Source of the DNA: an uncultured Clostridia bacterium
GTDB lineage: Bacteria > Bacillota > Clostridia > Lachnospirales > CAG-274
Assembly (NCBI GenBank): GCA_949948985.1
Contig: CATLIG010000004.1
Coordinates: 47,836 to 111,835 of the forward strand
DNA length: 64,000 nucleotides
Direction: 5' to 3'
The notes under the pieces were generated by a model, which did not search any database, was not told the origin of the DNA, and was given only the letters and a program-made list of their open reading frames with translations. The position numbers and the translations under genes are program-made. Of this stretch, positions 1 to 64,000 are shown one piece after another (position 1 is the first letter of the stretch; the number at the start of each line of letters is the position of its first letter).

Positions 1-1208
1 TTGTCAAGAATTTCTTTAGCTTCCTGATACTTTTTTGAAGTTACAAGCTTTGTTCCCTCTTTAAGTAAATTTGAGGATTCTTCTTTATATACTTTTTCTT
101 TTAATTGGTTGTATTCATCTAACTTTTCACCGCTTAGATTATTTACGTTAATTGTATCAATTATAGCTACTGCTTCACTGTAGCTTTTCTTTTCTGACAG
201 AGCCGAAGCGCTTATAAGTTGGTCTTCCGTACTTCTTATCTCTGTTTGTTTTTGATAGTTCGCTATTTCAAGTCTTAAACTCTCATTTTCTTTCGCAACC
301 TCTTCAAAATTATTTTCATTATTTTTAGCTTTTTCTTCTTCATATTTATTCTGTAAAATCATCATATCAGAATTTATTTTATCAATTTCCTCTTGTTTTT
401 CATTGGCGACTCCGGGAAATATTAAAATAAACATAGCTGCCGCCGTACAAATACAACCGGCAAGAAAAATAATCATTTCCATAATTTTAGATCTTCTTGA
501 ATCTCTTACTTTTCTGCTTATTTTAGGTTCAAATTTAACAGGCTCGTCATAAGCCTTATTTGTTTTAACAATTTTAATACTTTCAACAAGCCTTGTTCCG
601 TCAGGACATAATTCTTTAAAATAAGAAAGCGCTTGTGGATTTGTCGCGTCAATAGAAAGAACTTTTTTAATAATATCAAGAGCCTTTTCATTGTCATTCT
701 CTCTCATATAGCAAAAACTCAAAAGATTAAGTGCCAAAATAAATTTAGGATTTAAGTCAACAGCTTTTTTTAACTGAATAATTGCCATATCCTCACTTTT
801 TTGCTTAGCTGACCTGACAGACTGATTATAAATTTTCAAAGACTCATTCATATTTTGAAGTTCTTTTGAGTTTCTTTGAAAGTATTCCACATATTCAATA
901 GCGGGATTATTTTCCTTGCTTATATTTGAGCTTATTACCCATTGTTTAAGAGAAAGACTTATCATTCCTGTTTCATAATAAACAAGTCCCAGCACGTTTC
1001 TTGCGTTTACATTGTTTTTATTAAATAAAATACTTTTTTCCAATACTTCCTGCGCCCTGGTAAAATCATTTGCCATAGCATAAGAAAGACCTTTGTTATA
1101 TAGTTTATCAGAAATATCATAAATTTTTGAAAACTCGCTTATATCACTTCCACATTCAGAACATCTATTTTTGTTATTACTGAAAGAACCGCAAATAGGA
1201 CATATCAC
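1..1208 (-). CDS. Zinc-ribbon, TPR-like membrane protein (partial, runs off left edge)
   Basis: The reading frame is open to the left edge, with 402 codons visible and no stop, so the C-terminus is missing. It starts at a GTG preceded by an AAGGAG site. The first 20 residues hold two CxxC pairs (CPIC and CSEC), a zinc ribbon. Residues about 30-200 are helical and look like tetratricopeptide repeats. One hydrophobic segment lies near residues 244-266, followed by a charged, coiled-coil-like stretch and more TPR-like helices. A cytosolic N-terminus and an external C-terminal domain is the likely topology. The start overlaps the stop of the 53-aa gene upstream (TAATGTG), so the two are probably translationally coupled. 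The function is not recognised; a scaffold or envelope role is only a guess. Confidence 0.8.
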   Translation of the reverse strand, partial: MICPICGSFSNNKNRCSECGSDISEFSKIYDISDKLYNKGLSYAMANDFTRAQEVLEKSILFNKNNVNARNVLGLVYYETGMISLSLKQWVISSNISKENNPAIEYVEYFQRNSKELQNMNESLKIYNQSVRSAKQKSEDMAIIQLKKAVDLNPKFILALNLLSFCYMRENDNEKALDIIKKVLSIDATNPQALSYFKELCPDGTRLVESIKIVKTNKAYDEPVKFEPKISRKVRDSRRSKIMEMIIFLAGCICTAAAMFILIFPGVANEKQEEIDKINSDMMILQNKYEEEKAKNNENNFEEVAKENESLRLEIANYQKQTEIRSTEDQLISASALSEKKSYSEAVAIIDTINVNNLSGEKLDEYNQLKEKVYKEESSNLLKEGTKLVTSKKYQEAKEILD

Positions 1209-1209
1209 A

Positions 1210-1371
1210 TTAAATCTCTCCTTGCACTTTATTTATATTGTAAGATTTATCAGAAAATTTTTTCAAAACATCAATTAAATCCTCAATCTCATCTGAATTA
1301 ATTGACGTTTCAATTTCCTCAACCTCCAAAATAGGTTTATATTTTAAAATTTCCTTTCTAAAATCAATCAT
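1210..1371 (-). CDS. Small acidic protein of 53 aa, function unknown
   Basis: An ATG with an excellent GGAGG site eight or nine bases upstream opens a 53-codon frame that ends in TAA just before the GTG of the zinc-ribbon/TPR gene. The product is rich in Glu, Asp, Ile and Lys, has no cysteine and no membrane segment, and looks like a short helical protein. The strong ribosome site and the stop-start overlap are the main reasons to call it a gene. I do not recognise the family. Confidence 0.7.
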   Translation of the reverse strand: MIDFRKEILKYKPILEVEEIETSINSDEIEDLIDVLKKFSDKSYNINKVQGEI

Positions 1372-1531
1372 AGTAAAACCTCCAAAAAAATAAAATAAAT
1401 TTATAACCTTCTCTTTTCAAAAATCGTAGTTTTACAAATATATTTACAGCAAAACATAAAAATAATTTATTTTTTAAGCTTTATTGACTGTACACAGATG
1501 CCAATTTATAAAAAATTATTATTTTACCATA

Positions 1532-2839
1532 TCAGATGTTTTTTAACCTATTAATATATTTTAAAACATCCCCGACAAGATAGAGTGATCCTGTGCAGAT
1601 AATACAGTCATTTGTGTCTGAAATTTCTAAAGCGGCATTTACAGCATTTCTAAAATCATCTTCAATAAAAATATTTTTATTTTTAAAAATACCTGCTTCA
1701 AAAAGTTCTTTTGACTTGACAGCTCTTTTGTTATCAGCCTCTGTAAAAATTATATTATCACAAAACCGAGTTATTTTTAAAAGCATTTCAGCGTAATTTT
1801 TATCCTTTAAAATTCCTATGATAATTGTTATTTTTTTATTATTTTCCTTTTTAAGTTTTTTCAAAAACAATTCAAGATACTCAATACCGCCGACATTATG
1901 AGCTCCATCAAGAATAAACAAAGGCTCTTTCATAACAATATCCATGCGTCCTTTTATATATGCTTTTTTTATCCCATTAATAACCGCTTTTTCCGAAATA
2001 AACACACCTTGTTTTTTTAGGGCCTCGACTGTCATAAAAGCGTTGCATGCGTTAAAAACCTGATAATCTCCGCAAAGACCAATAAAAATATTTTTATAAG
2101 AAAAATATTTATTTTTTACACTAAAAACCGTTCCGTCTAAATTTTGTTTTGTAATATTTACGCCGTAACTTTCAGTATACATAAGCTCCGAGTTTTTTTC
2201 GGAACAAATTTCCTTGATAATATTATACACTTTTTTATGTCCAAAATACAATACCGTATATGAATTTTTTTTAATAATTCCGCCCTTTTCTTTAGCTATT
2301 TCAGAAATTGTGTTTCCAAGATATTCAGTATGGTCAAAACTTATTGATGTAATTACAGATACAAGTGGATTTTCAATAATATTTGTAGAATCAAGCCTTC
2401 CTCCCAGACCTACCTCCAAAACAATAAAATCGGGACTTTTTTCCTTAAAATAATTAAAAGCCGCCGCCGTAATAATCTCAAAAAAAGAAAAAAACTCGTT
2501 TGTATTTCCAAAAAGTTCAAAAACCTTGTTTTTTATAATATCAATATGCCTCGTAAAATCATAATCGCTTATATTTTCTCCGCATACACTTATACGTTCG
2601 TTATATTTATTAAGGTGAGGAGATGTAAACATACCAACTCTGTACCCCTGTTCCGACAATATTGAAAAAATCATTGAACAGGTTGAACCTTTGCCGTTTG
2701 TTCCTGCGACATGAATAACTTTAAGATTTTCATGAGGGTTTCCAAGCAAGGCCATGAGATTTTTAAAATTCTCATGACCTTGTTTGGAACCAAATCTATG
2801 ACAATTCTCAAGATATAAAACAGCCTCGTCATAATTCAT
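1532..2839 (-). CDS. folC: Bifunctional folylpolyglutamate synthase / dihydrofolate synthase
   Basis: At 435 aa this is the usual length of FolC. The ATP-binding loop GTNGKGS is at residues 46-52, and the Mur-ligase-type central domain follows, with LEVGLGGRLDSTN and the late FILDGAHN motif. FolC adds L-glutamate to dihydropteroate or to reduced folates in the cytosol. It starts 10 bp after the stop of aspS, so it is probably the last gene of an aspS-folC transcript. The start codon has only a weak GAGTGA-like ribosome site. Confidence 0.95.
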   Translation of the reverse strand: MNYDEAVLYLENCHRFGSKQGHENFKNLMALLGNPHENLKVIHVAGTNGKGSTCSMIFSILSEQGYRVGMFTSPHLNKYNERISVCGENISDYDFTRHIDIIKNKVFELFGNTNEFFSFFEIITAAAFNYFKEKSPDFIVLEVGLGGRLDSTNIIENPLVSVITSISFDHTEYLGNTISEIAKEKGGIIKKNSYTVLYFGHKKVYNIIKEICSEKNSELMYTESYGVNITKQNLDGTVFSVKNKYFSYKNIFIGLCGDYQVFNACNAFMTVEALKKQGVFISEKAVINGIKKAYIKGRMDIVMKEPLFILDGAHNVGGIEYLELFLKKLKKENNKKITIIIGILKDKNYAEMLLKITRFCDNIIFTEADNKRAVKSKELFEAGIFKNKNIFIEDDFRNAVNAALEISDTNDCIICTGSLYLVGDVLKYINRLKNI

Positions 2840-2849
2840 AATAAATCAC

Positions 2850-4649
2850 TCAATTTTCGTTAATTTCAATATTTTTAATATCAATAGCAAGCTCGTCAAG
2901 CTGTTTTTTATCAACAACATCAGGAGCTTCCGTCAAAAGGCATGAAGCGTCCTTGACTTTAGGAAACGCGATAACATCTCTGATACTTTCCGCGCCTGTA
3001 ATAAGCATAATAAGCCTGTCAAAACCAAAAGCAAGTCCGCCGTGAGGAGGAGCGCCAAATTTAAAAGCTTCAAGAAGAAATCCAAATCTTTCTTGCGCAT
3101 CCTCCTCACTAAATCCAAGTGCCTTGAACATCTTTTTTTGAATTTCCTGCTGATAAATACGTATACTTCCGCCCCCAAGCTCACAGCCGTTAAGTATCAT
3201 ATCATATGCTTTAGCCCTGGCATTTTCAGGGCTGCTTTCAATAATGTCCAAATCCTCGTCCATAGGAGAAGTAAAAGGATGATGTTTAGCGACAAATCGG
3301 TTTTCTTCTTCACTGTATTCAAAAAGAGGGAATTCCGTAACCCAAAGGAATTTAAAGTCATTATCATTTAAAATATCAAGTTTTTTAGCTATATCAATAC
3401 GCAAAGCACCAAGGGCATCAAATACAATACTATTTTTATCGGCGCAAATAAGAATAAGATCTCCGCTTTCACCGTCAAGCATTTTTACAATTTCCGTAAT
3501 TTTGTCATCGTCAAAAAACTTAGATATAGTTGTCTTAAATCCTTCGTCAAGTACGTTTATCCACGCAAGTCCTTTTGCTCCGTATGTTTTCGCCACATCT
3601 ACCAAAGCGTCTATTTTTTTTCTTGGAAAAGAACCGCATCCTTTTGCGTTAATGGCTCTTACAGAACCACCGTTGTCAATAGCGTCCTGAAAAACCTTAA
3701 AATCGCTTCCACTTACAATTTCAGTAATATTTTTAAGTTCCATTCCAAACCTGACATCAGGCTTGTCAGAACCAAATCTTTCCATAGCCTCTTTATACGG
3801 CATTCTTTCAAAAGGTGTTTTTATATCAATTCCTTTAATTTCTTTAAATACTTTTTTTATAAGTCTTTCATTGATATCAATTACATCATCAATGTCAATA
3901 AAAGACAGTTCCATATCTATTTGAGTAAATTCAGGCTGTCTGTCAGCGCGTAAATCCTCATCTCTGAAACATTTTACAATCTGAAAATATCTGTCAAATC
4001 CCGACACCATAAGAAGCTGTTTAAAAAGCTGGGGAGATTGAGGAAGAGCGTAAAAATTTCCCGGATGCACACGGCTTGGAACAAGATAATCTCTCGCTCC
4101 CTCTGGAGTGCTTTTTGTAAGCATAGGAGTTTCAATTTCAATAAAGCCCTCATCGCTTAGAAATTGTCTTACAATCTGCGCTGTTTTATGCCTTATAACA
4201 ATATTTGACGCCACATTGGGACGTCTTAAATCCAAATACCTGTATTTAAGTCTAAGCTCTGTATTTATATTGACAGATTCCTCAATAGGAAAAGGAGTTG
4301 TTTCAGATTCAGATAAAATTCTAAGTTCAGCAACAGATATTTCAACCTTTCCTGTTTTCATAGAAGGATTGATATTTGACTCTTCTCTTGCCTGAACAAT
4401 ACCTCTTACGGCGACAACATATTCACTTCTTATACTTTTTTCTTTTTCGATAATATCATCAGACGCACCGTTCTCATCAACGACTACCTGAACAATACCC
4501 GTTTTGTCTCTCAAAAGTAAAAAAGTAAGATGACTTAAAACACGTCGTCTTCCGACCCAACCCATAAGTACAACTTCTTTTCCTATCATACTCTCATTAA
4601 CTTCACCACACATACAGCTTCTTTTAAGCCCTTGCATAAATTCACTCAT
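2850..4649 (-). CDS. aspS: Aspartyl-tRNA synthetase
   Basis: The 599-aa class II synthetase has an N-terminal OB-fold anticodon domain, motif 2 (FRDEDLRADRQPEFTQID), a long bacterial-type GAD insertion and motif 3 (GLAFGFDRLIML). It charges tRNA-Asp with aspartate. Some clostridial enzymes also charge tRNA-Asn, and the sequence alone does not settle that here. The ATG has an AAGGAGA site. A family A repeat separates it from hisS upstream, so the two may be transcribed separately. Confidence 0.97.
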   Translation of the reverse strand: MSEFMQGLKRSCMCGEVNESMIGKEVVLMGWVGRRRVLSHLTFLLLRDKTGIVQVVVDENGASDDIIEKEKSIRSEYVVAVRGIVQAREESNINPSMKTGKVEISVAELRILSESETTPFPIEESVNINTELRLKYRYLDLRRPNVASNIVIRHKTAQIVRQFLSDEGFIEIETPMLTKSTPEGARDYLVPSRVHPGNFYALPQSPQLFKQLLMVSGFDRYFQIVKCFRDEDLRADRQPEFTQIDMELSFIDIDDVIDINERLIKKVFKEIKGIDIKTPFERMPYKEAMERFGSDKPDVRFGMELKNITEIVSGSDFKVFQDAIDNGGSVRAINAKGCGSFPRKKIDALVDVAKTYGAKGLAWINVLDEGFKTTISKFFDDDKITEIVKMLDGESGDLILICADKNSIVFDALGALRIDIAKKLDILNDNDFKFLWVTEFPLFEYSEEENRFVAKHHPFTSPMDEDLDIIESSPENARAKAYDMILNGCELGGGSIRIYQQEIQKKMFKALGFSEEDAQERFGFLLEAFKFGAPPHGGLAFGFDRLIMLITGAESIRDVIAFPKVKDASCLLTEAPDVVDKKQLDELAIDIKNIEINEN

Positions 4650-4710
4650 TACTATATCTCCTTATCATTTTTCATACTACCGTTAAAAATAAATTTATAA
4701 AAATATTCAT

Positions 4711-4810
4711 TTATAGTGAAACAATAAAAGAATAAACAATTAAATTTTAATAAACCTGATATATAAAATTTTTTATTGTTTAGCACTAAAAATTTTGTAA
4801 ATCGCTATAG
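4711..4810. repeat. Family A intergenic palindromic repeat, copy 1
   Basis: This imperfect palindrome of about 100 bp begins with TATAG...AAACAATAAAAG and ends with TTTTATTGTTTAG...CTATAG. It fills the gap between hisS and aspS. The inverse complement aligns with copies at 10555, 19503 and 50426. Confidence 0.75.
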
Positions 4811-4871
4811 ATATATAAATAATTTCGAAAAACCTGCTAAAATCTATATTCAAAAATCAATATTTCCTTTT

Positions 4872-6131
4872 TTAAATTCTTTTGAGTAATTCCTCTTTAA
4901 TGTCAGATAATTTAATTTCCTCCTGACTGCTTTCTTTCATATTTTTAAGATTAATGCTATCATTTAAAACCTCGTTTTCGCCGATAACAACCGAGTATTT
5001 AGCGTTAATTTTGTTAGCATATTTAAGCTGAGCTTTTACACTTCTTTTAAGAGTATCATATTCGGCGCAAATACCGGATTTTCTGAGTTCATATCCAATA
5101 CTCTGCGCTTTTAAAAAACCTTTTTCCCCGATGGAGCCGATATAAATATCAATGTTTTTTCCAATAAACTCAATAAGCTTTTGAGACTTTACAAGCATCA
5201 TAATCCGCTCAAGACCCATAGCAAATCCTACAGCTCCTGTTTGTGGTCCTCCGCACTCGCCAATCAGATTATCATATCTTCCTCCACCGCATACAGTTCC
5301 TTGAGAACCTATTTCATTTGACACAAACTCAAAAACAGTTTTTGTATAATAATCAAGACCTCTTACAATTTTAGGATCAACAGTATAAGGAATCCCCATA
5401 TTGTCAAGATTTGTTTTAAGTGCCTCAAAATGCGCCTTACACTCTTCACCAAGACAATCAAGTACAGATGGAGCATTTTCAAGAATATTTCCGCATTTTT
5501 CATTTTTGCAGTCAAGTACACGAAGAGGATTTTTCTCAAATCTTTCACGACAATCGCCGCATAAATCAGAAATATTGTTTTTAATAAAATCTTTCAACAC
5601 TTCATTATACCGCTTACGGCACTCATTACCGCCAAGACTGTTTATTTTAAGCTCAATATTTTTTACTCCGATTTTATTTAGAGCTTCATATGCTATAGAA
5701 ATGGCTTCCGCGTCACATGCCGCATCGCAAGAACCAAAAATCTCAACTCCAAACTGATGAAATTGTCTTTGCCTCCCTGCCTGTGGTCTTTCATATCTAA
5801 AAGCCGGAGTTATATAATACATTTTAGTAGGCTGAGGGTCGGCATACATGCTGTTTTCAACAAAAGCTCTCGCTGCTCCCGCTGTTCCCTCAGGTTTTAA
5901 TGTAACACTCTCACTTCCTTTTTTTTCAAGAGTATACATTTCCTTTGTGACAATATCCGATGTTTCCCCAACACCTCTTTGAAAAAGTTCTGTTTGTTCA
6001 AAAACCGGAGTTCTTATTTCAGATACGCAGAACCTTTCACAAATCTCTCTTAAAATCCCCTCAACTTTCTGCCAAATGAAAATATCCTCTCCATAAATAT
6101 CTTTTGTACCTCTCGGAGCTTTAAAACTCAT
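4872..6131 (-). CDS. hisS: Histidyl-tRNA synthetase
   Basis: At 419 aa this matches a class II HisRS. Motif 2 (FRYERPQAGRQRQFHQFG) and the histidine-binding motif GLDYYTKTVFEF are both present, and a C-terminal anticodon domain follows. A region near residues 180-230 carries four cysteines in CxxC-like pairs, which may bind zinc. The ATG lies about 12 bases after an AGGAGG site. It is upstream of aspS, a common Firmicute order. Confidence 0.97.
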   Translation of the reverse strand: MSFKAPRGTKDIYGEDIFIWQKVEGILREICERFCVSEIRTPVFEQTELFQRGVGETSDIVTKEMYTLEKKGSESVTLKPEGTAGAARAFVENSMYADPQPTKMYYITPAFRYERPQAGRQRQFHQFGVEIFGSCDAACDAEAISIAYEALNKIGVKNIELKINSLGGNECRKRYNEVLKDFIKNNISDLCGDCRERFEKNPLRVLDCKNEKCGNILENAPSVLDCLGEECKAHFEALKTNLDNMGIPYTVDPKIVRGLDYYTKTVFEFVSNEIGSQGTVCGGGRYDNLIGECGGPQTGAVGFAMGLERIMMLVKSQKLIEFIGKNIDIYIGSIGEKGFLKAQSIGYELRKSGICAEYDTLKRSVKAQLKYANKINAKYSVVIGENEVLNDSINLKNMKESSQEEIKLSDIKEELLKRI

Positions 6132-6194
6132 TTTATATTAATCCTCCTTTTTCTCTCAATCATATAATAAACAGTGTTGACATAAATAATCATC

Positions 6195-6285
6195 TTTTAT
6201 AGATAACAATAAAAGAATAGACAGATAAAATGAAATCTGATATATCAAATAATTCTTTTATTATAGTTTTCAACTAGATAATTCT
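6195..6285. repeat. Family A intergenic palindromic repeat, copy 2
   Basis: It contains TATAGATAACAATAAAAGAA and a matching TTCTTTTATTATAG arm. It lies between hisS and the ribbon-helix-helix gene, directly after the latter's stop codon. Confidence 0.65.
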
Positions 6286-6287
6286 TA

Positions 6288-6464
6288 TTAATGCCGCTTA
6301 TCATTATCAATAAGTTTAATAATACCTTCTTGCATCACTTGTGTAACGGTCTTGTTTGAGGACTCGGCATATCTTTTTACTTTTGCATAGTCCTCTGGCT
6401 TCATTCTTACGCTTACTACTTTTTCTTTTTTAGTTTCCGCCTTTGGACGACCTGATTTTGACAT
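6288..6464 (-). CDS. Ribbon-helix-helix DNA-binding protein (CopG/Arc-like), 58 aa
   Basis: A short basic N-terminus is followed by a predicted beta strand (KVVSVRMKPEDYAKVKRYA) and two helices, the layout of a CopG/Arc/MetJ-type dimeric repressor. An AAGGAGG site precedes the ATG. A consensus promoter lies immediately upstream, so the leader is only about 14 nt. No toxin gene is adjacent, so an antitoxin role is not supported; an orphan transcriptional regulator or plasmid-derived remnant is possible. Confidence 0.85.
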   Translation of the reverse strand: MSKSGRPKAETKKEKVVSVRMKPEDYAKVKRYAESSNKTVTQVMQEGIIKLIDNDKRH

Positions 6465-6485
6465 ACTAATTCCTCCTTAAGAACT

Positions 6486-6514
6486 ATTATATTTTTGTAT
6501 GACAAAAAAGTCAA
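6486..6514 (-). promoter_or_regulatory. Sigma-A promoter of the ribbon-helix-helix gene
   Basis: TTGACT and TATAAT are separated by exactly 17 bp. The predicted start is just before the ribosome site, leaving an unusually short 5' leader. Confidence 0.8.
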
Positions 6515-6553
6515 TAGAAAATAACAGATGTTTACACTTAAAAAATATATATA

Positions 6554-6605
6554 AGACCTGTTCTAAACCACCTCAGTATCGCTTGACAGACCTTTTTCTG
6601 TATGT
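6554..6605. repeat. Family B terminal repeat, solo end (copy 1)
   Basis: This stretch starts AGACCTGTTCTAAACC and continues to GCTTGACAGA, nearly identical to the ends of the complete element at 38481-38637. No second end was found nearby. The rest of the gap from 6465 to 6803 is AT-rich and holds a promoter but no further gene. Confidence 0.7.
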
Positions 6606-6803
6606 CTATTAAAAAACGCCAATACGATTCTGTAAATAAGTATGGTATTTTTATTTTTATCGTATTAATTTAAAAAATTTCTATAAAATATATATAAATA
6701 TATTTTTAAATAACTTTTAAAACAATATAACAAATCATATAAATATATCACGCAAAAATATAAACAAATAAATTCTTACAAATAAAATTGGAGGAATAAA
6801 TTT

Positions 6804-7841
6804 ATGAACTTTTTTGCAAATATTCAAAATATATACTTTTTAGGACTTTCATATATAATCTTAGCTGTAATAGTTGTAGTTACCTCTATTTACCTTTCAA
6901 AATATGTAGATGCCCTTGATAAAAAGACAAAACTTTCAGGTGCTTTTATAGGAGGTGTAATACTAGCCGCTATAACATCTCTTCCTGAACTTTTTACAAG
7001 CTTAACAGCCATATGTGTATTAAATCAGCCAGAACTTGTTCAGGGTAATGTATATGGAAGTAATATATTTAATCTAACAATAATAGCCATATGCGTATTA
7101 CTGGCTGTAAAAACATTTCGTAACTCAAAAATTTCAAAATCACATATAAATACGTTAATATTTACTATAATAATGTTTATATGTTGTCTTATTGGAATAT
7201 ATATTTCAGATAAATATTCTTTTTCAATCGTAGTTTCAAGATTGAGTATAATTTCAATTATAATTATAATTTTATATATCATAAATATTGTGCTTGTAAA
7301 AAATGATAACTTATCAGCAGGAAATGAAAATGACAATATTACACTTACAGTAAAGCAAATTATTATACGTTTTATATTATTGGCGATACTTTTGGTAACT
7401 GTAAGTATACTTTTAACCCAAGTAACAGATATTTTATCATCAAGACTGGAATTGGGCAAAACTGTTTCAGGAGCTATATTTTTAGGAATTGCTACGTCCC
7501 TGCCCGAGTTTACGGCATCAATAAACCTTGTACGTCTTAAAAATTTCAATACTTCTGTAGGAAATATAACAGGAAGCAATCTCTTTAATTTTATAATACT
7601 TTGTTTCGGTGACTTTCTTTATAATAAGGGAAGTATTTATAGTGTACAACAAAAAGAACTTGCTGATTTTACAGCAATAACAAATATAAACATAGGCTCA
7701 ATAGTACTAATTATATTTTCGATAATATCGACAATACTTTCAATATTTATACTAAAATTTAAAAAAAGTATGTTTATTTCAATAACTCTCTCTTTTGCTC
7801 TAATATCGTCATATATTTTAAGCATAATATTTTCAATGTAA
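6804..7841 (+). CDS. Sodium/calcium exchanger family (CaCA, YrbG-like) membrane protein
   Basis: The 345-aa protein is very hydrophobic, with about ten membrane segments. It holds both inverted alpha repeats of the cation/Ca2+ antiporter family: AAITSLPELFTS...GNVYGSNIFN in the first half and GIATSLPEFTAS...GNITGSNLFN in the second. The conserved Glu of each repeat coordinates the transported cation in this family. It should exchange Ca2+ (or another divalent cation) for Na+ or H+ across the cell membrane. GGAGG lies eight bases before the ATG. It converges with mntP, another divalent cation exporter, and they share a terminator. Confidence 0.9.
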   Translation: MNFFANIQNIYFLGLSYIILAVIVVVTSIYLSKYVDALDKKTKLSGAFIGGVILAAITSLPELFTSLTAICVLNQPELVQGNVYGSNIFNLTIIAICVLLAVKTFRNSKISKSHINTLIFTIIMFICCLIGIYISDKYSFSIVVSRLSIISIIIIILYIINIVLVKNDNLSAGNENDNITLTVKQIIIRFILLAILLVTVSILLTQVTDILSSRLELGKTVSGAIFLGIATSLPEFTASINLVRLKNFNTSVGNITGSNLFNFIILCFGDFLYNKGSIYSVQQKELADFTAITNINIGSIVLIIFSIISTILSIFILKFKKSMFISITLSFALISSYILSIIFSM

Positions 7842-7859
7842 AATTCTAAAACTTTTATT

Positions 7860-7905
7860 CATCTATAGGAAAACAATAAACATGATATTTTAACAAAATC
7901 GGATA
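7860..7905. repeat. Family A repeat, half copy 3
   Basis: ATCTATAGGAAAACAATAAA followed by a degraded centre (GGATATACAAAA) resembles one arm of the repeat. The other arm may be the half copy at 7999, separated by the terminator hairpin. Confidence 0.45.
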
Positions 7906-7910
7906 TACAA

Positions 7911-7947
7911 AACAGGCAGAGATTAAAAATATTAATCTCTGCCTGTT
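7911..7947. terminator. Bidirectional rho-independent terminator
   Basis: A perfect 16-bp stem (AACAGGCAGAGATTAA and its complement) with a 5-nt loop sits between the convergent CaCA and mntP genes, with T-rich DNA on the plus-strand side. Confidence 0.85.
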
Positions 7948-7998
7948 CTGTTATATTTATTTTTACTTTATTACACTTTCAAATCAAAATATAAACCT

Positions 7999-8031
7999 GT
8001 TTAATAAAATAATCCTTTAATACATTAAAAC
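7999..8031. repeat. Family A repeat, half copy
   Basis: TTTAATAAAATAATCCTTTA matches the core of the family A copy at 50426-50517. Confidence 0.45.
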
Positions 8032-8055
8032 AACTCCATAAAAATAAATATAACT

Positions 8056-8640
8056 TTATGCTTCCAATAAATGCTCAGCAAGAATTTTAATTCCAATGGC
8101 GATAAGAATAATACCTCCAACTCTTTCAGCGTTTTTCTGAATAATATCTCCTATTTTTCTTCCCAAATAAACACCTGTATAAGAAATAACAAATGCCACA
8201 ATCCCAATAACCGATGATGCTCCCCATATATTAAGACCACTTTCCGCATTATCCAAAAAAGCAAAACTTACACCTACCGCCAAAGCGTCAATACTTGTCG
8301 CGACAGCAAGAATAATCATATTATAAAATGAGAGTATATTTTTTTCACTCACAACATTTTCATTTTCATTTTTAAACGATTCTAAAAACATTTTTCCACC
8401 AATAATAAATAAAAGAATAAACGCAATCCAATGGTCAAAATTTTCTATATATTCTTTAAAATTTTTTGCGCAAAACCAGCCAATAACAGGCATAATAAAT
8501 TGAAAAATACCAAAAAACAAACCAAACTTTAAAGCGTGCTGAAATTTTATATTTTTAATAATTATACCATTAGAGATAGAAACCGCAAACGCGTCCATTG
8601 CAAGACCTACAGCAATAAGAAATACCTCAGCTAAATTCAT
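8056..8640 (-). CDS. mntP: Manganese efflux pump MntP
   Basis: The 194-aa protein has six predicted membrane segments and the two internal repeats of the MntP (DUF204) family: GLAMDAFAVS near the N-terminus and ATSIDALAVG in the second half. The aspartates in these repeats are the conserved cation ligands. It should export Mn2+. The start is taken at the ATG at 8640, not the ATG at 8655, because the latter overlaps the GGAGG site that serves the inner ATG. No yybP-ykoY riboswitch could be recognised upstream. Confidence 0.92.
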   Translation of the reverse strand: MNLAEVFLIAVGLAMDAFAVSISNGIIIKNIKFQHALKFGLFFGIFQFIMPVIGWFCAKNFKEYIENFDHWIAFILLFIIGGKMFLESFKNENENVVSEKNILSFYNMIILAVATSIDALAVGVSFAFLDNAESGLNIWGASSVIGIVAFVISYTGVYLGRKIGDIIQKNAERVGGIILIAIGIKILAEHLLEA

Positions 8641-8730
8641 TTTATTTTCCTCCATATAATATACAAAAATTTTACAGTAATTACGGAATGCTATAAAATT
8701 TATTTTTTTATAATAATTTGTAAAAACCTC

Positions 8731-8759
8731 TTGAAAAACTATAAAATATATGATATACT
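8731..8759 (+). promoter_or_regulatory. Sigma-A promoter of tRNA-Thr
   Basis: TTGAAA, a 17-bp spacer and TATACT end 11 bp before the first base of the tRNA. Confidence 0.85.
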
Positions 8760-8770
8760 AATTTTATTAA

Positions 8771-8843
8771 GCCAGAATAACTCATCCGGTAGAGTACTTC
8801 ACTCGTAATGAAGAAGCGGAGGGTTCGAGTCCCTTTTCTGGCT
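8771..8843 (+). tRNA. tRNA-Thr (anticodon CGU)
   Basis: The 73-nt sequence folds into a cloverleaf: acceptor stem GCCAGAA/TTCTGGC, D stem ACTC/GAGT with GG in the loop, anticodon stem CTTCA/TGAAG with loop CTCGTAA, and a T stem closing TTCGAGT. The anticodon CGT reads ACG. The discriminator base is T, CCA is not encoded, and a T-tract follows directly and can end transcription. Confidence 0.93.
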
Positions 8844-8935
8844 TTTTTTGTATATATTTAAATTTATAGCAATTCCCAACAATATAATAATTAGTAAATT
8901 ATATTATTATTAATAATATTTATTCTTTGTATTAT

Positions 8936-9022
8936 ATCAATTCACAAAACTTTTAGTTGGAAACAATAAAAGAATTTTTTAATATATTAGATTCATTGAA
9001 ATTTAATTGTTCATTCTTTCAT
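8936..9022. repeat. Family A intergenic palindromic repeat, copy 4
   Basis: TATCAATTCACAAAACTTTT then GGAAACAATAAAAGAA, with the right arm TTGTTCATTCTTTCATT. It abuts a family B element, and the two fill the 358-bp gap between tRNA-Thr and the gene at 9202. Confidence 0.65.
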
Positions 9023-9024
9023 TA

Positions 9025-9186
9025 GGCTTGTTCAATAACCTCTGCAACACTGATTGACAAATCTTTTTTAGCCATATTCGCCTAATTTTTTTGAAAGACC
9101 TTTCAAATATTTCTCCAAAAATCAAAATTAATCTAACAAAAAAATCTCTTGTCAATCATTACTGCTTAGATTATTGAACAGTTCCA
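9025..9186. repeat. Family B MITE-like element, copy 2
   Basis: This copy is about 160 bp. The left end is GGCTTGTTCAATAACC...TGATTGACAAATC. The right end, read on the other strand, is GGAACTGTTCAATAATC...TGATTGACAAGAG. The ends are inverted repeats of about 40 bp. No coding capacity was seen. Confidence 0.75.
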
Positions 9187-9201
9187 TTGTTTCATTATAA
9201 G

Positions 9202-9474
9202 TTATTGAAACTTCTCCCAGTATTTTTTTTCATTTTTTTGTTCAACTGCATTATAATATTCATCAACAATATCAAATATTTGACTTTCATCTTTAATAAG
9301 ATAATATTTTTTACCGGAAATTTCTTTTATATTTTTCTTTTTTATTTCAGAATTTTCAAGCCAATTCATAAAATCTTTTTCCCAATCTGACGCTTTTTTT
9401 TCACCAAGTTCCTCATAGCTTAAAATTTCTTCTTTTATCTCATAAATGAAATCCTCAATAATCATCTTTATCAT
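9202..9474 (-). CDS. Hypothetical protein, 90 aa, downstream of ruvB
   Basis: The acidic, lysine-rich protein begins MIKMIIEDFIYEIKEEIL and has no signal peptide or membrane segment. It is likely helical and cytosolic. It starts 12 bp after ruvB, and its AAGGAG site overlaps the ruvB stop region, so it is probably cotranscribed with ruvB. I do not recognise the family. Confidence 0.7.
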   Translation of the reverse strand: MIKMIIEDFIYEIKEEILSYEELGEKKASDWEKDFMNWLENSEIKKKNIKEISGKKYYLIKDESQIFDIVDEYYNAVEQKNEKKYWEKFQ

Positions 9475-9486
9475 AAAAAAACTCCT

Positions 9487-10509
9487 TTAAAATAATTTCA
9501 TATTTTCAGCTTCAATATTTGGTTTAAGACCAAAATGTCTGTATCCAAGTTCAGTAACAGTACGCCCTCTCGGTGTTCTTTGGATATATCCCAGCTGTAT
9601 AAGATATGGCTCATATACATCCTCAATAGTATCCGGTTCTTCTCCTATAGAAACAGCAAGAGTATCCAATCCTACAGGTCCTCCTCCAAATTTTTCTATC
9701 ATAGTCATAATCATTTTTCTATCCACCACATCAAGCCCAACTTTGTCAACATCTAATATATTGAGAGTTTCTTTCGCAACCATTTCCGTAATTATTCCTT
9801 CGTATTTAACTTCTGCGAAATCCCTTACTCTCTTTAATAATCTGTTAGCGATTCTAGGAGTTCCTCTTGAGCGTCTGGCTATTTCCTCAGCTCCCTTTTT
9901 ATCAGTTTTTATTCCAAGAACGTCAGAAGAACGCAAAACAATAACCGTAAGCTCTTCCTCATTGTACAATTCAAGTCTGTTTATAACTCCAAATCTATCT
10001 CTTAAAGGAGCTGTCAAAAGACCTATTCTTGTAGTCGCTCCAATAAGAGTAAATTTAGGCAAATCAATTCTTATACTTTTTGCCGCTGGTCCTTTTCCGA
10101 TAACAATATCAAGAACAAAATCCTCCATAGCCGGATATAAAACTTCCTCAATAAGCCTGTTAAGCCTGTGAATTTCATCAATAAATAAAACATCGCCTTC
10201 ATTAAGATTATTTAATATTGCCGCCATATCTCCCGGATGCTCAATAGCGGGTCCAGATGTAGTTTTTATTCCCACTCCCATTTCATTAGCGATAATATTT
10301 GAAAGTGTAGTTTTTCCAAGCCCCGGAGGTCCATACAGCAAAACATGGTCAAGAGTCTCATTTCTTTTTTTTGCCGCCTCAATATATATTTTCATATTGC
10401 TTTTTACTTTTTCCTGACCTATATATGTTTCAAGAGATTGAGGGCGTAACTTAGGTTCAATCTCAACATCTTCATTTTTTAAACTTGTTTCAATAATTCG
10501 TCTGCTTAT
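9487..10509 (-). CDS. ruvB: Holliday junction branch migration helicase RuvB (apparent AUA start)
   Basis: The AAA+ ATPase has Walker A ([12 protein letters not shown]), Walker B ([10 protein letters not shown]), sensor 1 (GATTR) and the C-terminal winged-helix domain. It drives branch migration with RuvA. The first in-frame ATG (10395) would cut off 38 residues, including the family N-terminus ([14 protein letters not shown]). Those residues are encoded upstream in the same frame back to an in-frame TGA at 10516-10518. That stretch holds no ATG, GTG or TTG. The codon seven bases after GAGGTG is ATA (10507-10509), giving 340 aa, the normal RuvB length. An AUA start is therefore inferred; a sequence error could also explain it. 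Confidence 0.9.
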
Positions 10510-10554
10510 TTTAATTCACCTCTATAATAAATAATAAATATAACTGCGTTAAAT

Positions 10555-10660
10555 CTATAATAATTCACAAAATTTTTAGTACGAAACAATAAAAAAATTC
10601 ATTAATATATCAGTTCTTATTAAAGCTTTTCTGTTCATTATTTTATTCTCTCGTTATAAT
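10555..10660. repeat. Family A intergenic palindromic repeat, copy 5
   Basis: CTATAATAATTCACAAAATT, then CGAAACAATAAAAAAATTC, a centre with AATATATCAG, and a right arm TTCATTATTTTATT. It separates ruvA from ruvB, which are normally contiguous. Confidence 0.75.
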
Positions 10661-10777
10661 TTTCTTAATAAGTAAAAGATGTGCTTAGATGGCATTTTCT
10701 ACGTTTCCGGGGAGGTCTATTATTTAGCCGCAAAAAAGTTAAACTATTCCCAACAGCAAATAACAAACAAAACTGTT

Positions 10778-11395
10778 TTATTTTGAAGATAATTTTTTAA
10801 GCGCCGACTTTATAATCTCAGCAGAAGTAAGATTTTCACCTTCACTTTCCATAACAGCTTTTACCGTCTGACTTTTTTCAAACCCAAGTGCAAGGAGTCC
10901 ATTAATAGCGTCTTGTTTTTCAGAATCCATATTATTAATTGATGATGCTGTTATGCTACTATCAATACTTGACTTATTAGTATATCCAAAAGAGTCAACC
11001 TTATCTTTAAGTTCAAGAACAATTCTTTGCGCCGTTTTTTTACCTATTCCCTGCCCTTTTGAAAAAGCGTTAATATCCTCTGTTATAACTGCTAAAACAA
11101 TATCATTTGGCGTCATAACAGAAAGGATAGACAATGCTCCTTTAGGTCCTATACCTGAAACAGAAATAATTTTATTAAAAATTTCAAGCTCGTCCATAGA
11201 TAAAAAGCCGAATAAACTTATTCCATCTTCTTTAACATTCATATATGTATAAATTTTAATAATCTTTTCCGAATCAATAGAAAGCCTACTTCTTGTATTT
11301 TGTGAAACCTGAATATTATAGCCTATTCCATTATTTTCCACAATAATATAACTTTCATTTATATAAGAAATTATACCCTTAATATAGCTTATCAA
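10778..11395 (-). CDS. ruvA: Holliday junction DNA-binding subunit RuvA
   Basis: At 205 aa it matches RuvA: an N-terminal OB fold (MISYIKGIISYIN), tandem helix-hairpin-helix motifs (SVSGIGPKGA and GQGIGKKTAQRIVLELKDK) and a C-terminal UBA-like domain that contacts RuvB. It binds Holliday junctions as a tetramer and recruits RuvB. A 268-bp gap with a family A repeat separates it from ruvB. Confidence 0.96.
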   Translation of the reverse strand: MISYIKGIISYINESYIIVENNGIGYNIQVSQNTRSRLSIDSEKIIKIYTYMNVKEDGISLFGFLSMDELEIFNKIISVSGIGPKGALSILSVMTPNDIVLAVITEDINAFSKGQGIGKKTAQRIVLELKDKVDSFGYTNKSSIDSSITASSINNMDSEKQDAINGLLALGFEKSQTVKAVMESEGENLTSAEIIKSALKKLSSK

Positions 11396-11518
11396 TCTAT
11401 AGTTCTCCTTTACAAAATTAAATTATTCTTTGATAATTATACTACAAACGCAGATAAATTAAAAGTTATAAATAATTTTTTTACATATAATTTATAATAA
11501 CAAATAAAACCGATTTAC

Positions 11519-11600
11519 CTATAGCGAAACAATAAAATAGTGGAAAGTAATATTTGATAAATATTACTTCGTACTAAAAATTCTGAAAATCACTGTAAAC
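11519..11600. repeat. Family A intergenic palindromic repeat, copy 6
   Basis: It starts CTATAGCGAAACAATAAAAT and ends with TTCGTACTAAAAATTCTG...CACTGT, the complement of the long-arm variant. Its centre contains an AGTAATATTTGATAAATATT palindrome. Confidence 0.7.
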
Positions 11601-11616
11601 AATTAAAAATAATTAC

Positions 11617-11649
11617 AAAACCCCCTCAGACAAACTTTTCTGAGGGGGG
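11617..11649 (-). terminator. Rho-independent terminator after the RseC-like gene
   Basis: A perfect 10-bp stem (CCCCCTCAGA and TCTGAGGGGG) with an 8-nt loop is followed on the minus strand by TTTTG. Confidence 0.85.
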
Positions 11650-11667
11650 ACATTGTAAAAAATATTT

Positions 11668-12090
11668 TTATTGTTCGGCTTTTTTAATTGCTTTAGGAAC
11701 AAAATTCTTACTTTTCCAGTAGCTTTCTTTACTCTTTATCCACATATAAGTAATAATTACACATAAAATTCCAAAAATAAATCCAACAAGCTCATTATAT
11801 CCGATATTAATTAATTTTGTAACAAATATGCCTATAACAGTTCCTATAATCAAAGATAAGAACGGCAGACCGTACATAATCAATACGGCAGTAATAAAAT
11901 TTGCTTCCTCAAGCACAATTTCAACAGTATCACCAACAGTAGCGTCACATTGATTATAAGCCTTTATAATCATTTCTTCTGACCGCATACCCACACTGCA
12001 AGCCCTGCACTTTGCGCAGGCCTCTTTCCTTTGAAGTTTAACAACAACTTTGTTATTATCAATATCTATAACACAACCTGTTTCAGCCAT
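11668..12090 (-). CDS. RseC/MucC-like (SoxR-reducing) membrane protein
   Basis: The 140-aa protein opens with a beta-rich domain holding CAKCRAC, the family's cysteine cluster. It then has two hydrophobic segments (about residues 66-90 and 96-118) and a basic tail. This is the layout of the RseC/MucC family (PF04246), members of which act in redox control of SoxR or in RseA-sigma-E signalling in proteobacteria. The role in clostridia is not defined. ATG with an AGGAG site. The 6S-like RNA lies immediately upstream on the same strand, with its own promoter. Confidence 0.85.
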   Translation of the reverse strand: MAETGCVIDIDNNKVVVKLQRKEACAKCRACSVGMRSEEMIIKAYNQCDATVGDTVEIVLEEANFITAVLIMYGLPFLSLIIGTVIGIFVTKLINIGYNELVGFIFGILCVIITYMWIKSKESYWKSKNFVPKAIKKAEQ

Positions 12091-12120
12091 AATATACTCC
12101 TTTTCACAAAAGTTACAAAA

Positions 12121-12305
12121 TTAAAAGGACTCTGCCGAGCCGGCTATCAATAAGGCTTAAAACCTTAAAACAAGGTGGTTGTAGCACTTTACGCTTCCTT
12201 GTTTTGCATACAATGTGCAACCTACAAATCCACATAAAGAAAACTATTATCCCGTAGAAATCGTGTTGGTTATAAACAATCAAAGATTCGTACTCGGAAG
12301 AGTTA
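12121..12305 (-). ncRNA. ssrS: Probable 6S RNA
   Basis: A consensus extended promoter drives an RNA of about 185 nt with no credible reading frame. The two ends pair: ACTCTTCCGAG (12293-12303) with CTCGGCAGAGT (12129-12139), 10 of 11 pairs. The middle forms a long irregular hairpin (TTGTA/TACAA, GCAC/GTGC, TATGC/GCGTA), and an AAGG...CCTT hairpin lies in the 3' strand of the central bubble. The 3' end runs into TTTT. This closing stem, open centre and long terminal helix fit 6S RNA, which binds the sigma-A holoenzyme, and aspS/hisS proximity fits Firmicute 6S loci. Another structured regulatory RNA cannot be excluded. Confidence 0.6.
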
Positions 12306-12310
12306 CTATT

Positions 12311-12339
12311 ATTATACATAATAATTAAAAAAAAAGCAA
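12311..12339 (-). promoter_or_regulatory. Sigma-A promoter of the 6S-like RNA
   Basis: TTGCTT, a 17-bp spacer ending in TG, and a perfect TATAAT (an extended -10). Confidence 0.85.
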
Positions 12340-12372
12340 TAGGTAAAATTTAATAAATATAATTTACAAAAT

Positions 12373-12648
12373 TCAACACGCAGAATATCTTTCAAATTCC
12401 TCAAAATCTTGTCTTTTCACAATATTTCTTTTATTTTCAATAATATATTTTTTTACTGGGAGAAAATCCTCAATAATACAAACAGCGCAGTAACAGCCAA
12501 ATGTAATTAAAATAAAAGGCATGGTACATACAATCATAATATTAAAATCTGTCTGTAATATCCAGCAAATAATAAAATTAATAAAAAATATTATAATACC
12601 AAAAAAACTTATTTTCTTCAATAATAAAAATAAAGAATAAACTTTCAT
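12373..12648 (-). CDS. Small membrane protein, 91 aa, function unknown
   Basis: A strong GGGGGAGG site precedes the ATG. Two hydrophobic segments (about residues 13-31 and 36-60) are followed by a basic, hydrophilic C-terminus of about 30 residues. It is probably an inner-membrane protein with the tail in the cytosol. No known family was recognised. Confidence 0.7.
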   Translation of the reverse strand: MKVYSLFLLLKKISFFGIIIFFINFIICWILQTDFNIMIVCTMPFILITFGCYCAVCIIEDFLPVKKYIIENKRNIVKRQDFEEFERYSAC

Positions 12649-12845
12649 AAACCTCCCCCTTTATCGAATTTTAGTTTGTTAATACAAATTATAACATTAA
12701 ATTAATTGTAATACAAGTTATTTTTTTGTTTTTTCGAATTATTTTTCGTTTTTTTATCAAAAAATATGTATATATACTATATTATAAATATATTTTAAAC
12801 ATATTTACGATAATAACTTTCTTTGCGAAAAAAAATTCTTTAATA

Positions 12846-12975
12846 AACTTATTCTAAACCAACCGTAGAAGCTATTGGCAAGAGATTTTTTCCAAATAAA
12901 ACTTAATTTTTACAGTAATACTTGAAAAGTCTTTTAAAAAAATCAGGCGTTGATTGACTATAATAATTTACCTTA
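12846..12975. repeat. Family B MITE-like element, copy 3 (decayed)
   Basis: It contains CTTATTCTAAACCAACCGTA, then GATTTTTTCC, the central block AATTTTTACAGTAATACTTG and AAAAAAATCAGGC, matching the complete copy at 38481. The right terminal repeat is degraded. It fills most of the 415-bp gap before the FAH-family gene; the rest is AT-rich. Confidence 0.65.
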
Positions 12976-13063
12976 AAATTTTATGGATAAATCCAATAAA
13001 ATATGCTATACTTATTAAAACAAATGAATTTTTTATAAATTATATTTAGGAGTGAATATTAAA

Positions 13064-13942
13064 TTGAAATTTATAACTTACAAAAATAAAAATAAACACA
13101 CCAAACATTTAGGCGTTCTTTTAGAAACAGGCATAATTTCTTTAGAAAAAATAGGCATAATGTATAATGATATGAATGAATTAATAGAAAAAATATCTTC
13201 TGAGGAAATGAAAAAAATATCTTCCATTTCAAAAGATACAGCTTTAATACCGCTGGAAAATATTAATATTCTTTCTCCGATTCCCTGTCCAAAACAAGAT
13301 ATAATATGTTTAGGAATAAATTATCACGCTCATGCCATTGAAGCTGAAAGATATAAAGAAGAAGCATTCGGAGGTGAGCGCAGGCTTCCAATTTATTTTT
13401 CAAAAAGAGTCTCAAACACTGTTTCACCAGGAGAATACATAGACGGACATTTTGATATAGTTGACAGTCTTGATTATGAATGTGAACTTGCAATAGTAAT
13501 AAAAAAAGACGCTAAAAATGTTTCTGAAGAAAAAGCGTTTGAATACATATTCGGATATACCATAATAAATGACATAAGTGCCAGAAACTTGCAAACTCAG
13601 CACAAACAGTGGTATTTTGGAAAAAGTCTTGACGACTTCACTCCAATAGGTCCATGCATAGCAACTGTTGATGAATTTGTAAATCCGCCCAAATTAAAAA
13701 TAATGTCAAAAGTAAACGATGAACTCCGTCAAAATAGCACAACAGATCTTCTTATATTTGATATACCATATATAATAAGTGACTTAACAAAAGGAATGAC
13801 TTTAAAATCAGGTACAATAATTGCGACAGGAACTCCATCTGGTGTAGGAATGGGTTTTATTCCGCCTAAATTTTTAAAAAGCGGAGATACTGTGGAATGT
13901 GAGATAGAAGGTATAGGAATATTAAAAAACACTGTAAAATAA
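13064..13942 (+). CDS. Fumarylacetoacetate hydrolase (FAH) family protein
   Basis: The 292-aa protein carries the FAH C-terminal catalytic fold: CLGINYHAHAIEA, YFSKRVSNTVSPGE, the metal-binding DYECELAIVI, NDISARNLQ and the late GTIIATGTPSGVG. Members act on beta-diketones or 2-oxo acids such as acylpyruvates, 2-hydroxyhepta-dienedioate or oxaloacetate, with Mg2+. The substrate here is unknown. The start is placed at TTG 13064, ten bases after AGGAG; a GTG at 13052 overlaps that site and is less likely. It stands alone on the plus strand. Confidence 0.9.
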   Translation: MKFITYKNKNKHTKHLGVLLETGIISLEKIGIMYNDMNELIEKISSEEMKKISSISKDTALIPLENINILSPIPCPKQDIICLGINYHAHAIEAERYKEEAFGGERRLPIYFSKRVSNTVSPGEYIDGHFDIVDSLDYECELAIVIKKDAKNVSEEKAFEYIFGYTIINDISARNLQTQHKQWYFGKSLDDFTPIGPCIATVDEFVNPPKLKIMSKVNDELRQNSTTDLLIFDIPYIISDLTKGMTLKSGTIIATGTPSGVGMGFIPPKFLKSGDTVECEIEGIGILKNTVK

Positions 13943-13964
13943 ACTAGGAAGTCTATACTAAAAA

Positions 13965-14044
13965 AATAGAGCTGTTCAATACTAAGTGATAACAATTACA
14001 AACCTTTTTGTAATTATTATCACTTAGTATTGAACAGCTCTATT
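13965..14044. repeat. Near-perfect 80-bp palindrome, collapsed family B derivative
   Basis: Two 38-bp arms (13965-14002 and 14007-14044) differ at a single position and leave a 4-nt loop. The arm sequence AGCTGTTCAATACTAAG...AATTACAAA resembles the family B ends at 62661 and 9025, so it looks like two terminal repeats without the middle. It lies between convergent genes and may also stop transcription in both directions. Confidence 0.85.
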
Positions 14045-14045
14045 A

Positions 14046-14110
14046 AGATAATCCTTGAATATACCATATTTTATAAAAGTTTATTATGATAGTTATTTTA
14101 TTGTTTAAGT
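14046..14110. repeat. Family A repeat, partial copy
   Basis: AAGATAATCCTTGAATATAC, then CATATTTTATAAAAGTTTAT and TTATTTTATTGTTT match the centre and right arm of the copy at 50426-50517. Confidence 0.6.
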
Positions 14111-14143
14111 ATAAATAAGACTTTTTAAAAATTATGTTTTTTG

Positions 14144-14797
14144 CTATTTTAACAATTTGAGTAAATCCATAGGCTTATCAATAATAAAATCTGCGTTATT
14201 ATCTATTAGCTCTTGTATATCACGAAAACCCCATGTTACCCCAACAGTATACATTCCGGCTGACTTTCCCGTTTTCATATCTGTATTAGTATCTCCAAGA
14301 TATATACACTCTGACGGATATATACTAAATTTTTCAGCAATAATCAAAGCTCCCTGAGGAGAAGGTTTTCTTTCATAATCATCGCTTTGCCCTAAAATAA
14401 TATCAAAATAATTTTCGCCGAACAATTCCGTAACAACGTCAATAGCTCTGTTATGCGGTTTATTTGTAAGAACCGCTATTTTTATTCCATTCTTTTTAAG
14501 CTGTTCAAGTAGTTCTTTTATTCCATCAAAAACTTCAACATTATACATACTAAATTTTTCATAAGTTTTTTTATGAATATTTATAGCTTTATCAAAAAAC
14601 TCAAGATTTTTATCACCGGCGGCAATAAGACTTCTCTGAACCATAGCCTTTGCTCCATCCCCCGCAAATTTTTTATACATATAAACAGGATTAGGCTTAA
14701 GTCCAACCGCTTTCAATGCCAAATTAGTACAATAAGCAAGAGATTCAAGTGAATCCGCCAAAGTTCCGTCTAAATCAAAAATACACGCTTTATACAT
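14144..14797 (-). CDS. HAD-superfamily phosphatase, phosphoglycolate phosphatase-like
   Basis: The protein has HAD motif I (FDLDGTLADS) near the N-terminus, motif II (VLTNKPHNRA), a motif III Lys (ERKPSPQGALI) and motif IV (YLGDTNTDMKTG). An all-helical C1 cap lies between motifs I and II. It should hydrolyse a small phosphate ester in the cytosol. The closest match by eye is the Gph/PpaX group, but the substrate cannot be read from sequence. The start is set at ATG 14797, nine bases after AAAGG. An upstream ATG at 14806 overlaps the previous stop (ATGA) but lacks spacing from the ribosome site. Confidence 0.88.
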   Translation of the reverse strand: MYKACIFDLDGTLADSLESLAYCTNLALKAVGLKPNPVYMYKKFAGDGAKAMVQRSLIAAGDKNLEFFDKAINIHKKTYEKFSMYNVEVFDGIKELLEQLKKNGIKIAVLTNKPHNRAIDVVTELFGENYFDIILGQSDDYERKPSPQGALIIAEKFSIYPSECIYLGDTNTDMKTGKSAGMYTVGVTWGFRDIQELIDNNADFIIDKPMDLLKLLK

Positions 14798-14802
14798 AAT
14801 AA

Positions 14803-16434
14803 TCATCCTTTAACATTATAAAAAGTTTTATACTCAAACTCATCAATAGAGAGAGGTTTTGAAAAATAAAATCCCTGAGCAATATCACAGCCCGCCTCAA
14901 TAAGAAATTTTATTTGCTCCTCATTTTCAACGCCCTCCGCAATAACTTTGAGATTAAGCTCCTTTGCCATAATTATAGTGTGTTTAAGAACAACTCTCCC
15001 TTTTTTACTAACAGTTTCGTCAAGAAATTCTTTATCTATTTTTATAATGTCAACATTTATATTTTTAAGCATTTTAAGAGAAGAGTAGCCTTCACCAAAA
15101 TCGTCCATTTCAAGAATAAACCCATTCTCTTTAACTTTTTCCAGTATTTTGTAAACAGCCTCACTGTTATTTATAAATACACTTTCCGGAAGTTCAATAC
15201 CAATAAGATTATGAGGGAGATTATATTTTTTTGTAAGCCATAAAAGCATTTCCAAAAAATTAGGATTAAAAATCTGCCGTCTGGAAACATTTACAGATAC
15301 CGGAACAGGAGTAAATCCCAAATCAATCCATTTTCTTAATATTCTACAAGCCTCTTCCCATATATATTCATCAAGCTTAATTATAAATCCATTCTTTTCA
15401 AAAAGAGGAAGAAACTCGTCAGGCAAAAGAAAATTATTTTTATTTCTGTTCCATCTGACGAGAGCCTCAGCGCCTATAATATTTTTGTTTTTAAGGTTAT
15501 ATTTGGGCTGAAGATACATAAAAAAACGTCTTTTATCGAGAGCGTCATACATTTCAGCCTCAAGAGCCGTTTCTCTAAGAATTTGTTTTCTAAAATCCGT
15601 GTCATAAAAAACATAAGTTTTCTTATCATTAGAGTTATAATTTTTTTTAGCCATATTTGCTCTGTCGCACATAATCTCAATGGGAGCTTTCTTATCATCA
15701 ACAATATATACTCCAAAAAGAGGAGATATATCGATTATAAATTTAGAAAGAGAAATCTCTTTGCTTATCTTTTCAAGCAGTCTTGCTATATCAGACTCAT
15801 CTTGATATTTCATACTTATACAAAAATTGTCAGCGTATCTTCTTGCGAACACAATATCACTTGAAAGAATTCGCTGTAAAATTATAGAAATCTGTCTTAA
15901 CGTATTTTCACCTGTATTTATCCCATATACATCGTTAATAATTTTAAACTTATCAAAATCCATAGCAATAATAGCGAATTTACTTTTTAAGTATTTTTCA
16001 AACATATTATTTGTATCAACAGCAAATTTAGCAAAATTTCTTATTTCCGTCACCTTGTCAAACTCAGCCCTTTTTTTAAGCTCGTTAAAAGTTTTAATTT
16101 CTTTATCAATAACCTGAATTATTCCAAAAAAACTTTCAATTATATTTCCCTTTTCAAAATCACAAATAACAGAAATTTTGCACCATATATACATACCATC
16201 ACAATCTCTGATACGACACGTAACCTGTGAAAAAATCTCACCAACTTTTATTTTTTCAATAAATTTAAGGTAAGAGTTCATATCATCCTCATATACAAAT
16301 TCTGATATATCAAAGTCATTTCGCTCTGAATTTTTTTCAAACTCAAATTTTTCTTCCAAATCTTTTGAAAAAACAACTCCAATATTTCTATTCCATTCAA
16401 ATGTTCCAATATTGGTATATCGCATAATTTCCAT
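14803..16434 (-). CDS. PAS / degenerate GGDEF / EAL cyclic-di-GMP phosphodiesterase (5' end possibly frameshifted)
   Basis: Residues about 10-110 resemble a PAS fold and 120-285 a GGDEF domain whose signature is replaced by RYADNF, so cyclase activity is unlikely. Residues 295-535 are an EAL domain with the catalytic set intact: EALVRW (323-328), SVNVSR, IELPES, MDDFGEGYSS, KIDKEF, EGVEN and AQGF. It should hydrolyse c-di-GMP to pGpG. The annotated ATG has no good ribosome site. A strong GGAGGGG followed by GTG at 16489 opens a 9-codon frame ending DDELK and TAA; skipping one A of the AAA at 16463-16465 would join it to this gene. The stop overlaps the HAD gene region. Confidence 0.88.
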   Translation of the reverse strand: MEIMRYTNIGTFEWNRNIGVVFSKDLEEKFEFEKNSERNDFDISEFVYEDDMNSYLKFIEKIKVGEIFSQVTCRIRDCDGMYIWCKISVICDFEKGNIIESFFGIIQVIDKEIKTFNELKKRAEFDKVTEIRNFAKFAVDTNNMFEKYLKSKFAIIAMDFDKFKIINDVYGINTGENTLRQISIILQRILSSDIVFARRYADNFCISMKYQDESDIARLLEKISKEISLSKFIIDISPLFGVYIVDDKKAPIEIMCDRANMAKKNYNSNDKKTYVFYDTDFRKQILRETALEAEMYDALDKRRFFMYLQPKYNLKNKNIIGAEALVRWNRNKNNFLLPDEFLPLFEKNGFIIKLDEYIWEEACRILRKWIDLGFTPVPVSVNVSRRQIFNPNFLEMLLWLTKKYNLPHNLIGIELPESVFINNSEAVYKILEKVKENGFILEMDDFGEGYSSLKMLKNINVDIIKIDKEFLDETVSKKGRVVLKHTIIMAKELNLKVIAEGVENEEQIKFLIEAGCDIAQGFYFSKPLSIDEFEYKTFYNVKG

Positions 16435-16652
16435 ATATTTTTCAAATTTATTTAAAATATTATTTCAATTCATCATCAGATACCACCACTTATAAAGCCC
16501 CTCCAAAAAACAATATTTTTTAACACTTTATAAAAAATAATCAAAATCCAGTAGTTAAACTATTTATTTTTTCAGCCGTATTCACTGCTGTATCGGTATG
16601 TTGTCAGATTATACTGGTAAATTTGCTTTTGTTCCTGATATAAATAAAAAGA

Positions 16653-16683
16653 CGCCCCAAAAGCCAACAAGTACTTTTGGGAC
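16653..16683 (-). terminator. Rho-independent terminator after the PAS-GGDEF-GAF gene
   Basis: GTCCCAAAAG pairs with CTTTTGGGGC (10 pairs, one G-T) around an 11-nt loop, followed by GTCTTTTTATTT on the minus strand. Confidence 0.85.
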
Positions 16684-16690
16684 ATATATT

Positions 16691-18511
16691 TTATGAATTA
16701 ATTTGTTCAATATATTTTGATAAATGTTTTCCCAAAATACCCGCTACAATAGTTAAAGTCTCAACTTCACTCTGAATCCATAATCTCTGAGAATTATAAT
16801 CAGCAAAGCCAATATATCCAATATTTCTTCCCTCATTAATAATAAGACACTCCAAAAGACTTTTTGAGCCTAAAAATCTCATATAATCGTTAAAAGGATA
16901 ATCAAGCTTTTCAGTATCCGAGCAGTAGAAAATATCTTCCCTATTAAAATAAGATAAATAATTAAATTCATCTATTCCTGTATTAAGGGGTATTTCTTTC
17001 ATTCCATCATTTATTCTTTTAACACCTTTATTACACCATTGAAAATATTCATACGCAAATTTGTTTTCTTTTTCAATACAGTAAATATACACTGTACTTG
17101 GATTAAACTTATTGCCAAGAACTTCAATAACTTGTTTAATAGCTTCTTTTATATCAGTTTCCGTTTCAAAAATACTGTTCGCTTTCTTTTTAATATATCC
17201 AGTAATTCCTTTTACTGAATTACTGTTTTCTGAACTTTCCTCATAATAACTATATTCATCAAAAATTGTAAATCCGTCTTTACCATTTTGTTTTGTTTCA
17301 TATAAAGCAAGGTCAGCGTTTTTAAATAATTCTTTATAAAGAACCCTTTCTTTAATAATAACAGCAATACCAACGCTTATTGATATTTTACTCAAAGTAA
17401 CTTCATTTTCGTATAAAGACCTTACTTTTTGGCACATTTTTTCCGCTTTCTCACGAACATCGTTTTCACTGCTAACTTTGTTCATAAATACTAAAAACTC
17501 ATCTCCGCCTATACGTCCGATAATATCTGTTTCTCTGAAAATACTTTTAAATATCTTAGAAACATCAATTAATACAGCATCTCCCAGTAAATGTCCATAA
17601 GTATCATTAACTCCCTTAAAATTATCAACATCAATAATCATAAGCGCATAACTTTCAGAACCGTAATTTGACTCAAGTATTTCACCAACCATTTTTTCAG
17701 TTGCCGACTTATTATAAAGTTTTGTAAGACCGTCAATTTGAGATTTTTCAATAAGCTGATTTTTTTCAGTTTTTTGTTTATTTATATTACATAATCTTCC
17801 AATAATATTTTGTTTATCATTATCATCAATAATTTTGTAGATAAGACTAAACCATTCAAATTTCCCATCTCTGTTTCTAAGTCTTATTTCAAGCTCTTTT
17901 CTTTTTAAATCTTTGGATGCCTCGTCAAAACTTATAAGAATTTTTTTAATATCATCTTTATGTAATGAAACACAGTTTTTAATATTTTTCTTAAAATCGT
18001 TTATAATAGACTCTCTTCCAAAAACCTCAAAATAATTTCTGCTAAATTCAATAATGTCATTCTCAATTTTATATTTAAAAACAATATCATCTGTAATAAA
18101 TGAAATATACCTATAACAATCCCATCTGAAAATATCTTCATACATCTTATTGAATGAAGTTCCCGTATACATAATAATACAATTAAATACTTTTATATTA
18201 TTTTCAAATTTAACAATCGCGTTCAATTTAACATTATTAATTGTATTATCTTTTCTTTCAAGACCAAAATCAAAATAACCTGTTTCTCCCTCATCAGAAG
18301 ATAAAAATTTTTTAAATTTTTTCAAATCGTCCTCATAAATAAGTTCTTTAAAACTATTATTTTTTATCTCTATAAATTCTTTTTCCGAATATCCCAAAAA
18401 AGAATAAAATAAATCGCTTGCGAAAATAATCGTCATGTTATCATCACAAAGAAATTTAATCATGCAAACAGGAAAATCATTTATACATATTTTATTTTTA
18501 TCATTAGTCAT
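16691..18511 (-). CDS. PAS-PAS-GGDEF-GAF diguanylate cyclase
   Basis: The 606-aa soluble protein has two PAS-like domains (about 10-120 and 140-250), an intact GGDEF domain (about 260-420) and a C-terminal GAF-like domain (about 440-600). The signature GGDEF is at 335-339. RETD, five residues upstream at 326-329, is the product-inhibition site. It should make c-di-GMP from two GTP, controlled by signals bound to PAS or GAF. The start is taken at ATG 18511 after AGGTG; a TTG at 18532 is upstream of that site. It lies next to an EAL phosphodiesterase, so the pair may set a local c-di-GMP level. Confidence 0.92.
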   Translation of the reverse strand: MTNDKNKICINDFPVCMIKFLCDDNMTIIFASDLFYSFLGYSEKEFIEIKNNSFKELIYEDDLKKFKKFLSSDEGETGYFDFGLERKDNTINNVKLNAIVKFENNIKVFNCIIMYTGTSFNKMYEDIFRWDCYRYISFITDDIVFKYKIENDIIEFSRNYFEVFGRESIINDFKKNIKNCVSLHKDDIKKILISFDEASKDLKRKELEIRLRNRDGKFEWFSLIYKIIDDNDKQNIIGRLCNINKQKTEKNQLIEKSQIDGLTKLYNKSATEKMVGEILESNYGSESYALMIIDVDNFKGVNDTYGHLLGDAVLIDVSKIFKSIFRETDIIGRIGGDEFLVFMNKVSSENDVREKAEKMCQKVRSLYENEVTLSKISISVGIAVIIKERVLYKELFKNADLALYETKQNGKDGFTIFDEYSYYEESSENSNSVKGITGYIKKKANSIFETETDIKEAIKQVIEVLGNKFNPSTVYIYCIEKENKFAYEYFQWCNKGVKRINDGMKEIPLNTGIDEFNYLSYFNREDIFYCSDTEKLDYPFNDYMRFLGSKSLLECLIINEGRNIGYIGFADYNSQRLWIQSEVETLTIVAGILGKHLSKYIEQINS

Positions 18512-18708
18512 ATCATCACCTACCAAAAACAAAACAGATGTATAAAATAAAAATTTTACATAGCCTTATAAAATCAAAAACACACCTATTAATAATAATA
18601 AACATTTTTTTATATAAAGTCAATTATTTATACAAAATTTTTTTAAAATTTTTAAAAAGTCGGTTAAATACAACTGTCTAACTCTATAAAGATTTGTAAG
18701 ATTTTCAA

Positions 18709-18785
18709 ACAAACCAATAAAATAATTCTTTAAATATATCGCATGTTAATGTATTATTTTTCTATAAATGTAAATTTTATTGTAA
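18709..18785. repeat. Family A repeat, diverged copy
   Basis: AAACCAATAAAATAATTCTT, then TAAATATATCGCAT and a TTTTATTGT end. It fills part of the AT-rich gap between comF and the PAS-GGDEF-GAF gene. Confidence 0.55.
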
Positions 18786-18793
18786 TAACCATA

Positions 18794-19486
18794 TCAACAA
18801 ATATCATTCGTTGAAGATAATGTAAAATAATATATTTCTTGAACACCAATAGACTGAATAGTCTTCCTGCATTCATTAATTGTCGCTCCTGTTGTATAAA
18901 TATCATCAATTATAATAATGCTCTTTCCTATTAATTTTTCTTTATTTACAATCATAAAAGCATCTTTTAAATTTTCAATTCTCTCTTCCTTGTTAAGTCC
19001 AAATTGTACAATAGTATTCTTTTTTCTTACCAAAGAATTATAATCAACGGGAATTCCTAAAACACGTGAAAACTCCTTCGCCAAAATATCAGATTGATTA
19101 AAACCTCTTTTACGTCTTCTTTTTTTATGTATAGGGACAGGAATAATCAAATCAGCGGAGAAAAGATTTTGTTTCATAAAAAACTCACCCATTTTAATGC
19201 CTAAAACTTTAGCATAATAACCGCAGTCATCATATTTAAAAGCGTGAATAAGCTTTCTGATATTTTCTGTATATAAAAACATAGAAAATCCTTTATTTTT
19301 TTCAAAATTATTTTCACATATCTCTCTGTCAAATATATAAAAATCACCAATACAATATCTGCATATAGCAAAATCCAATGTATCATAAATGATTTTATTG
19401 CAAACAATACATTTATCAGGATACGCGAAATTCAGAATTTTGTTGATAACATATAAAAACTGTCCTTTAATTGTTTTATTAACCAT
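18794..19486 (-). CDS. comF: ComF-family phosphoribosyltransferase-like protein
   Basis: An N-terminal zinc ribbon (CIVC near residues 26-29 and CRYC near 42-45) precedes a type I phosphoribosyltransferase fold. That fold has PVPIHKKRRRKRGFNQS and the PRPP-binding motif IIIIDDIYTTGAT. At 230 aa it is the normal length. ComF acts in uptake of single-stranded DNA during competence in Bacillus and related systems; in clostridia the role is less certain. It appears to be a single-gene unit between a family A repeat and a diverged one. Confidence 0.92.
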   Translation of the reverse strand: MVNKTIKGQFLYVINKILNFAYPDKCIVCNKIIYDTLDFAICRYCIGDFYIFDREICENNFEKNKGFSMFLYTENIRKLIHAFKYDDCGYYAKVLGIKMGEFFMKQNLFSADLIIPVPIHKKRRRKRGFNQSDILAKEFSRVLGIPVDYNSLVRKKNTIVQFGLNKEERIENLKDAFMIVNKEKLIGKSIIIIDDIYTTGATINECRKTIQSIGVQEIYYFTLSSTNDIC

Positions 19487-19502
19487 ATTGATTCCCCATT
19501 AC

Positions 19503-19598
19503 AGCAATACATAAAATTTTCTACAAGAAAACAATAACAAAATCCTTAATATATCATCTTTATTAAAATTTGATTATTATTGTTTCACTACAATTAGC
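19503..19598. repeat. Family A intergenic palindromic repeat, copy 7
   Basis: ACATAAAATTTTCTACAAG, then AAAACAATAACAAAATCCTT, AATATATCAT and the right arm TGATTATTATTGTTTCACTA. It lies between rplQ and comF. Confidence 0.75.
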
Positions 19599-19611
19599 AT
19601 ACATAATAAAG

Positions 19612-19642
19612 AAAACCCCGTTGAAACGAAATCCAACAGGGG
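19612..19642 (-). terminator. Terminator of the S10-spc-alpha ribosomal cluster
   Basis: CCCCTGTTG pairs with CAACGGGG (one bulge) and is followed by TTTTC on the minus strand, about 55 bp after the rplQ stop. Confidence 0.85.
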
Positions 19643-19695
19643 TATATAAAAAATAATCTCATTTACTAAGCTTAAAGAAATAATTATATAATTTC

Positions 19696-20232
19696 TTATA
19701 CAAGCTCAATAATAACTTCTTCAGCGCCATCACCGCGTCTTGCGCCAAGTTTTATTATACGAGTATAACCACCATTTCTGTCAACATATTTAGGAGCGAT
19801 CTCCTCAAACATTTTTTTAGCCATGTCAACAGATTTAGTATTAGCTCTTTTCTTTCTTCCGTCAGCGGGAACCTCAGTTACAGGATAAAGTACGCTAAGA
19901 ATCTTTCTTCTGGCATTCAAACGTGAAGGGTTATCCTTTTTAATAGTTTTTTCAACCTCATCAAAAACAGTAACTCTTTTGCCATTGACATTTTCTTTAA
20001 TTCTTTTGCCGTTAGAATCTTTTTTAGCAACCTTAGCAGTAACAGTAACTTCTGTAAAATTATCTTTTTCTTTTACTGCGAGAGTAATCAATTTTTCAGC
20101 AATTCTTCTGATTTCCTTAGCTTTAGTCTCGGTAGTTTTAATTTTTCCATGATATAATAAATTAGTCACCTGATTACGAAGCAAAGCTTTACGCTGGCTT
20201 GTAGTACGACCAAGTTTTCTGTATCCGGCCAT
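19696..20232 (-). CDS. rplQ: Ribosomal protein L17 with an internal insertion
   Basis: The N-terminus ([20 protein letters not shown]) and the C-terminus ([19 protein letters not shown]) are typical L17. The total of 178 aa is about 50-60 residues longer than the 112-130 aa common in bacteria. The extra block, rich in Lys, Val and Asn, lies around residues 60-120. Long L17 forms occur in some Clostridia. It is the last gene of the ribosomal cluster. Confidence 0.97.
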
Positions 20233-20256
20233 TACTAAACCTCCTTAAAATTAATA

Positions 20257-21216
20257 TCAATCATCGTTAGGACTTAAAGAAAGTCCCAGTTCGTTCATTT
20301 TGTTAAGCACTTCTTCTAAAGACTTACGTCCTAAATTACGCACTTTCATCATATCTTCTTCGGTTTTGTTAGCAAGATCCTCAACTGTATTAATACCCGC
20401 ACGTTTAAGACAGTTGTAAGAACGGACAGAAAGGTCAAGCTCTTCAATACTAAGTTCAAGAACCTGAGTTTTCTTGTCTTCCTCTTTCTGTACCATAATT
20501 TCGGTATTCATAGCAGCATCGGATAAATTAACAAATAAGTTCAAATGTTCATTAAGAATTTTAGCACCCAAACTCACTGCATCTTCAGGAGTAATAGTTC
20601 CGTTTGTCCAAACTTCAAAAGTAAGCTTATCATAATCGGTAATATTACCGACACGTGTGTCCTCAACAAGAAAATTCACCCTGCGAACAGGTGTATAAAG
20701 CGAATCTACAGGAATCATTCTGATAGGCTGGTCCGGCTTTTTATTTTTTGAAGCTTCTTTGTATCCTCTTCCTCTTGTAATAGTTATTTCAATAAATAAT
20801 TTACTGTTAGGACCGCCGCTTAAAGTAGCGATATGAAGCTCCGGATTAAGAATTTCAATGTCAGCGTCAACTTTTATGTCACCGGCAGTAATTTCACCTT
20901 CACCGACAAAATCAATATAAGCCATTTTAGGTTCATAATTATCACTGTTGTTCTTTATAGCAAGATTTTTAAGATTTAAAATAATTTCTGTAACATCTTC
21001 TTTAACTCCCGGAATTGTGCTGAATTCATGTAAAACACCTTCAATTTTCACATTACTTACAGCCTGACCGGGCAAAGAAGAAAGCAAAATTCTTCTCAAA
21101 GAATTACCTAAAGTAGTTCCATAACCTCTTTCTAAAGGCTCAACAACAAATTTACCATATTTTCCGTCCTGTGATTTCTCAGCAATATCAATGCGAGGCT
21201 TTTCAAATTCAAACAC
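20257..21216 (-). CDS. rpoA: RNA polymerase alpha subunit
   Basis: The 319-aa protein has the assembly domain ([19 protein letters not shown] near 33-51) and the C-terminal domain with [20 protein letters not shown] and [11 protein letters not shown]. It dimerises to assemble RNA polymerase, and its C-terminal domain contacts UP elements and activators. It sits between rpsD and rplQ, as in most bacteria. Confidence 0.99.
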
Positions 21217-21275
21217 TCATTCGAACCCCCTTATAAATTAACATAAATATTATAGATATAGAATTTTATCGCGAA

Positions 21276-21302
21276 TCCGACGGAGCTTACGCTCCAATCG
21301 GA
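21276..21302 (-). other. Stem-loop between rpsD and rpoA
   Basis: TCCGA and GGAGC pair with GCTCC and TCGGA around a 4-nt loop, with a small internal bulge. There is no T-tract, so it is more likely an RNA processing or stability element, or a protein-binding site, than a terminator. Confidence 0.6.
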
Positions 21303-21313
21303 TAAATAAATTA

Positions 21314-21904
21314 TTATTTAGAGTACAACTCGACAATAAGTGTTTCATTAACAGGATATTCAATTTGTTCTCTTGTAGGAAGAGAATTAACAGTACCTTT
21401 AAGATTGTCTTGGTCAGCGTTAAGCCATTGAGGAACAATTCTTGATGATGTCACATCAAGAACATCTTTAAATCTTTGTAAACTTTTTTTACTTTCTTTA
21501 ACTTCAATAACATCCCCAACTTTAACCTGATAAGAAGGAATATTTACCTTTTTACCGTTAACAACAATAAGATTGTGGCGTACAATCTGTCTTGCTTCTT
21601 TTCTTGTACGTCCATATCCAAGTCTGTATACGGCATTGTCAAGTCTTAATTCAAGAAGCATAAGAAGATTTTCGCCGGCAATTCCCTGCATATTAGCGGC
21701 CTTTTTATAGTAAATTCTAAATTGTTTTTCCAAAACCCCATAAATAAATTTTACTTTTTGCTTTTCTTTTAATTGTAAACCGTACTCGCTTAATTTTCTC
21801 ATTGTTCTTTTTCTTCTGCTTGGTTTTTTAGAAACGCCGAGTACAGCCGGTTCAATACCAAGGTATCTGCATCTTTTAAGAACAGGACCTATTTCTCTAG
21901 CCAT
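21314..21904 (-). CDS. rpsD: Ribosomal protein S4
   Basis: At 196 aa it has the S4 RNA-binding domain (LELRLDNAVYRLGYGRTR...VNIPSYQVKVGDVIEV). Zinc-coordinating cysteines are absent apart from a single Cys near residue 12, so it is a C-minus form. It binds 16S rRNA early in 30S assembly and often autoregulates. It lies between rpsK and rpoA. Confidence 0.98.
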   Translation of the reverse strand: MAREIGPVLKRCRYLGIEPAVLGVSKKPSRRKRTMRKLSEYGLQLKEKQKVKFIYGVLEKQFRIYYKKAANMQGIAGENLLMLLELRLDNAVYRLGYGRTRKEARQIVRHNLIVVNGKKVNIPSYQVKVGDVIEVKESKKSLQRFKDVLDVTSSRIVPQWLNADQDNLKGTVNSLPTREQIEYPVNETLIVELYSK

Positions 21905-21934
21905 TTAAAAACGCACCTCCATATATATTAAAAA

Positions 21935-22336
21935 TTAAACTCTTCTACGTTTAGGCGGTCTGCATCCATTGTGAGGAACAGGAGTAACATCTTTTATCAT
22001 AGTAACGTCAAGACCTGCCGCCTGTAAAGCACGAATAGCCGCCTCGCGTCCGCTTCCCGGACCTTTTACAAAAACCTCTACAGTTTTAAGACCATACTCT
22101 TTAGCTGCATTTGCCGCGGTCTCAGCAGCCATCTGAGCGGCATAAGGAGTAGATTTTCTTGATCCTCTGAAACCCAATCCTCCTGCGCTTGCCCATGAAA
22201 GAGCGTTTCCTGCCGCGTCTGTAATAGTAACGATAGTATTGTTAAAAGTAGATTTTATATGAGCCTGACCACGGTCAACGACTTTTCTGTCGCGGCGTCT
22301 GCGGCCTGTAGCTTTTTTAACTGCTTTCTTAGCCAT
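21935..22336 (-). CDS. rpsK: Ribosomal protein S11
   Basis: The 133-aa protein ends with the diagnostic [20 protein letters not shown] and holds [20 protein letters not shown]. It lines the 30S platform near the mRNA exit. It is 23 bp downstream of rpsM. Confidence 0.99.
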
Positions 22337-22359
22337 TTAATTAGAACCTCCCTGAAAAA

Positions 22360-22728
22360 TTATTTTTTCTTATTAGCAACAGTTCTTCTCGGACCTTTTC
22401 TTGTACGAGCGTTTGTTTTGGTTTTCTGACCTCTTACCGGAAGTCCTCTTCTGTGACGGATACCTCTGTAGCATCCAATTTCCATAAGACGTTTTATATT
22501 AAGCGCGATCTCTCTTCTGAGATCACCTTCAACAGTCTGAGACTTGTCAATAACCTCACGAATTCTTGCGACTTCATCATCAGATAAATCTCTCACTCTT
22601 GTATCAGGATTTACGCCAGCTTCCTTTAAAATTCTGTTTGAGCTTGGGCGACCAATACCATATACATAAGTAAGACCTATTTCCACACGTTTTTCTCTTG
22701 GTAAATCTACACCGGCAATACGAGCCAT
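22360..22728 (-). CDS. rpsM: Ribosomal protein S13
   Basis: The 122-aa protein starts [20 protein letters not shown] and contains [16 protein letters not shown] and [14 protein letters not shown]. It contacts the P-site tRNA and the A-site finger. A 119-bp gap with a possible GCAGGA/TCCTTGC hairpin separates it from rpmJ. Confidence 0.99.
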
Positions 22729-22847
22729 GTATCAATACACCTCCTGATAAAAATATAAATATTATAAACAAAAATTAATTACAATAAAAATTATCCTTTA
22801 GTGGTTTGCAAGGATTCCTGCCCCTCTAAAACCATATTTACGAAAAA

Positions 22848-22961
22848 TCAGCCTTGTTTTTGTTTGTGTTTTGGATTTTCACAAATAACTCTTATGCTTC
22901 CTTTTCTTTTAATAATTCTGCATTTTTCACACATAGGCTTAACAGATGGTCTAACTTTCAT
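22848..22961 (-). CDS. rpmJ: Ribosomal protein L36 (zinc form), 37 aa
   Basis: The 37-codon frame reads [20 protein letters not shown]..., with the four L36 zinc ligands (CEKC, then C and H in [10 protein letters not shown]). It has an AAAGGAGTAG site and lies between infA and rpmS/rpsM genes in the standard order. It binds 23S rRNA in the large subunit. Confidence 0.97.
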
Positions 22962-22976
22962 TTAAAACTACTCCTT

Positions 22977-23195
22977 TCATTTATCTCTCCATTTAATTCT
23001 GCCTTTTGACAAATCATAAGGTGACATTTCAACCAATACTTTGTCTCCGGGAATAATTCTAATAAAATTCATACGAAGCTTACCTGATATATGGGCAAGA
23101 ATCTTATGCCCGTTTTCCAATTCAACCTGGAACATAGCATTTGGAAGTTTTTCAAGTACAGTACCTTCAACTTCAATAACATCATTTTTAGACAA
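22977..23195 (-). CDS. infA: Translation initiation factor IF-1
   Basis: The 72-aa OB-fold protein begins [20 protein letters not shown] and ends GRIKWRDK, typical of IF-1. It binds the 30S A site during initiation. It is 15 bp upstream of rpmJ. Confidence 0.98.
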
Positions 23196-23247
23196 GGTAA
23201 CAAACCCCCTTATTACTATTAATTATAAGTTTAATAAAGACTTATAA

Positions 23248-23505
23248 TCACAACTTATATGATTTCAAAGCTTTTCTGAAATCAGCATCGTTAAGATACG
23301 CTTTATCTTCAAGCTTTTGCTTGATATCTTCAATAACATCATTTACGATTTGGACGTGCATCATTTTCTTTTTTTTAGGTTTTTCGAGTTTTCTTAAATC
23401 CCCGTCAACCAGATAAAGATATTGCTCGTCAAAATCAACAATTATAAATGGCCGTCTTTTGTCACGTCCGCTTTTTGAATAAACAACTTGACCTTTACTG
23501 TACAA
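23248..23505 (-). CDS. KOW-domain RNA-binding protein
   Basis: The 85-aa protein starts MYSKGQVVYSKSGRDKRRPF, a KOW-type beta barrel like eukaryotic or archaeal L14e, followed by a basic linker and a short helical tail. Clostridia commonly carry such a gene between map and infA. A ribosome-associated RNA-binding role is inferred from the domain and context; the precise role is not known. Confidence 0.88.
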   Translation of the reverse strand: MYSKGQVVYSKSGRDKRRPFIIVDFDEQYLYLVDGDLRKLEKPKKKKMMHVQIVNDVIEDIKQKLEDKAYLNDADFRKALKSYKL

Positions 23506-23518
23506 TAAAACTCACCTC

Positions 23519-23600
23519 AACTATAACAAAACAATAAAATACTTTGCCTGCTTTGTAAAACTAAAAACAGAATTAAATAAATTATTTTGTTGTTTTGTCT
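23519..23600. repeat. Family A repeat, decayed copy inside the ribosomal cluster
   Basis: CTATAACAAAACAATAAAAT starts the left arm, and TTATTTTGTTGTTTTGTC resembles the right arm. It lies between map and the KOW gene, so it must be read through. Confidence 0.5.
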
Positions 23601-23618
23601 TCGCAATTTTATTAATTG

Positions 23619-24368
23619 CTAAACAAGAGTCAAAATTTCCGGCTCATCGTCAGTAATAAGTATAGTATTTTCATAATGAGCGGATAATCTTTTATCTTTT
23701 GTAACAACAGTCCATTTATCAGCCAAAACCTTGACCTTAAAATCACCGGCGTTAATCATAGGCTCAATGGCAAGAGTCATACCTTTACAAAGTCTTGGGC
23801 CGCGGCTGTTAGTTTTATAATTTGGAATTTGAGGAGCCTCGTGCATATCAGAGCCAATGCCATGGCCAACATATTCACGTACAACCGAAAAACTGTTTAA
23901 TTCAGCGTATTGCTGTATAGCTGCGGAAATCTGATGTAAATGATTACCTTCTTTTGCAAACTTTATACCTTCAAAAAAACTTTGTTTTGTAACCTCAATA
24001 AGTTTTTTTGCCTCATCAGAAACCTCACCGACAACAAAAGTTCTGGCAGCATCGCCATGAAAACCATTAATATAGGCTCCAACGTCAACACTGATAATAT
24101 CGCCGTTTTTAAGAGTTCTTCTTCCTGGAATACCATGAATAACTTCCTCATTTACCGATGCGCATATTGAAGCTGGGAACCCCCCATATCCTTTAAAAGA
24201 AGGAACAGCTCCTTTGCTTCTTATATAATCCTCGGCAATTTTATCAAGCTCTCCTGTGGAAATACCTGCATGAATTTTAGTTTCCAAAAGATTGAGAACT
24301 TCTCCGGTAATACGACCTGCGATTTTCATATATTCAATTTGTTTTTCATTTTTAATAGTAATAGCCAT
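23619..24368 (-). CDS. map: Methionine aminopeptidase type I
   Basis: The 249-aa pita-bread-fold enzyme holds the metal ligands in DVGAYINGFHGDAARTF, VGHGIGSDMHEAPQIPNY and the late LAIEPMI and ENTILI blocks. It removes the initiator Met from nascent proteins. It lacks the N-terminal SH3-binding zinc extension. It starts 5 bp after adk. Confidence 0.98.
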   Translation of the reverse strand: MAITIKNEKQIEYMKIAGRITGEVLNLLETKIHAGISTGELDKIAEDYIRSKGAVPSFKGYGGFPASICASVNEEVIHGIPGRRTLKNGDIISVDVGAYINGFHGDAARTFVVGEVSDEAKKLIEVTKQSFFEGIKFAKEGNHLHQISAAIQQYAELNSFSVVREYVGHGIGSDMHEAPQIPNYKTNSRGPRLCKGMTLAIEPMINAGDFKVKVLADKWTVVTKDKRLSAHYENTILITDDEPEILTLV

Positions 24369-24373
24369 AAACC

Positions 24374-25009
24374 TTACGCCTCTTCCAAAGATTTTATCAG
24401 ATAAGAAGTTATTTCGTCAATACCGCCTATTCCCGAAACTTTGAGAAGAATACCTTTTTCATCATAGTAATTTATAATAGGCGAGGTAGTTTCATGATAA
24501 ATTCTGAGTCTGTTTTTAACAGTTTCCTCCGCATCATCCTTGCGCTGAACAAGTTTTGAACCGCATTCATCGCAAATTCCCTCGGCTTTTGGAGGATTAT
24601 ATTTCACATGATACATCTGACCGCATTTTGAGCATCCTCTTCTGCCAGAAATACGTTCAACAATAATCTTATCATCAACATCAATAAGAACAACCTTATC
24701 GACCTCTCCGATAATATCAGTAAGTCCCTCGGCCTGACTTAAATTTCTTGGATACCCGTCAAGAATATAGCCGTTTTTGCAATCATCTCTTTCAATTCTT
24801 TCTGATAAAATTTTAGTCACAATTTCATCCGGAACAAGATGACCCGAATGCATAATATCAGCTACTTCCTTGCCAAGCTCTGTTTCAAGTTTAATCTGCT
24901 CTCTAAGCAAATCACCTGTTGAGATATGCGCAATGTTAAAATACTTTGATAATTTTTTTGCCTGAGTACCCTTTCCGGCACCCGGACAACCTATAAGTAT
25001 AAGTTTCAT
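24374..25009 (-). CDS. adk: Adenylate kinase with a zinc lid
   Basis: The 211-aa enzyme has the P-loop GCPGAGKGTQ at residues 7-16 and DGYPRNLSQAE in the NMP region. A long lid carries four cysteines (CSKC and CDEC), so the lid should bind zinc as in many Gram-positives. It interconverts ATP, AMP and ADP. A 101-bp spacer with a stem-loop separates it from secY. Confidence 0.98.
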   Translation of the reverse strand: MKLILIGCPGAGKGTQAKKLSKYFNIAHISTGDLLREQIKLETELGKEVADIMHSGHLVPDEIVTKILSERIERDDCKNGYILDGYPRNLSQAEGLTDIIGEVDKVVLIDVDDKIIVERISGRRGCSKCGQMYHVKYNPPKAEGICDECGSKLVQRKDDAEETVKNRLRIYHETTSPIINYYDEKGILLKVSGIGGIDEITSYLIKSLEEA

Positions 25010-25055
25010 AAAACATACTTCCTTTCAGGCTAAGCAAACCTAAAATATATTAAGA

Positions 25056-25099
25056 CCGGCATTTTGAGGAAGTCCCTTTATGGGACAACCCAAAAACCG
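25056..25099 (-). other. Stem-loop between secY and adk
   Basis: GTCCC/GGGAC, TTTTG/CAAAA and CGG/CCG form a tall, interrupted hairpin with no T-tract. It may be an RNA processing or attenuation site that tunes adk-map expression relative to the ribosomal genes. Confidence 0.6.
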
Positions 25100-25110
25100 T
25101 AAAAATCCAA

Positions 25111-26376
25111 TTAACTTAAAAATCCTTTATAATGACGCATAAGGAGCTGAGATTCAAGCTGTTTAACAATCTCAAGAGCAACACCTGTTACAATAAGAAG
25201 TGTAGTTCCTCCGAATCCAACATTAAGTCCTCCAAATACCCAACCTATGGCGACAGGAATAATAGCTATTATAGCGTAAAAACAAGCACCAATTAAAGAA
25301 ATCCTGTCAACAACATTCTGAATAAATTCAGAAGTAGGTTTACCCGGTCTTATACCGGGAATAAAACCTCCGCTTTTTCTCATATTTTCCGCAACCTCAA
25401 TAGGATTAAAAGCGAAAGAAGTATAAAAGAATGTAAAGCAGAAAATAAGAACAACATATATTACGGCTCCGATAGGATTTTGTATATCTAAAATTCTGAC
25501 AACATCGTCAAGCCATTGAATGTTAAACATATTTTTAATAGTCTGCGGAAACTGTAAAAGAGAAATGGCAAAAATAATAGACATAACACCCGCGATATTT
25601 ACTTTAATAGGTATAAAAGAGCTCTGACCGCCAAAAACAGTACGTCCTGCCATTTTTTTTGAATACTGAACAGGTATACGTCTTTCTCCGTCCTGAACAA
25701 GAATAACAAATCCTACTATAAAGACAAATATACATAAAATGAGTGCTACAATAACCCAGCCCATAGTGCCTGAATATTCTCCTGTAGTAGCGTAAGTGTA
25801 TAAAGTAACTACTCCGCTTGGAAGACCCGCAATAATATTAGCGAAAATAATAAATGAAGAACCGTTTCCAATTCCACATTCGGTAAGTTTTTCGCCAAGC
25901 CACATAATAAATATAGTTCCTGTAACCATAGTTACCAAAGCCGCAATCCATACAAACCAGCCAGGGTCAGTAAACATTGTTGTGTGAATTGTATAAATCT
26001 GACCTGCGCCTTGTAAAATGGCAAGAACAACAGCTAAAACCCTTGTAGCCTGATTAATTTTTTTGTGACCTTCTTCGCCCTCTTTTTTAAGCTGCTCTAA
26101 TTTTGGAATAGCAACTGTCAAAAGCTGCATAATGATAGAAGCGTTAATGTAAGGACCGATTCCCATTGCGAATATAGAGCCGGCAGAACCTCCTGTCAAT
26201 AACGTAAACAAACTCATATCATCGCTTCCGCTGACAGGATTTACAAGCTTATCCATTGAAACACCCGGAATAGGAATGTGTGTACCAAGTCTTACAATTA
26301 ATAATATAAACAGCATGTAAAACAACTTCATACGAAGATCTTTAACTTTCCACGCATTTTTAAATACAGAAAACAT
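25111..26376 (-). CDS. secY: Preprotein translocase subunit SecY
   Basis: The 421-aa protein has ten predicted membrane segments and the SecY signatures LGTHIPIPGV, GIGPYINASIIMQLL and GSSFIIFANI. It forms the protein-conducting channel with SecE and SecG. The start overlaps the rplO stop by one base (TAATG), so the two are translationally coupled. Confidence 0.98.
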   Translation of the reverse strand: MFSVFKNAWKVKDLRMKLFYMLFILLIVRLGTHIPIPGVSMDKLVNPVSGSDDMSLFTLLTGGSAGSIFAMGIGPYINASIIMQLLTVAIPKLEQLKKEGEEGHKKINQATRVLAVVLAILQGAGQIYTIHTTMFTDPGWFVWIAALVTMVTGTIFIMWLGEKLTECGIGNGSSFIIFANIIAGLPSGVVTLYTYATTGEYSGTMGWVIVALILCIFVFIVGFVILVQDGERRIPVQYSKKMAGRTVFGGQSSFIPIKVNIAGVMSIIFAISLLQFPQTIKNMFNIQWLDDVVRILDIQNPIGAVIYVVLIFCFTFFYTSFAFNPIEVAENMRKSGGFIPGIRPGKPTSEFIQNVVDRISLIGACFYAIIAIIPVAIGWVFGGLNVGFGGTTLLIVTGVALEIVKQLESQLLMRHYKGFLS

Positions 26377-26816
26377 TAGATCACCTCTGCTTTTCCGCCT
26401 GCTGCTTCAATTTTTTCTTTTGCCGACTGGCTGAAGAAATTAACCTTAACAGTTAATTTTTTAGACAATTCTCCGTTACCAAGGATTTTAACACCATCTC
26501 TCGGATTACTTACCAAGCCTTTGGATTTAAGCGCTTCAATATCAACGATAGACCCATCTTCAAATACATTTAAATGAACAAGATTAATAGCGACTATTTC
26601 TTTAGAGTTTATGCATTTAAATCCTCTTTTAGGAATACGTCTGTAAAGAGGCATCTGACCACCCTCAAAACCGGGTCTTACACCGCCGCCTGAACGTGAG
26701 TTTTGCCCTTTGTGTCCTCTTCCGGCAGTTTTTCCGTTTCCTGAGCCATGACCTCTGCCTTTACGAAAAGCTTTAAATTTAGAACCCTTGGCAGGTTTTA
26801 ATTCACTCAAATTCAT
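26376..26816 (-). CDS. rplO: Ribosomal protein L15
   Basis: It starts [20 protein letters not shown] and is glycine-rich up to about residue 50, as L15 should be. An upstream GTG at 26828 lies inside the AGGAGG site, so the ATG at 26816 is the better start (146 aa). It organises domain II of 23S rRNA. Confidence 0.97.
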
Positions 26817-26837
26817 CTTAGATTGCACCTCCTTTTA

Positions 26838-27011
26838 TTAAATTTCCTCTACTTTAACTAAGTGCTTAACTTGTTTAATCATACCTCTTACAGCATCATT
26901 GTCCTGTTTTTCAACAAATGAGTTAGGTTTTTTAAGACCAAGCGCGGCAACAGTTTTTTTGTGTTTAGGAATAGCCCCTATAGTAGATTTAACTAAAGTA
27001 ATTTTTAACAT
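26838..27011 (-). CDS. rpmD: Ribosomal protein L30, 57 aa
   Basis: The frame reads [20 protein letters not shown] and continues with LGLKKPNS and [16 protein letters not shown], a typical bacterial short L30. A GGAGG site precedes the ATG. It sits between rpsE and rplO as usual. Confidence 0.97.
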
Positions 27012-27025
27012 TTAATTTAACCTCC

Positions 27026-27532
27026 TTAACTCAAGATTTCTTCAACGGATTTACCTCGAAGTCTTGCAACCTGTTCAGGAGTTGTAACTCTGCTTAATCC
27101 TTCGATAGTAGCATTTACAACATTTCTCTTATTGTTAGAACCTAAAGATTTAGTTCTGATATTTCTAATTCCGGCAAGCTCTAAAACCGCACGGGCCGGA
27201 CCGCCTGCGATAACGCCTGTACCTTCGGCGGCAGGCTTTAACAAAACAGTTGAGCTGCCGAATTTACCAAGGTTTTCATGATAAATACTATCATCTTGAT
27301 TACGTTCAACATAAATAAGATTTTTGATTGCGTCTTCTTTTCCTTTGCGGATAGCGTCAGGAATTTCCATAGCTTTTCCAAGACCCGCGCCGACATGACC
27401 GTTTCCGTCGCCGACAACAACTAACGCTGCGAAACGGAAAGTACGACCGCCTTTTACAACTTTGGTAACACGTTTGATAGTTACAACTTTATCTTCCAAT
27501 TCAAGCGTACTTGCATCAATTTTCTTTCTCAA
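27026..27532 (-). CDS. rpsE: Ribosomal protein S5
   Basis: The 168-aa protein has the double-stranded RNA-binding N-terminus ([20 protein letters not shown]) and [17 protein letters not shown]. It helps decoding accuracy in the 30S subunit. It starts 15 bp after rplR. Confidence 0.98.
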
Positions 27533-27547
27533 GACTTTCCCTCCTTA

Positions 27548-27916
27548 CTAAAATTGTAATCCCGCTTCTCTAGCGGCGTCAGCCAAAGCCTGTATTTTAC
27601 CGTGATAGACAAAACCGCCTCTGTCAAAAACAACAGTATTAATACCTTTTTCCAAAGCTTTTTTAGCTATAGCCTCACCTACAGCTTTAGCTGCCTCAAC
27701 ATCAGATGTTTTTTCAATTTTATCTTTGACAGCCGCTTCCATAGTAGACGCTGCCGCCATAGTATTACCGATAGTATCGTCAATAATTTGCGCATAAATG
27801 TGCTTGTTAGATCTAAAAACTGCCAATCTTGGTTTTTGTGCCGTACCGGAAATTTTATTGCGAAGTCTGTAATGACGCTTAATTCTTCCGTCTGCGCGTG
27901 ATGGCTTACTAATCAT
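27548..27916 (-). CDS. rplR: Ribosomal protein L18
   Basis: The 122-aa protein has the L18 motif [18 protein letters not shown] and the C-terminus [20 protein letters not shown]. It brings 5S rRNA into the 50S subunit with L5. Confidence 0.98.
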
Positions 27917-27937
27917 CTGGATTTCACTCCTTTACTA

Positions 27938-28480
27938 TTATTTCTTACCTGTTTTACCGACCTTGCGTCTTATAGTTTCTGTAGCGTATTTAATACCTTT
28001 TCCTTTATAAGGTTCCGGCGGACGTTTAATTCTTATTTCAGCGGCAAACTGTCCGACCTTTTCTTTATCAATACCGGAAACAATAATTTTATTAGTACCT
28101 TCAAGAGTAGTTGTTACTCCTTCAGGGTCAATCATTTCAACCGGATGGGAATATCCAAGAGTAAGAGTAAGTTTATTACCGCTCTTGGCAGCTCTGTAAC
28201 CGACACCGTTTATCTCAAGCTCTTTTGTATAGCCTTTAGTAACACCTTCAACCATATTTGAGATAAGTGTTCTTGTAAGACCATGTAAAGCTTTGTATCT
28301 TTTCAAATCACTTGGTCTTGTAACAACAATCTGATTTTCTTCAACAGTAATAGTTAAATCATCGACCAATTTACGTGTCAAAGTACCTTTAGGGCCTTTA
28401 ACAGTAATCACGTTGCCTTCTTCAAGTTTAACATCAACACCTGCGGGAACAGCAACAGGTAATTTACCTATACGTGACAT
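27938..28480 (-). CDS. rplF: Ribosomal protein L6
   Basis: The 180-aa protein starts [20 protein letters not shown] and ends with [20 protein letters not shown], the L6 signature. Two similar domains are visible. It sits near the factor-binding site of the 50S subunit. Confidence 0.98.
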
Positions 28481-28499
28481 TTTCGCACCTCCTTATATA

Positions 28500-28901
28500 T
28501 TACCAAACAAAAGCGAGGACTTCTCCGCCCACACCAAATTTTCTTGCTTCTTTGTCTGTTATAATACCTTTATTTGTAGAAACAATGGCAATACCAAGAC
28601 CGCCCAGAACCTTAGGCATTTCCTCACAGGAAGCGTAAACTCGAAGTCCGGGCTTAGAAATTCTTTTAATCCCCGTAATAACCTTTTCATTTTTATCTTT
28701 GCCATACTTCAAAGTAATACGCATAGTTTTCTTAACACCGTCTTCCAACATTTCAAACCCTTTGACATAACCTTCCTTAGTCAAAATATCCGCAATAGCT
28801 TCTTTAGCTTTAGAAGAAGGGACGTCAACAGTATTGTGTTTAGCGGTATTAGCGTTTCTTATTCTTGTAAGCATATCTGCAATAGGATCGCTCATCGACA
28901 T
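28500..28901 (-). CDS. rpsH: Ribosomal protein S8
   Basis: The 133-aa protein begins [18 protein letters not shown] and ends [20 protein letters not shown], typical of S8. S8 binds 16S rRNA and is the spc-operon repressor in E. coli; that control is not established here. Confidence 0.98.
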
Positions 28902-28925
28902 TATAAAAATCCTCCTTTCCCCTGA

Positions 28926-29111
28926 TTACCAGCTGGCTTTTTTAACTCCCGGTATCTGACCTTTGTAGGCTAACTCACGGAAACAAATACGACATATACC
29001 AAACTTTCTTAAATAAGCATGTGGTCTTCCGCAAATTCTGCATCTTGAATAGCTCTGTGTTGAATATTTAGCTTTTCTTTGTTGCTTCACGACCATAGAT
29101 TTTTTAGCCAT
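28926..29111 (-). CDS. rpsN: Ribosomal protein S14, zinc type, 61 aa
   Basis: The inner ATG at 29111 gives the canonical 61-aa zinc S14, with [20 protein letters not shown] holding the four cysteines. The in-frame ATG at 29147 would add a 12-residue lead with no family match and overlaps rplE. A GGACGGAAA site precedes the chosen start. Confidence 0.97.
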
Positions 29112-29124
29112 TTTCCGTCCTCCC

Positions 29125-29664
29125 TTACTTTTTGAATGGCATACCAAATAATCTTAACAATTCTCTGGCTTCCTCATCTGTTTTTGCAGTAGTTACGAAA
29201 ACAATATCCATACCTCTGATTTTATCAATTTTATCATATTGAATTTCGGGAAACATAAGCTGTTCTTTAACACCCAAGGTATAGTTTCCTCTGCCGTCAA
29301 AACTGTTTGCGCTGACTCCTCTAAAGTCACGTACACGAGGAAGAGCGATATTTATAAGCTTGCTTGCGAAGCTGTACATTTTTTCTCCCCTTAAAGTAAC
29401 CTTACAGCCAATAGGCATTCCCGCACGAAGCTTAAATGCGGCAATAGATTTTTTAGCTTTTGTCACAATAGGCTTCTGTCCTGAGATAATAGCCATATCA
29501 CCCATAGCGTTTTCAATAGCTTTAGCGTTTTCTTTAGCTTCGCCAAGACCCATATTAAGAACTATTTTCTCAATTTTAGGAACTTCCATTTTATTTTTAT
29601 ATGAAAACTTTTTCATCATAGCGTCAACAATTTCATTTTCATAAAATTCTCTTAAAGCATTCAC
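29125..29664 (-). CDS. rplE: Ribosomal protein L5
   Basis: The protein contains [36 protein letters not shown] and [20 protein letters not shown], typical of L5. There are two possible starts: a TTG at 29670, five bases after AGGAGG, and a GTG at 29664. The GTG gives the usual beginning ([12 protein letters not shown], 179 aa) and is preferred on family grounds only. L5 binds 5S rRNA. Confidence 0.95.
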
Positions 29665-29689
29665 AGTCAAATGTACCTCCTTTCAAAAA

Positions 29690-30013
29690 TTAATCAATTA
29701 CCTCGCCTGTTGATTTAGCGATTCTTTGTTTAGAATTAACTATCTTGCCGTCTCTTTCAACTTTTTCAACTTTATAACCTATTCTTGTAGGTTTTCCTTT
29801 GTATAAATACATAACATTGGAAACATTGATTGCGGCTTCTTTCTGAATAATACCGCCCTGCTGATTGGGAGCGGCTTTCTGGTGTTTTTTTATCATATTA
29901 ACACCCTCAACAATTACTTTGTCATTTTTTCTGTCAACAAAAAGAACTTTTCCTTCTTTGCCTTTATCAACGCCCGCAATAACAACAACCTTGTCGCCTT
30001 TTTTAATTTTCAC
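29690..30013 (-). CDS. rplX: Ribosomal protein L24
   Basis: The 107-aa KOW protein starts [20 protein letters not shown] and contains [20 protein letters not shown], typical L24. It starts folding of 23S rRNA domain I. Confidence 0.98.
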
Positions 30014-30028
30014 GATTCGTACACCTCC

Positions 30029-30397
30029 TTATAATACTTCGGGAGCAAGAGACAATATTTTCATATATTGTTTTTCTCTGAGTTCTCTCGCGACCGGCCC
30101 AAAGATACGTGTACCCCTTGGATTTTTATCTTCTTTAATAATAACGGCTGCGTTTTCATCAAATTTGATATAAGAACCGTCAGGTCTTGAAGCGCCTTTT
30201 TTAGTTCTCACAACAACCGCTTTAACAACCTCGCCTTTTTTAACAACACCTCCGGGTGTTGCGTCTTTAACAGTAGCAACTATAACATCGCCAATATTAG
30301 CATATCTTCTTGTTGACCCGCCTAAAACCCTGATACATAAAAGTTCTTTAGCTCCTGAGTTGTCAGCCACAGCCAATCTTGATTCTTGTTGTATCAA
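30029..30397 (-). CDS. rplN: Ribosomal protein L14 (TTG start)
   Basis: A TTG at 30397, eight bases after AAGGAGG, begins [20 protein letters not shown] and gives 122 aa, exactly the family length. An upstream ATG at 30448 would add 17 unrelated residues and overlaps the ribosome site, so it is rejected. L14 contacts 16S rRNA at an inter-subunit bridge. Confidence 0.97.
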
Positions 30398-30456
30398 TTT
30401 AATTGCCTCCTTTCCGAAGGGGTTTATTAGTTGACAAAACCCCAACAAACATAAAA

Positions 30457-30711
30457 CTATTTAGCCTTTTCTACTATATTAACAAGTCTCCATCTTTTAT
30501 CTTTGGATAAAGGTCTTGTTTCCATAACTTTAACACGGTCACCGATTTTACATTCGTTGTTTTCGTCATGGGCTTTAAGTTTGTAAGTAGTTTTCACGAT
30601 TTTTTTATACAAAGGATGTCTTACATTGTTTTCCACAGCAACAACAATAGTTTTATCCATTTTATCACTGACTACCTTGCCAATTCTTGTTTTACGAAGA
30701 TTTCTTTCCAC
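30457..30711 (-). CDS. rpsQ: Ribosomal protein S17
   Basis: The 84-aa OB-fold protein starts [20 protein letters not shown] and ends [20 protein letters not shown], typical S17, a primary 16S rRNA binder. Confidence 0.98.
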
Positions 30712-30736
30712 TAAATGTGCCTCCTTTCATTATGAA

Positions 30737-30943
30737 TCAAAGACCCTTTTGTTTCTGAGTAATAATAGTCTGAATACGAGCGATATTTTTACGTACCTCT
30801 TTAATTCTCGCCGTATTATTAAGCTGATTTGTAGCGTTTTGGAATCTTAAATTAAATAATTCCTTCTTAGCTGTAACCAAATCATTATTTAATTCTTCAC
30901 TTGATTTATTTCTGAGATCATCAACAAAATTTTTAATTTTCAC
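30737..30943 (-). CDS. rpmC: Ribosomal protein L29
   Basis: The 68-aa helical protein begins [20 protein letters not shown] and contains [20 protein letters not shown], typical L29. It is near the peptide exit and the trigger-factor site. It starts 2 bp after rplP. Confidence 0.98.
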
Positions 30944-30945
30944 TA

Positions 30946-31374
30946 TTATTCACCGTCCATTTCCTGGTCAGCACGTGACACTATTTTGCACTTAATAGGT
31001 AACTTATGAACCGCAAGACGCAACGCTTCTCTTGCGATTTCCTCACTGACTCCTGCTATTTCAAACATAATTCTGCCCGGTTTAACAACAGCTACCCAAT
31101 ATTCAGGAGAACCTTTACCTGAACCCATTCGAGTTTCAGCAGGTTTTTCTGTAATAGGCTTGTCAGGGAAAATTTTAATCCAAACTTTACCGCCACGTTT
31201 GATATATCTTGTCATAGCGATACGGGCAGCCTCAATCTGATTAGAAGTAATCCAGCTTGGCTCACAAGCTTGTATAGCGAATTCACCGTAAGTAATTTTA
31301 TTGCCTCTTGTAGCTTTGCCTGTCATACGTCCCCTGAATTGTTTACGTCTTTTTACTCTTTTAGGCATTAACAT
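30946..31374 (-). CDS. rplP: Ribosomal protein L16
   Basis: The 142-aa protein starts [20 protein letters not shown] and has [20 protein letters not shown], typical L16. Its ATG shares one base with the rpsC stop (TAATG). L16 helps organise the A-site region of the 50S subunit. Confidence 0.98.
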
Positions 31375-32030
31375 TACTTATCACTCCCTTCCGCTTTTTT
31401 CTGAGGAAGAACCTCTCCTTTGTATATCCAAACTTTAACGCCGATTTTACCGTAAGTTGTATCAGCCTCTGCAAAACCATAATCAATATCCGCTCTTAAA
31501 GTCTGAAGAGGAATAGTACCATCATGATAATGCTCCGTACGAGCCATTTCAGCTCCGCCAAGACGACCTGAACAAGCTGTTTTAATACCTTTAGCGCCAA
31601 GACGCATAGTTCTTGTCATAGCCTGTTTCATAGCGCGGCGGAAAGTAATACGGTTTTCAAGCTGTCTGGCTATATCTTCCGCAACAAGCTGAGAATCAAG
31701 TTCCGGTTTTTTAATTTCCTCAATATTAATCATAACTTTCTGAACAGTCATTTTCTGAAGCTCATTGCTAAGCTCCTGAATAGACGCACCGTTCCTTCCG
31801 ATAATTATACCGGGTTTAGAAGTATGAATAGTTATTTTTACACGTTCGTTCGTTCGTTCAATATTTATTTTAGAAACATTGGAATTATAAAGCTTTTTCT
31901 TGATATAAGTCCTCATTTTATTATCTTCTACCAAGAAATCGGCATAATTTTTCTTATCGGCATACCATACTGAATCCCAGTCTTTAATAATGCCGACTCT
32001 TAATCCGTGTGGATTTACTTTCTGACCCAT
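31374..32030 (-). CDS. rpsC: Ribosomal protein S3
   Basis: The protein starts [14 protein letters not shown] and contains the KH motif [15 protein letters not shown]. Two adjacent ATGs (32033 and 32030) are possible; the second is better spaced from GGAGG and gives the family start (218 aa). S3 lines the mRNA entry tunnel. Confidence 0.97.
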
Positions 32031-32041
32031 CATTAACCTCC

Positions 32042-32431
32042 TTATCTCTCATTCAAGTATATTGAAATATGAGCAGTACGTTTGTTAATTCTGTAAGCTC
32101 TGCCCTGAGCTCTCGGACGAATTCTTTTGAGAGTTGGCCCCTGATTAGCGACTACATCTTCAACATACAATCTATCAACATCTAATTCCAAATTATTTTC
32201 CGCGTTAGCGACTGCGGACTTTAAAACTTTTTCTATAATTTCAGCGGCGTATCTCGGGGAATAAGCAAGTATACCCATAGCCTCACCGATACTTTTGCCT
32301 TTAATCTGGTCTAAAACGATTTTAGCCTTAGTGTTGGAAACTCTTACGAATTTAGCGTGAGCCTGAGCTCTTCTGTCTTTTTGCTTTTCGTTTCTTTCCT
32401 TTTTAATCTGGCTTCTATGACCTTTAGCCAT
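32042..32431 (-). CDS. rplV: Ribosomal protein L22
   Basis: The 129-aa protein has [20 protein letters not shown] and [20 protein letters not shown], the L22 signature whose loop reaches the peptide tunnel. The basic N-terminal lead of about 20 residues is longer than in B. subtilis. Confidence 0.98.
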
Positions 32432-32460
32432 GAAAGATTACCTCCTTCCAAAAACAATTA

Positions 32461-32745
32461 TTAGCGAACTCTTGATTTCTTTTCAGCGTCTTTACCATGA
32501 CCTCTGTAAGTTCTTGTTAAAGCAAACTCGCCCAATTTGTGACCAACCATATCTTCGGTTATATAAACAGGCACGTGTTTTCTGCCATCATGAACAGCGA
32601 TCGTGTGACCAATCATTTCCGGAAATATAGTAGAACGGCGAGACCATGTTTTAATAACATCTTTTGTATTGGCCTTATTCTGAGCGTCAACTTTTTTAAT
32701 AAGGTGAGCGTCACAGAAAGGACCTTTTTTAATTGATCTACTCAT
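32461..32745 (-). CDS. rpsS: Ribosomal protein S19
   Basis: The 94-aa protein begins [20 protein letters not shown] and contains [20 protein letters not shown], typical S19, in the head of the 30S subunit. Confidence 0.98.
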
Positions 32746-32762
32746 TCAGATTTTCCTCCTAA

Positions 32763-33593
32763 TTATTTATTTCTACCACGGATTATAAATTTATTGCTTG
32801 CTTTGTGTTTTTTACGAGTTTTATAACCAAGAGCAGGCTTGCCCCAAGGAGTACAAGGAGCCGGACGACCAATAGGAGCTCTTCCCTCGCCGCCTCCGTG
32901 AGGATGGTCGTTAGGATTCATAACAGAACCTCTTACAGTAGGTCTTATACCCATATGACGTTTTTTACCGGCTTTACCAATATTAATAAGTTCGTGATCA
33001 ATATTACCTACCTGACCAATAGTAGCTCGGCAGTCTATAGGAAGAAGTCTCATTTCACCGGAAGGAAGTCTTACGGTTGCGTATTTTCCCTCTTTAGCCA
33101 TAAGCTGAGCTACATTTCCAGCTGAGCGAACAAGCTGTCCACCTGCGCCCGGTTTCATCTCAATATTATGAATTTCAGCGCCCACAGGAATATTTCTCAT
33201 AGGAAGAGCGTTTCCTACATGAATTTCAGCATCAGGACCATTAGTTATTATATCTCCAACTTTCAAACCGTTCGGAGCGAGAATATATCTTTTCTCACCG
33301 TCAACATAAGAAAGCAGAGCAATATTAGCTGTTCTGTTAGGGTCATACTCAATAGCAGAAACCTTTGCGGGAATACCGTCTTTATTACGTTTAAAATCAA
33401 TAATTCTGTATTTTCTTTTAGCTCCGCCGCCGTGATGACGTACGGTTATTTTACCCTGATTATTGCGGCCCGCTGTAGTTTTTATATGAACAACAAGGCT
33501 TTTTTCGGGTGTAGATTTAGTAATTTCAGAGAAATCTGACACAGTCATGTGTCTTCTCGAAGGTGTATAAGGTTTAAATCTTTTAATACCCAA
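32763..33593 (-). CDS. rplB: Ribosomal protein L2
   Basis: The 276-aa protein starts [20 protein letters not shown] and has the conserved [20 protein letters not shown] end. It is close to the peptidyl-transferase centre. A 62-bp spacer before it carries a CACACG/CGTGTG hairpin at 33624-33639. Confidence 0.98.
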
Positions 33594-33655
33594 TTTTTAC
33601 ACTCCTTTCAAACATTTATACCTCACACGTATCCGTGTGTATCATTAATCATACA

Positions 33656-33955
33656 TTACATACCCTGGAAAATTTCAATTTCTTTACTTTCCGCGGTAAG
33701 CTTTACAATAGCTTTTTTTCTTTTATTGGTTCTACCGTAAGTATAACCTCTTCTTTTAACTTTGCCAACCACATTCATAGTATTTACGGAAGCGACTTTA
33801 GTTCCTTCGAACATTTTCTCAACAGCTTCCTTTACCTGATTTTTAGTAGCCTCAGGATGTACGTAGAATGCGTATTTTTTATCAGCCATATCGTTCATTG
33901 TTTTTTCTGTAACAACAGGCTTTAAAATAACATCGTAATATTTTATATCAGCCAT
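33656..33955 (-). CDS. rplW: Ribosomal protein L23
   Basis: The 99-aa protein contains VILKPVVTEKTMNDMADKKY and KRRGYTYGRTNKRKKAIVKL, typical L23, at the exit tunnel where trigger factor and SRP dock. Its start overlaps the rplD stop by one base. Confidence 0.98.
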   Translation of the reverse strand: MADIKYYDVILKPVVTEKTMNDMADKKYAFYVHPEATKNQVKEAVEKMFEGTKVASVNTMNVVGKVKRRGYTYGRTNKRKKAIVKLTAESKEIEIFQGM

Positions 33956-34575
33956 TACGCGTACACCTCCTGAATTTTCTCAACAGCTTGTTTAGTAACA
34001 ACAAATGAATCGTATTTCAAGATATCATATACATTAATAGTATTTACAGAAGCGGTCTTTATATCAGGAATATTTCTTGCTGACAATACAGCGTTTTTGT
34101 TTCCGTCTTCAAGAACAACAAGAGCTTTTGATACTTTAATGTTGTTAAGAACGTTCTGCATTTCTTTTGTTTTAATCTGCTCAAGGTTAAGAGCGTCAAG
34201 AACAACAAATTTATTCTCGTTTACCTTAGTTGTAAGAGCCGATTTAAGAGCAAGTCTTTTAACCTTTTTGTTAAGCTTAAATGAATAATCTCTTGACTTA
34301 GGAGCGAAAACAACACCGCCGCCTGTCCATTGAGGAGCTCTTATAGAACCTTGTCTTGCCCTGCCTGTACCTTTCTGTCTCCAAGGTTTTCTTCCGCCGC
34401 CTCTTACCTCAGAACGTGTTTTTGTTCCCTTTGTACCCTGTCTCTGATTAGCAAGATACTGAACAACCGCCTGATGCATAACGTGCTCGTTAACCTCAAC
34501 CGCGAAAATATTGTCATTAAGTTCAATAGAACCAACTTCGCTTCCGCTCATATTTAAAACTTTAATATTCGCCAC
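33955..34575 (-). CDS. rplD: Ribosomal protein L4
   Basis: The 206-aa protein contains [20 protein letters not shown] and [20 protein letters not shown], the L4 signature. In E. coli L4 also represses the S10 operon through its leader; whether this holds here is unknown. Confidence 0.98.
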
Positions 34576-34603
34576 TGTTTATTCCTCCTTTCGCGAAACA
34601 TTA

Positions 34604-35236
34604 TTAATTAGCTTTTACGCTGTCTTTAATAACAAGTATAGAGCCTTTGTTTCCCGGAACAGCGCCTTTTATAAGAATTAAATTCTTATCAGCGTCCGTG
34701 CGTACAATTTCAAGATTTTGAACAGTAACGTTAACAGCTCCCATATGACCTGGCATTTTTTTGCCCTTTTTAACTTTACCGGGCGTAGTCGCAGATGATA
34801 AAGAACCAACACCTCTGTGATATTTAGAGCCGTGAGCCATAGGTCCTCTGTGCTGATTATGTCTTTTGATAGCGCCCTGAAAACCTTTTCCCTTTGATAT
34901 TCCGCTTACGTCAACTTTATCTCCCGCCGCGAAAATATCAGCTTTAATTTCAGCTCCTACCTCATATTCATCAATACTGTCAAACTTAAATTCTTTTAAT
35001 ACTTTAACAGGGGTAACGTTTGCCTTTTTAAAATGACCGTCCGAAGGTTTATTTACGTGTTTTTTTGAAATATCGCCAAAACCAACCTGAACAGCGTTAT
35101 ACCCGTCATTTTCTTCTGTTTTCTTCTGAGTAACGACACAAGGACCGGCTTCCAAAACAGTTACAGGAATTAAAATTCCATTTTCAGCAAAAACCTGTGT
35201 CATACCAATCTTTTTAGCTATAATAGCCTTTTTCAT
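34604..35236 (-). CDS. rplC: Ribosomal protein L3
   Basis: The 210-aa protein starts [20 protein letters not shown] and contains [20 protein letters not shown], typical L3. It initiates 50S assembly. Confidence 0.98.
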
Positions 35237-35332
35237 TTTTCGTACCTCCTAAACTCTACAGCGGATTATCTCATATAAAGATAATCATTCTAGGCAAATA
35301 TAAGATGTACTTATATAAACCGTAACATGGAC

Positions 35333-35647
35333 TTATTTCATAATTTTCAAAGTAATATCAACACCCGCTGGCAAATCAAGACGAGTCAACGCATCAACTG
35401 TCTTGGCAGTAGGCATCAAAATATCAATCAATCTCTTATGAGTTCTCATTTCAAACTGCTCTCTTGAATCTTTATATTTATGAACAGCTCTTAAAATAGT
35501 AACAACTTCTTTTTTTGTTGGAAGCGGAATAGGTCCGCTTATTTTAGCGCCTGTCTTTTTAGCGGTTTCGATAATCTGAACTGCTGACTGGTCAATTAAC
35601 TTATGATCATAAGCTTTGAGACTGATTCTAATTTTTTGATTAGCCAT
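35333..35647 (-). CDS. rpsJ: Ribosomal protein S10
   Basis: The ATG at 35647 after AAAAGGAGG begins [19 protein letters not shown] and gives 104 aa, with [19 protein letters not shown] near the end. Longer in-frame versions reaching to 35842 run through the leader RNA and are not used. S10 is in the 30S head and also serves as NusE in antitermination. It is the first gene of the cluster. Confidence 0.98.
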
Positions 35648-35873
35648 AAAAAAAGTCCCCTCCTTTTCGTACTTTTTTAATTTACTCAGTACGACAAGCG
35701 GTGACTGCACACACAATATTTTGACGAAAGTATCCCTGCATACAGATACAGTTCTCAAAAATCTATTTAGTACAGTGACCTTGCCGCCCGGTTTCATGAA
35801 CTGGACATCGCTCCGCGAAAAAACCTGTATATTATACAGCAACCTTTCGCCTCAACGCTCTTAATGTCACAAC
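35648..35873 (-). promoter_or_regulatory. Leader of the S10 operon, about 225 nt, structured
   Basis: Between the promoter and rpsJ lies an RNA more GC-rich than other gaps. It contains a CTGTATAATATACAG palindrome near 35830, a GC-rich block (CATGAAACCGGGCGGCAAGG) and a hairpin TCGTACT/AGTACGA just before the ribosome site. Such leaders in other bacteria bind a ribosomal protein (L4 in E. coli) to control the operon. Which protein binds here is not visible. Confidence 0.6.
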
Positions 35874-35879
35874 GATAGT

Positions 35880-35908
35880 ATTATAACATCCTAAGAAAAT
35901 AATGTCAA
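35880..35908 (-). promoter_or_regulatory. Consensus promoter of the S10-spc-alpha cluster
   Basis: TTGACA, a 17-bp spacer and TATAAT, a perfect match to the sigma-A consensus, as expected for a highly expressed operon. Confidence 0.93.
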
Positions 35909-36060
35909 TATCTTTTTTTACTTTTTTACAAAATAATTAAAATCGTAAAATTACATTCCGGCACAAAAATCAACTTTTAAAGTTTTAAAGAAAAAATTTT
36001 TAAGATTAATTTCCGTGCGAAGTTATTAAACAAGCCTAATATATCAAATAGCTTATTTAT

Positions 36061-36160
36061 AAGAAAACAATAATAATATTAGACCTGTTTAATAAAAACT
36101 TATACATAAAGGAATCCTTTTATTGTTTTGCATTGAAAATTTTAAGAATTGCTATAGCGG
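36061..36160. repeat. Family A intergenic palindromic repeat, copy 9
   Basis: AAGAAAACAATAATAATATT at the left, a centre with TTAATAAAAACTTATAC, and the right arm TCCTTTTATTGTTTTGC...AAGAATTGCTATAG. It is one of the clearest copies of the right arm. With the S10 leader and promoter it accounts for the 518-bp gap before rpsJ. Confidence 0.8.
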
Positions 36161-36165
36161 CTCTA

Positions 36166-38220
36166 TTACTGTTTTTGCTGTTTAGCGCTACTCATTTCCT
36201 GAATATCGTAATGAATAATAACGTCTTCTTTTTTATATAAATAATAAAACCTGTCCACAATTCTGTCAGCCACAATAATACCCGAATCATAATTAGCGTC
36301 CATTAAAATAACAATAAATTGATTTTTTCTATAGCTCGTAGATACATCGCCTCTTCTAAGAGATTCGCTTATTGCTTTTTCCGCATACCCCAAAATCTCA
36401 TTTATATTACATAAATCAGGAAATCCTCCGTTTATATCAGTTAATCTGAAAAGCAGTAGCTGAACAGTCTGTTTTGTTCTTGAAATAGTTCTTTCAAGAA
36501 ATCTGTAAATTTTCTGAAATCCCTCATACTCGACCCGATACACGCCATTTTTAAATTCTTTTTCTTCCAGAAAAGCCTTTATGTATTCAATATCAATTTT
36601 TGTTTCCGCTTTAATTTCAATATTATCCTTTTCCTCACTGAAAAAATGATAAGTACCTTTTCCATTTTGCTTAACATAATATAAAGCTTTATCAGCACTG
36701 CTATATAAAGATGAGAAATCATCTCCGTTTTCTCCCGCGATAGAAATACCTATAGATGCTGAAACCTTTTTATTGGTTTCAGGTATATACAGTTTTTCGG
36801 ATAATCTTTTAAAAATCGTCTGAGCCTTATTTTCTATTTCATTTCTTAAAGCTTTTCCCTTAAAGAAAATAATAAACTCGTCCCCTCCTATTCTGCATAA
36901 AATATCAGTTTCACGAATAACGCTCTTTAAAGTTTCGGCAAATATCATAAGCATTTCATCGCCTACTATATGCCCAAAAGTATCGTTAATCCACTTAAAA
37001 TTGTCCATATCCATCATAAATAAAGCCCCACCGGCTTTTTTATCTTTAAGATACAGATTTATTGTATTTTCTGTATATTTCCTGTTCCATGCGCCTGTAA
37101 GACTGTCTTTCTGCGACTCGATTTTAATTGTATCGTTATATTTATCAAGAATAGTTTTTAAGAGCTGAGTACTTTCCTCAGCGAGATTTTTTGAATCCAT
37201 ATCATCGCTTATCTCAAAATCAATATCAAAGTCAATTCCACCCTCGTCAATAATGGAGATTAAAGTATCGACTATTTTAGGGTCAAATTGAGACCCTTTG
37301 CCCTTTTCAAGTTCAAATCTTACGTCTGAGTCATCAAGTTTTTCTTTGTAAATCCTGCCTCCGGTCATAGCGTCGTAAGCATCGGCAACATGGATAATTC
37401 TTGCCACAATCGGTATTTCCTCACCTTTAAGTCCATAGTTATAACCATGTCCGTCATATCTTTCATGATGATACATAGCTCCGTTAACAACATCTTTTAT
37501 AGATGTTACGTTTTTCAAAATCTCACTTCCAAAAAATGGATGTTTTTTTATTTCCTCAAATTCTTCTTCCGTAAGCTTTGACGGTTTTCCTATTGTATCG
37601 TCAGAAACATATATATTTCCAATATCATGAAGTAAAGCCACATAATACATATTAGAAACATCTTTTTCAGACCAGCCTAATTTTCTTGAAATCCAACCTG
37701 CGCACTTAGCCACGCGTACAGAATGACCTCTGTTGTATTTTCCTTTAGAATCAACAGCGTCAACAATTACACTAATAGCTTTAAAAGCGGCCTCCTCAAT
37801 TTGTTTTGTTTTACTCTTTATTTGTTTTTGAAGTCTTCGTTTAAGTTCCGCCTCTTCAATAGCGTGAAAAATTCTTTTTGTAATAACTTTAGCATCAAAA
37901 GGTCTGATAATAAAATCCGAAGCTCCAAGTTCAAGGGCTTCAATTTCTTTATTTTTATCACTATCCATAGTAATAAATATAACAGGAATATCCGAAGTTC
38001 TTTTATTTTCTTTAAGTCTTTTCATAATTTCAAATCCGTTCATCTCAGGGATATTGATATCCAATAAGACAAGGTCTGTTGTATGCTCGCTAAGATAAGC
38101 AATAGCTTCTTTACCGGATCTGCACAAAGCCAAATCAAAACTTTCTTTTAAAATTTCACAAATATATTTAAGATTTGTAATAACATCGTCAATAATAAGT
38201 ATATGCTTTTTTATTTTCAT
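36166..38220 (-). CDS. REC / HD-GYP / GGDEF cyclic-di-GMP regulator with a degenerate C-terminal cyclase-like domain
   Basis: Residues 5-120 form a receiver domain with the phosphorylation site D54; the usual conserved Lys is Arg (R105). Residues about 145-330 are HD-GYP with HD at 198-199 and HHERYDGHGYNYG at 251-263 (GYN replaces GYP). Residues 365-525 are GGDEF, with GGDEF at 444-448 and the inhibition site RETD at 435-438. The last 120 residues resemble a second GGDEF fold, with SLRRGD and YRKNQF where the signature should be. It could both make and break c-di-GMP under phosphorelay control. No histidine kinase is adjacent. It is a single-gene unit. Confidence 0.9.
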   Translation of the reverse strand: MKIKKHILIIDDVITNLKYICEILKESFDLALCRSGKEAIAYLSEHTTDLVLLDINIPEMNGFEIMKRLKENKRTSDIPVIFITMDSDKNKEIEALELGASDFIIRPFDAKVITKRIFHAIEEAELKRRLQKQIKSKTKQIEEAAFKAISVIVDAVDSKGKYNRGHSVRVAKCAGWISRKLGWSEKDVSNMYYVALLHDIGNIYVSDDTIGKPSKLTEEEFEEIKKHPFFGSEILKNVTSIKDVVNGAMYHHERYDGHGYNYGLKGEEIPIVARIIHVADAYDAMTGGRIYKEKLDDSDVRFELEKGKGSQFDPKIVDTLISIIDEGGIDFDIDFEISDDMDSKNLAEESTQLLKTILDKYNDTIKIESQKDSLTGAWNRKYTENTINLYLKDKKAGGALFMMDMDNFKWINDTFGHIVGDEMLMIFAETLKSVIRETDILCRIGGDEFIIFFKGKALRNEIENKAQTIFKRLSEKLYIPETNKKVSASIGISIAGENGDDFSSLYSSADKALYYVKQNGKGTYHFFSEEKDNIEIKAETKIDIEYIKAFLEEKEFKNGVYRVEYEGFQKIYRFLERTISRTKQTVQLLLFRLTDINGGFPDLCNINEILGYAEKAISESLRRGDVSTSYRKNQFIVILMDANYDSGIIVADRIVDRFYYLYKKEDVIIHYDIQEMSSAKQQKQ

Positions 38221-38387
38221 AAATAAATTCCTTTCAGAACTCCAATAAAAAACAAATTACAATTTGTTATAAATAGTTAAAATAATTTATAATAATACTA
38301 TCACATTTAATGATAATTTACAACACATATATGTAAAATATCGTTAAAATCGATTCTAAAATAATTTTTACAAAACAAAAGATGACG

Positions 38388-38418
38388 TACATAGCCGTAG
38401 TTCTATGTCGGCTGATAA
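38388..38418. repeat. Short GC-rich repeat, first copy
   Basis: TAGCCGTAGTTCTATGTCGG and CTGA resemble the block near 38731. It can also form an ACATAG/CTATGT hairpin. Its function is unknown. The gap 38221-39132 (912 bp) contains this pair, two family B elements and one hairpin, and no credible gene. Confidence 0.4.
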
Positions 38419-38480
38419 AACATAAAAAATAATTTATATACACCAAACTTATTTACCTTTAAAGTTATTTGACTTAAAAA

Positions 38481-38637
38481 AGACCTGTTCTAACCTCCCG
38501 CAGCAACGATTGATAAAAGATTTTTTTCAGACTAGGCCTGATTTTTACAGTAACTTTTCAAATGTTTCAAAAAAATCAGACAAAGTATGACGGAAAAAAT
38601 TCTGTCAAGCAATACTACAGTGGTTTAAAACAGGTCT
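38481..38637. repeat. Family B MITE-like element, complete copy
   Basis: This 157-bp copy has clear ends: AGACCTGTTCTAACC...GATTGATAAAAGA on the left, and on the other strand AGACCTGTTTTAAACC...GCTTGACAGAATT. The terminal inverted repeats are about 45 bp. The middle CTGATTTTTACAG...AAAAAAATCAG is itself a hairpin. It codes for nothing, which fits a miniature inverted-repeat element mobilised in trans. Confidence 0.85.
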
Positions 38638-38728
38638 AATAAAAGAATATAGGCAATCAACTTGAAAATGAGCAAAAGGAAAGGAGATAAAAATTATTTT
38701 CACAAGGCAGTGGAATAAGAGCGTAGCC

Positions 38729-38756
38729 GTAGCCTACACCGACTGACTGGGATGCA
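38729..38756. repeat. Short GC-rich repeat, second copy
   Basis: GTAGCCGTAGCCTACACCGA and CTGA match the block at 38388 with a few changes. The surrounding 60 bp is distinctly more GC-rich than the neighbouring gap. Confidence 0.4.
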
Positions 38757-38765
38757 TAGGCGAGC

Positions 38766-38808
38766 GGCAAATGGATAAAATAACAATCAATTATTTTATC
38801 CATTTGCC
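38766..38808. terminator. Strong hairpin downstream of ilvB (perfect 18-bp stem)
   Basis: GGCAAATGGATAAAATAA pairs perfectly with TTATTTTATCCATTTGCC around a 7-nt loop. It lies about 325 bp downstream of ilvB and has no T-tract on either strand, so it is a weak terminator candidate or an RNA-stabilising hairpin. Confidence 0.5.
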
Positions 38809-39011
38809 AAGTTATTATCTATATACTCCCTGAAAAATGGGTACAGTAATAATTATAATATAATAAAAATCTTGTTTTACCCATAATGTAAAAAATAATC
38901 TTATTTTTGTAAAAATTTATTTTATTTACTAAATTAGCAAAACAATAATTATATTCAAATCCGCCTACAGCAATTCTGGATTGCTGTAATAAAGATTTTG
39001 GCTTCATACTT

Positions 39012-39100
39012 TATCTGATTTTTCAAAATATCAAAAAAATTCCAGCAAAACTAAATATTATTTGATAAAAAATCTCTTGTCAATTATCACTACCTATATT
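39012..39100. repeat. Family B element, right-half copy
   Basis: It contains TGATTTTTCAAAATATCAAA and AAAAAATCTCTTGTCAATTA, matching the right half of the copy at 9025-9186. It lies directly downstream of ilvB. Confidence 0.55.
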
Positions 39101-39132
39101 ATATAACATATATATATTTATCTTTTTTTGAT

Positions 39133-40815
39133 TTACTCTCCGCAAAAATCGTCAAAAGTAATAATGTCTTCCGCACTTTTACCGGCAGGAATCATAGGCA
39201 ATACCTTTTCATCAATATTAATTTCACAGTTAATAACACAAGTCTTATTAAGTTCAATAGCCTTTTTAATAGCGTCATCAACCTCTTCAGGCCTTGTTAC
39301 ATTAAATGGAACAGCCTTATAAGCTTCGGCAAGTTTTAAAAAGTCAGTAGCCTTGTCCAAAACCGTATTAGAATATCTTGCGTCATAGAACATATTTTGC
39401 CATTGTCGTACCATACCCAAAACGTGATTGTTAATAAGTACAACAATAACAGGCAAATCATTAGCGACAGATGTTGCAAGTTCAATATTGTTCATATAGA
39501 AACATCCATCACCCGCAATATCAAAAACAACCTTGTCAGGGCAACCGGCCTTAGCTCCTATAGCTGCGCCAAGACCATAACCCATAGTACCAAGTCCGCC
39601 GGAAGTCAGAAGACTGCGTGGATGTTCATAGTCAATAAACTGGCATGCCCACATTTGATGCTGACCTACTTCTGTTGCGATAATCGCCTCACCTTTTGTA
39701 ATAGCGCTTATCCTTTCCATAATGTACTGAGGTTTAAGCTCTTTCTCATCAGCATATTTAAGTGGGAATTCCTTTTCATATTCTTTAACCTTGCTCATCC
39801 ATTTATCATGTTTTTGATTTTCAAGTCTTTTATTGAGAATTTTAAGAATTTCTTTGCAATCGCCAATAATAGAACTGTATGTATTAACATTTTTGTTAAT
39901 TTCAGCAGCGTCAATATCAATATGCAAGACTTTTGCGTCAGGAGCAAATTTATTAATATTTGTGGCAACACGGTCACTGAATCTCGCTCCTACAGCTATA
40001 AGTAAATCGCATTCATTAACAAGCAGATTTGAAGCCTTTGTACCATGCATACCTATCATTCCCGTAAATCTTGGGTTGCTTGACGGAATTCCTCCAAGTC
40101 CCATAGCCGAAAGACAAATGGGAGCATCAATTTTATCAATAAATTCACTAATCTCATTTGAGGCATCAGATGAAACAATACCTCCTCCAGCATAAACAAA
40201 AGGTTTTTCTGAAGAATTTATAAGCTCTAACGCCTTTTTTATATCTTCCTCTGTAATATTCTCAGTAATCCTTTTAACTTCTATCGGTTCTTTTTTTTCA
40301 TATTCAGCAAAATTTGCCGTAGCGTCTTTAGTAATATCAATAAGAACAGGACCCTGCCTTCCTTCTTTAGCTATATAAAAAGCTTTTCTTACAGTATCAG
40401 CAAGCTTATTAACATCTTTAACAATAAAATTATGTTTTGTGATAGGCATTGTAATTCCCGCTATATCAACCTCCTGAAAACTATCCTTACCCAAAAGCGG
40501 CAAAGCAACATTTCCAGTAATAGCAACCATTGGAATACTGTCCATATAAGCTGTAGCTATTCCTGTAACAAGATTTGTAGCCCCCGGACCGCTTGTTGCA
40601 AGACATACTCCAACCTTTCCTGTAGCTCTGGCATAACCGTCGGCTGCATGGGCCGCGCCTTGTTCATGAGATGTAAGATAATGTTTTATCTCATCTCTGT
40701 GTTTATATAAAGCGTCATAAATATTAAGAACAGCCCCTCCGGGATAACCAAAAATGGTATCAACTCCCTGTTCTTTTAAACATTCAATTAAAATTTCCGA
40801 ACCGTTTAACAGCAT
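39133..40815 (-). CDS. ilvB: Acetolactate synthase, large (catalytic) subunit
   Basis: The 560-aa thiamine-diphosphate enzyme has FGYPGGAVLNIYDALYK, the catalytic-Glu region TSHEQGAAHAADGYARATG, and the ThDP-binding GDGCFYMNNIELATSVANDLP. It makes 2-acetolactate or 2-aceto-2-hydroxybutyrate for Val/Leu or Ile. Its regulatory subunit IlvN lies about 14 kb upstream on the same strand. It starts 15 bp after ilvD, so ilvD-ilvB form one unit. Confidence 0.97.
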   Translation of the reverse strand: MLLNGSEILIECLKEQGVDTIFGYPGGAVLNIYDALYKHRDEIKHYLTSHEQGAAHAADGYARATGKVGVCLATSGPGATNLVTGIATAYMDSIPMVAITGNVALPLLGKDSFQEVDIAGITMPITKHNFIVKDVNKLADTVRKAFYIAKEGRQGPVLIDITKDATANFAEYEKKEPIEVKRITENITEEDIKKALELINSSEKPFVYAGGGIVSSDASNEISEFIDKIDAPICLSAMGLGGIPSSNPRFTGMIGMHGTKASNLLVNECDLLIAVGARFSDRVATNINKFAPDAKVLHIDIDAAEINKNVNTYSSIIGDCKEILKILNKRLENQKHDKWMSKVKEYEKEFPLKYADEKELKPQYIMERISAITKGEAIIATEVGQHQMWACQFIDYEHPRSLLTSGGLGTMGYGLGAAIGAKAGCPDKVVFDIAGDGCFYMNNIELATSVANDLPVIVVLINNHVLGMVRQWQNMFYDARYSNTVLDKATDFLKLAEAYKAVPFNVTRPEEVDDAIKKAIELNKTCVINCEINIDEKVLPMIPAGKSAEDIITFDDFCGE

Positions 40816-40830
40816 TATATCCCTCCTATA

Positions 40831-42501
40831 TTATTCAAGAATAGCTCCCTTATCAGCACTTGAAACAAGTCTGGCATATCTTGAAAGATAACCTTTTTTA
40901 ATTTTAGGTTCAGGCGCAACCCATTTAGCTCTTCTTTCAGTCAAAATTTCATCAGAAACTCTTACGGAAAGAAGACCCTCATTAATGTCTATATCAATAA
41001 TATCTCCTTCCTCAACAAGAGCAATATTTCCGCCTGCCGCCGCCTCAGGTGAAGCATGACCAATACTTGCCCCTCTTGACGCACCGCTGAAACGTCCATC
41101 TGTTACAAGAGCAACCTCTTTATCAAGCTTCATACCGGCTAAAGCAGAAGTCGGGGAAAGCATTTCTCTCATACCCGGTCCGCCTTTAGGACCTTCATAT
41201 CTGATAATCACAACATCTCCACTTATAATTTTTCCTCCGAAAATAGCTGAAATAGCAGCTTCTTCTGAATCAAATACCCTTGCCGGTCCTGAATGTTTAA
41301 GCATTTCAGGAGCAACAGCACTTCTTTTAACAACAGCGCCGTTAAGAGCAATATTTCCTTTTAAAACAGCGATACCGCCTGTTTTTGAATAAGGATTTTC
41401 AACAGGACGAATAATTTCAGTATTTTTATTGTATGCGTTTTCAATATTTTCCCCTACTGTTTTCAAAGTAACAGTAAGATTGTCAAGTTCCAAAAGACCA
41501 AGCTTTTTAATTTCACTCATAACTGCAGGAATACCTCCCGCCTCGTTAAGTTCCTCAATATAATTAGGTCCTGCCGGAGCAAGGTGGCAAAGATTAGGAG
41601 TTTTATCACTTATTTCATTTGCCATATCAAGAGTAATCTCAACGCCAGCCTCATGAGCGATAGCTGGCAGATGAAGCATAGAATTTGTAGAACAGCCTAA
41701 AGCCATATCCATAGTAAGAGCGTTTCTAAACGCTTTTTCATTCATAATATCTCTTGGCTTAATATTTTTTTCAACCAATTTCATAATCTGCATACCTGCG
41801 TGCTTTGCAAGACCTATTCTGTCACCATATACAGCCGGAATAGTTCCATTTCCTGGCAAAGCCATACCAATTACCTCTGAAAGGCAGTTCATAGAATTAG
41901 CCGTATACATACCAGAACAAGAACCACAGCTCGGACAGGATTTATCTTCATACTCTTTTAACTCGGTTTCATTAATAATACCTGCCTCAAAAGCGCCTAC
42001 CGCCTCAAAAGTCTTTGAAAGACTAAGTTTTTCTCTGTCCGCTCCGCATTTTAAATGACCGGCGAGCATAGGACCGCCGCTTACAACAATAGCTGGAATA
42101 TTAAGCCTTGCCGCAGCCATAAGCATACCCGGAACAATTTTATCACAGTTAGGAATAAGCACCAAACCGTCAAAACCATGAGCCGTAGCAAGACATTCAA
42201 CAGAATCAGCAATAAGTTCTCTTGTAGGGAGAGAATAGTGCATACCTATATGTCCCATAGCGATACCATCGCATACGCCGATAGCCGGAACCTCAATAGG
42301 AGTACCTCCCGCCGCCAAAATACCGGCTTTTGCCGCCTTAGCAATATTATCAAGGTGCATATGTCCGGGAACAATCTCGCTCTGAGCGTTGACAACTCCT
42401 ATAAGGGGTCTTGAAAGCTCCTCATCAGTATATCCCATAGCTTTAAATAAAGACCTATGCGGAGTTTTATCTGGTCCTTTTTTCACTCTGTCACTAATCA
42501 T
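40831..42501 (-). CDS. ilvD: Dihydroxy-acid dehydratase
   Basis: The 556-aa enzyme contains the iron-sulfur ligand regions PNCDK and [17 protein letters not shown], plus [20 protein letters not shown] and [14 protein letters not shown]. It dehydrates dihydroxy-isovalerate and its methyl homologue to 2-oxo acids. The start is the ATG at 42501, eight bases after GGAGG; an ATG at 42516 is part of that site. It is upstream of ilvB. Confidence 0.97.
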
Positions 42502-42537
42502 ATTAAAAACCTCCATATATAATAATATATTTTTTTA

Positions 42538-42570
42538 ATTGTTTTACAATAAAAATTTTAATTGCCGCTT
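42538..42570. repeat. Family A repeat, half copy 10
   Basis: AATTGTTTTACAATAAAAAT, TTTAATTGCCGCTTG resembles the right arm of the copy at 36061 in compressed form. It lies just upstream of ilvD. Confidence 0.4.
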
Positions 42571-42583
42571 GTAAGACATTTAA

Positions 42584-44613
42584 TTACTTCCAGTTGGTAA
42601 AACTTCTTCCATCCGGCAAAACATATTTTTCACATATACTGCCCATATCAGTTATGCCTACAACCCATAAAAGTCCATTAAAAAATTCTTTTTTTCTTAT
42701 TTTAATTATATTTTCTTCTTTTTCAGTATCGGAATTATACCACACTTCTCCGTTAAAGTCAAAACTTCCGATGTCATCGCCGAAAAAGTCAAAAAATAAG
42801 ATTTTGTTATCTTTTTCATAAGCCAAAATTCCGCTTTTATCAACAATCAAAGAATTTTTGTCTACACCTTTTTTTATAATATTTCCGTTTTTTCCGATAA
42901 TATCAACTTCTTCGCCAATGACAACTCTGTACACTCCCAAATCTTTGTAAAAATAATAATTAGAAGATGATTCCTCTTCTATAAAAGCAACACCGCCAAT
43001 TTCATTATATCCATATTTTTCAGCATCGAATTTAACACTTCCGTCAGAATTTAAAATATAATAATTATAAGAATATTCCTCTTTGGGATTTTCTTTTTTT
43101 CCAATAAACTCACCGTTACTTTGCGGCTCAAGGTATGAAAAACCATTAACTAATTTCTCACTATAACTGCGGTATAATATATATTCATTTTTTATTTCAT
43201 CTATTTTTCTGACAAAAACAATATTAGAACCAATAGAATACTTAAATTCCCAATTTTTATCAGCCTTAAATCTTTTATATATTTTGCCGTCAGTTTTAGC
43301 AATAGAATAACTTCCGTCTTTATTTTTAAGTATAAAAGTGTTATTATAGCATTTTGTATTTATAGGGATGTACTTATTTTCAAAAATAACTTTTCCGTTT
43401 TTATCAACAACTCCCATAGAATCACAAACACCTTCAGAATTGTAATTTATACATCTATAGTATCCATCACCCATATAATCAATATCATCAAAAACCCGTT
43501 CTTCACTTTCAATATCATAAACGCCCTCTTTATTATAATCTCCCATATCCGGAAGAATTCTGACATTAGCATACTTATCAGCAACAACATAAGTCATAAA
43601 ATAAAAACGACCTCCGTTAATATTTTTCAGACGTATATCTCCTTTTTGGTCAACAATAACACATCTTCCAACACCCGGACCAATCTGTACAGTAAACGCT
43701 GCGTATTTTCTGTCAGGAGGATATATATACCCCTTTTCATTATTGGAGTATCTTTTACCCGAGCTGTCAATATAACCGTCAATATACCGTTCACTGCCAA
43801 TTATATTCCGTTCATTCTTATATATTTCATAATTTAAATAAGTTGACCGCCCGTCATAATCATATGCCCAAGCAATATCGCCGTAAGGATAATAGTCTTT
43901 TTCCGGTATAGGATTTTCCTCTATAAAGTCTTTGCACTTAAATAATCTTAAAAATGTAACTGTAGCCTGCTCACGGGTATAATATCCGTCAGGGTCATAA
44001 TTATTATCAGAATCTCCAAGCATAACTCCATATCTGTACATATGGTTTATTTCTTTTCTTGCCCAGCTTCTGATATCTCCACCATCGTTAAATGAATGCG
44101 GGACACAGCATTCGGAAACGCTGTTGGCAGGAGCTTTCATATGTATTTCCGAAATAATATTGGTTTTAATATTCAAAGTATTGTAAAGCATTTTTGCCGA
44201 CTCCTGTCTTCTTATAGGATTGTAGGGAGCAAACTTGTTATCTCCTACACCGCTAACAATACCATTTTCAGCACATATAAGCACATATAAACTGTCAGTA
44301 TCTGAAAAACTTGTATTTCCTGTTTCATATTTAAAATCCTTGTCCCAGGCTTTCATCACAGCTATACACAACTTGCAGAACTATTCACGGGTTATATTCC
44401 TGTTAAAATCCATTTGCAGATTTTCAGGAACAAGCCCTAATTTTACAGCTTCCCCAACTTCTTTTTTTGCCCACTCGGAAACACCATCAAGCTCTCTTTC
44501 CGAAATAGTTGAAACTAAATTCAATGCATTAATTTCCTCTTTTCAAAAACACTGACCGAAAATACCGCCCCTGCCATAAGACTGCTTAATATAAAATATA
44601 AAAATTTTCTCAT
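42584..44613 (-). pseudogene. Disrupted SLH-domain surface protein (paralogue of the next gene)
   Basis: A good start (GAAAGGAGAT then ATG at 44613) opens a signal peptide like that of the neighbour (MRKFLYFILSSLMAGAVFSV), but the frame ends in TGA within 30 codons. A one-base loss at GTTTTTGAAAAG near 44545 restores the frame (VF-G-KEEINAL...). The first SLH domain then hits a TAG at 44381-44383, where the paralogue reads ITRKEFCKLC. After it, 595 codons are open: two SLH modules (e.g. SWARKEINHMYRYGVMLG) and WG-type beta repeats. Two separate lesions mark it as a pseudogene, though the downstream part could still be made from an internal start. Confidence 0.85.
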
Positions 44614-44655
44614 ATCAAACAATCTCCTTTCTGAAAAATAAATTATCAATAATCT

Positions 44656-46542
44656 TTATATAAATCTTTTCCCTTGAGGAGTAATATAAATTCCGTTTAT
44701 GTTTTCCTTGTCATCATCGTGGTAATAGTTTTCTACAAAAAGCATGCCATTTATAAATTTAATTTTAATTTTCGTACTGCTACTGTAAACATTGCTTAAA
44801 TCAACTTTTCCAAGTTCACTTCCATAAAAATCAAAGAAATTAATTATATTTCTATCTGTAATATAAGCAAAAACGCCGCTTTTGTCAACAAGTAAATCTC
44901 TGCTGATATCTTTTTTTATTATTTTTCCGTTTTTATCAACAATATCGCATAAACCGCTTTCACCGTTATCTTTAAGAACCTTGTAAAAATCAAACCCGTC
45001 AACTTTTTCCACATTTTTATATCCAAGGCTTCCGGCATCAAATTTAACTGTTCCGTCAGCATTTAAAATATAATTGTGAAAATGCGGTCCTCTTACAATA
45101 GCCTCGTTATTTTCCGTAAGCGTCACATAATCATACTCTTTTGCTATGCCGCTATAACACCTGTAAAATATATGCTTGTCATTCTTTTCATTATAAAAAT
45201 GAGCGTTTGTACCAATAGAATCCAAAAGTGACCAAGAAGAATTAACCTTAAAATGTTTCAGAACTTCGCATTTTGAATTTAAAATATCAAAACCTCCGTT
45301 TTTGTTGACAAGAACAAAAACTCCGTTATAAATTTTTGTAAATTGACCGCTGCTATGTTTATAACCCTTAGACTTATCAAGAATAACATTTCCTTTTGAA
45401 TCAATAATGCTTGAAGAAAAATCAGCATCAATAAATTCACATAAATTATCACCTATATAAGATATCATTCCATTTCCGCTGAAAATCTCTTTCATATCGG
45501 GTAAACTATACATAGTTGAATTAGAAAAAGTTTTATCAAAATTAACGACGAAATTAGATCCTAGCAAAAAAGCGTCATAATTAATTACCTCAGATTCGTT
45601 GCCCTCTTTGTCAACAACTGTTCCGCCGCCAACACCAACTCCTGTACTTGTTATAAAAACTCCTAGTTTTTTATCAAATGGATAAATATATCCTTTTTCT
45701 TTTTCAGTGTATTTATTCCCTTTGCTGTCAATATAATCAGCTTTATAATTTTCTTTGCTGTATCCGTAGGCATATGCTTCTCCGTCAGAAATATAATCTT
45801 TGGCAGTCTGACCACAAGGATAATACTCCACATCAGGAACAGGATTCACCTCCATATTGCCATAACAGTTAAACAGTCTCAAAAAAGTACAAATAGCCTG
45901 TTCTCTTGTATAAAAACCGTCAGGGTCATAATTATTGTCAGAAACACCAAGCATAACGCCATATCTGTACATATGATTAATTTCATTTCTAGCCCAGTTT
46001 TTTATTTCACCGCCATCGTCAAAAGAATGAGGAATACAGCACTCTAAAGCAGTATCTACGGATTTTCCATGCATTTCCGAAACAACTATAGTTCCATTAT
46101 TCAAAGTATTATACAACATTCTGGCTGCTTCCTGTCTTTTAATAGAATTATCGGGAGCAAATTTATTGTTTCCAACTCCGCTTACAATACCTTTTTCTGC
46201 GCAAAGTAAAATATCTTCATCATTTGTATCAAAAAAATTCAGATTTCCTTTTTTGTATTCAAGTCCGTTATTCCATGCTTTCATTACAGCAGAGCATAGT
46301 TTGCAGAATTCTTTACGGGTTATATTTTTAGTATAATCTCCTTGTAATTCCTTAGGTACAATACCATTTTCAATCGCCTCTTTTACCTCTTTTTCCGCCC
46401 ATTTTGAAATCCCTTCAAGAGTGCTTTGGGAAACAGCTGAAACCGCACTAGAAGAAGTAATCGCCTCATCACCGAAAACATAAACTGAAAATACCACTCC
46501 CATCATAATACCACTGATTAAAAAACAAAAAACATTTTTCAT
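44656..46542 (-). CDS. S-layer homology (SLH) surface protein with WG-type repeats
   Basis: The 628-aa protein begins with a signal peptide (about residues 1-24, ending VYVFG). Three SLH modules follow to about residue 215, each with W, G and Y/F landmarks such as WARNEINHMYRYGVMLG and a TREQA box. The remaining 400 residues are a beta-rich region with repeats of the form IVDKNGKII and IDSKGNVI, typical of WG repeats. SLH domains bind pyruvylated secondary cell-wall polymers, so it is likely attached to the cell surface. It is the intact copy of a tandem pair. The ligand of the repeat domain is unknown. Confidence 0.88.
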   Translation of the reverse strand: MKNVFCFLISGIMMGVVFSVYVFGDEAITSSSAVSAVSQSTLEGISKWAEKEVKEAIENGIVPKELQGDYTKNITRKEFCKLCSAVMKAWNNGLEYKKGNLNFFDTNDEDILLCAEKGIVSGVGNNKFAPDNSIKRQEAARMLYNTLNNGTIVVSEMHGKSVDTALECCIPHSFDDGGEIKNWARNEINHMYRYGVMLGVSDNNYDPDGFYTREQAICTFLRLFNCYGNMEVNPVPDVEYYPCGQTAKDYISDGEAYAYGYSKENYKADYIDSKGNKYTEKEKGYIYPFDKKLGVFITSTGVGVGGGTVVDKEGNESEVINYDAFLLGSNFVVNFDKTFSNSTMYSLPDMKEIFSGNGMISYIGDNLCEFIDADFSSSIIDSKGNVILDKSKGYKHSSGQFTKIYNGVFVLVNKNGGFDILNSKCEVLKHFKVNSSWSLLDSIGTNAHFYNEKNDKHIFYRCYSGIAKEYDYVTLTENNEAIVRGPHFHNYILNADGTVKFDAGSLGYKNVEKVDGFDFYKVLKDNGESGLCDIVDKNGKIIKKDISRDLLVDKSGVFAYITDRNIINFFDFYGSELGKVDLSNVYSSSTKIKIKFINGMLFVENYYHDDDKENINGIYITPQGKRFI

Positions 46543-46712
46543 AAAATAAACACTTCCTTAAAATAAAATTAATTAAAATATTGCCATCAGAATAGCATAA
46601 AAATCTATTAAATTTGCGTTTATAAGATGTAGAAGCAGCAAATACTTTCTCTGTCATAAAAATACCTATTAAAAAAACAATATAACAAAAAACTCTCCCA
46701 TTAAAATATTTG

Positions 46713-46737
46713 CGCCTGCCGGAAACACCGACAGGCG
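46713..46737 (-). terminator. Hairpin downstream of the PepSY gene
   Basis: CGCCTG-CGG pairs with CCG-CAGGCG with one mismatch around a 5-nt loop. An AT-rich but not pure T-tract follows on the minus strand, so termination is likely but not certain. Confidence 0.55.
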
Positions 46738-46836
46738 TAAAAATAGTTTCCGCCTATCAGGCAGTAATATGCATTAAAGTTTTTCAATAAAAATCTTTCC
46801 TAATCTTTTAGTAAATAATAATCTTCTAAAATCATT

Positions 46837-47412
46837 TCACTTTTTTTCAAATTCAATTACTTTACCGTAAATAGACAACTTGCACTCATATTTATGCCCC
46901 AGAGCCTCAAAATCTACTTCATACACTCCATCATCAAATTCAATTTTATGCTGAACAACATCCTTACTGTCAATACCGGCATATTTGTAAGCCACAGATA
47001 AAATCTCATCCATAGTTAATTTCGTTTTATTAGAATCAGAAACCACATTATCTGAAACTATTTCTTGTGTATTTTCTTCCGCTGTGGGAGCTGTTTCATT
47101 TTCCAAAGGAGAATTAACAGTATTTTCTTTTTTTATGCTTTTTTTCTCATATTCCTTAATATCTCCGTTAAAATCTGATATTACATACTCATAAGAATCA
47201 TCAGATGTATCAAATCCAATTTTATATTCATTGTCATAATGCTTAACTTGTGTAAATGCCGCATCTTCCTTAGAAATACCCGCATGTTTGAGGGCAATAC
47301 TCTGCGCTTCCTCAGTGCTTATATTAGTCAAGGTAATTCTTATAGCTATAAAAACAACTGCCGCTAAAACAATTATCAAAATAACCGCTATAATTATGTT
47401 CTTCTTTTTCAA
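46837..47412 (-). CDS. Membrane-anchored protein with two PepSY-like domains
   Basis: The 191-aa protein has one N-terminal membrane segment (about residues 4-28). Two copies of a PepSY-type module follow (about 33-90 and 132-190): EAQSIALKHAGISKEDAAF and DEILSVAYKYAGIDSKDVV, each followed by YEV-type beta strands. They are separated by an acidic Asn/Thr-rich linker. PepSY domains in Gram-positives are often exported and thought to inhibit or modulate peptidases; the target here is unknown. It lies between leuB and the SLH genes. Confidence 0.85.
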   Translation of the reverse strand: MKKKNIIIAVILIIVLAAVVFIAIRITLTNISTEEAQSIALKHAGISKEDAAFTQVKHYDNEYKIGFDTSDDSYEYVISDFNGDIKEYEKKSIKKENTVNSPLENETAPTAEENTQEIVSDNVVSDSNKTKLTMDEILSVAYKYAGIDSKDVVQHKIEFDDGVYEVDFEALGHKYECKLSIYGKVIEFEKK

Positions 47413-47780
47413 AATTAACCCTCCTGTTTAAATTACCTTTATAACAATTATCAAATTAACTTTAAAACATATTCTGATTTTTAATTTACACCTGCAAAAC
47501 ATAATTTTGCGCTAAAATCTTTGCTCGCTTTTTTTTATAGCAATTCTGGAATAAAGGGAGAAAAGAAAAAACATTTTATCCAAATATTTCTTAACTTTTT
47601 CAACATTATAAAAAGCAAAAAAACTTTCACTGAAATTTTGAATAAAACATTTTTTTCTTTTTTTACCGGAATTTCTGTATTATGTTATTTGGAAAGAACT
47701 ACGTAAACCGAAATCGTTTTTTACTTTACTAAAACATAATTCAAGATAATAAAATAATTTCCGTACGCGGTTCTGCGGTT

Positions 47781-48851
47781 TTAAAGTCTCTCAATAATAA
47801 GTCTGCCCATTTCCTTACATCCAACCTGTTTCATACCGTCACTCATAATATCACCTGTTCTGTAACCTTCGTCAAGAACTTTAGTAACAGCGTCCTCAAT
47901 GCATTTCGCCTCGTCTAAAAGACCAAAGCTGTATTTAAGCATCATAGCACCTGAAAGGATGGTAGCGATAGGATTAGCAATATCTTTTCCGGCAATATCA
48001 GGAGCGGAACCATGTACAGGTTCATACATACCAAGAGAACCATCTCCAAGACTAGCCGAAGGGAGCATACCTATAGAACCTGTCATTTGGCTTGCCTCAT
48101 CAGAAAGAATATCTCCGAAGATATTTCCTGTAACAATAACGTCAAAAGTAGTAGGGCGCATAATAAGCTGCATAGATGCGTTATCTACATACAAATGGTC
48201 AAGCTCAACATCAGGATAATCCTTAGCCACCTCAAGAACAACGCTTCTCCAAAGTCTTGATGACTCAAGAACATTCTGTTTGTCAACATTAGTAACGTGT
48301 TTATTTCTCTTTCTGGCTATTTCAAAAGCTTTTCTTGTAATCCTTTCAACCTCTTTTTCAGAATACAGTTCAACGTCGTAAGCCGCTTCTCCCATATCAG
48401 TTTGCTTTCTTCCCTTTTCACCAAAATACATACCTCCGGTAAGCTCACGGACAACCATAATATCAACACCGCCATCAACCAATTCCGGTTTAAGAGGACA
48501 AGCATCTTTTAATGCGTTGTGGAGAGTAGCGGGTCTAAGATTAGCATAAAGACCCAAAGCGCCTCTAAGCCCTAATAAAGCTCTTTCAGGACGTTTATCA
48601 CCAGGCAAAGTATCCCACTGCCAACCGCCTACAGCGCCGAGTAAAACTGAATCGCTCGCTTTGCAGACGTCGATAGTATTTTGAGGCAAAGGTTCACCAA
48701 ACTTGTCAATAGCACACCCCCCGCCAAGAACATAATTATAATTAAAAGAATGACCAAATTTTTTACCAATCTCATTAAGAACAAGAATATTTTGCTCCAT
48801 AACCTCAGGGCCTATACCATCACCCGCAACAACAGCTATTTTAAAATTCAT
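47781..48851 (-). CDS. leuB: 3-isopropylmalate dehydrogenase
   Basis: The 356-aa protein contains AVVAGDGIGPEVMEQN, the substrate and Mg sites (ELTGGMYFGEKG, DNASMQLI and GNIFGDILSDEASQ) and the NAD site EPVHGSAPDIAGKDIANP. It makes 2-oxoisocaproate, and in the citramalate route it also converts 3-methylmalate to 2-oxobutyrate. A 368-bp AT-rich gap (47413-47780) lies downstream; apart from a fragment like TATAGCAATTCTGG near 47537 I see nothing in it. Confidence 0.97.
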   Translation of the reverse strand: MNFKIAVVAGDGIGPEVMEQNILVLNEIGKKFGHSFNYNYVLGGGCAIDKFGEPLPQNTIDVCKASDSVLLGAVGGWQWDTLPGDKRPERALLGLRGALGLYANLRPATLHNALKDACPLKPELVDGGVDIMVVRELTGGMYFGEKGRKQTDMGEAAYDVELYSEKEVERITRKAFEIARKRNKHVTNVDKQNVLESSRLWRSVVLEVAKDYPDVELDHLYVDNASMQLIMRPTTFDVIVTGNIFGDILSDEASQMTGSIGMLPSASLGDGSLGMYEPVHGSAPDIAGKDIANPIATILSGAMMLKYSFGLLDEAKCIEDAVTKVLDEGYRTGDIMSDGMKQVGCKEMGRLIIERL

Positions 48852-48895
48852 TTTTATTCCACCTTTTCAATTTTAAATATAATATAATTTTAAAT

Positions 48896-49792
48896 TCAAT
48901 CATCTTTGTGCTGTAATTCAATAGAAACTATACCATTCGTTTCTAAATCAATTTTAGCTTTTAAAGTATAGTTTATATCTTGTGTTGAAGTCAAATCATA
49001 ATCCGAGAAAAATTTTATATAATCATCAATATTTTCAGATTTTAAACTTTTAAGATTTTCATCTTTAGCGGGATTGACCGGCGGCAAAATTTCAGTCATT
49101 GCTGTTATATTCGCATCTACAGTAATTATTTTTCCTGTATTATCTAAATTCATTTGTTCAATGTCAACACAAGAAATAATTCTGCCATCACAGATAAATT
49201 CTGTGGAAATCATAGCAGCTATAGCTTCTTCCAATTTTATATAAAACTTATTTAATTGTTTATAAAGACTATAATTTTCATATACAGGTCCCCACGAACA
49301 CGAAACAGAGTGAGGAAAATTTTCTGATACACACTCGTGAAGCTTATCATAATTAGATAAATCAGTACTTGCGCAAGCAATTACTTCCATTTTGTTTTTA
49401 GGTTTATTAAATCCAAAAGCTATATAATCCCACATTACATAATAATCATTATGACTAGTTTTCATAATATAGCATATTTCAGCATTTTCATTTTCCTCAT
49501 CAACATCAACAGTATAACTTTCAACCCAAGGACTAGACCAACGAATACTATAAATCAAATTACCTTCATCAGTCTTTCCCTGTTTTTCCTCAAAATCTTT
49601 TTTCATTTTTTCGGACATCATATCATAACGAGGTTTACCATCTCTTGTTTTCCACGCTTCTGCCCATTTTTCAACCATTTCTGTCATAACTTCTTTTTTA
49701 TTTGTAGTTTGTGCATAAACAAAAGAATTCAAAAAAAACGCTGTAGTGAAAACAAGTATTATAAAATTGAAATTTTTAAAAATTTTATTCAT
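48896..49792 (-). CDS. Exported protein of unknown function between leuD and leuB
   Basis: A GGAG site precedes the ATG at 49792, giving 298 aa. A TTG at 49819 is upstream of that site. A signal peptide (hydrophobic residues about 8-25, ending VYAQ) is followed by a mixed alpha/beta domain with many charged residues and no recognised motif. It has four cysteines in the mature part. It resembles NTF2-like or DUF-type secreted proteins of clostridia by general look only. Its place within a biosynthetic operon is odd. Confidence 0.7.
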   Translation of the reverse strand: MNKIFKNFNFIILVFTTAFFLNSFVYAQTTNKKEVMTEMVEKWAEAWKTRDGKPRYDMMSEKMKKDFEEKQGKTDEGNLIYSIRWSSPWVESYTVDVDEENENAEICYIMKTSHNDYYVMWDYIAFGFNKPKNKMEVIACASTDLSNYDKLHECVSENFPHSVSCSWGPVYENYSLYKQLNKFYIKLEEAIAAMISTEFICDGRIISCVDIEQMNLDNTGKIITVDANITAMTEILPPVNPAKDENLKSLKSENIDDYIKFFSDYDLTSTQDINYTLKAKIDLETNGIVSIELQHKDD

Positions 49793-49900
49793 GTCAATCT
49801 CCATTAAATTCTTAGTCAAATAAAGTTCATCATATAAAGTTTAATGTCAGGCTTTTTTAAATAACTTGCAGGTGTAAACGACACCCATAGTTTTAATATT

Positions 49901-50407
49901 TTACTTCAAACCAAGCTTAACCTTAGTCTGCTCAATAAGACCTCCGGCTGCCATCATATCCTGCATAAACTGAGGAAAAGGCTCTGCCTGATAAGTTTTG
50001 TTTTTAGTTAAATTTGTAATAATTCCTGTTGTGAAATCAACCTCAACATTGTCACCCATATCAATATCTTCGGCAGCTTCTTCACATTCGAGAATAGGGA
50101 GACCAATATTAATCGCGTTGCGATAAAAAATTCTTGCAAAAGTTTTTGCTATAACACATGAGATACCGCTTGCCTTAATAGCAATAGGAGCATGTTCCCT
50201 TGAGGAACCGCAGCCAAAATTCTTTTCAGCAACCATAATATCTCCCTCTTTAACATTCTGAACAAAATTAACCGTAGAATGAATAGCATCTTCCATACAG
50301 TGCTTAGCCAGTTCTTTTGGGTCAGAAGAATTCAAATATCTTGCGGGAATAATTACATCAGTATCAATATTATCACCATATTTAAAAACAGTACCGTTTG
50401 CTTTCAT
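49901..50407 (-). CDS. leuD: 3-isopropylmalate dehydratase, small subunit
   Basis: The 168-aa swivel domain has [17 protein letters not shown] and [20 protein letters not shown]. With LeuC it isomerises isopropylmalate, and probably citramalate. The ATG at 50407 lies after AGGAGG; a TTG at 50413 is less likely. A family A repeat separates it from leuC. Confidence 0.97.
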
Positions 50408-50425
50408 TATCAAAACCTCCTATAA

Positions 50426-50517
50426 GCATTCGAAAATTTTTCAGGTCGAAACAATAAAATAATCCTTTAAACATCATATTTTATAAAAATCTACTATAGC
50501 ATTATTTTATTATTCCA
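50426..50517. repeat. Family A intergenic palindromic repeat, copy 11
   Basis: CATTCGAAAATTTTTCAGG, then CGAAACAATAAAATAATCCT, CATATTTTATAAAAATCTAC, and CTATAGCATTATTTTATTATT. It splits leuC from leuD, which are usually adjacent. Confidence 0.75.
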
Positions 50518-50522
50518 CTATA

Positions 50523-51782
50523 TTATACATTTTCAGGACTTGTAATCTTGCCTGTAATAGCAGAAGCCGCGGCAACGGCAGGGCTGCAAAGGTAAACCTC
50601 TGATTCAGGATGACCCATACGACCGATAAAATTACGATTTGTAGTAGATAAAGCTCTCTCACCTTTCGCCAGAATACCCATATGTCCGCCAAGACAAGGA
50701 CCGCAAGTAGGAGTTGAGAACACGCATCCGGCCTCAACAAAAGTCTTAGCTATACCCTCGTCAATACACTGCAAATAAATATTTTGAGTACCCGGAAGTA
50801 TAATAACCCTAAGTTTCGGATTAACTTTTTTGCCTTTAAGAATTTCAGCGGCTATCCTTAAATCGTCCATTCTTCCATTGGTACATGAACCTATTACAAC
50901 CTGGTCAATCTCAATATCTCCAGCTTCATCAATAGTCTTGGTATTTTCAGGAAGATGAGGGAAAGCAACCGTAGGTTTTAATGATGATAAATCAATTTCA
51001 TAAACTTCGTCATATTCAGCGTCAGCATCAGCCTCAAAAACCGTATATTCTTTGTCTGAATGTTCTTTAACATATTCAATAGTTTTTTCGTCAACAGGGA
51101 AAATACCATTTTTTCCCCCTGCCTCAATAGCCATATTTGCTATGGTAAATCTGTCGTCCATAGATAAATATTCAAGCCCATCGCCAACAAATTCCATAGA
51201 TTTATACAAAGCGCCGTCTACGCCAATCATACCGATAATATGCAGAATAATATCCTTACCGCTCACCCATTTTGCGGGTTTATTTTTAAGGACAAATTTC
51301 AAAGCCGAAGGAACTTTAAACCAAGCTACTCCTCTTGCCATACCAACGGCCATATCCGTACTTCCAACACCTGTTGAGAAAGCTCCCAAAGCTCCGTAAG
51401 TACAAGTATGAGAGTCAGCACCTATAACAACATCTCCGGGTACAACAAGTCCTGCCTCCGGCAAAAGGCAATGTTCAATACCCATCTGTCCAACCTCAAA
51501 ATAATTTTTAACGCCCTTTTCACAGGCAAATTCTCTAATAATTTTACAATGTTCAGCTGATTTAATATCTTTATTTGGGGTAAAGTGGTCAGGTACAATA
51601 GTTACCTTATTTTTATCAAAAACTTCTTTAACACCTATTTTATTAAACTCTTTAACAGCAACAGGAGTTGTTACATCGTTGCCGTGAACAATGTCAAGTT
51701 TAGCCTCAATAAGCTGCCCCGCCTTAACAGATTCAAGACCGGCGTGAGCCGCTAAAATTTTTTGAGTCATAGTCATACCCAT
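50523..51782 (-). CDS. leuC: 3-isopropylmalate dehydratase, large subunit
   Basis: The 419-aa protein has the [4Fe-4S] ligands in [15 protein letters not shown] and [20 protein letters not shown], plus [20 protein letters not shown]. It is the short, archaeal-type LeuC. It isomerises isopropylmalate and is likely shared with the citramalate pathway. ATG eight bases after AGGAGG, 17 bp after cimA. Confidence 0.97.
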
Positions 51783-51799
51783 AGTTTTTTCCTCCTTAA

Positions 51800-53389
51800 T
51801 TACAAGTATGTTTTAAATTTAAATTCTATATCTTTAATAAGCTTATATTCAATAGAATCTACAAGAGCAATCCAGCTTGCCTCAATAATATCGTTAGACA
51901 CTCCTACCGTAGACCAATTATCAACACCATCACTTGATTCAATCAGTACCCGTACTTTAGAGGCGGTAGCTGTTTTACCGTCAAGGACTCTAACCTTATA
52001 ATCCGTAAGATGAACCTCTGAAAGTGCCGGATAAAATACTTCCAAAGCCTTGTGCAAAGCCTTATCAAGAGCATTTACAGGTCCATTTCCCTCCGCCGCT
52101 GTAATTTCAGCCTTGCCGTCTACAATCACTTTAATTACAGCCGAAGCGCTAACTCCTTCTGAATAAGGCTGTTCACCAATAGTTTTAAAGTTAACAAGTT
52201 CAAAAAATGGTTTATATTTACCGAGGGTCTTTCTGATTAAAAGCTCAAAGCCCCCCTCCGCACCTTCAAACTGATAACCGTTATATTCAAATTCTTTAAG
52301 TTTTTTAATAATCAAATCTGTTTCAGGCGAATTTTTTTCAATACTCGGATCAATTTTTTTAATCATAGACAAAATAGTACTTCGTCCGGAAACCTCGCTT
52401 GTAAGAAACTTTCTTTCATTTCCTACCTTTGAAGGATCAATATGTTCAAAACTGTGCGGTGCTTTGCTTACACCGTCAATATGCATACCGCCCTTATGAG
52501 CAAAAGCGCATTTCCCGACATAAGGCATAATATCGCTCAGTTTAAAATTCGCGATTTCAGAGATTTTTCTTGCCACATGAGTCAAATTCTCAATATTTTC
52601 AGACGGAATACAAATGTAATCGTGTTTTAGCTGTAAATTAGCGATAACTGTAGACAATGTTGTATTTCCGCACCTTTCGCCAAATCCTGTAAAAGTGCCC
52701 TGAACATTATCAGCGCCGGCGTAAACAGCCATAACAGCATTAGCGACAGCCATACCGCAATCATTATGACAATGAATTCCTACAGAAACATTGAATTTTT
52801 CGCAGACAAATTTAGTTATATCAAATACCTCATCAGGAAAACAACCTCCGTTTGTATCACATAATGCAATACAGTCCGCTCCTGACAAAACAGCCGTTTC
52901 CAAAGTTTTAATAGCGTAATCTTTATTATTTTTATATCCATCAAAAAAATGTTCAGCGTCAAAAATAACTTCTTTTCCAAGATTTTTAAGATAGGCTATT
53001 GTGTCACCTATCATTTTTAGATTTTCATCTAAAGTAGTGTGTATAATATCCGTAACATGAAAGTCCCAGCTTTTTCCAAATATAGCAACTGTATCAACAC
53101 CTGCGCTTATAAGAGATTTAATGTTATTGTCTTCCTCAACGGAAATATTACACCTTCTAGTACTTCCAAAAGCGACAATTTTAGAGTTATTAAGTTTAAT
53201 ATTTTTAATTCTGTCAAAAAACTCCATATCTTTTGGGTTAGAACCTGGGTTTCCCGCTTCAACATAACTGACGCCCAATTCGTCAAGCGTTTTAACTATT
53301 TTTATTTTATCCTCAACAGAAAAAGAAATCCCTTCGCCTTGCGCTCCATCTCGCAGAGTCGAATCAAAAACAGCTATTTTTTTGCTCAT
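51800..53389 (-). CDS. cimA: Citramalate synthase
   Basis: The 529-aa enzyme starts [20 protein letters not shown] (family TLRDG motif). It has the TIM-barrel metal ligands ([19 protein letters not shown]), [16 protein letters not shown] and a C-terminal LeuA-type regulatory dimer domain. The length and the [20 protein letters not shown] region match CimA-type enzymes rather than LeuA. It condenses pyruvate and acetyl-CoA, giving an isoleucine route that does not need threonine. The regulatory domain may bind isoleucine. It heads the leuC gene. Confidence 0.93.
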
Positions 53390-53433
53390 GTTCTCCCCCC
53401 TTTACATTTTTATAAAATAAAATACAATTATTA

Positions 53434-53793
53434 TTAACCATTATTTTTTATATAATCCGTAATACCCAGCCTGTTTCCAAACGGGTCCTCAAACTCAACG
53501 GCATATCCTGTATTTATTTTAAAAGGCTCAGATAAAAAAATAATCCCCTTTTCTTTCATTTCCTCATACTTCATTATAACATCAGATACTTCAAACCATA
53601 TTGTTGGTTTTAGATTATTAAATTTATTTTTATCCTTTAAAATAATTGCCGGTTCTTCATTTCCAATATTGTAAGCAACCATACCTTTATCAGAAAAATT
53701 AAATTTCATATGAAGTCCTAATATATCTCCATAATACCTTTGTGCTTCTTCCATATTGTCAACAGGAAGAAAAAAATTATCATAATTTTTCAT
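53434..53793 (-). CDS. VOC-superfamily (glyoxalase-like) protein
   Basis: The 119-aa protein has the two beta-alpha-beta-beta-beta modules of the vicinal oxygen chelate fold: FFLPVDNMEEAQRYYGDILG near the start and PFKINTGYAVEFEDPFGNRL near the end. The terminal Glu could be a metal ligand. The substrate is unknown, and no link to branched-chain amino acid synthesis is evident. Confidence 0.88.
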   Translation of the reverse strand: MKNYDNFFLPVDNMEEAQRYYGDILGLHMKFNFSDKGMVAYNIGNEEPAIILKDKNKFNNLKPTIWFEVSDVIMKYEEMKEKGIIFLSEPFKINTGYAVEFEDPFGNRLGITDYIKNNG

Positions 53794-53821
53794 TTTCTAT
53801 CCCTTTATATAAATTTATCCA

Positions 53822-53846
53822 CAAAACCGAAAAATTTTCGGTTTTG
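53822..53846. terminator. Perfect hairpin downstream of ilvC
   Basis: CAAAACCGAAAA and TTTTCGGTTTTG pair over 12 bp around a single base. It lies between ilvC and the VOC gene. There is no long T-tract, so it may be a partial terminator or a stability element. Confidence 0.55.
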
Positions 53847-53873
53847 CAGATAATAAAATTAACTTTTATTAAA

Positions 53874-54905
<1,032 letters not shown>

Positions 54906-55021
54906 TTATGTAATATCAAACCATAAAAAAATAAGTCTTTATGCAGAAAAAAACATTTCATTCCCTGACTTTAAATTAATACCATAAATATTGTAAAACA
55001 ATATTTTAAGGTTTTAAACTC

Positions 55022-55059
55022 TCCGCAATTTTCTAAAAAAAGAGTAATTTACTTGCGGA
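55022..55059. other. Hairpin between ilvN and ilvC
   Basis: TCCGCAA pairs with TTGCGGA around a T-rich loop, after the ilvN stop. Together with AATATTGT/ACAATATT near 54986 it may affect mRNA stability or partly terminate. Confidence 0.45.
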
Positions 55060-55091
55060 AGTATCTTACAGCATCCCCTCAAGTCAAAGAA

Positions 55092-55607
55092 TTAATCTTT
55101 TATTTCAACAGACTCTTTAAGTTTTTTTATGGGATTGTTTCCTCTGCACAACGCAGTAAGTCCCGTACGGACGATTTCTTTAACGCCAAAAGCCTCCATA
55201 AGTTCAGTAAATGCTTTAATTTTGCCTTCGTCACCTGTAATTTCAACAGTTAAAGACTCTGTAGCAACATCAATAATATTTGCTCTGAAAATATTAACAA
55301 TATTAATTATATCTGCTCTTGTTTCTTTTTCAGTCTTAATTTTTATAAGAGCTAATTCTCTGAATACTGCTCTTTCAGCGCTAAGTTCAACTACCCTTAT
55401 AACATCCACAAGCTTTTGAACTTGTTTAATAATCTGCTCAATATCATCACAGAAAACAACAACTGTAATTCGAGATTTATTAGGATCCTCCGTAACACCG
55501 ACGCTAAGACTGTCAATATTATATCCCCTTCTCGAAAAAAGTCCTGTAATCCGGCTTAAAACTCCGGCTTGATTTTCAACTAAAATAGATAAAACGTGTC
55601 TGTTCAT
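55092..55607 (-). CDS. ilvN: Acetolactate synthase, small (regulatory) subunit
   Basis: The ATG at 55607 after AGAGGG begins MNRHVLSILVENQAGVLSRI, an ACT domain, with a C-terminal acetolactate synthase regulatory domain (171 aa). An in-frame start at 55706 lies inside the T-box leader and is rejected. IlvN gives feedback control of IlvB by valine or other branched-chain amino acids. It is the first gene after the T-box. Confidence 0.96.
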   Translation of the reverse strand: MNRHVLSILVENQAGVLSRITGLFSRRGYNIDSLSVGVTEDPNKSRITVVVFCDDIEQIIKQVQKLVDVIRVVELSAERAVFRELALIKIKTEKETRADIINIVNIFRANIIDVATESLTVEITGDEGKIKAFTELMEAFGVKEIVRTGLTALCRGNNPIKKLKESVEIKD

Positions 55608-55647
55608 AGCATTCCCTCTTTCCGGATTAAAAAAACAATTCTTTGAT

Positions 55648-55938
55648 AAAAAAACCCCGTCCCGCAAAAATGCTCTTAAGGGACGAGGATATACACGTGT
55701 TACCACCCTAATTCAATTCATATGAATTCTCAATAGGTTCAAAAAAACCTTAGCCTATAACGGGGCTTTTCCGATTACCTCTTACTAAAACTTTTCAGAG
55801 AAACAGCTCATGGGTGATAAATCCGATCATAAATTTATTGTCTCGCACCAAAACGACAACTCTCTGAAAATTTAACAAACCAAATTTTTGTCCCAATCAT
55901 AGCATTTAATATCAAATCAAATTTTTAAAATTTAATTC
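55648..55938 (-). promoter_or_regulatory. T-box leader, apparent isoleucine specifier (AUC)
   Basis: The leader shows stem I (TTTTCAGAGA pairing with TCTCTGAAAA), the TTTTGGTGCGAGAC distal motif, GATTTATCACCCATGAGC with ATC at 55816-55818 in the specifier position, and the T-box AGGGTGGTAACACG at 55696-55709. A terminator, CCTCGTCCC/GGGACGGGG, is followed by seven T (55648-55688). Uncharged tRNA-Ile should favour the antiterminator and switch on ilvN and the downstream genes. The codon call rests on position and context, not on a computed fold. Confidence 0.9.
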
Positions 55939-55944
55939 AATGAT

Positions 55945-55973
55945 ATTTTATCAAACTATAATATAAAAGTCAA
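55945..55973 (-). promoter_or_regulatory. Promoter of the T-box/ilv operon
   Basis: TTGACT, a 17-bp spacer and TAAAAT, upstream of the T-box leader. Confidence 0.75.
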
Positions 55974-56006
55974 CATATTTTTTATTATTTTTTATAAAAA
56001 TTAAAA

Positions 56007-56080
56007 TCGGGGTGACAAGATTTGAACTTGCGACCTCTTGAACCCCATTCAAGCGCGCTACCAAGCTACGCCACACCCCG
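56007..56080 (-). tRNA. tRNA-Pro (anticodon GGG)
   Basis: The 74-nt cloverleaf has acceptor CGGGGTG/CACCCCG, anticodon stem CTTGA/TCAAG with loop ATGGGGT (GGG at positions 34-36), a T loop GTTCAAATC and discriminator A. CCA is not encoded. Confidence 0.95.
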
Positions 56081-56091
56081 ATATATATAAA

Positions 56092-56120
56092 ATTATATCA
56101 TTTTTATTTATTTGTGTCAA
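56092..56120 (-). promoter_or_regulatory. Consensus promoter of tRNA-Pro
   Basis: TTGACA, a 17-bp spacer and TATAAT, about 12 bp before the tRNA. Confidence 0.88.
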
Positions 56121-56213
56121 TAATTTTTTCAACAAAATTCACAACAAAGGATTTTTCATACATATTGAATGCCTATCCGTTCTGGAAAAACAAATTAATA
56201 TAAAATAAATATT

Positions 56214-56258
56214 AGACTTCTTTCGAAACTACAGGTTGTATAGTTTTGAAAGAAGTCT
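56214..56258 (-). terminator. Hairpin downstream of apgM and the MCP remnant
   Basis: AGACTTCTTTC and AAACTA pair with TAGTTT and GAAAGAAGTCT (17 pairs, one mismatch) around a 7-nt loop. An AT-rich tract follows on the minus strand. Confidence 0.7.
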
Positions 56259-56281
56259 ATTTCAGTAAAAACAAAAATTCT

Positions 56282-56510
56282 TTATTTAATTCGAAAACGA
56301 TTAATTAATTCATTTAAAATTGCCGCTTGATTTGAAAGCGCCTTAGATGTAAAAACACTTTGTTCAACAGCATCAGAATTTGTTTGTACTACTTGTGAAA
56401 TATCATTAACTCTTTTATTAACAGTAACAGTCATATTGTATTGAAATTTACTTGAAGAAGCTATTTCATCCATAAGCGATTTAATTGTATTGCTACAATT
56501 AAGTATTTCT
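56282..56510 (-). pseudogene. C-terminal remnant of a methyl-accepting chemotaxis protein
   Basis: About 76 codons encode LMDEIASSS...NDISQVVQTNSDAVEQSV...LSNQAAILNELINRFRIK, the C-terminal cytoplasmic end of a clostridial MCP. Some landmarks are changed (TAEESAAASEEL in intact receptors; DAVEQSVFTSKAL here). There is no ATG or ribosome site, and the fragment begins immediately after the apgM stop, so the receptor's front has been deleted. It is not expected to be functional. Confidence 0.8.
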
Positions 56511-57713
56511 TTATTTTTCAAAAAACCTGTCTATAAATTTATGACCTTCCGCAATATAATTTCCGCTTGTCTTTCCTTCTTTTTCATTATAATTCCACAT
56601 TTTATCAATTTCATTTGTACTGTCATAAATCATATAGGGTACAGGAGTACTTGTATGAGTCCTGCAAGAAATTGGAGTTGGATGATCCGGAAGAACCGCC
56701 AACCTGAAATCAACCCCTGATTTTTTCATTTCGTCATAGACAATTTTAATAACTTTCTCATCAAGATATTCAATAGCCTTTATTTTGTTTTCAATACTCC
56801 CCTGATGTCCCATTTCATCAGGAGCTTCCACATGAATGTAAACAAAATCAAATCCATCGTTTAATACCGCGTTTACTCCTGCTTTTGCTTTTCCCTCATA
56901 GTTTGTATTAAGCGTAGCGTCTGCTCCATCAACAATAATAACTTTCATTTCAGCTCCCACCGCAATTCCTTTAAGTAAGTCAACAGCAGAAACCATAGCC
57001 CCTTTTTTATTATTTTTCATTTCAAATGAATCAAGTTTTGGTTTTGTTCCTGCACCCCAAAACCAAAGAGAATTAGCCTTATTAAGTCCTTTTTTAGCTC
57101 TTTCAATATTAATTGGATGATTATTCAAGATATCATAACTTTTCTTCATCATATCTCTAAAAGCTTCTTGTTTCGGAAGATACCCGCCGATTACTCTTCC
57201 TAAAATATCATGGGGCTGTGTCAAATCAATAACATTACCATTATCCCAAATAGTAAGATGACGATAGCTTGTTCCAACATAGAATTTGTACTCATCTGTT
57301 TCAAGCTCTTTCTTTACAGCGTCAATAAGAACAGCGGCATCCTCTGTAGATATTTCACCTGAACTGTGATCAATAATAATTTTCTCATCATAAGGCAAAT
57401 CATCATCCGAAACAGTAACAATATTACATCTTAAGGCTATATCTGTAGCTTTCATATCAACACCTATACTCAAAGCCTCTAATGGTGACCGTCCCGAATA
57501 ATATTTTTGTGGATCATATCCCATAACAGAGAGATTTGCCGTATCACTTCCCGGTTTCATACCATCAGGAATTGTATGAACAATACCTATTTCAGATTTT
57601 TTAGAAAGCATATCCATAGTAGGAGTATTAGCGCATTCTAAAGGAGTTTTTCCTCCAAGCTTTTCAATAGGCTCATCAGCCATCCCATCACCTAAAACAA
57701 TAATATATTTCAT
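56511..57713 (-). CDS. apgM: Cofactor-independent phosphoglycerate mutase, archaeal type
   Basis: The 400-aa alkaline-phosphatase-fold enzyme has the metal site GDGMADEPIEKLGGKTPLE, the catalytic Ser region PGSDTANLSVMGYDP and the late LPDHPTPISCRTHTSTPVP. It interconverts 2- and 3-phosphoglycerate in glycolysis without 2,3-bisphosphoglycerate. It is not the usual bacterial gpmI; such ApgM enzymes occur in several anaerobes. GGAGG precedes the ATG. Confidence 0.92.
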   Translation of the reverse strand: MKYIIVLGDGMADEPIEKLGGKTPLECANTPTMDMLSKKSEIGIVHTIPDGMKPGSDTANLSVMGYDPQKYYSGRSPLEALSIGVDMKATDIALRCNIVTVSDDDLPYDEKIIIDHSSGEISTEDAAVLIDAVKKELETDEYKFYVGTSYRHLTIWDNGNVIDLTQPHDILGRVIGGYLPKQEAFRDMMKKSYDILNNHPINIERAKKGLNKANSLWFWGAGTKPKLDSFEMKNNKKGAMVSAVDLLKGIAVGAEMKVIIVDGADATLNTNYEGKAKAGVNAVLNDGFDFVYIHVEAPDEMGHQGSIENKIKAIEYLDEKVIKIVYDEMKKSGVDFRLAVLPDHPTPISCRTHTSTPVPYMIYDSTNEIDKMWNYNEKEGKTSGNYIAEGHKFIDRFFEK

Positions 57714-57767
57714 TTTTCAAATCCTCCTAATATATTTAAAACAAAAAACAAAATCTTGCTATTATAA

Positions 57768-58874
57768 CTACTTTAAATTTTCAAAAACAAATTTTCCTGA
57801 TTTTGACAAATTACTTTCATTCCAATTTTCAGAATCCGCTCCTTCTGAAAGTGCCGCTGAAGATTCATTTTTATCACATAAAGACCAATTTATCCTGCTT
57901 ATTTCCTTTTCATCAAGATAATCAAGCCATTTTTTTGCCTCGTCCAGATAATTTCCATTATTTCCGCTTGCATCGCTTGTTCCCCATTCTGTCACAAAAA
58001 CAGTAGCTCCATTTGAGATAGCTTTTTCAATTTTACCTTTAAAATTATCAAGCTTGTGAGTTCCGGCATAAAAATGAAAAGCATATGCAACATTCTCATA
58101 ATCAAGTAAATCATCAGAAGCCCCATCAACATCCTGACTCCATGTATTTGTTCCCACGATAATAAGAGCTTCGGGAGAATTTTTTCTTATAACAGGTATA
58201 ATCTCTTCAGCATAAGGTTTAATATCATTTTTCCAATTAACTCCGTTAGGTTCATTACATATTTCATAAATCACAGCGGGATTTCCTGCGTATTTTTTTG
58301 ATACCTTATCAAAAAACTCAATAGCCTCTGATTTATGTTTCATAGGATTAGCGTCTGATAGCACGTGCCAGTCAATAACTGCGTACATATCAAGCTCTAT
58401 AGCGTTATCAACAGCATAATACAGTAGCTTTTCAGAGTTTTGTTTTTCATTCTCACCTGTTGTATATCCCCCGTATTCTTCAGTATACATTGCTGCCCGA
58501 AAAACATTGGCGCCGTATTCTTTAGTTTTTTCAATACTGTATTTATTTATAAATTTAGGAAACCATACTATACCATGACTGCTCATTCCTTTTAAAATGA
58601 CATTATTTCCATCTTTATCAATAATTTTTCCGCCGTTAATTTTTAGAGCGCCGTGTCTTAAAACGCCATCATTATAACCTTCAAAGCTTTCGATTGTTTC
58701 TTCTTGTATATTTTTATTTATATCACTGCCACTTGATTCTGTTGTTTCTGTATCCACAAAACCTTTTTCATAAGAATTTTTCACAGGCATACAGCCAATA
58801 ACTCCTCCGCAAAAAAATACTGCTATAAGACTAAACAGAAATAATGTTTTGTTCATAAAATTTATCTTCTTCAT
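57768..58874 (-). CDS. Lipoprotein glycoside hydrolase family 5 (endoglucanase-like)
   Basis: The 368-aa protein has a lipoprotein signal with Cys at 28 (VIGC), an acidic, Ser/Thr-rich linker to about residue 68, then a GH5 catalytic domain. NEP at 207-209 gives the acid/base (E208), TEWGTSD gives the nucleophile (E296), and RAAMY and DWHVL are conserved. It should cut beta-1,4-glucan (or mannan or xylan) at the cell surface. No carbohydrate-binding module or dockerin is present. Its ATG overlaps the stop of the mgtC-like gene (ATGA), so the two are coupled. Confidence 0.93.
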   Translation of the reverse strand: MKKINFMNKTLFLFSLIAVFFCGGVIGCMPVKNSYEKGFVDTETTESSGSDINKNIQEETIESFEGYNDGVLRHGALKINGGKIIDKDGNNVILKGMSSHGIVWFPKFINKYSIEKTKEYGANVFRAAMYTEEYGGYTTGENEKQNSEKLLYYAVDNAIELDMYAVIDWHVLSDANPMKHKSEAIEFFDKVSKKYAGNPAVIYEICNEPNGVNWKNDIKPYAEEIIPVIRKNSPEALIIVGTNTWSQDVDGASDDLLDYENVAYAFHFYAGTHKLDNFKGKIEKAISNGATVFVTEWGTSDASGNNGNYLDEAKKWLDYLDEKEISRINWSLCDKNESSAALSEGADSENWNESNLSKSGKFVFENLK

Positions 58875-59560
58875 CTAATTTCCTCCGCATATACAACACT
58901 GTTTAAAAGATTAATTTCAGAAATAATTTCATTATGCTCAATATATTTTTTAATATTAATTTCGACATACACGCATAAATTGTCATTTTGTTTTCTTTCT
59001 TCAGATTTTTCAATAGAGCATAATAAAAAATCTTTTTCTTTAATATATTTAATAATTTCACTTGTTCCGATTTCTTTTTTAGTTTCAATGTACATTAAAA
59101 TAAATTTACTGTCTTTAGCCGCTCTTTCCTCAATTTTATACATAAATGTCGTTGATACAAAAATAATAAAAAAGCCAAACGATGCTCCGATAAAGAAACC
59201 GCTGCCCAAAGCGATTCCAACTGCCGCTGTCGCCCAAAGACTTGCCGCGGTTGTAAGTCCTTTTACTTGTTTTCCGTTTAAAATAATCATTCCCGCTCCC
59301 AAAAAACCAACACCGCTTATAACCTGAGATGCCATTCTTCCCGGGTCTGCCGTCATATTATGTCTTAAAAAAATGTACTCATTAGTAATCATAGCTAAAG
59401 CGGCGCCCGCACAGACAAGAGCAAATGTTCTTAGACCGGCATCTCTTTTTCTTAGTCTTCTCTCAAGACCTATTATTCCGCCAAACACAACAGCGAGAAA
59501 TAATCTTAAAAATATTGAAACGGCGTTAAACTCGCCTAAATACTCAATACATTGCTGCAT
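58871..59560 (-). CDS. MgtC/SapB-family membrane protein
   Basis: The 229-aa protein has four to five membrane segments, with RLFLAVVFGGIIGLERRLRK, the family GLRTFALVCAGAA and GVGFLGAGMII motifs, and a C-terminal ACT-like cytoplasmic domain (about 150-229). MgtC proteins modulate cell-wall or membrane physiology and F1Fo ATPase under Mg2+ limitation in pathogens; the role in clostridia is not established. It starts 12 bp after the sensor gene upstream. Confidence 0.9.
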   Translation of the reverse strand: MQQCIEYLGEFNAVSIFLRLFLAVVFGGIIGLERRLRKRDAGLRTFALVCAGAALAMITNEYIFLRHNMTADPGRMASQVISGVGFLGAGMIILNGKQVKGLTTAASLWATAAVGIALGSGFFIGASFGFFIIFVSTTFMYKIEERAAKDSKFILMYIETKKEIGTSEIIKYIKEKDFLLCSIEKSEERKQNDNLCVYVEINIKKYIEHNEIISEINLLNSVVYAEEIR

Positions 59561-59572
59561 AATATGATCTCC

Positions 59573-62479
59573 TTAATTTCTTCTTTCAATAGCATTTTTT
59601 ATTCTGTCTCGAAATTCGGGTTCCGGCATAGGCTTTGCGTATAAAAAACCTTGAGCATAATAACAGCCTATACTTTTAAGAAAAACAGCCTGCTCATTTT
59701 TTTCTACGCCCTCGCAAATAACATTCATATCAAGAGCTTTTGCCATTTCAACAATTTTACATATAATTTTCTGTGCCTTTTCGGAATTTTCAGACTCATT
59801 AAGAAATTCCCTGTCAATTTTAACAACATCAATAGGCATAGATTTAAGCATATTAAGAGAAGAAAATCCAGAGCCAAAATCATCAATAGAAACAGAAAAT
59901 CCAAGTTCTTTGATTTTATTTACAATTTCAAGAGCCGCATCCATTTCCATAAATAAATTTTCAGTAAGTTCAAGCTCAATATACTTTGTGGGAATATTAT
60001 ATTTTTTTATAAGATTTTCAATACGTTCAATGTAAAATGGATTGCTCAGATGTACTCTTGACTGATTTACTGAAATAGTAATAGGCTCTTTATCACTATC
60101 AATCCATTCTCTTATGATTTTAAAAACCTCTTCAAGAACAAAAAAATCAAGTTCAATAATAAATCCCTCTTTTTCAAAAACAGGAATAAACTCTCCCGGA
60201 TTCATAAATCCTTTTGTTTTTGAAATCCAGCGTACAAGAGCTTCAGCGCCAATAATTTTTTCTGACTTCATATCGACTTTGGGCTGGTAATAAACAGCAA
60301 ACTCGTGTTCCTCAAGAGCCCTTTCCATATTTTCCTCAATTTCTTTATATTGTATAATCTTATTCTCCATTTTTTTATCAAAAAAAACTACATTGTCATT
60401 TCTGTTGTTTTTCGCTTCTTTTCGTGCCATTTCAGCCATATCAATAGCGTTTACAACACTTACTTCGTTACTTGTTATTAGATATATACCACACTGAAAA
60501 TTTAATTTAAGAGCGATTCCCCCATCTTCATAATATCTTGTCTTTCCCATTACTTTTTTAAGAAACTCAAGATGTTCATTTTTTTCAGAGAAAGGAACCA
60601 TTACAATAAAATTATCCATATTTATTCTTGCGATAACACCGCCGTATTGGATTTCATTATTAAGATTATTTGAAATAAATTTCAAAACCCTGTCGCCGAC
60701 AAATCTGCCGTAATGTTCATTTACAACCCTAAATTTTGAAATATCAAAAGATATAATAGCGAAACTCCTTTGTTTAAAATCATTACTTTCTGTTTTTTTC
60801 GTAACTTCTGATATAAAACCATTCAAATTCCATATACCTGTTACTTTATCAATATAAGCCAAATCAAAAATATTTTCATCATATTTTCTTTTTAATTTTA
60901 ACACTCTGATAATAATTTTAATTCCAACAACAGCTATTATTAAAATTACTATCACAATTAACCAAAAGTATCTCTGTAAAAAATCAATCATACCTATATT
61001 ATTTTTATTAAATATTGTATGTTTGCTTATAATGTCATTAACTTCTTCCTGACTTATACTAGCGATTGCTTTATTCATTATTGTAAAAAGCGGCATATCC
61101 CCTTCTCTGCTTACTCCAAAGCAGACAGAGTGCTGAAATTCAGGATAATCCATTACAGATATATCATAATAATTATTTTCAGAAATAATTTTATCACCAA
61201 CATAGTTAATAATAAATGTAATATCTGCATCTCCGTTGTTAACAGCCTCTATGCATTCTTTTTCGGAATTATATAAAATCATATGCTTTGCGCTGTATTT
61301 TTCAAATAAAAATTTTTTGTTGAAAAAATAATTATCAACATAAGCAATTTTTAAAGTTTCCGGTTTCTCATCAACTTTATCTTTATTGATAATAGCATTA
61401 TATTTTAAACATCTGATATATGGAACAGACATTTTTATATCATTTTTTTCCGCCCAACTATAATCACAGAAAAAGTCACATATTATATCACAATCTCCCT
61501 GACGTACTTTCTGTATTGCGTCTTTATATGTTTCAGTTTTCTCAAACTCAATTTTAAAACCAGCCTTATCAGCGGCTTTTTTCATAATATCCGCGACAAT
61601 CCCCTCGTAAGACCCTGTTTCATCATTAAAAGAAGATAAAGGAGCCCTGTTGTTTGAATCAACAGCTTTAATAATATTATGAGATTTGATATACTCTTTC
61701 TCTTCTTCTGTTAATGAAAATTTCGTATTAGCCTTTTTCTCATAATATTTATTATAAATTTTTAAAAAATATGTATTATCGTTTTCAACAACTTTATGCA
61801 TAGCAGAATTAAGCTCATCCATAATTTCTGAGTTACTTTTGTCAGTAACAAAATAATATGGTTCTGAATCAAATTCAAAAAGAACATTATGTTTTTTAGT
61901 TGTCTGAATACTCATAGTAACAATAGCGTCTATTTTTCCATTATTAAACGCGTCAAATTTTTCAGCATATGTTTTAAACTTAATAATTTGAGGAGAAAAT
62001 CCTTTTTGTTTTGAAAGTTTATTAATAGAATCTTCCCAAAATTTCTCATCAACAATACCTATTCTCATTCCATTATAATTTTCAAAATCATTCGGATAGA
62101 ATTTAGTATTGTCTTCTTTTGTAACAAGAGCTTTGCTGCCATATCCGCCATTAATATCTGAATAATCTAAAAATGTCGTTCTCTCGTCCATATAAATACA
62201 ACTGTCAACAATATCCAATTCTCCATTTTTAAGCATATCAATACACTGGCTTCTGTCACATTTAACATACTCAAACTCCCAGTTTGTATACTTAGCTATT
62301 TCCTGAAAAACCTCATAACTGTATCCCGTTCTTAATCCTATATCATCAGTGTATATAAATCCTTCCATTTCATAATCAGGTATTTTAACTATTCTTTTCA
62401 GCGGCTCCGAATGCACAGCATTAAAAAACCCCAAACCAATAATAACTGTAAATAACAAACATAATAATTTTTTTAACAT
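59573..62479 (-). CDS. Periplasmic-binding-domain sensor / degenerate GGDEF / EAL protein
   Basis: The 968-aa protein has a signal peptide, then two solute-binding (type 3) domains at about 30-250 and 265-500, and a membrane segment near 508-530. A GGDEF-like domain whose signature is INMDNF follows, then an EAL domain. The EAL catalytic residues are intact (EALVRW, SVNQSR, ELELTENLF, DDFGSGFSSL, KIDREF, EGVEKNEQ, AQGF). It probably senses an amino acid or similar ligand and hydrolyses c-di-GMP. The start is the ATG at 62479 after AGGTGG; a GTG at 62491 lies within that site. Confidence 0.9.
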   Translation of the reverse strand: MLKKLLCLLFTVIIGLGFFNAVHSEPLKRIVKIPDYEMEGFIYTDDIGLRTGYSYEVFQEIAKYTNWEFEYVKCDRSQCIDMLKNGELDIVDSCIYMDERTTFLDYSDINGGYGSKALVTKEDNTKFYPNDFENYNGMRIGIVDEKFWEDSINKLSKQKGFSPQIIKFKTYAEKFDAFNNGKIDAIVTMSIQTTKKHNVLFEFDSEPYYFVTDKSNSEIMDELNSAMHKVVENDNTYFLKIYNKYYEKKANTKFSLTEEEKEYIKSHNIIKAVDSNNRAPLSSFNDETGSYEGIVADIMKKAADKAGFKIEFEKTETYKDAIQKVRQGDCDIICDFFCDYSWAEKNDIKMSVPYIRCLKYNAIINKDKVDEKPETLKIAYVDNYFFNKKFLFEKYSAKHMILYNSEKECIEAVNNGDADITFIINYVGDKIISENNYYDISVMDYPEFQHSVCFGVSREGDMPLFTIMNKAIASISQEEVNDIISKHTIFNKNNIGMIDFLQRYFWLIVIVILIIAVVGIKIIIRVLKLKRKYDENIFDLAYIDKVTGIWNLNGFISEVTKKTESNDFKQRSFAIISFDISKFRVVNEHYGRFVGDRVLKFISNNLNNEIQYGGVIARINMDNFIVMVPFSEKNEHLEFLKKVMGKTRYYEDGGIALKLNFQCGIYLITSNEVSVVNAIDMAEMARKEAKNNRNDNVVFFDKKMENKIIQYKEIEENMERALEEHEFAVYYQPKVDMKSEKIIGAEALVRWISKTKGFMNPGEFIPVFEKEGFIIELDFFVLEEVFKIIREWIDSDKEPITISVNQSRVHLSNPFYIERIENLIKKYNIPTKYIELELTENLFMEMDAALEIVNKIKELGFSVSIDDFGSGFSSLNMLKSMPIDVVKIDREFLNESENSEKAQKIICKIVEMAKALDMNVICEGVEKNEQAVFLKSIGCYYAQGFLYAKPMPEPEFRDRIKNAIERRN

Positions 62480-62655
62480 AAATTTAGCCACCTTGCGAAA
62501 ATTGTACTTTAATTAATAAACTTCTGTACACTTGTATTATTTTGCTGTAAATCAGCTTTTTTATAATTTCATAAAATCAATTATAATAACTTTTTTGACA
62601 AATTGCAATAGATAAAACATATAAATTACATTTTTCATAATATATAAAACGATAC

Positions 62656-62829
62656 TAAAAGCTGTTTAAAACTCTAAGTAATGATATTGACAAAAGATTT
62701 ATACTCAAATGAATCTTGATTTTTTCAGAAACTTTTCAAGCATTTCAAAAAAACTATGCAATATTTGTGTATAGGAAAAGATTTGTTAATTGGTATTATA
62801 TAGGTTATTGAATAGATTATTAGACCCAT
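62656..62829. repeat. Family B MITE-like element, copy 6
   Basis: The left end (AAAGCTGTTTAAAACTCTAA ... TATTGACAAAAGATTT), the middle (CTTGATTTTTTCAGAAACTT) and a right end with a nested GGTTATTGAATA palindrome make a decayed copy of about 170 bp. It fills most of the 400-bp gap between the sensor and lipoprotein genes; the rest is AT-rich with nothing visible. Confidence 0.65.
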
Positions 62830-62880
62830 TCAATAACCTGTTCAATATTAATATTTTCTCTGTCTTAAATGTGGTATTTC

Positions 62881-63522
62881 TTAAATAAATTTAAAAGTTC
62901 CAAGAAATTTATCAATATCACCTTCATAATCATCGTATAACTTTTTCGTATCAGCGTGATATAAAAATACATAAGCAAAATTATCGTCATAAATAAATAT
63001 TAAATCTTCTCTTGATTCAGACTCATCGCTTGTAAGAAGATTAGAATCGTCTATTGCGATTTTATTGCCATTTTTTTTACTTTTCAAAGCAATACCAGAA
63101 TTGTCTATCGGTTCAATCTTAATCCATTTTCCTTTTTTGCCTCCAATATTAACATTTGCTGTTTTAACAATTCCATTTTTCAATTCTTGAGCATATTTGT
63201 CAACAAGCGAACTTATATCTTTGCTTTCAGTGTCAATAGTATCCTTTCTTACTCCAAGCCATACATTTCCCTCTTCAGTGTTAAGCAGCATTTTTACTAA
63301 ATATCCATCCTCATCAACCTTAACATCCCATTTATCATAACACGCTATTTCAAAATCATTATTTTTGTATAATTTCTGTCCTTCTTTTTCCTGCAAATAT
63401 ACATAAACATCATTTCCACTATCTCCGCCATCTTTTTCATATATTACTTCACCGCTTTCAAAGTCACATCCTGAAAAAATAAATAATGCTGATGTGATAA
63501 CTGCAAATTTTTTTAACTTCAC
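62881..63522 (-). CDS. Lipoprotein of unknown function, 213 aa
   Basis: A GTG at 63522 after GGGGG opens a lipoprotein signal with the lipobox FSGC (Cys at 19). The mature part is a single mixed domain with charged, beta-rich stretches and no recognised motif. It is likely anchored on the outer face of the membrane. It is alone between two repeats. Confidence 0.8.
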   Translation of the reverse strand: MKLKKFAVITSALFIFSGCDFESGEVIYEKDGGDSGNDVYVYLQEKEGQKLYKNNDFEIACYDKWDVKVDEDGYLVKMLLNTEEGNVWLGVRKDTIDTESKDISSLVDKYAQELKNGIVKTANVNIGGKKGKWIKIEPIDNSGIALKSKKNGNKIAIDDSNLLTSDESESREDLIFIYDDNFAYVFLYHADTKKLYDDYEGDIDKFLGTFKFI

Positions 63523-63543
63523 AATAAAACCCCCAAATTCATT

Positions 63544-63571
63544 TATCTTTTATTATTGTTTTTCTATAAAT
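63544..63571. repeat. Family A repeat, half copy
   Basis: TTATCTTTTATTATTGTTTT TCTATAA is the right-arm end of family A. It lies just upstream of the lipoprotein start. From here to the window end (to 64000) the DNA is AT-rich with no gene; one promoter is listed. Confidence 0.5.
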
Positions 63572-63876
63572 ACATAAAGACACTGTTTTGTATCAAAACA
63601 AACTTTAACAAAATTTGACTTTTCGAATTTTTAAAAATTTCTTTAATTTATTCCATTATAATAAATTAAAGTTTCTTTGTCCATAAAATTAATTAACAAA
63701 TCACCAATTTTTATTGTTGATTTGATATTTTTTATTACATAGAAAAAATCTGTTTGGTAAATAATAATTAACTCAAAGCTATATTTTATTTATAATTATA
63801 AAACAAATCTTATAAAAATAGTATATAATTTTAATAATACTTTTATATAATATTTAATAAAATTCAAATAATGTAT

Positions 63877-63905
63877 TGTATTTCATTAATATATATTGTA
63901 TAATA
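63877..63905 (+). promoter_or_regulatory. Sigma-A promoter facing right, near the window edge
   Basis: TTGTAT, a 17-bp spacer ending in TG, and TATAAT. It would serve a gene beyond the right edge. Confidence 0.6.
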
Positions 63906-64000
63906 TTTATAATAATCTACGGTAAATATGTGTTTTATTAATAATGTGTACTTTACTTGTTTTTGTATTTTCCAAATATTATGCGGCATATAATAAATTT

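Follow-up and report, generated by a model that had tools for sequence, protein, structure and literature searches.

The closest described system is the repeat unit of pneumococcus (RUP), which two papers portray as an AT-rich, intergenic element of 107 bp that occurs in 108-110 copies and is ascribed to IS630-Spn1 on account of its ends and its TA targets (PMC2229807, PMC3049150). One of them lists Correia/NEMIS elements as small repeats that have inverted ends, duplicate their target, and terminate in TA (PMC2229807), and a further article describes how BOX, RUP, and SPRITE insert into one another (PMC10969869). REP and BIME sequences with RAYT transposases are presented as extragenic palindromes in high number (PMC2817692).

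Here, a repeat of about 103 bp, termed family A, was followed from a 64-kb stretch of DNA (the window, meaning the whole stretch analysed) into the host genome and into related genomes. Going by the published descriptions, it resembles RUP in length (about 103 vs 107 bp), copy number (at least 142 vs 108-110), AT-richness, intergenic location, IS630-like ends, and TA target, and the reported mutual insertion of BOX, RUP, and SPRITE has its counterpart in the families A, B, C, and D of this host. However, the host is a different one, and family A is set beside RUP by description and not by sequence. The inner inverted arms and the unequal outer arms are features of family A, and the over-representation between convergent genes that is reported for RUP does not apply to it (9 of 158 copies). 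The likeness to Correia/NEMIS in small size, inverted ends, target duplication, and terminal TA is one of description only. Unlike REP/BIME, family A has IS630-like ends and a TA duplication, and the Y1 loci of the host lack its arms. The genus holds IS630 family transposases (NF033545/DDE_3) and one element with TATAGCAATCCAAYAAAA as its ends; family A, in contrast, has with 103 bp no room for a transposase gene.

In the best reading, family A is an IS630-type MITE family of the same kind as the pneumococcal RUP, and likely a new one. It is placed with RUP because the features on which that assignment depends were all found, with the exception that no partner within the same genome is proven. 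Three sequence words from families A and D had no match in the papers searched, and a search over titles and the beginnings of abstracts, with subscription journals outside its scope, returned no described repeat family of this group. The RUP kind of element would be extended to an uncultured genus of Eubacteriaceae, a family name taken from one public contig.

Copies of family A in the window

An nhmmer profile trained on 104 full copies, some of them from the window itself, found 11 copies or parts in the window at E ≤ 5e-3, starting at 4714, 6205, 8935, 10559, 11521, 14044 (partial), 18691 (partial), 19502, 23524, 36065, and 50425. The weakest reached 13.2 bits, whereas 20 shuffles of the window that preserve dinucleotides produced a sole hit at E ≤ 1, of 11.6 bits. 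A covariance model (CM) found nine window copies at E < 1e-3 and gave the parts at 14046 and 18709 E values of 0.05 or more. The earlier note had counted about 15 copies: the ten positions it gave were confirmed, two of them weakly, and 23524 was added to its list, but the total is 11, and the remaining stretches at 11625, 42529, and 55815 scored 8.7 bits or less, which is no better than chance. The individual copies are:

4712..4809, plus strand: full-length copy in the gap between ORFs 2850-4649 and 4872-6131, both on the minus strand; CM 83.3 bits, E 3.3e-12; nhmmer E 5e-17
6205..6272, plus strand: left arm and centre, right outer arm unmatched; nhmmer E 5e-7; CM 6208-6262, E 2e-4
8933..9035, minus strand: full-length copy adjoining a copy of repeat family B; CM E 5.6e-8; nhmmer E 4.5e-14
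10556..10658, minus strand: full-length copy; CM 87.5 bits, E 5.9e-13; nhmmer E 1.6e-18
11520..11597, plus strand: copy with shortened centre; CM E 3.6e-4; nhmmer E 4.5e-5
14044..14107, minus strand: partial copy; nhmmer E 0.001, 15.4 bits against the shuffle maximum of 11.6; CM not significant
18691..18747, minus strand: partial and decayed, weaker than every other copy; nhmmer E 0.005, 13.2 bits; CM E 0.22
19500..19592, minus strand: full-length copy; CM E 9e-6; nhmmer E 4e-7
23522..23623, plus strand: copy absent from the earlier note; CM E 3.2e-5; nhmmer E 5.5e-4
36058..36156, plus strand: full-length copy; CM E 1.4e-9; nhmmer E 2e-12
50421..50522, minus strand: copy taking up almost the entire gap from an ORF end at 50413 to an ORF start at 50523; CM E 2.4e-7; nhmmer E 1.7e-11

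The placement strictly between genes that had been claimed holds for ORFs of at least 100 aa with one exception, as the copy at 23522-23623 shares 2-5 bases with the end of ORF 23619-24368. The G+C content of the nine copies at E < 1e-3 was 0.16-0.23, compared with 0.327 for the window. Rfam models at gathering score gave five matches within the window, none of them at a family A copy, and a known Rfam RNA was rejected on these grounds.

Anatomy and spread through the genus

Family A begins with TATAGC and the arm GAAACAATAAAAGAAT, continues through a variable centre with TTTAATAAAA and GATATAT to the return arm ATTCTTTTATTGTTTC, and closes with the outer arm GCACTAAAAATTTTGCGAATT and GCTATA. 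Terminal inverted repeats, consisting of the TATAGC and GCTATA ends plus the inner arms, were present in the consensus and in the full copies. The repeat had been described as palindromic, which is true of the inner arms GAAACAATAAAAGAAT and ATTCTTTTATTGTTTC, but the centre and the outer arms are unequal, and family A therefore has a direction, with a short left and a long right arm. By eye, approximately 21 bases of the right side are missing from the left side, and the flanks share no common sequence beyond the element end and one further base. The consensus of 15 copies, TATAGCGAAACAATAAAAGAATGAACAGATAATATTTAATAAAACCTGATATAT..AA..AATT.TTTTATTGTTTCGCACTAAAAATTTTGCGAATTGCTATA, is much like that obtained from 104 full copies, among which the mean identity was 74% and the closest pair reached 97%. 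The covariance model was built on 15 copies picked for exact arms, so that the arm conservation in later copy sets is partly built in. The consensus sequences per species (14 G001, 14 G002, and 25 G003 copies) agreed closely, with the exception of G001, in which the arm reads GAACCAATAAAA and its partner TTTTATTGGTTC.

An exact search for the two-arm pattern across the host genome gave 43 places, and its reversed control gave none. The model search of the host genome (3.29 Mb) found at least 142 copies at E ≤ 1e-3 among at least 149 places at E ≤ 1, seven of which lay above 1e-3; the figure of 142 is a minimum because scoring stopped at 150 candidates, and the counts of all genomes were drawn from at most 150 (or 97) scored candidates per search. 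Stretches of the host genome with hits in a first search, once fetched and deduplicated by sequence, yielded 175 distinct complete or incomplete copies, including 104 at full length. The other three genomes of the genus contained 90 (G003), 29 (G001), and 28 (G002) copies at E ≤ 1e-3, numbers affected by the completeness of G003 (78%) and the contamination of G001 (9%). All four genus genomes examined thus carry family A, and the genome-wide and related-genome search proposed in the earlier note turned up a dispersed family with a common consensus. Under stricter filters, 37 further genomes (21 of the same family and 16 of the same order) gave one weak match, in the family member G005; the remaining 36 were without a copy, including all 16 order-level genomes outside the family. 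An exact-pattern scan of a genome collection returned one contig, CAOJPS010000249.1 (uncultured Eubacteriaceae bacterium), which apparently belongs to G002; the host genome was maybe left out of that collection. One family A copy used as a query found no match in plasmid and phage records.

Insertion sites and IS630-type ends

Gaps with and without a copy were compared between the species, as had been suggested, and the presence of family A was found to differ. The gap corresponding to the window copy at 4712..4809 shows no copy in G001 and G002, and that of the copy at 10556..10658 is short and likewise without one in both. Among 59 loci of genus-mates, a filter for both flanks in another locus retained seven (L227, L209, L223, L057, L212, L244, and L049/L041). 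The gap of the G001 copy L227 shows no copy in the host genome and that of L209 none in G003, and for the G001 copy L223 no copy was called in the host genome, where a short A-like left end is seen by eye (window about 1440). At L057, L212, and L244, both species have a copy in opposite orientations, which indicates separate insertions. At L049/L041, gap and orientation are identical in two species, and at L052/L170, a pair missed by the flank filter, the orientation is shared and the distance from the gene start nearly so; these two pairs may be inherited at one place. Base-precise empty sites were not readable in the corresponding gaps of G001 and G002 because these gaps are too diverged.

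Base-precise empty sites were obtained from A copies nested in other repeats. When the flanks of copy L117 were joined with one TA, the result aligned without gaps to the repeat-B copies L131 (G001; 20 of 21 bases at the junction) and L099 (host; 19 of 21), and two kept bases were clearly the best among the 0-8 tried (72 vs at most 65 bits, and 70 vs at most 66). Copy L109, which lies in a repeat-C copy, was gapless against L023 with one TA kept (17 of 21 around the junction), two kept bases being best only narrowly (80 vs 79 bits). The comparisons of L071 with L028 and of L029 with L189/L193 were consistent with one duplicated TA; for L071, a second relative, L170, favoured one base instead. 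A relative spanning the junction was present for 24 of the 104 full copies tested. The best number of kept bases was one in seven of these, two in six, zero and four in three each, seven in two, and three, five, and eight in one copy each. The TA duplication is thus readable only in the highest-scoring cases, and most of the 24 copies give no clear size. A single duplicated TA is likewise compatible with a family D copy that lies within an A copy.

In the four genus genomes, 15 stretches matching DDE_3 were found, nine of them with internal stops, and the two best, one in G001 and one in the host genome, exceeded the NCBIfam cut-off for IS630 (NF033545). The G001 element, in locus L189, spans 1400-2579 (1,180 bases, from TATAGCAATCCAATAAAA to TTTTGTTGGATTGCTATA), with an interrupted gene, and both of its ends carry TATAGCAATCCAAYAAAA as inverted copies of each other. 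The left end of family A agrees with each L189 end at 21 of 28 bases, a value equalled by three of 1,550 other TATAG sites, some of which resemble A remnants. The host copies L029 and L074 match the L189 end TATAGCAATCCAATAAAA at 24 of 26 bases, in register with the element edge. Of the 36 short matches that link the full copies (104) to the two elements, 17 lie within 50 bases of either end of the L189 element. Agreement with the IS ends is lower at the right end of family A (13-16 of 28). The one recognisable element of the matching type in the host is split over two contig ends (C68 and C49) with 127 bases in common; on the left it apparently runs into other sequence, with no left end seen, and its end agrees with family A at 18 of 28 bases only, a value that 37 of 1,550 background sites equal or exceed. 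While the partner lineage is present, no intact partner element was found in the host genome, a draft of 235 contigs. G001 and G003 also contain a second type of IS630 stretch, whose ends are exemplified by TATAGTTAAAGAACTT.

With regard to these results, family A is likely a MITE mobilised in trans by an IS630-type transposase, its ends being inverted and a TA duplicated at the few resolvable sites, and we assign this reading a probability of about 0.88. A miniature element spread in trans had been one suggestion of the earlier note, and it gains support from the defined ends, the TA duplication where it can be resolved, the unequal dispersal in the genus, and the similar ends of IS630-type elements there, all of which are observed. 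An IS630-type transposase would bind the shared end, TATAG followed by CAATAAAA in the arm, excise the element, and paste it into a TA. Copying would have continued until recently, as the closest pair suggests, and the concentration between genes may reflect the loss of insertions into genes. The two inverted arms would then produce the hairpin predicted for a transcript as a side effect.

Gene context, hairpin, and other explanations

In the set of 175 copies, 170 lie outside ORFs of 80 aa or more. ORFs on both sides were available for 158 copies, which occupy 115 tandem, 34 divergent, and 9 convergent gaps, in agreement with the 73, 21, and 5% expected from gap length. The number of gaps would predict 77, 14, and 9% (126/23/15 of 164), and convergent copies are, if anything, fewer than this; the expectation includes the gaps that themselves hold copies. 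Within tandem gaps, 57 of 115 copies are nearer to the upstream stop than to the downstream start, and 56 are oriented with transcription and 59 against it, so neither a preference for stop codons nor an orientation bias is present. Since the placement is as gap length predicts and no orientation bias exists, a selected role at mRNA ends is unsupported. Hairpins shaping mRNA ends, the other suggestion of the earlier note, were rejected as the reason for the existence of the repeat from the gene context of these 158 copies.

The same data bear on the broader idea that copies, whatever their origin, are retained for an RNA function of their hairpins, which would serve mRNA ends as terminators or stabilisers. 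It can point to the consensus, which folds on both strands with -24.8 and -25.5 kcal/mol (z about -6; -5.8 at -24.8), yet among the single copies folded, two of three did better than shuffles and one, at 10556-10658 in the window, did not (z -0.2). It can further point to 65 compensated double changes in the arms, whereas 500 shuffles averaged 33 and peaked at 47, and swapping in the right arm of the nearest relative gave 42. The inner arms hence co-vary beyond what relatedness explains, but some of this signal was passed down within subfamilies (pair 8/71, CG form). The pairs L041/L049 and L170/L052, if inherited at one place in two species, would also suit retention. However, convergent gaps are not enriched, and neither stop codons nor one orientation are preferred, and we therefore consider retention for an RNA function quite improbable. 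A related proposal places selection on the inner-arm pairing as such: family A would move, or persist, as a folded single strand, and hairpin formation would have become part of the life cycle of this IS630-type MITE or of host RNA control. Such selection would leave both the excess of compensated changes (65 vs 42) and the matched arm change in G001 (GAACCAATAAAA with TTTTATTGGTTC). Much the same trace would result from copying errors that mend imperfect palindromes, or from subfamily inheritance, and the proposal appears rather unlikely to us.

Palindromic arms and four Y1_Tnp matches in the host genome could also suggest REP- or PATE-like palindromes, moved as single-stranded hairpins by a Y1 transposase (IS200/IS605 or RAYT). 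The family A profile found no match at these four Y1 loci, the best E value being 1.5, and family A has inverted ends with a TA duplication at the resolvable sites, a mode of insertion that Y1 elements are not known to use. Y1-type palindromes were rejected accordingly and are left with a very slight probability. Finally, genome and repeat are both AT-rich (as the G+C values of the window and its nine copies show), from which a chance similarity among AT-rich gene gaps might arise. The 43 exact two-arm places against none in the reversed control, together with 11 window copies at 13.2 bits or more against the sole shuffle hit at 11.6, rule this out for practical purposes, its probability being next to nil.

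The host also has other repeats with related ends, and families A, B, C, and D insert into one another. Family D (163 bp searched, TATAGTCAATCAACTT ends) has no fewer than 40 copies with identities of 94% and above, and family C, with the ends TTACAGCAATTCC, no fewer than 40 with 75% and above. At least four small-repeat families are nested in this genus, and their layers can serve as a record of past transposition. By their ends, two of the small-repeat families resemble two IS630 lineages of the genus and would offer a matched set for asking what an IS630 transposase requires of a MITE. Two other viral contigs, which carry a 57% relative of the baseplate gene of contig L252, held no A copy in the stretch examined. 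L252 itself, also classed as viral, has two A copies around its tail and baseplate genes. Annotators should know these repeats, which occur in a contig classed as viral as well.

Further small repeats, nested with family A in places

Three other families of small repeats, B, C and D, accompany family A, and their positions are as follows.

Window 9021-9192, repeat family B
Window 38478-38647, repeat family B
Window 62662-62812, repeat family B
Locus L068, 1858-2005, repeat family C (about 148 bp, ends TTACAGCAATTCC)
Locus L164, 478-640, repeat family D (with 39 or more further copies elsewhere in the host genome)

Family B is approximately 170 bp long with an inverted ATTGACAA...TTGTCAAT, and additional matches of about 70-80% were found in the host genome and in two genomes of the same genus, G001 and G003, while a third, G002, also carries matches, though shorter ones. 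At several sites, family B is adjoined by family A copies or contains them. Nesting was likewise observed for family C, which has at least 40 copies, one of them enclosing a family A copy at L040. The reverse arrangement occurs at L100, where one family D copy lies within a family A copy. With a G+C-rich middle and ends TATAGTCAATC, family D has probably spread recently, since its copies in the host genome are 94-100% identical to the query.

The IS630 transposase of the host

The IS630 transposase of the host genome is located at two contig ends (L200 and L197, on C49 and C68), which have 127 identical bases in common. Its reading frame changes near an A run, between the N-terminal and the catalytic parts, and this is possibly a programmed shift.

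Family A on a viral contig and at other sites

On the viral contig L252, tail and baseplate genes lie between a pair of oppositely oriented family A copies, and phages may transfer family A between hosts.

L252, 780-880, family A copy
L252, 4779-4879, family A copy, opposite orientation

In G002 (L016, 1-590), a family A copy follows approximately 70 bases past the end of an ORF of higher G+C, which by eye looks like a putative large serine recombinase C-terminus. A short stretch, TTTACAGCAAAACATAAAAATAATTT, is found at about 1430-1480 of the window, in the gap corresponding to a full G001 copy (L223); judged by eye, it resembles a decayed family A left end.

Structured RNAs in the window

The structured RNAs matched in the window include three on the minus strand.

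12125-12306, minus, 6S RNA
35781-35863, minus, S10 leader
55676-55909, minus, T-box
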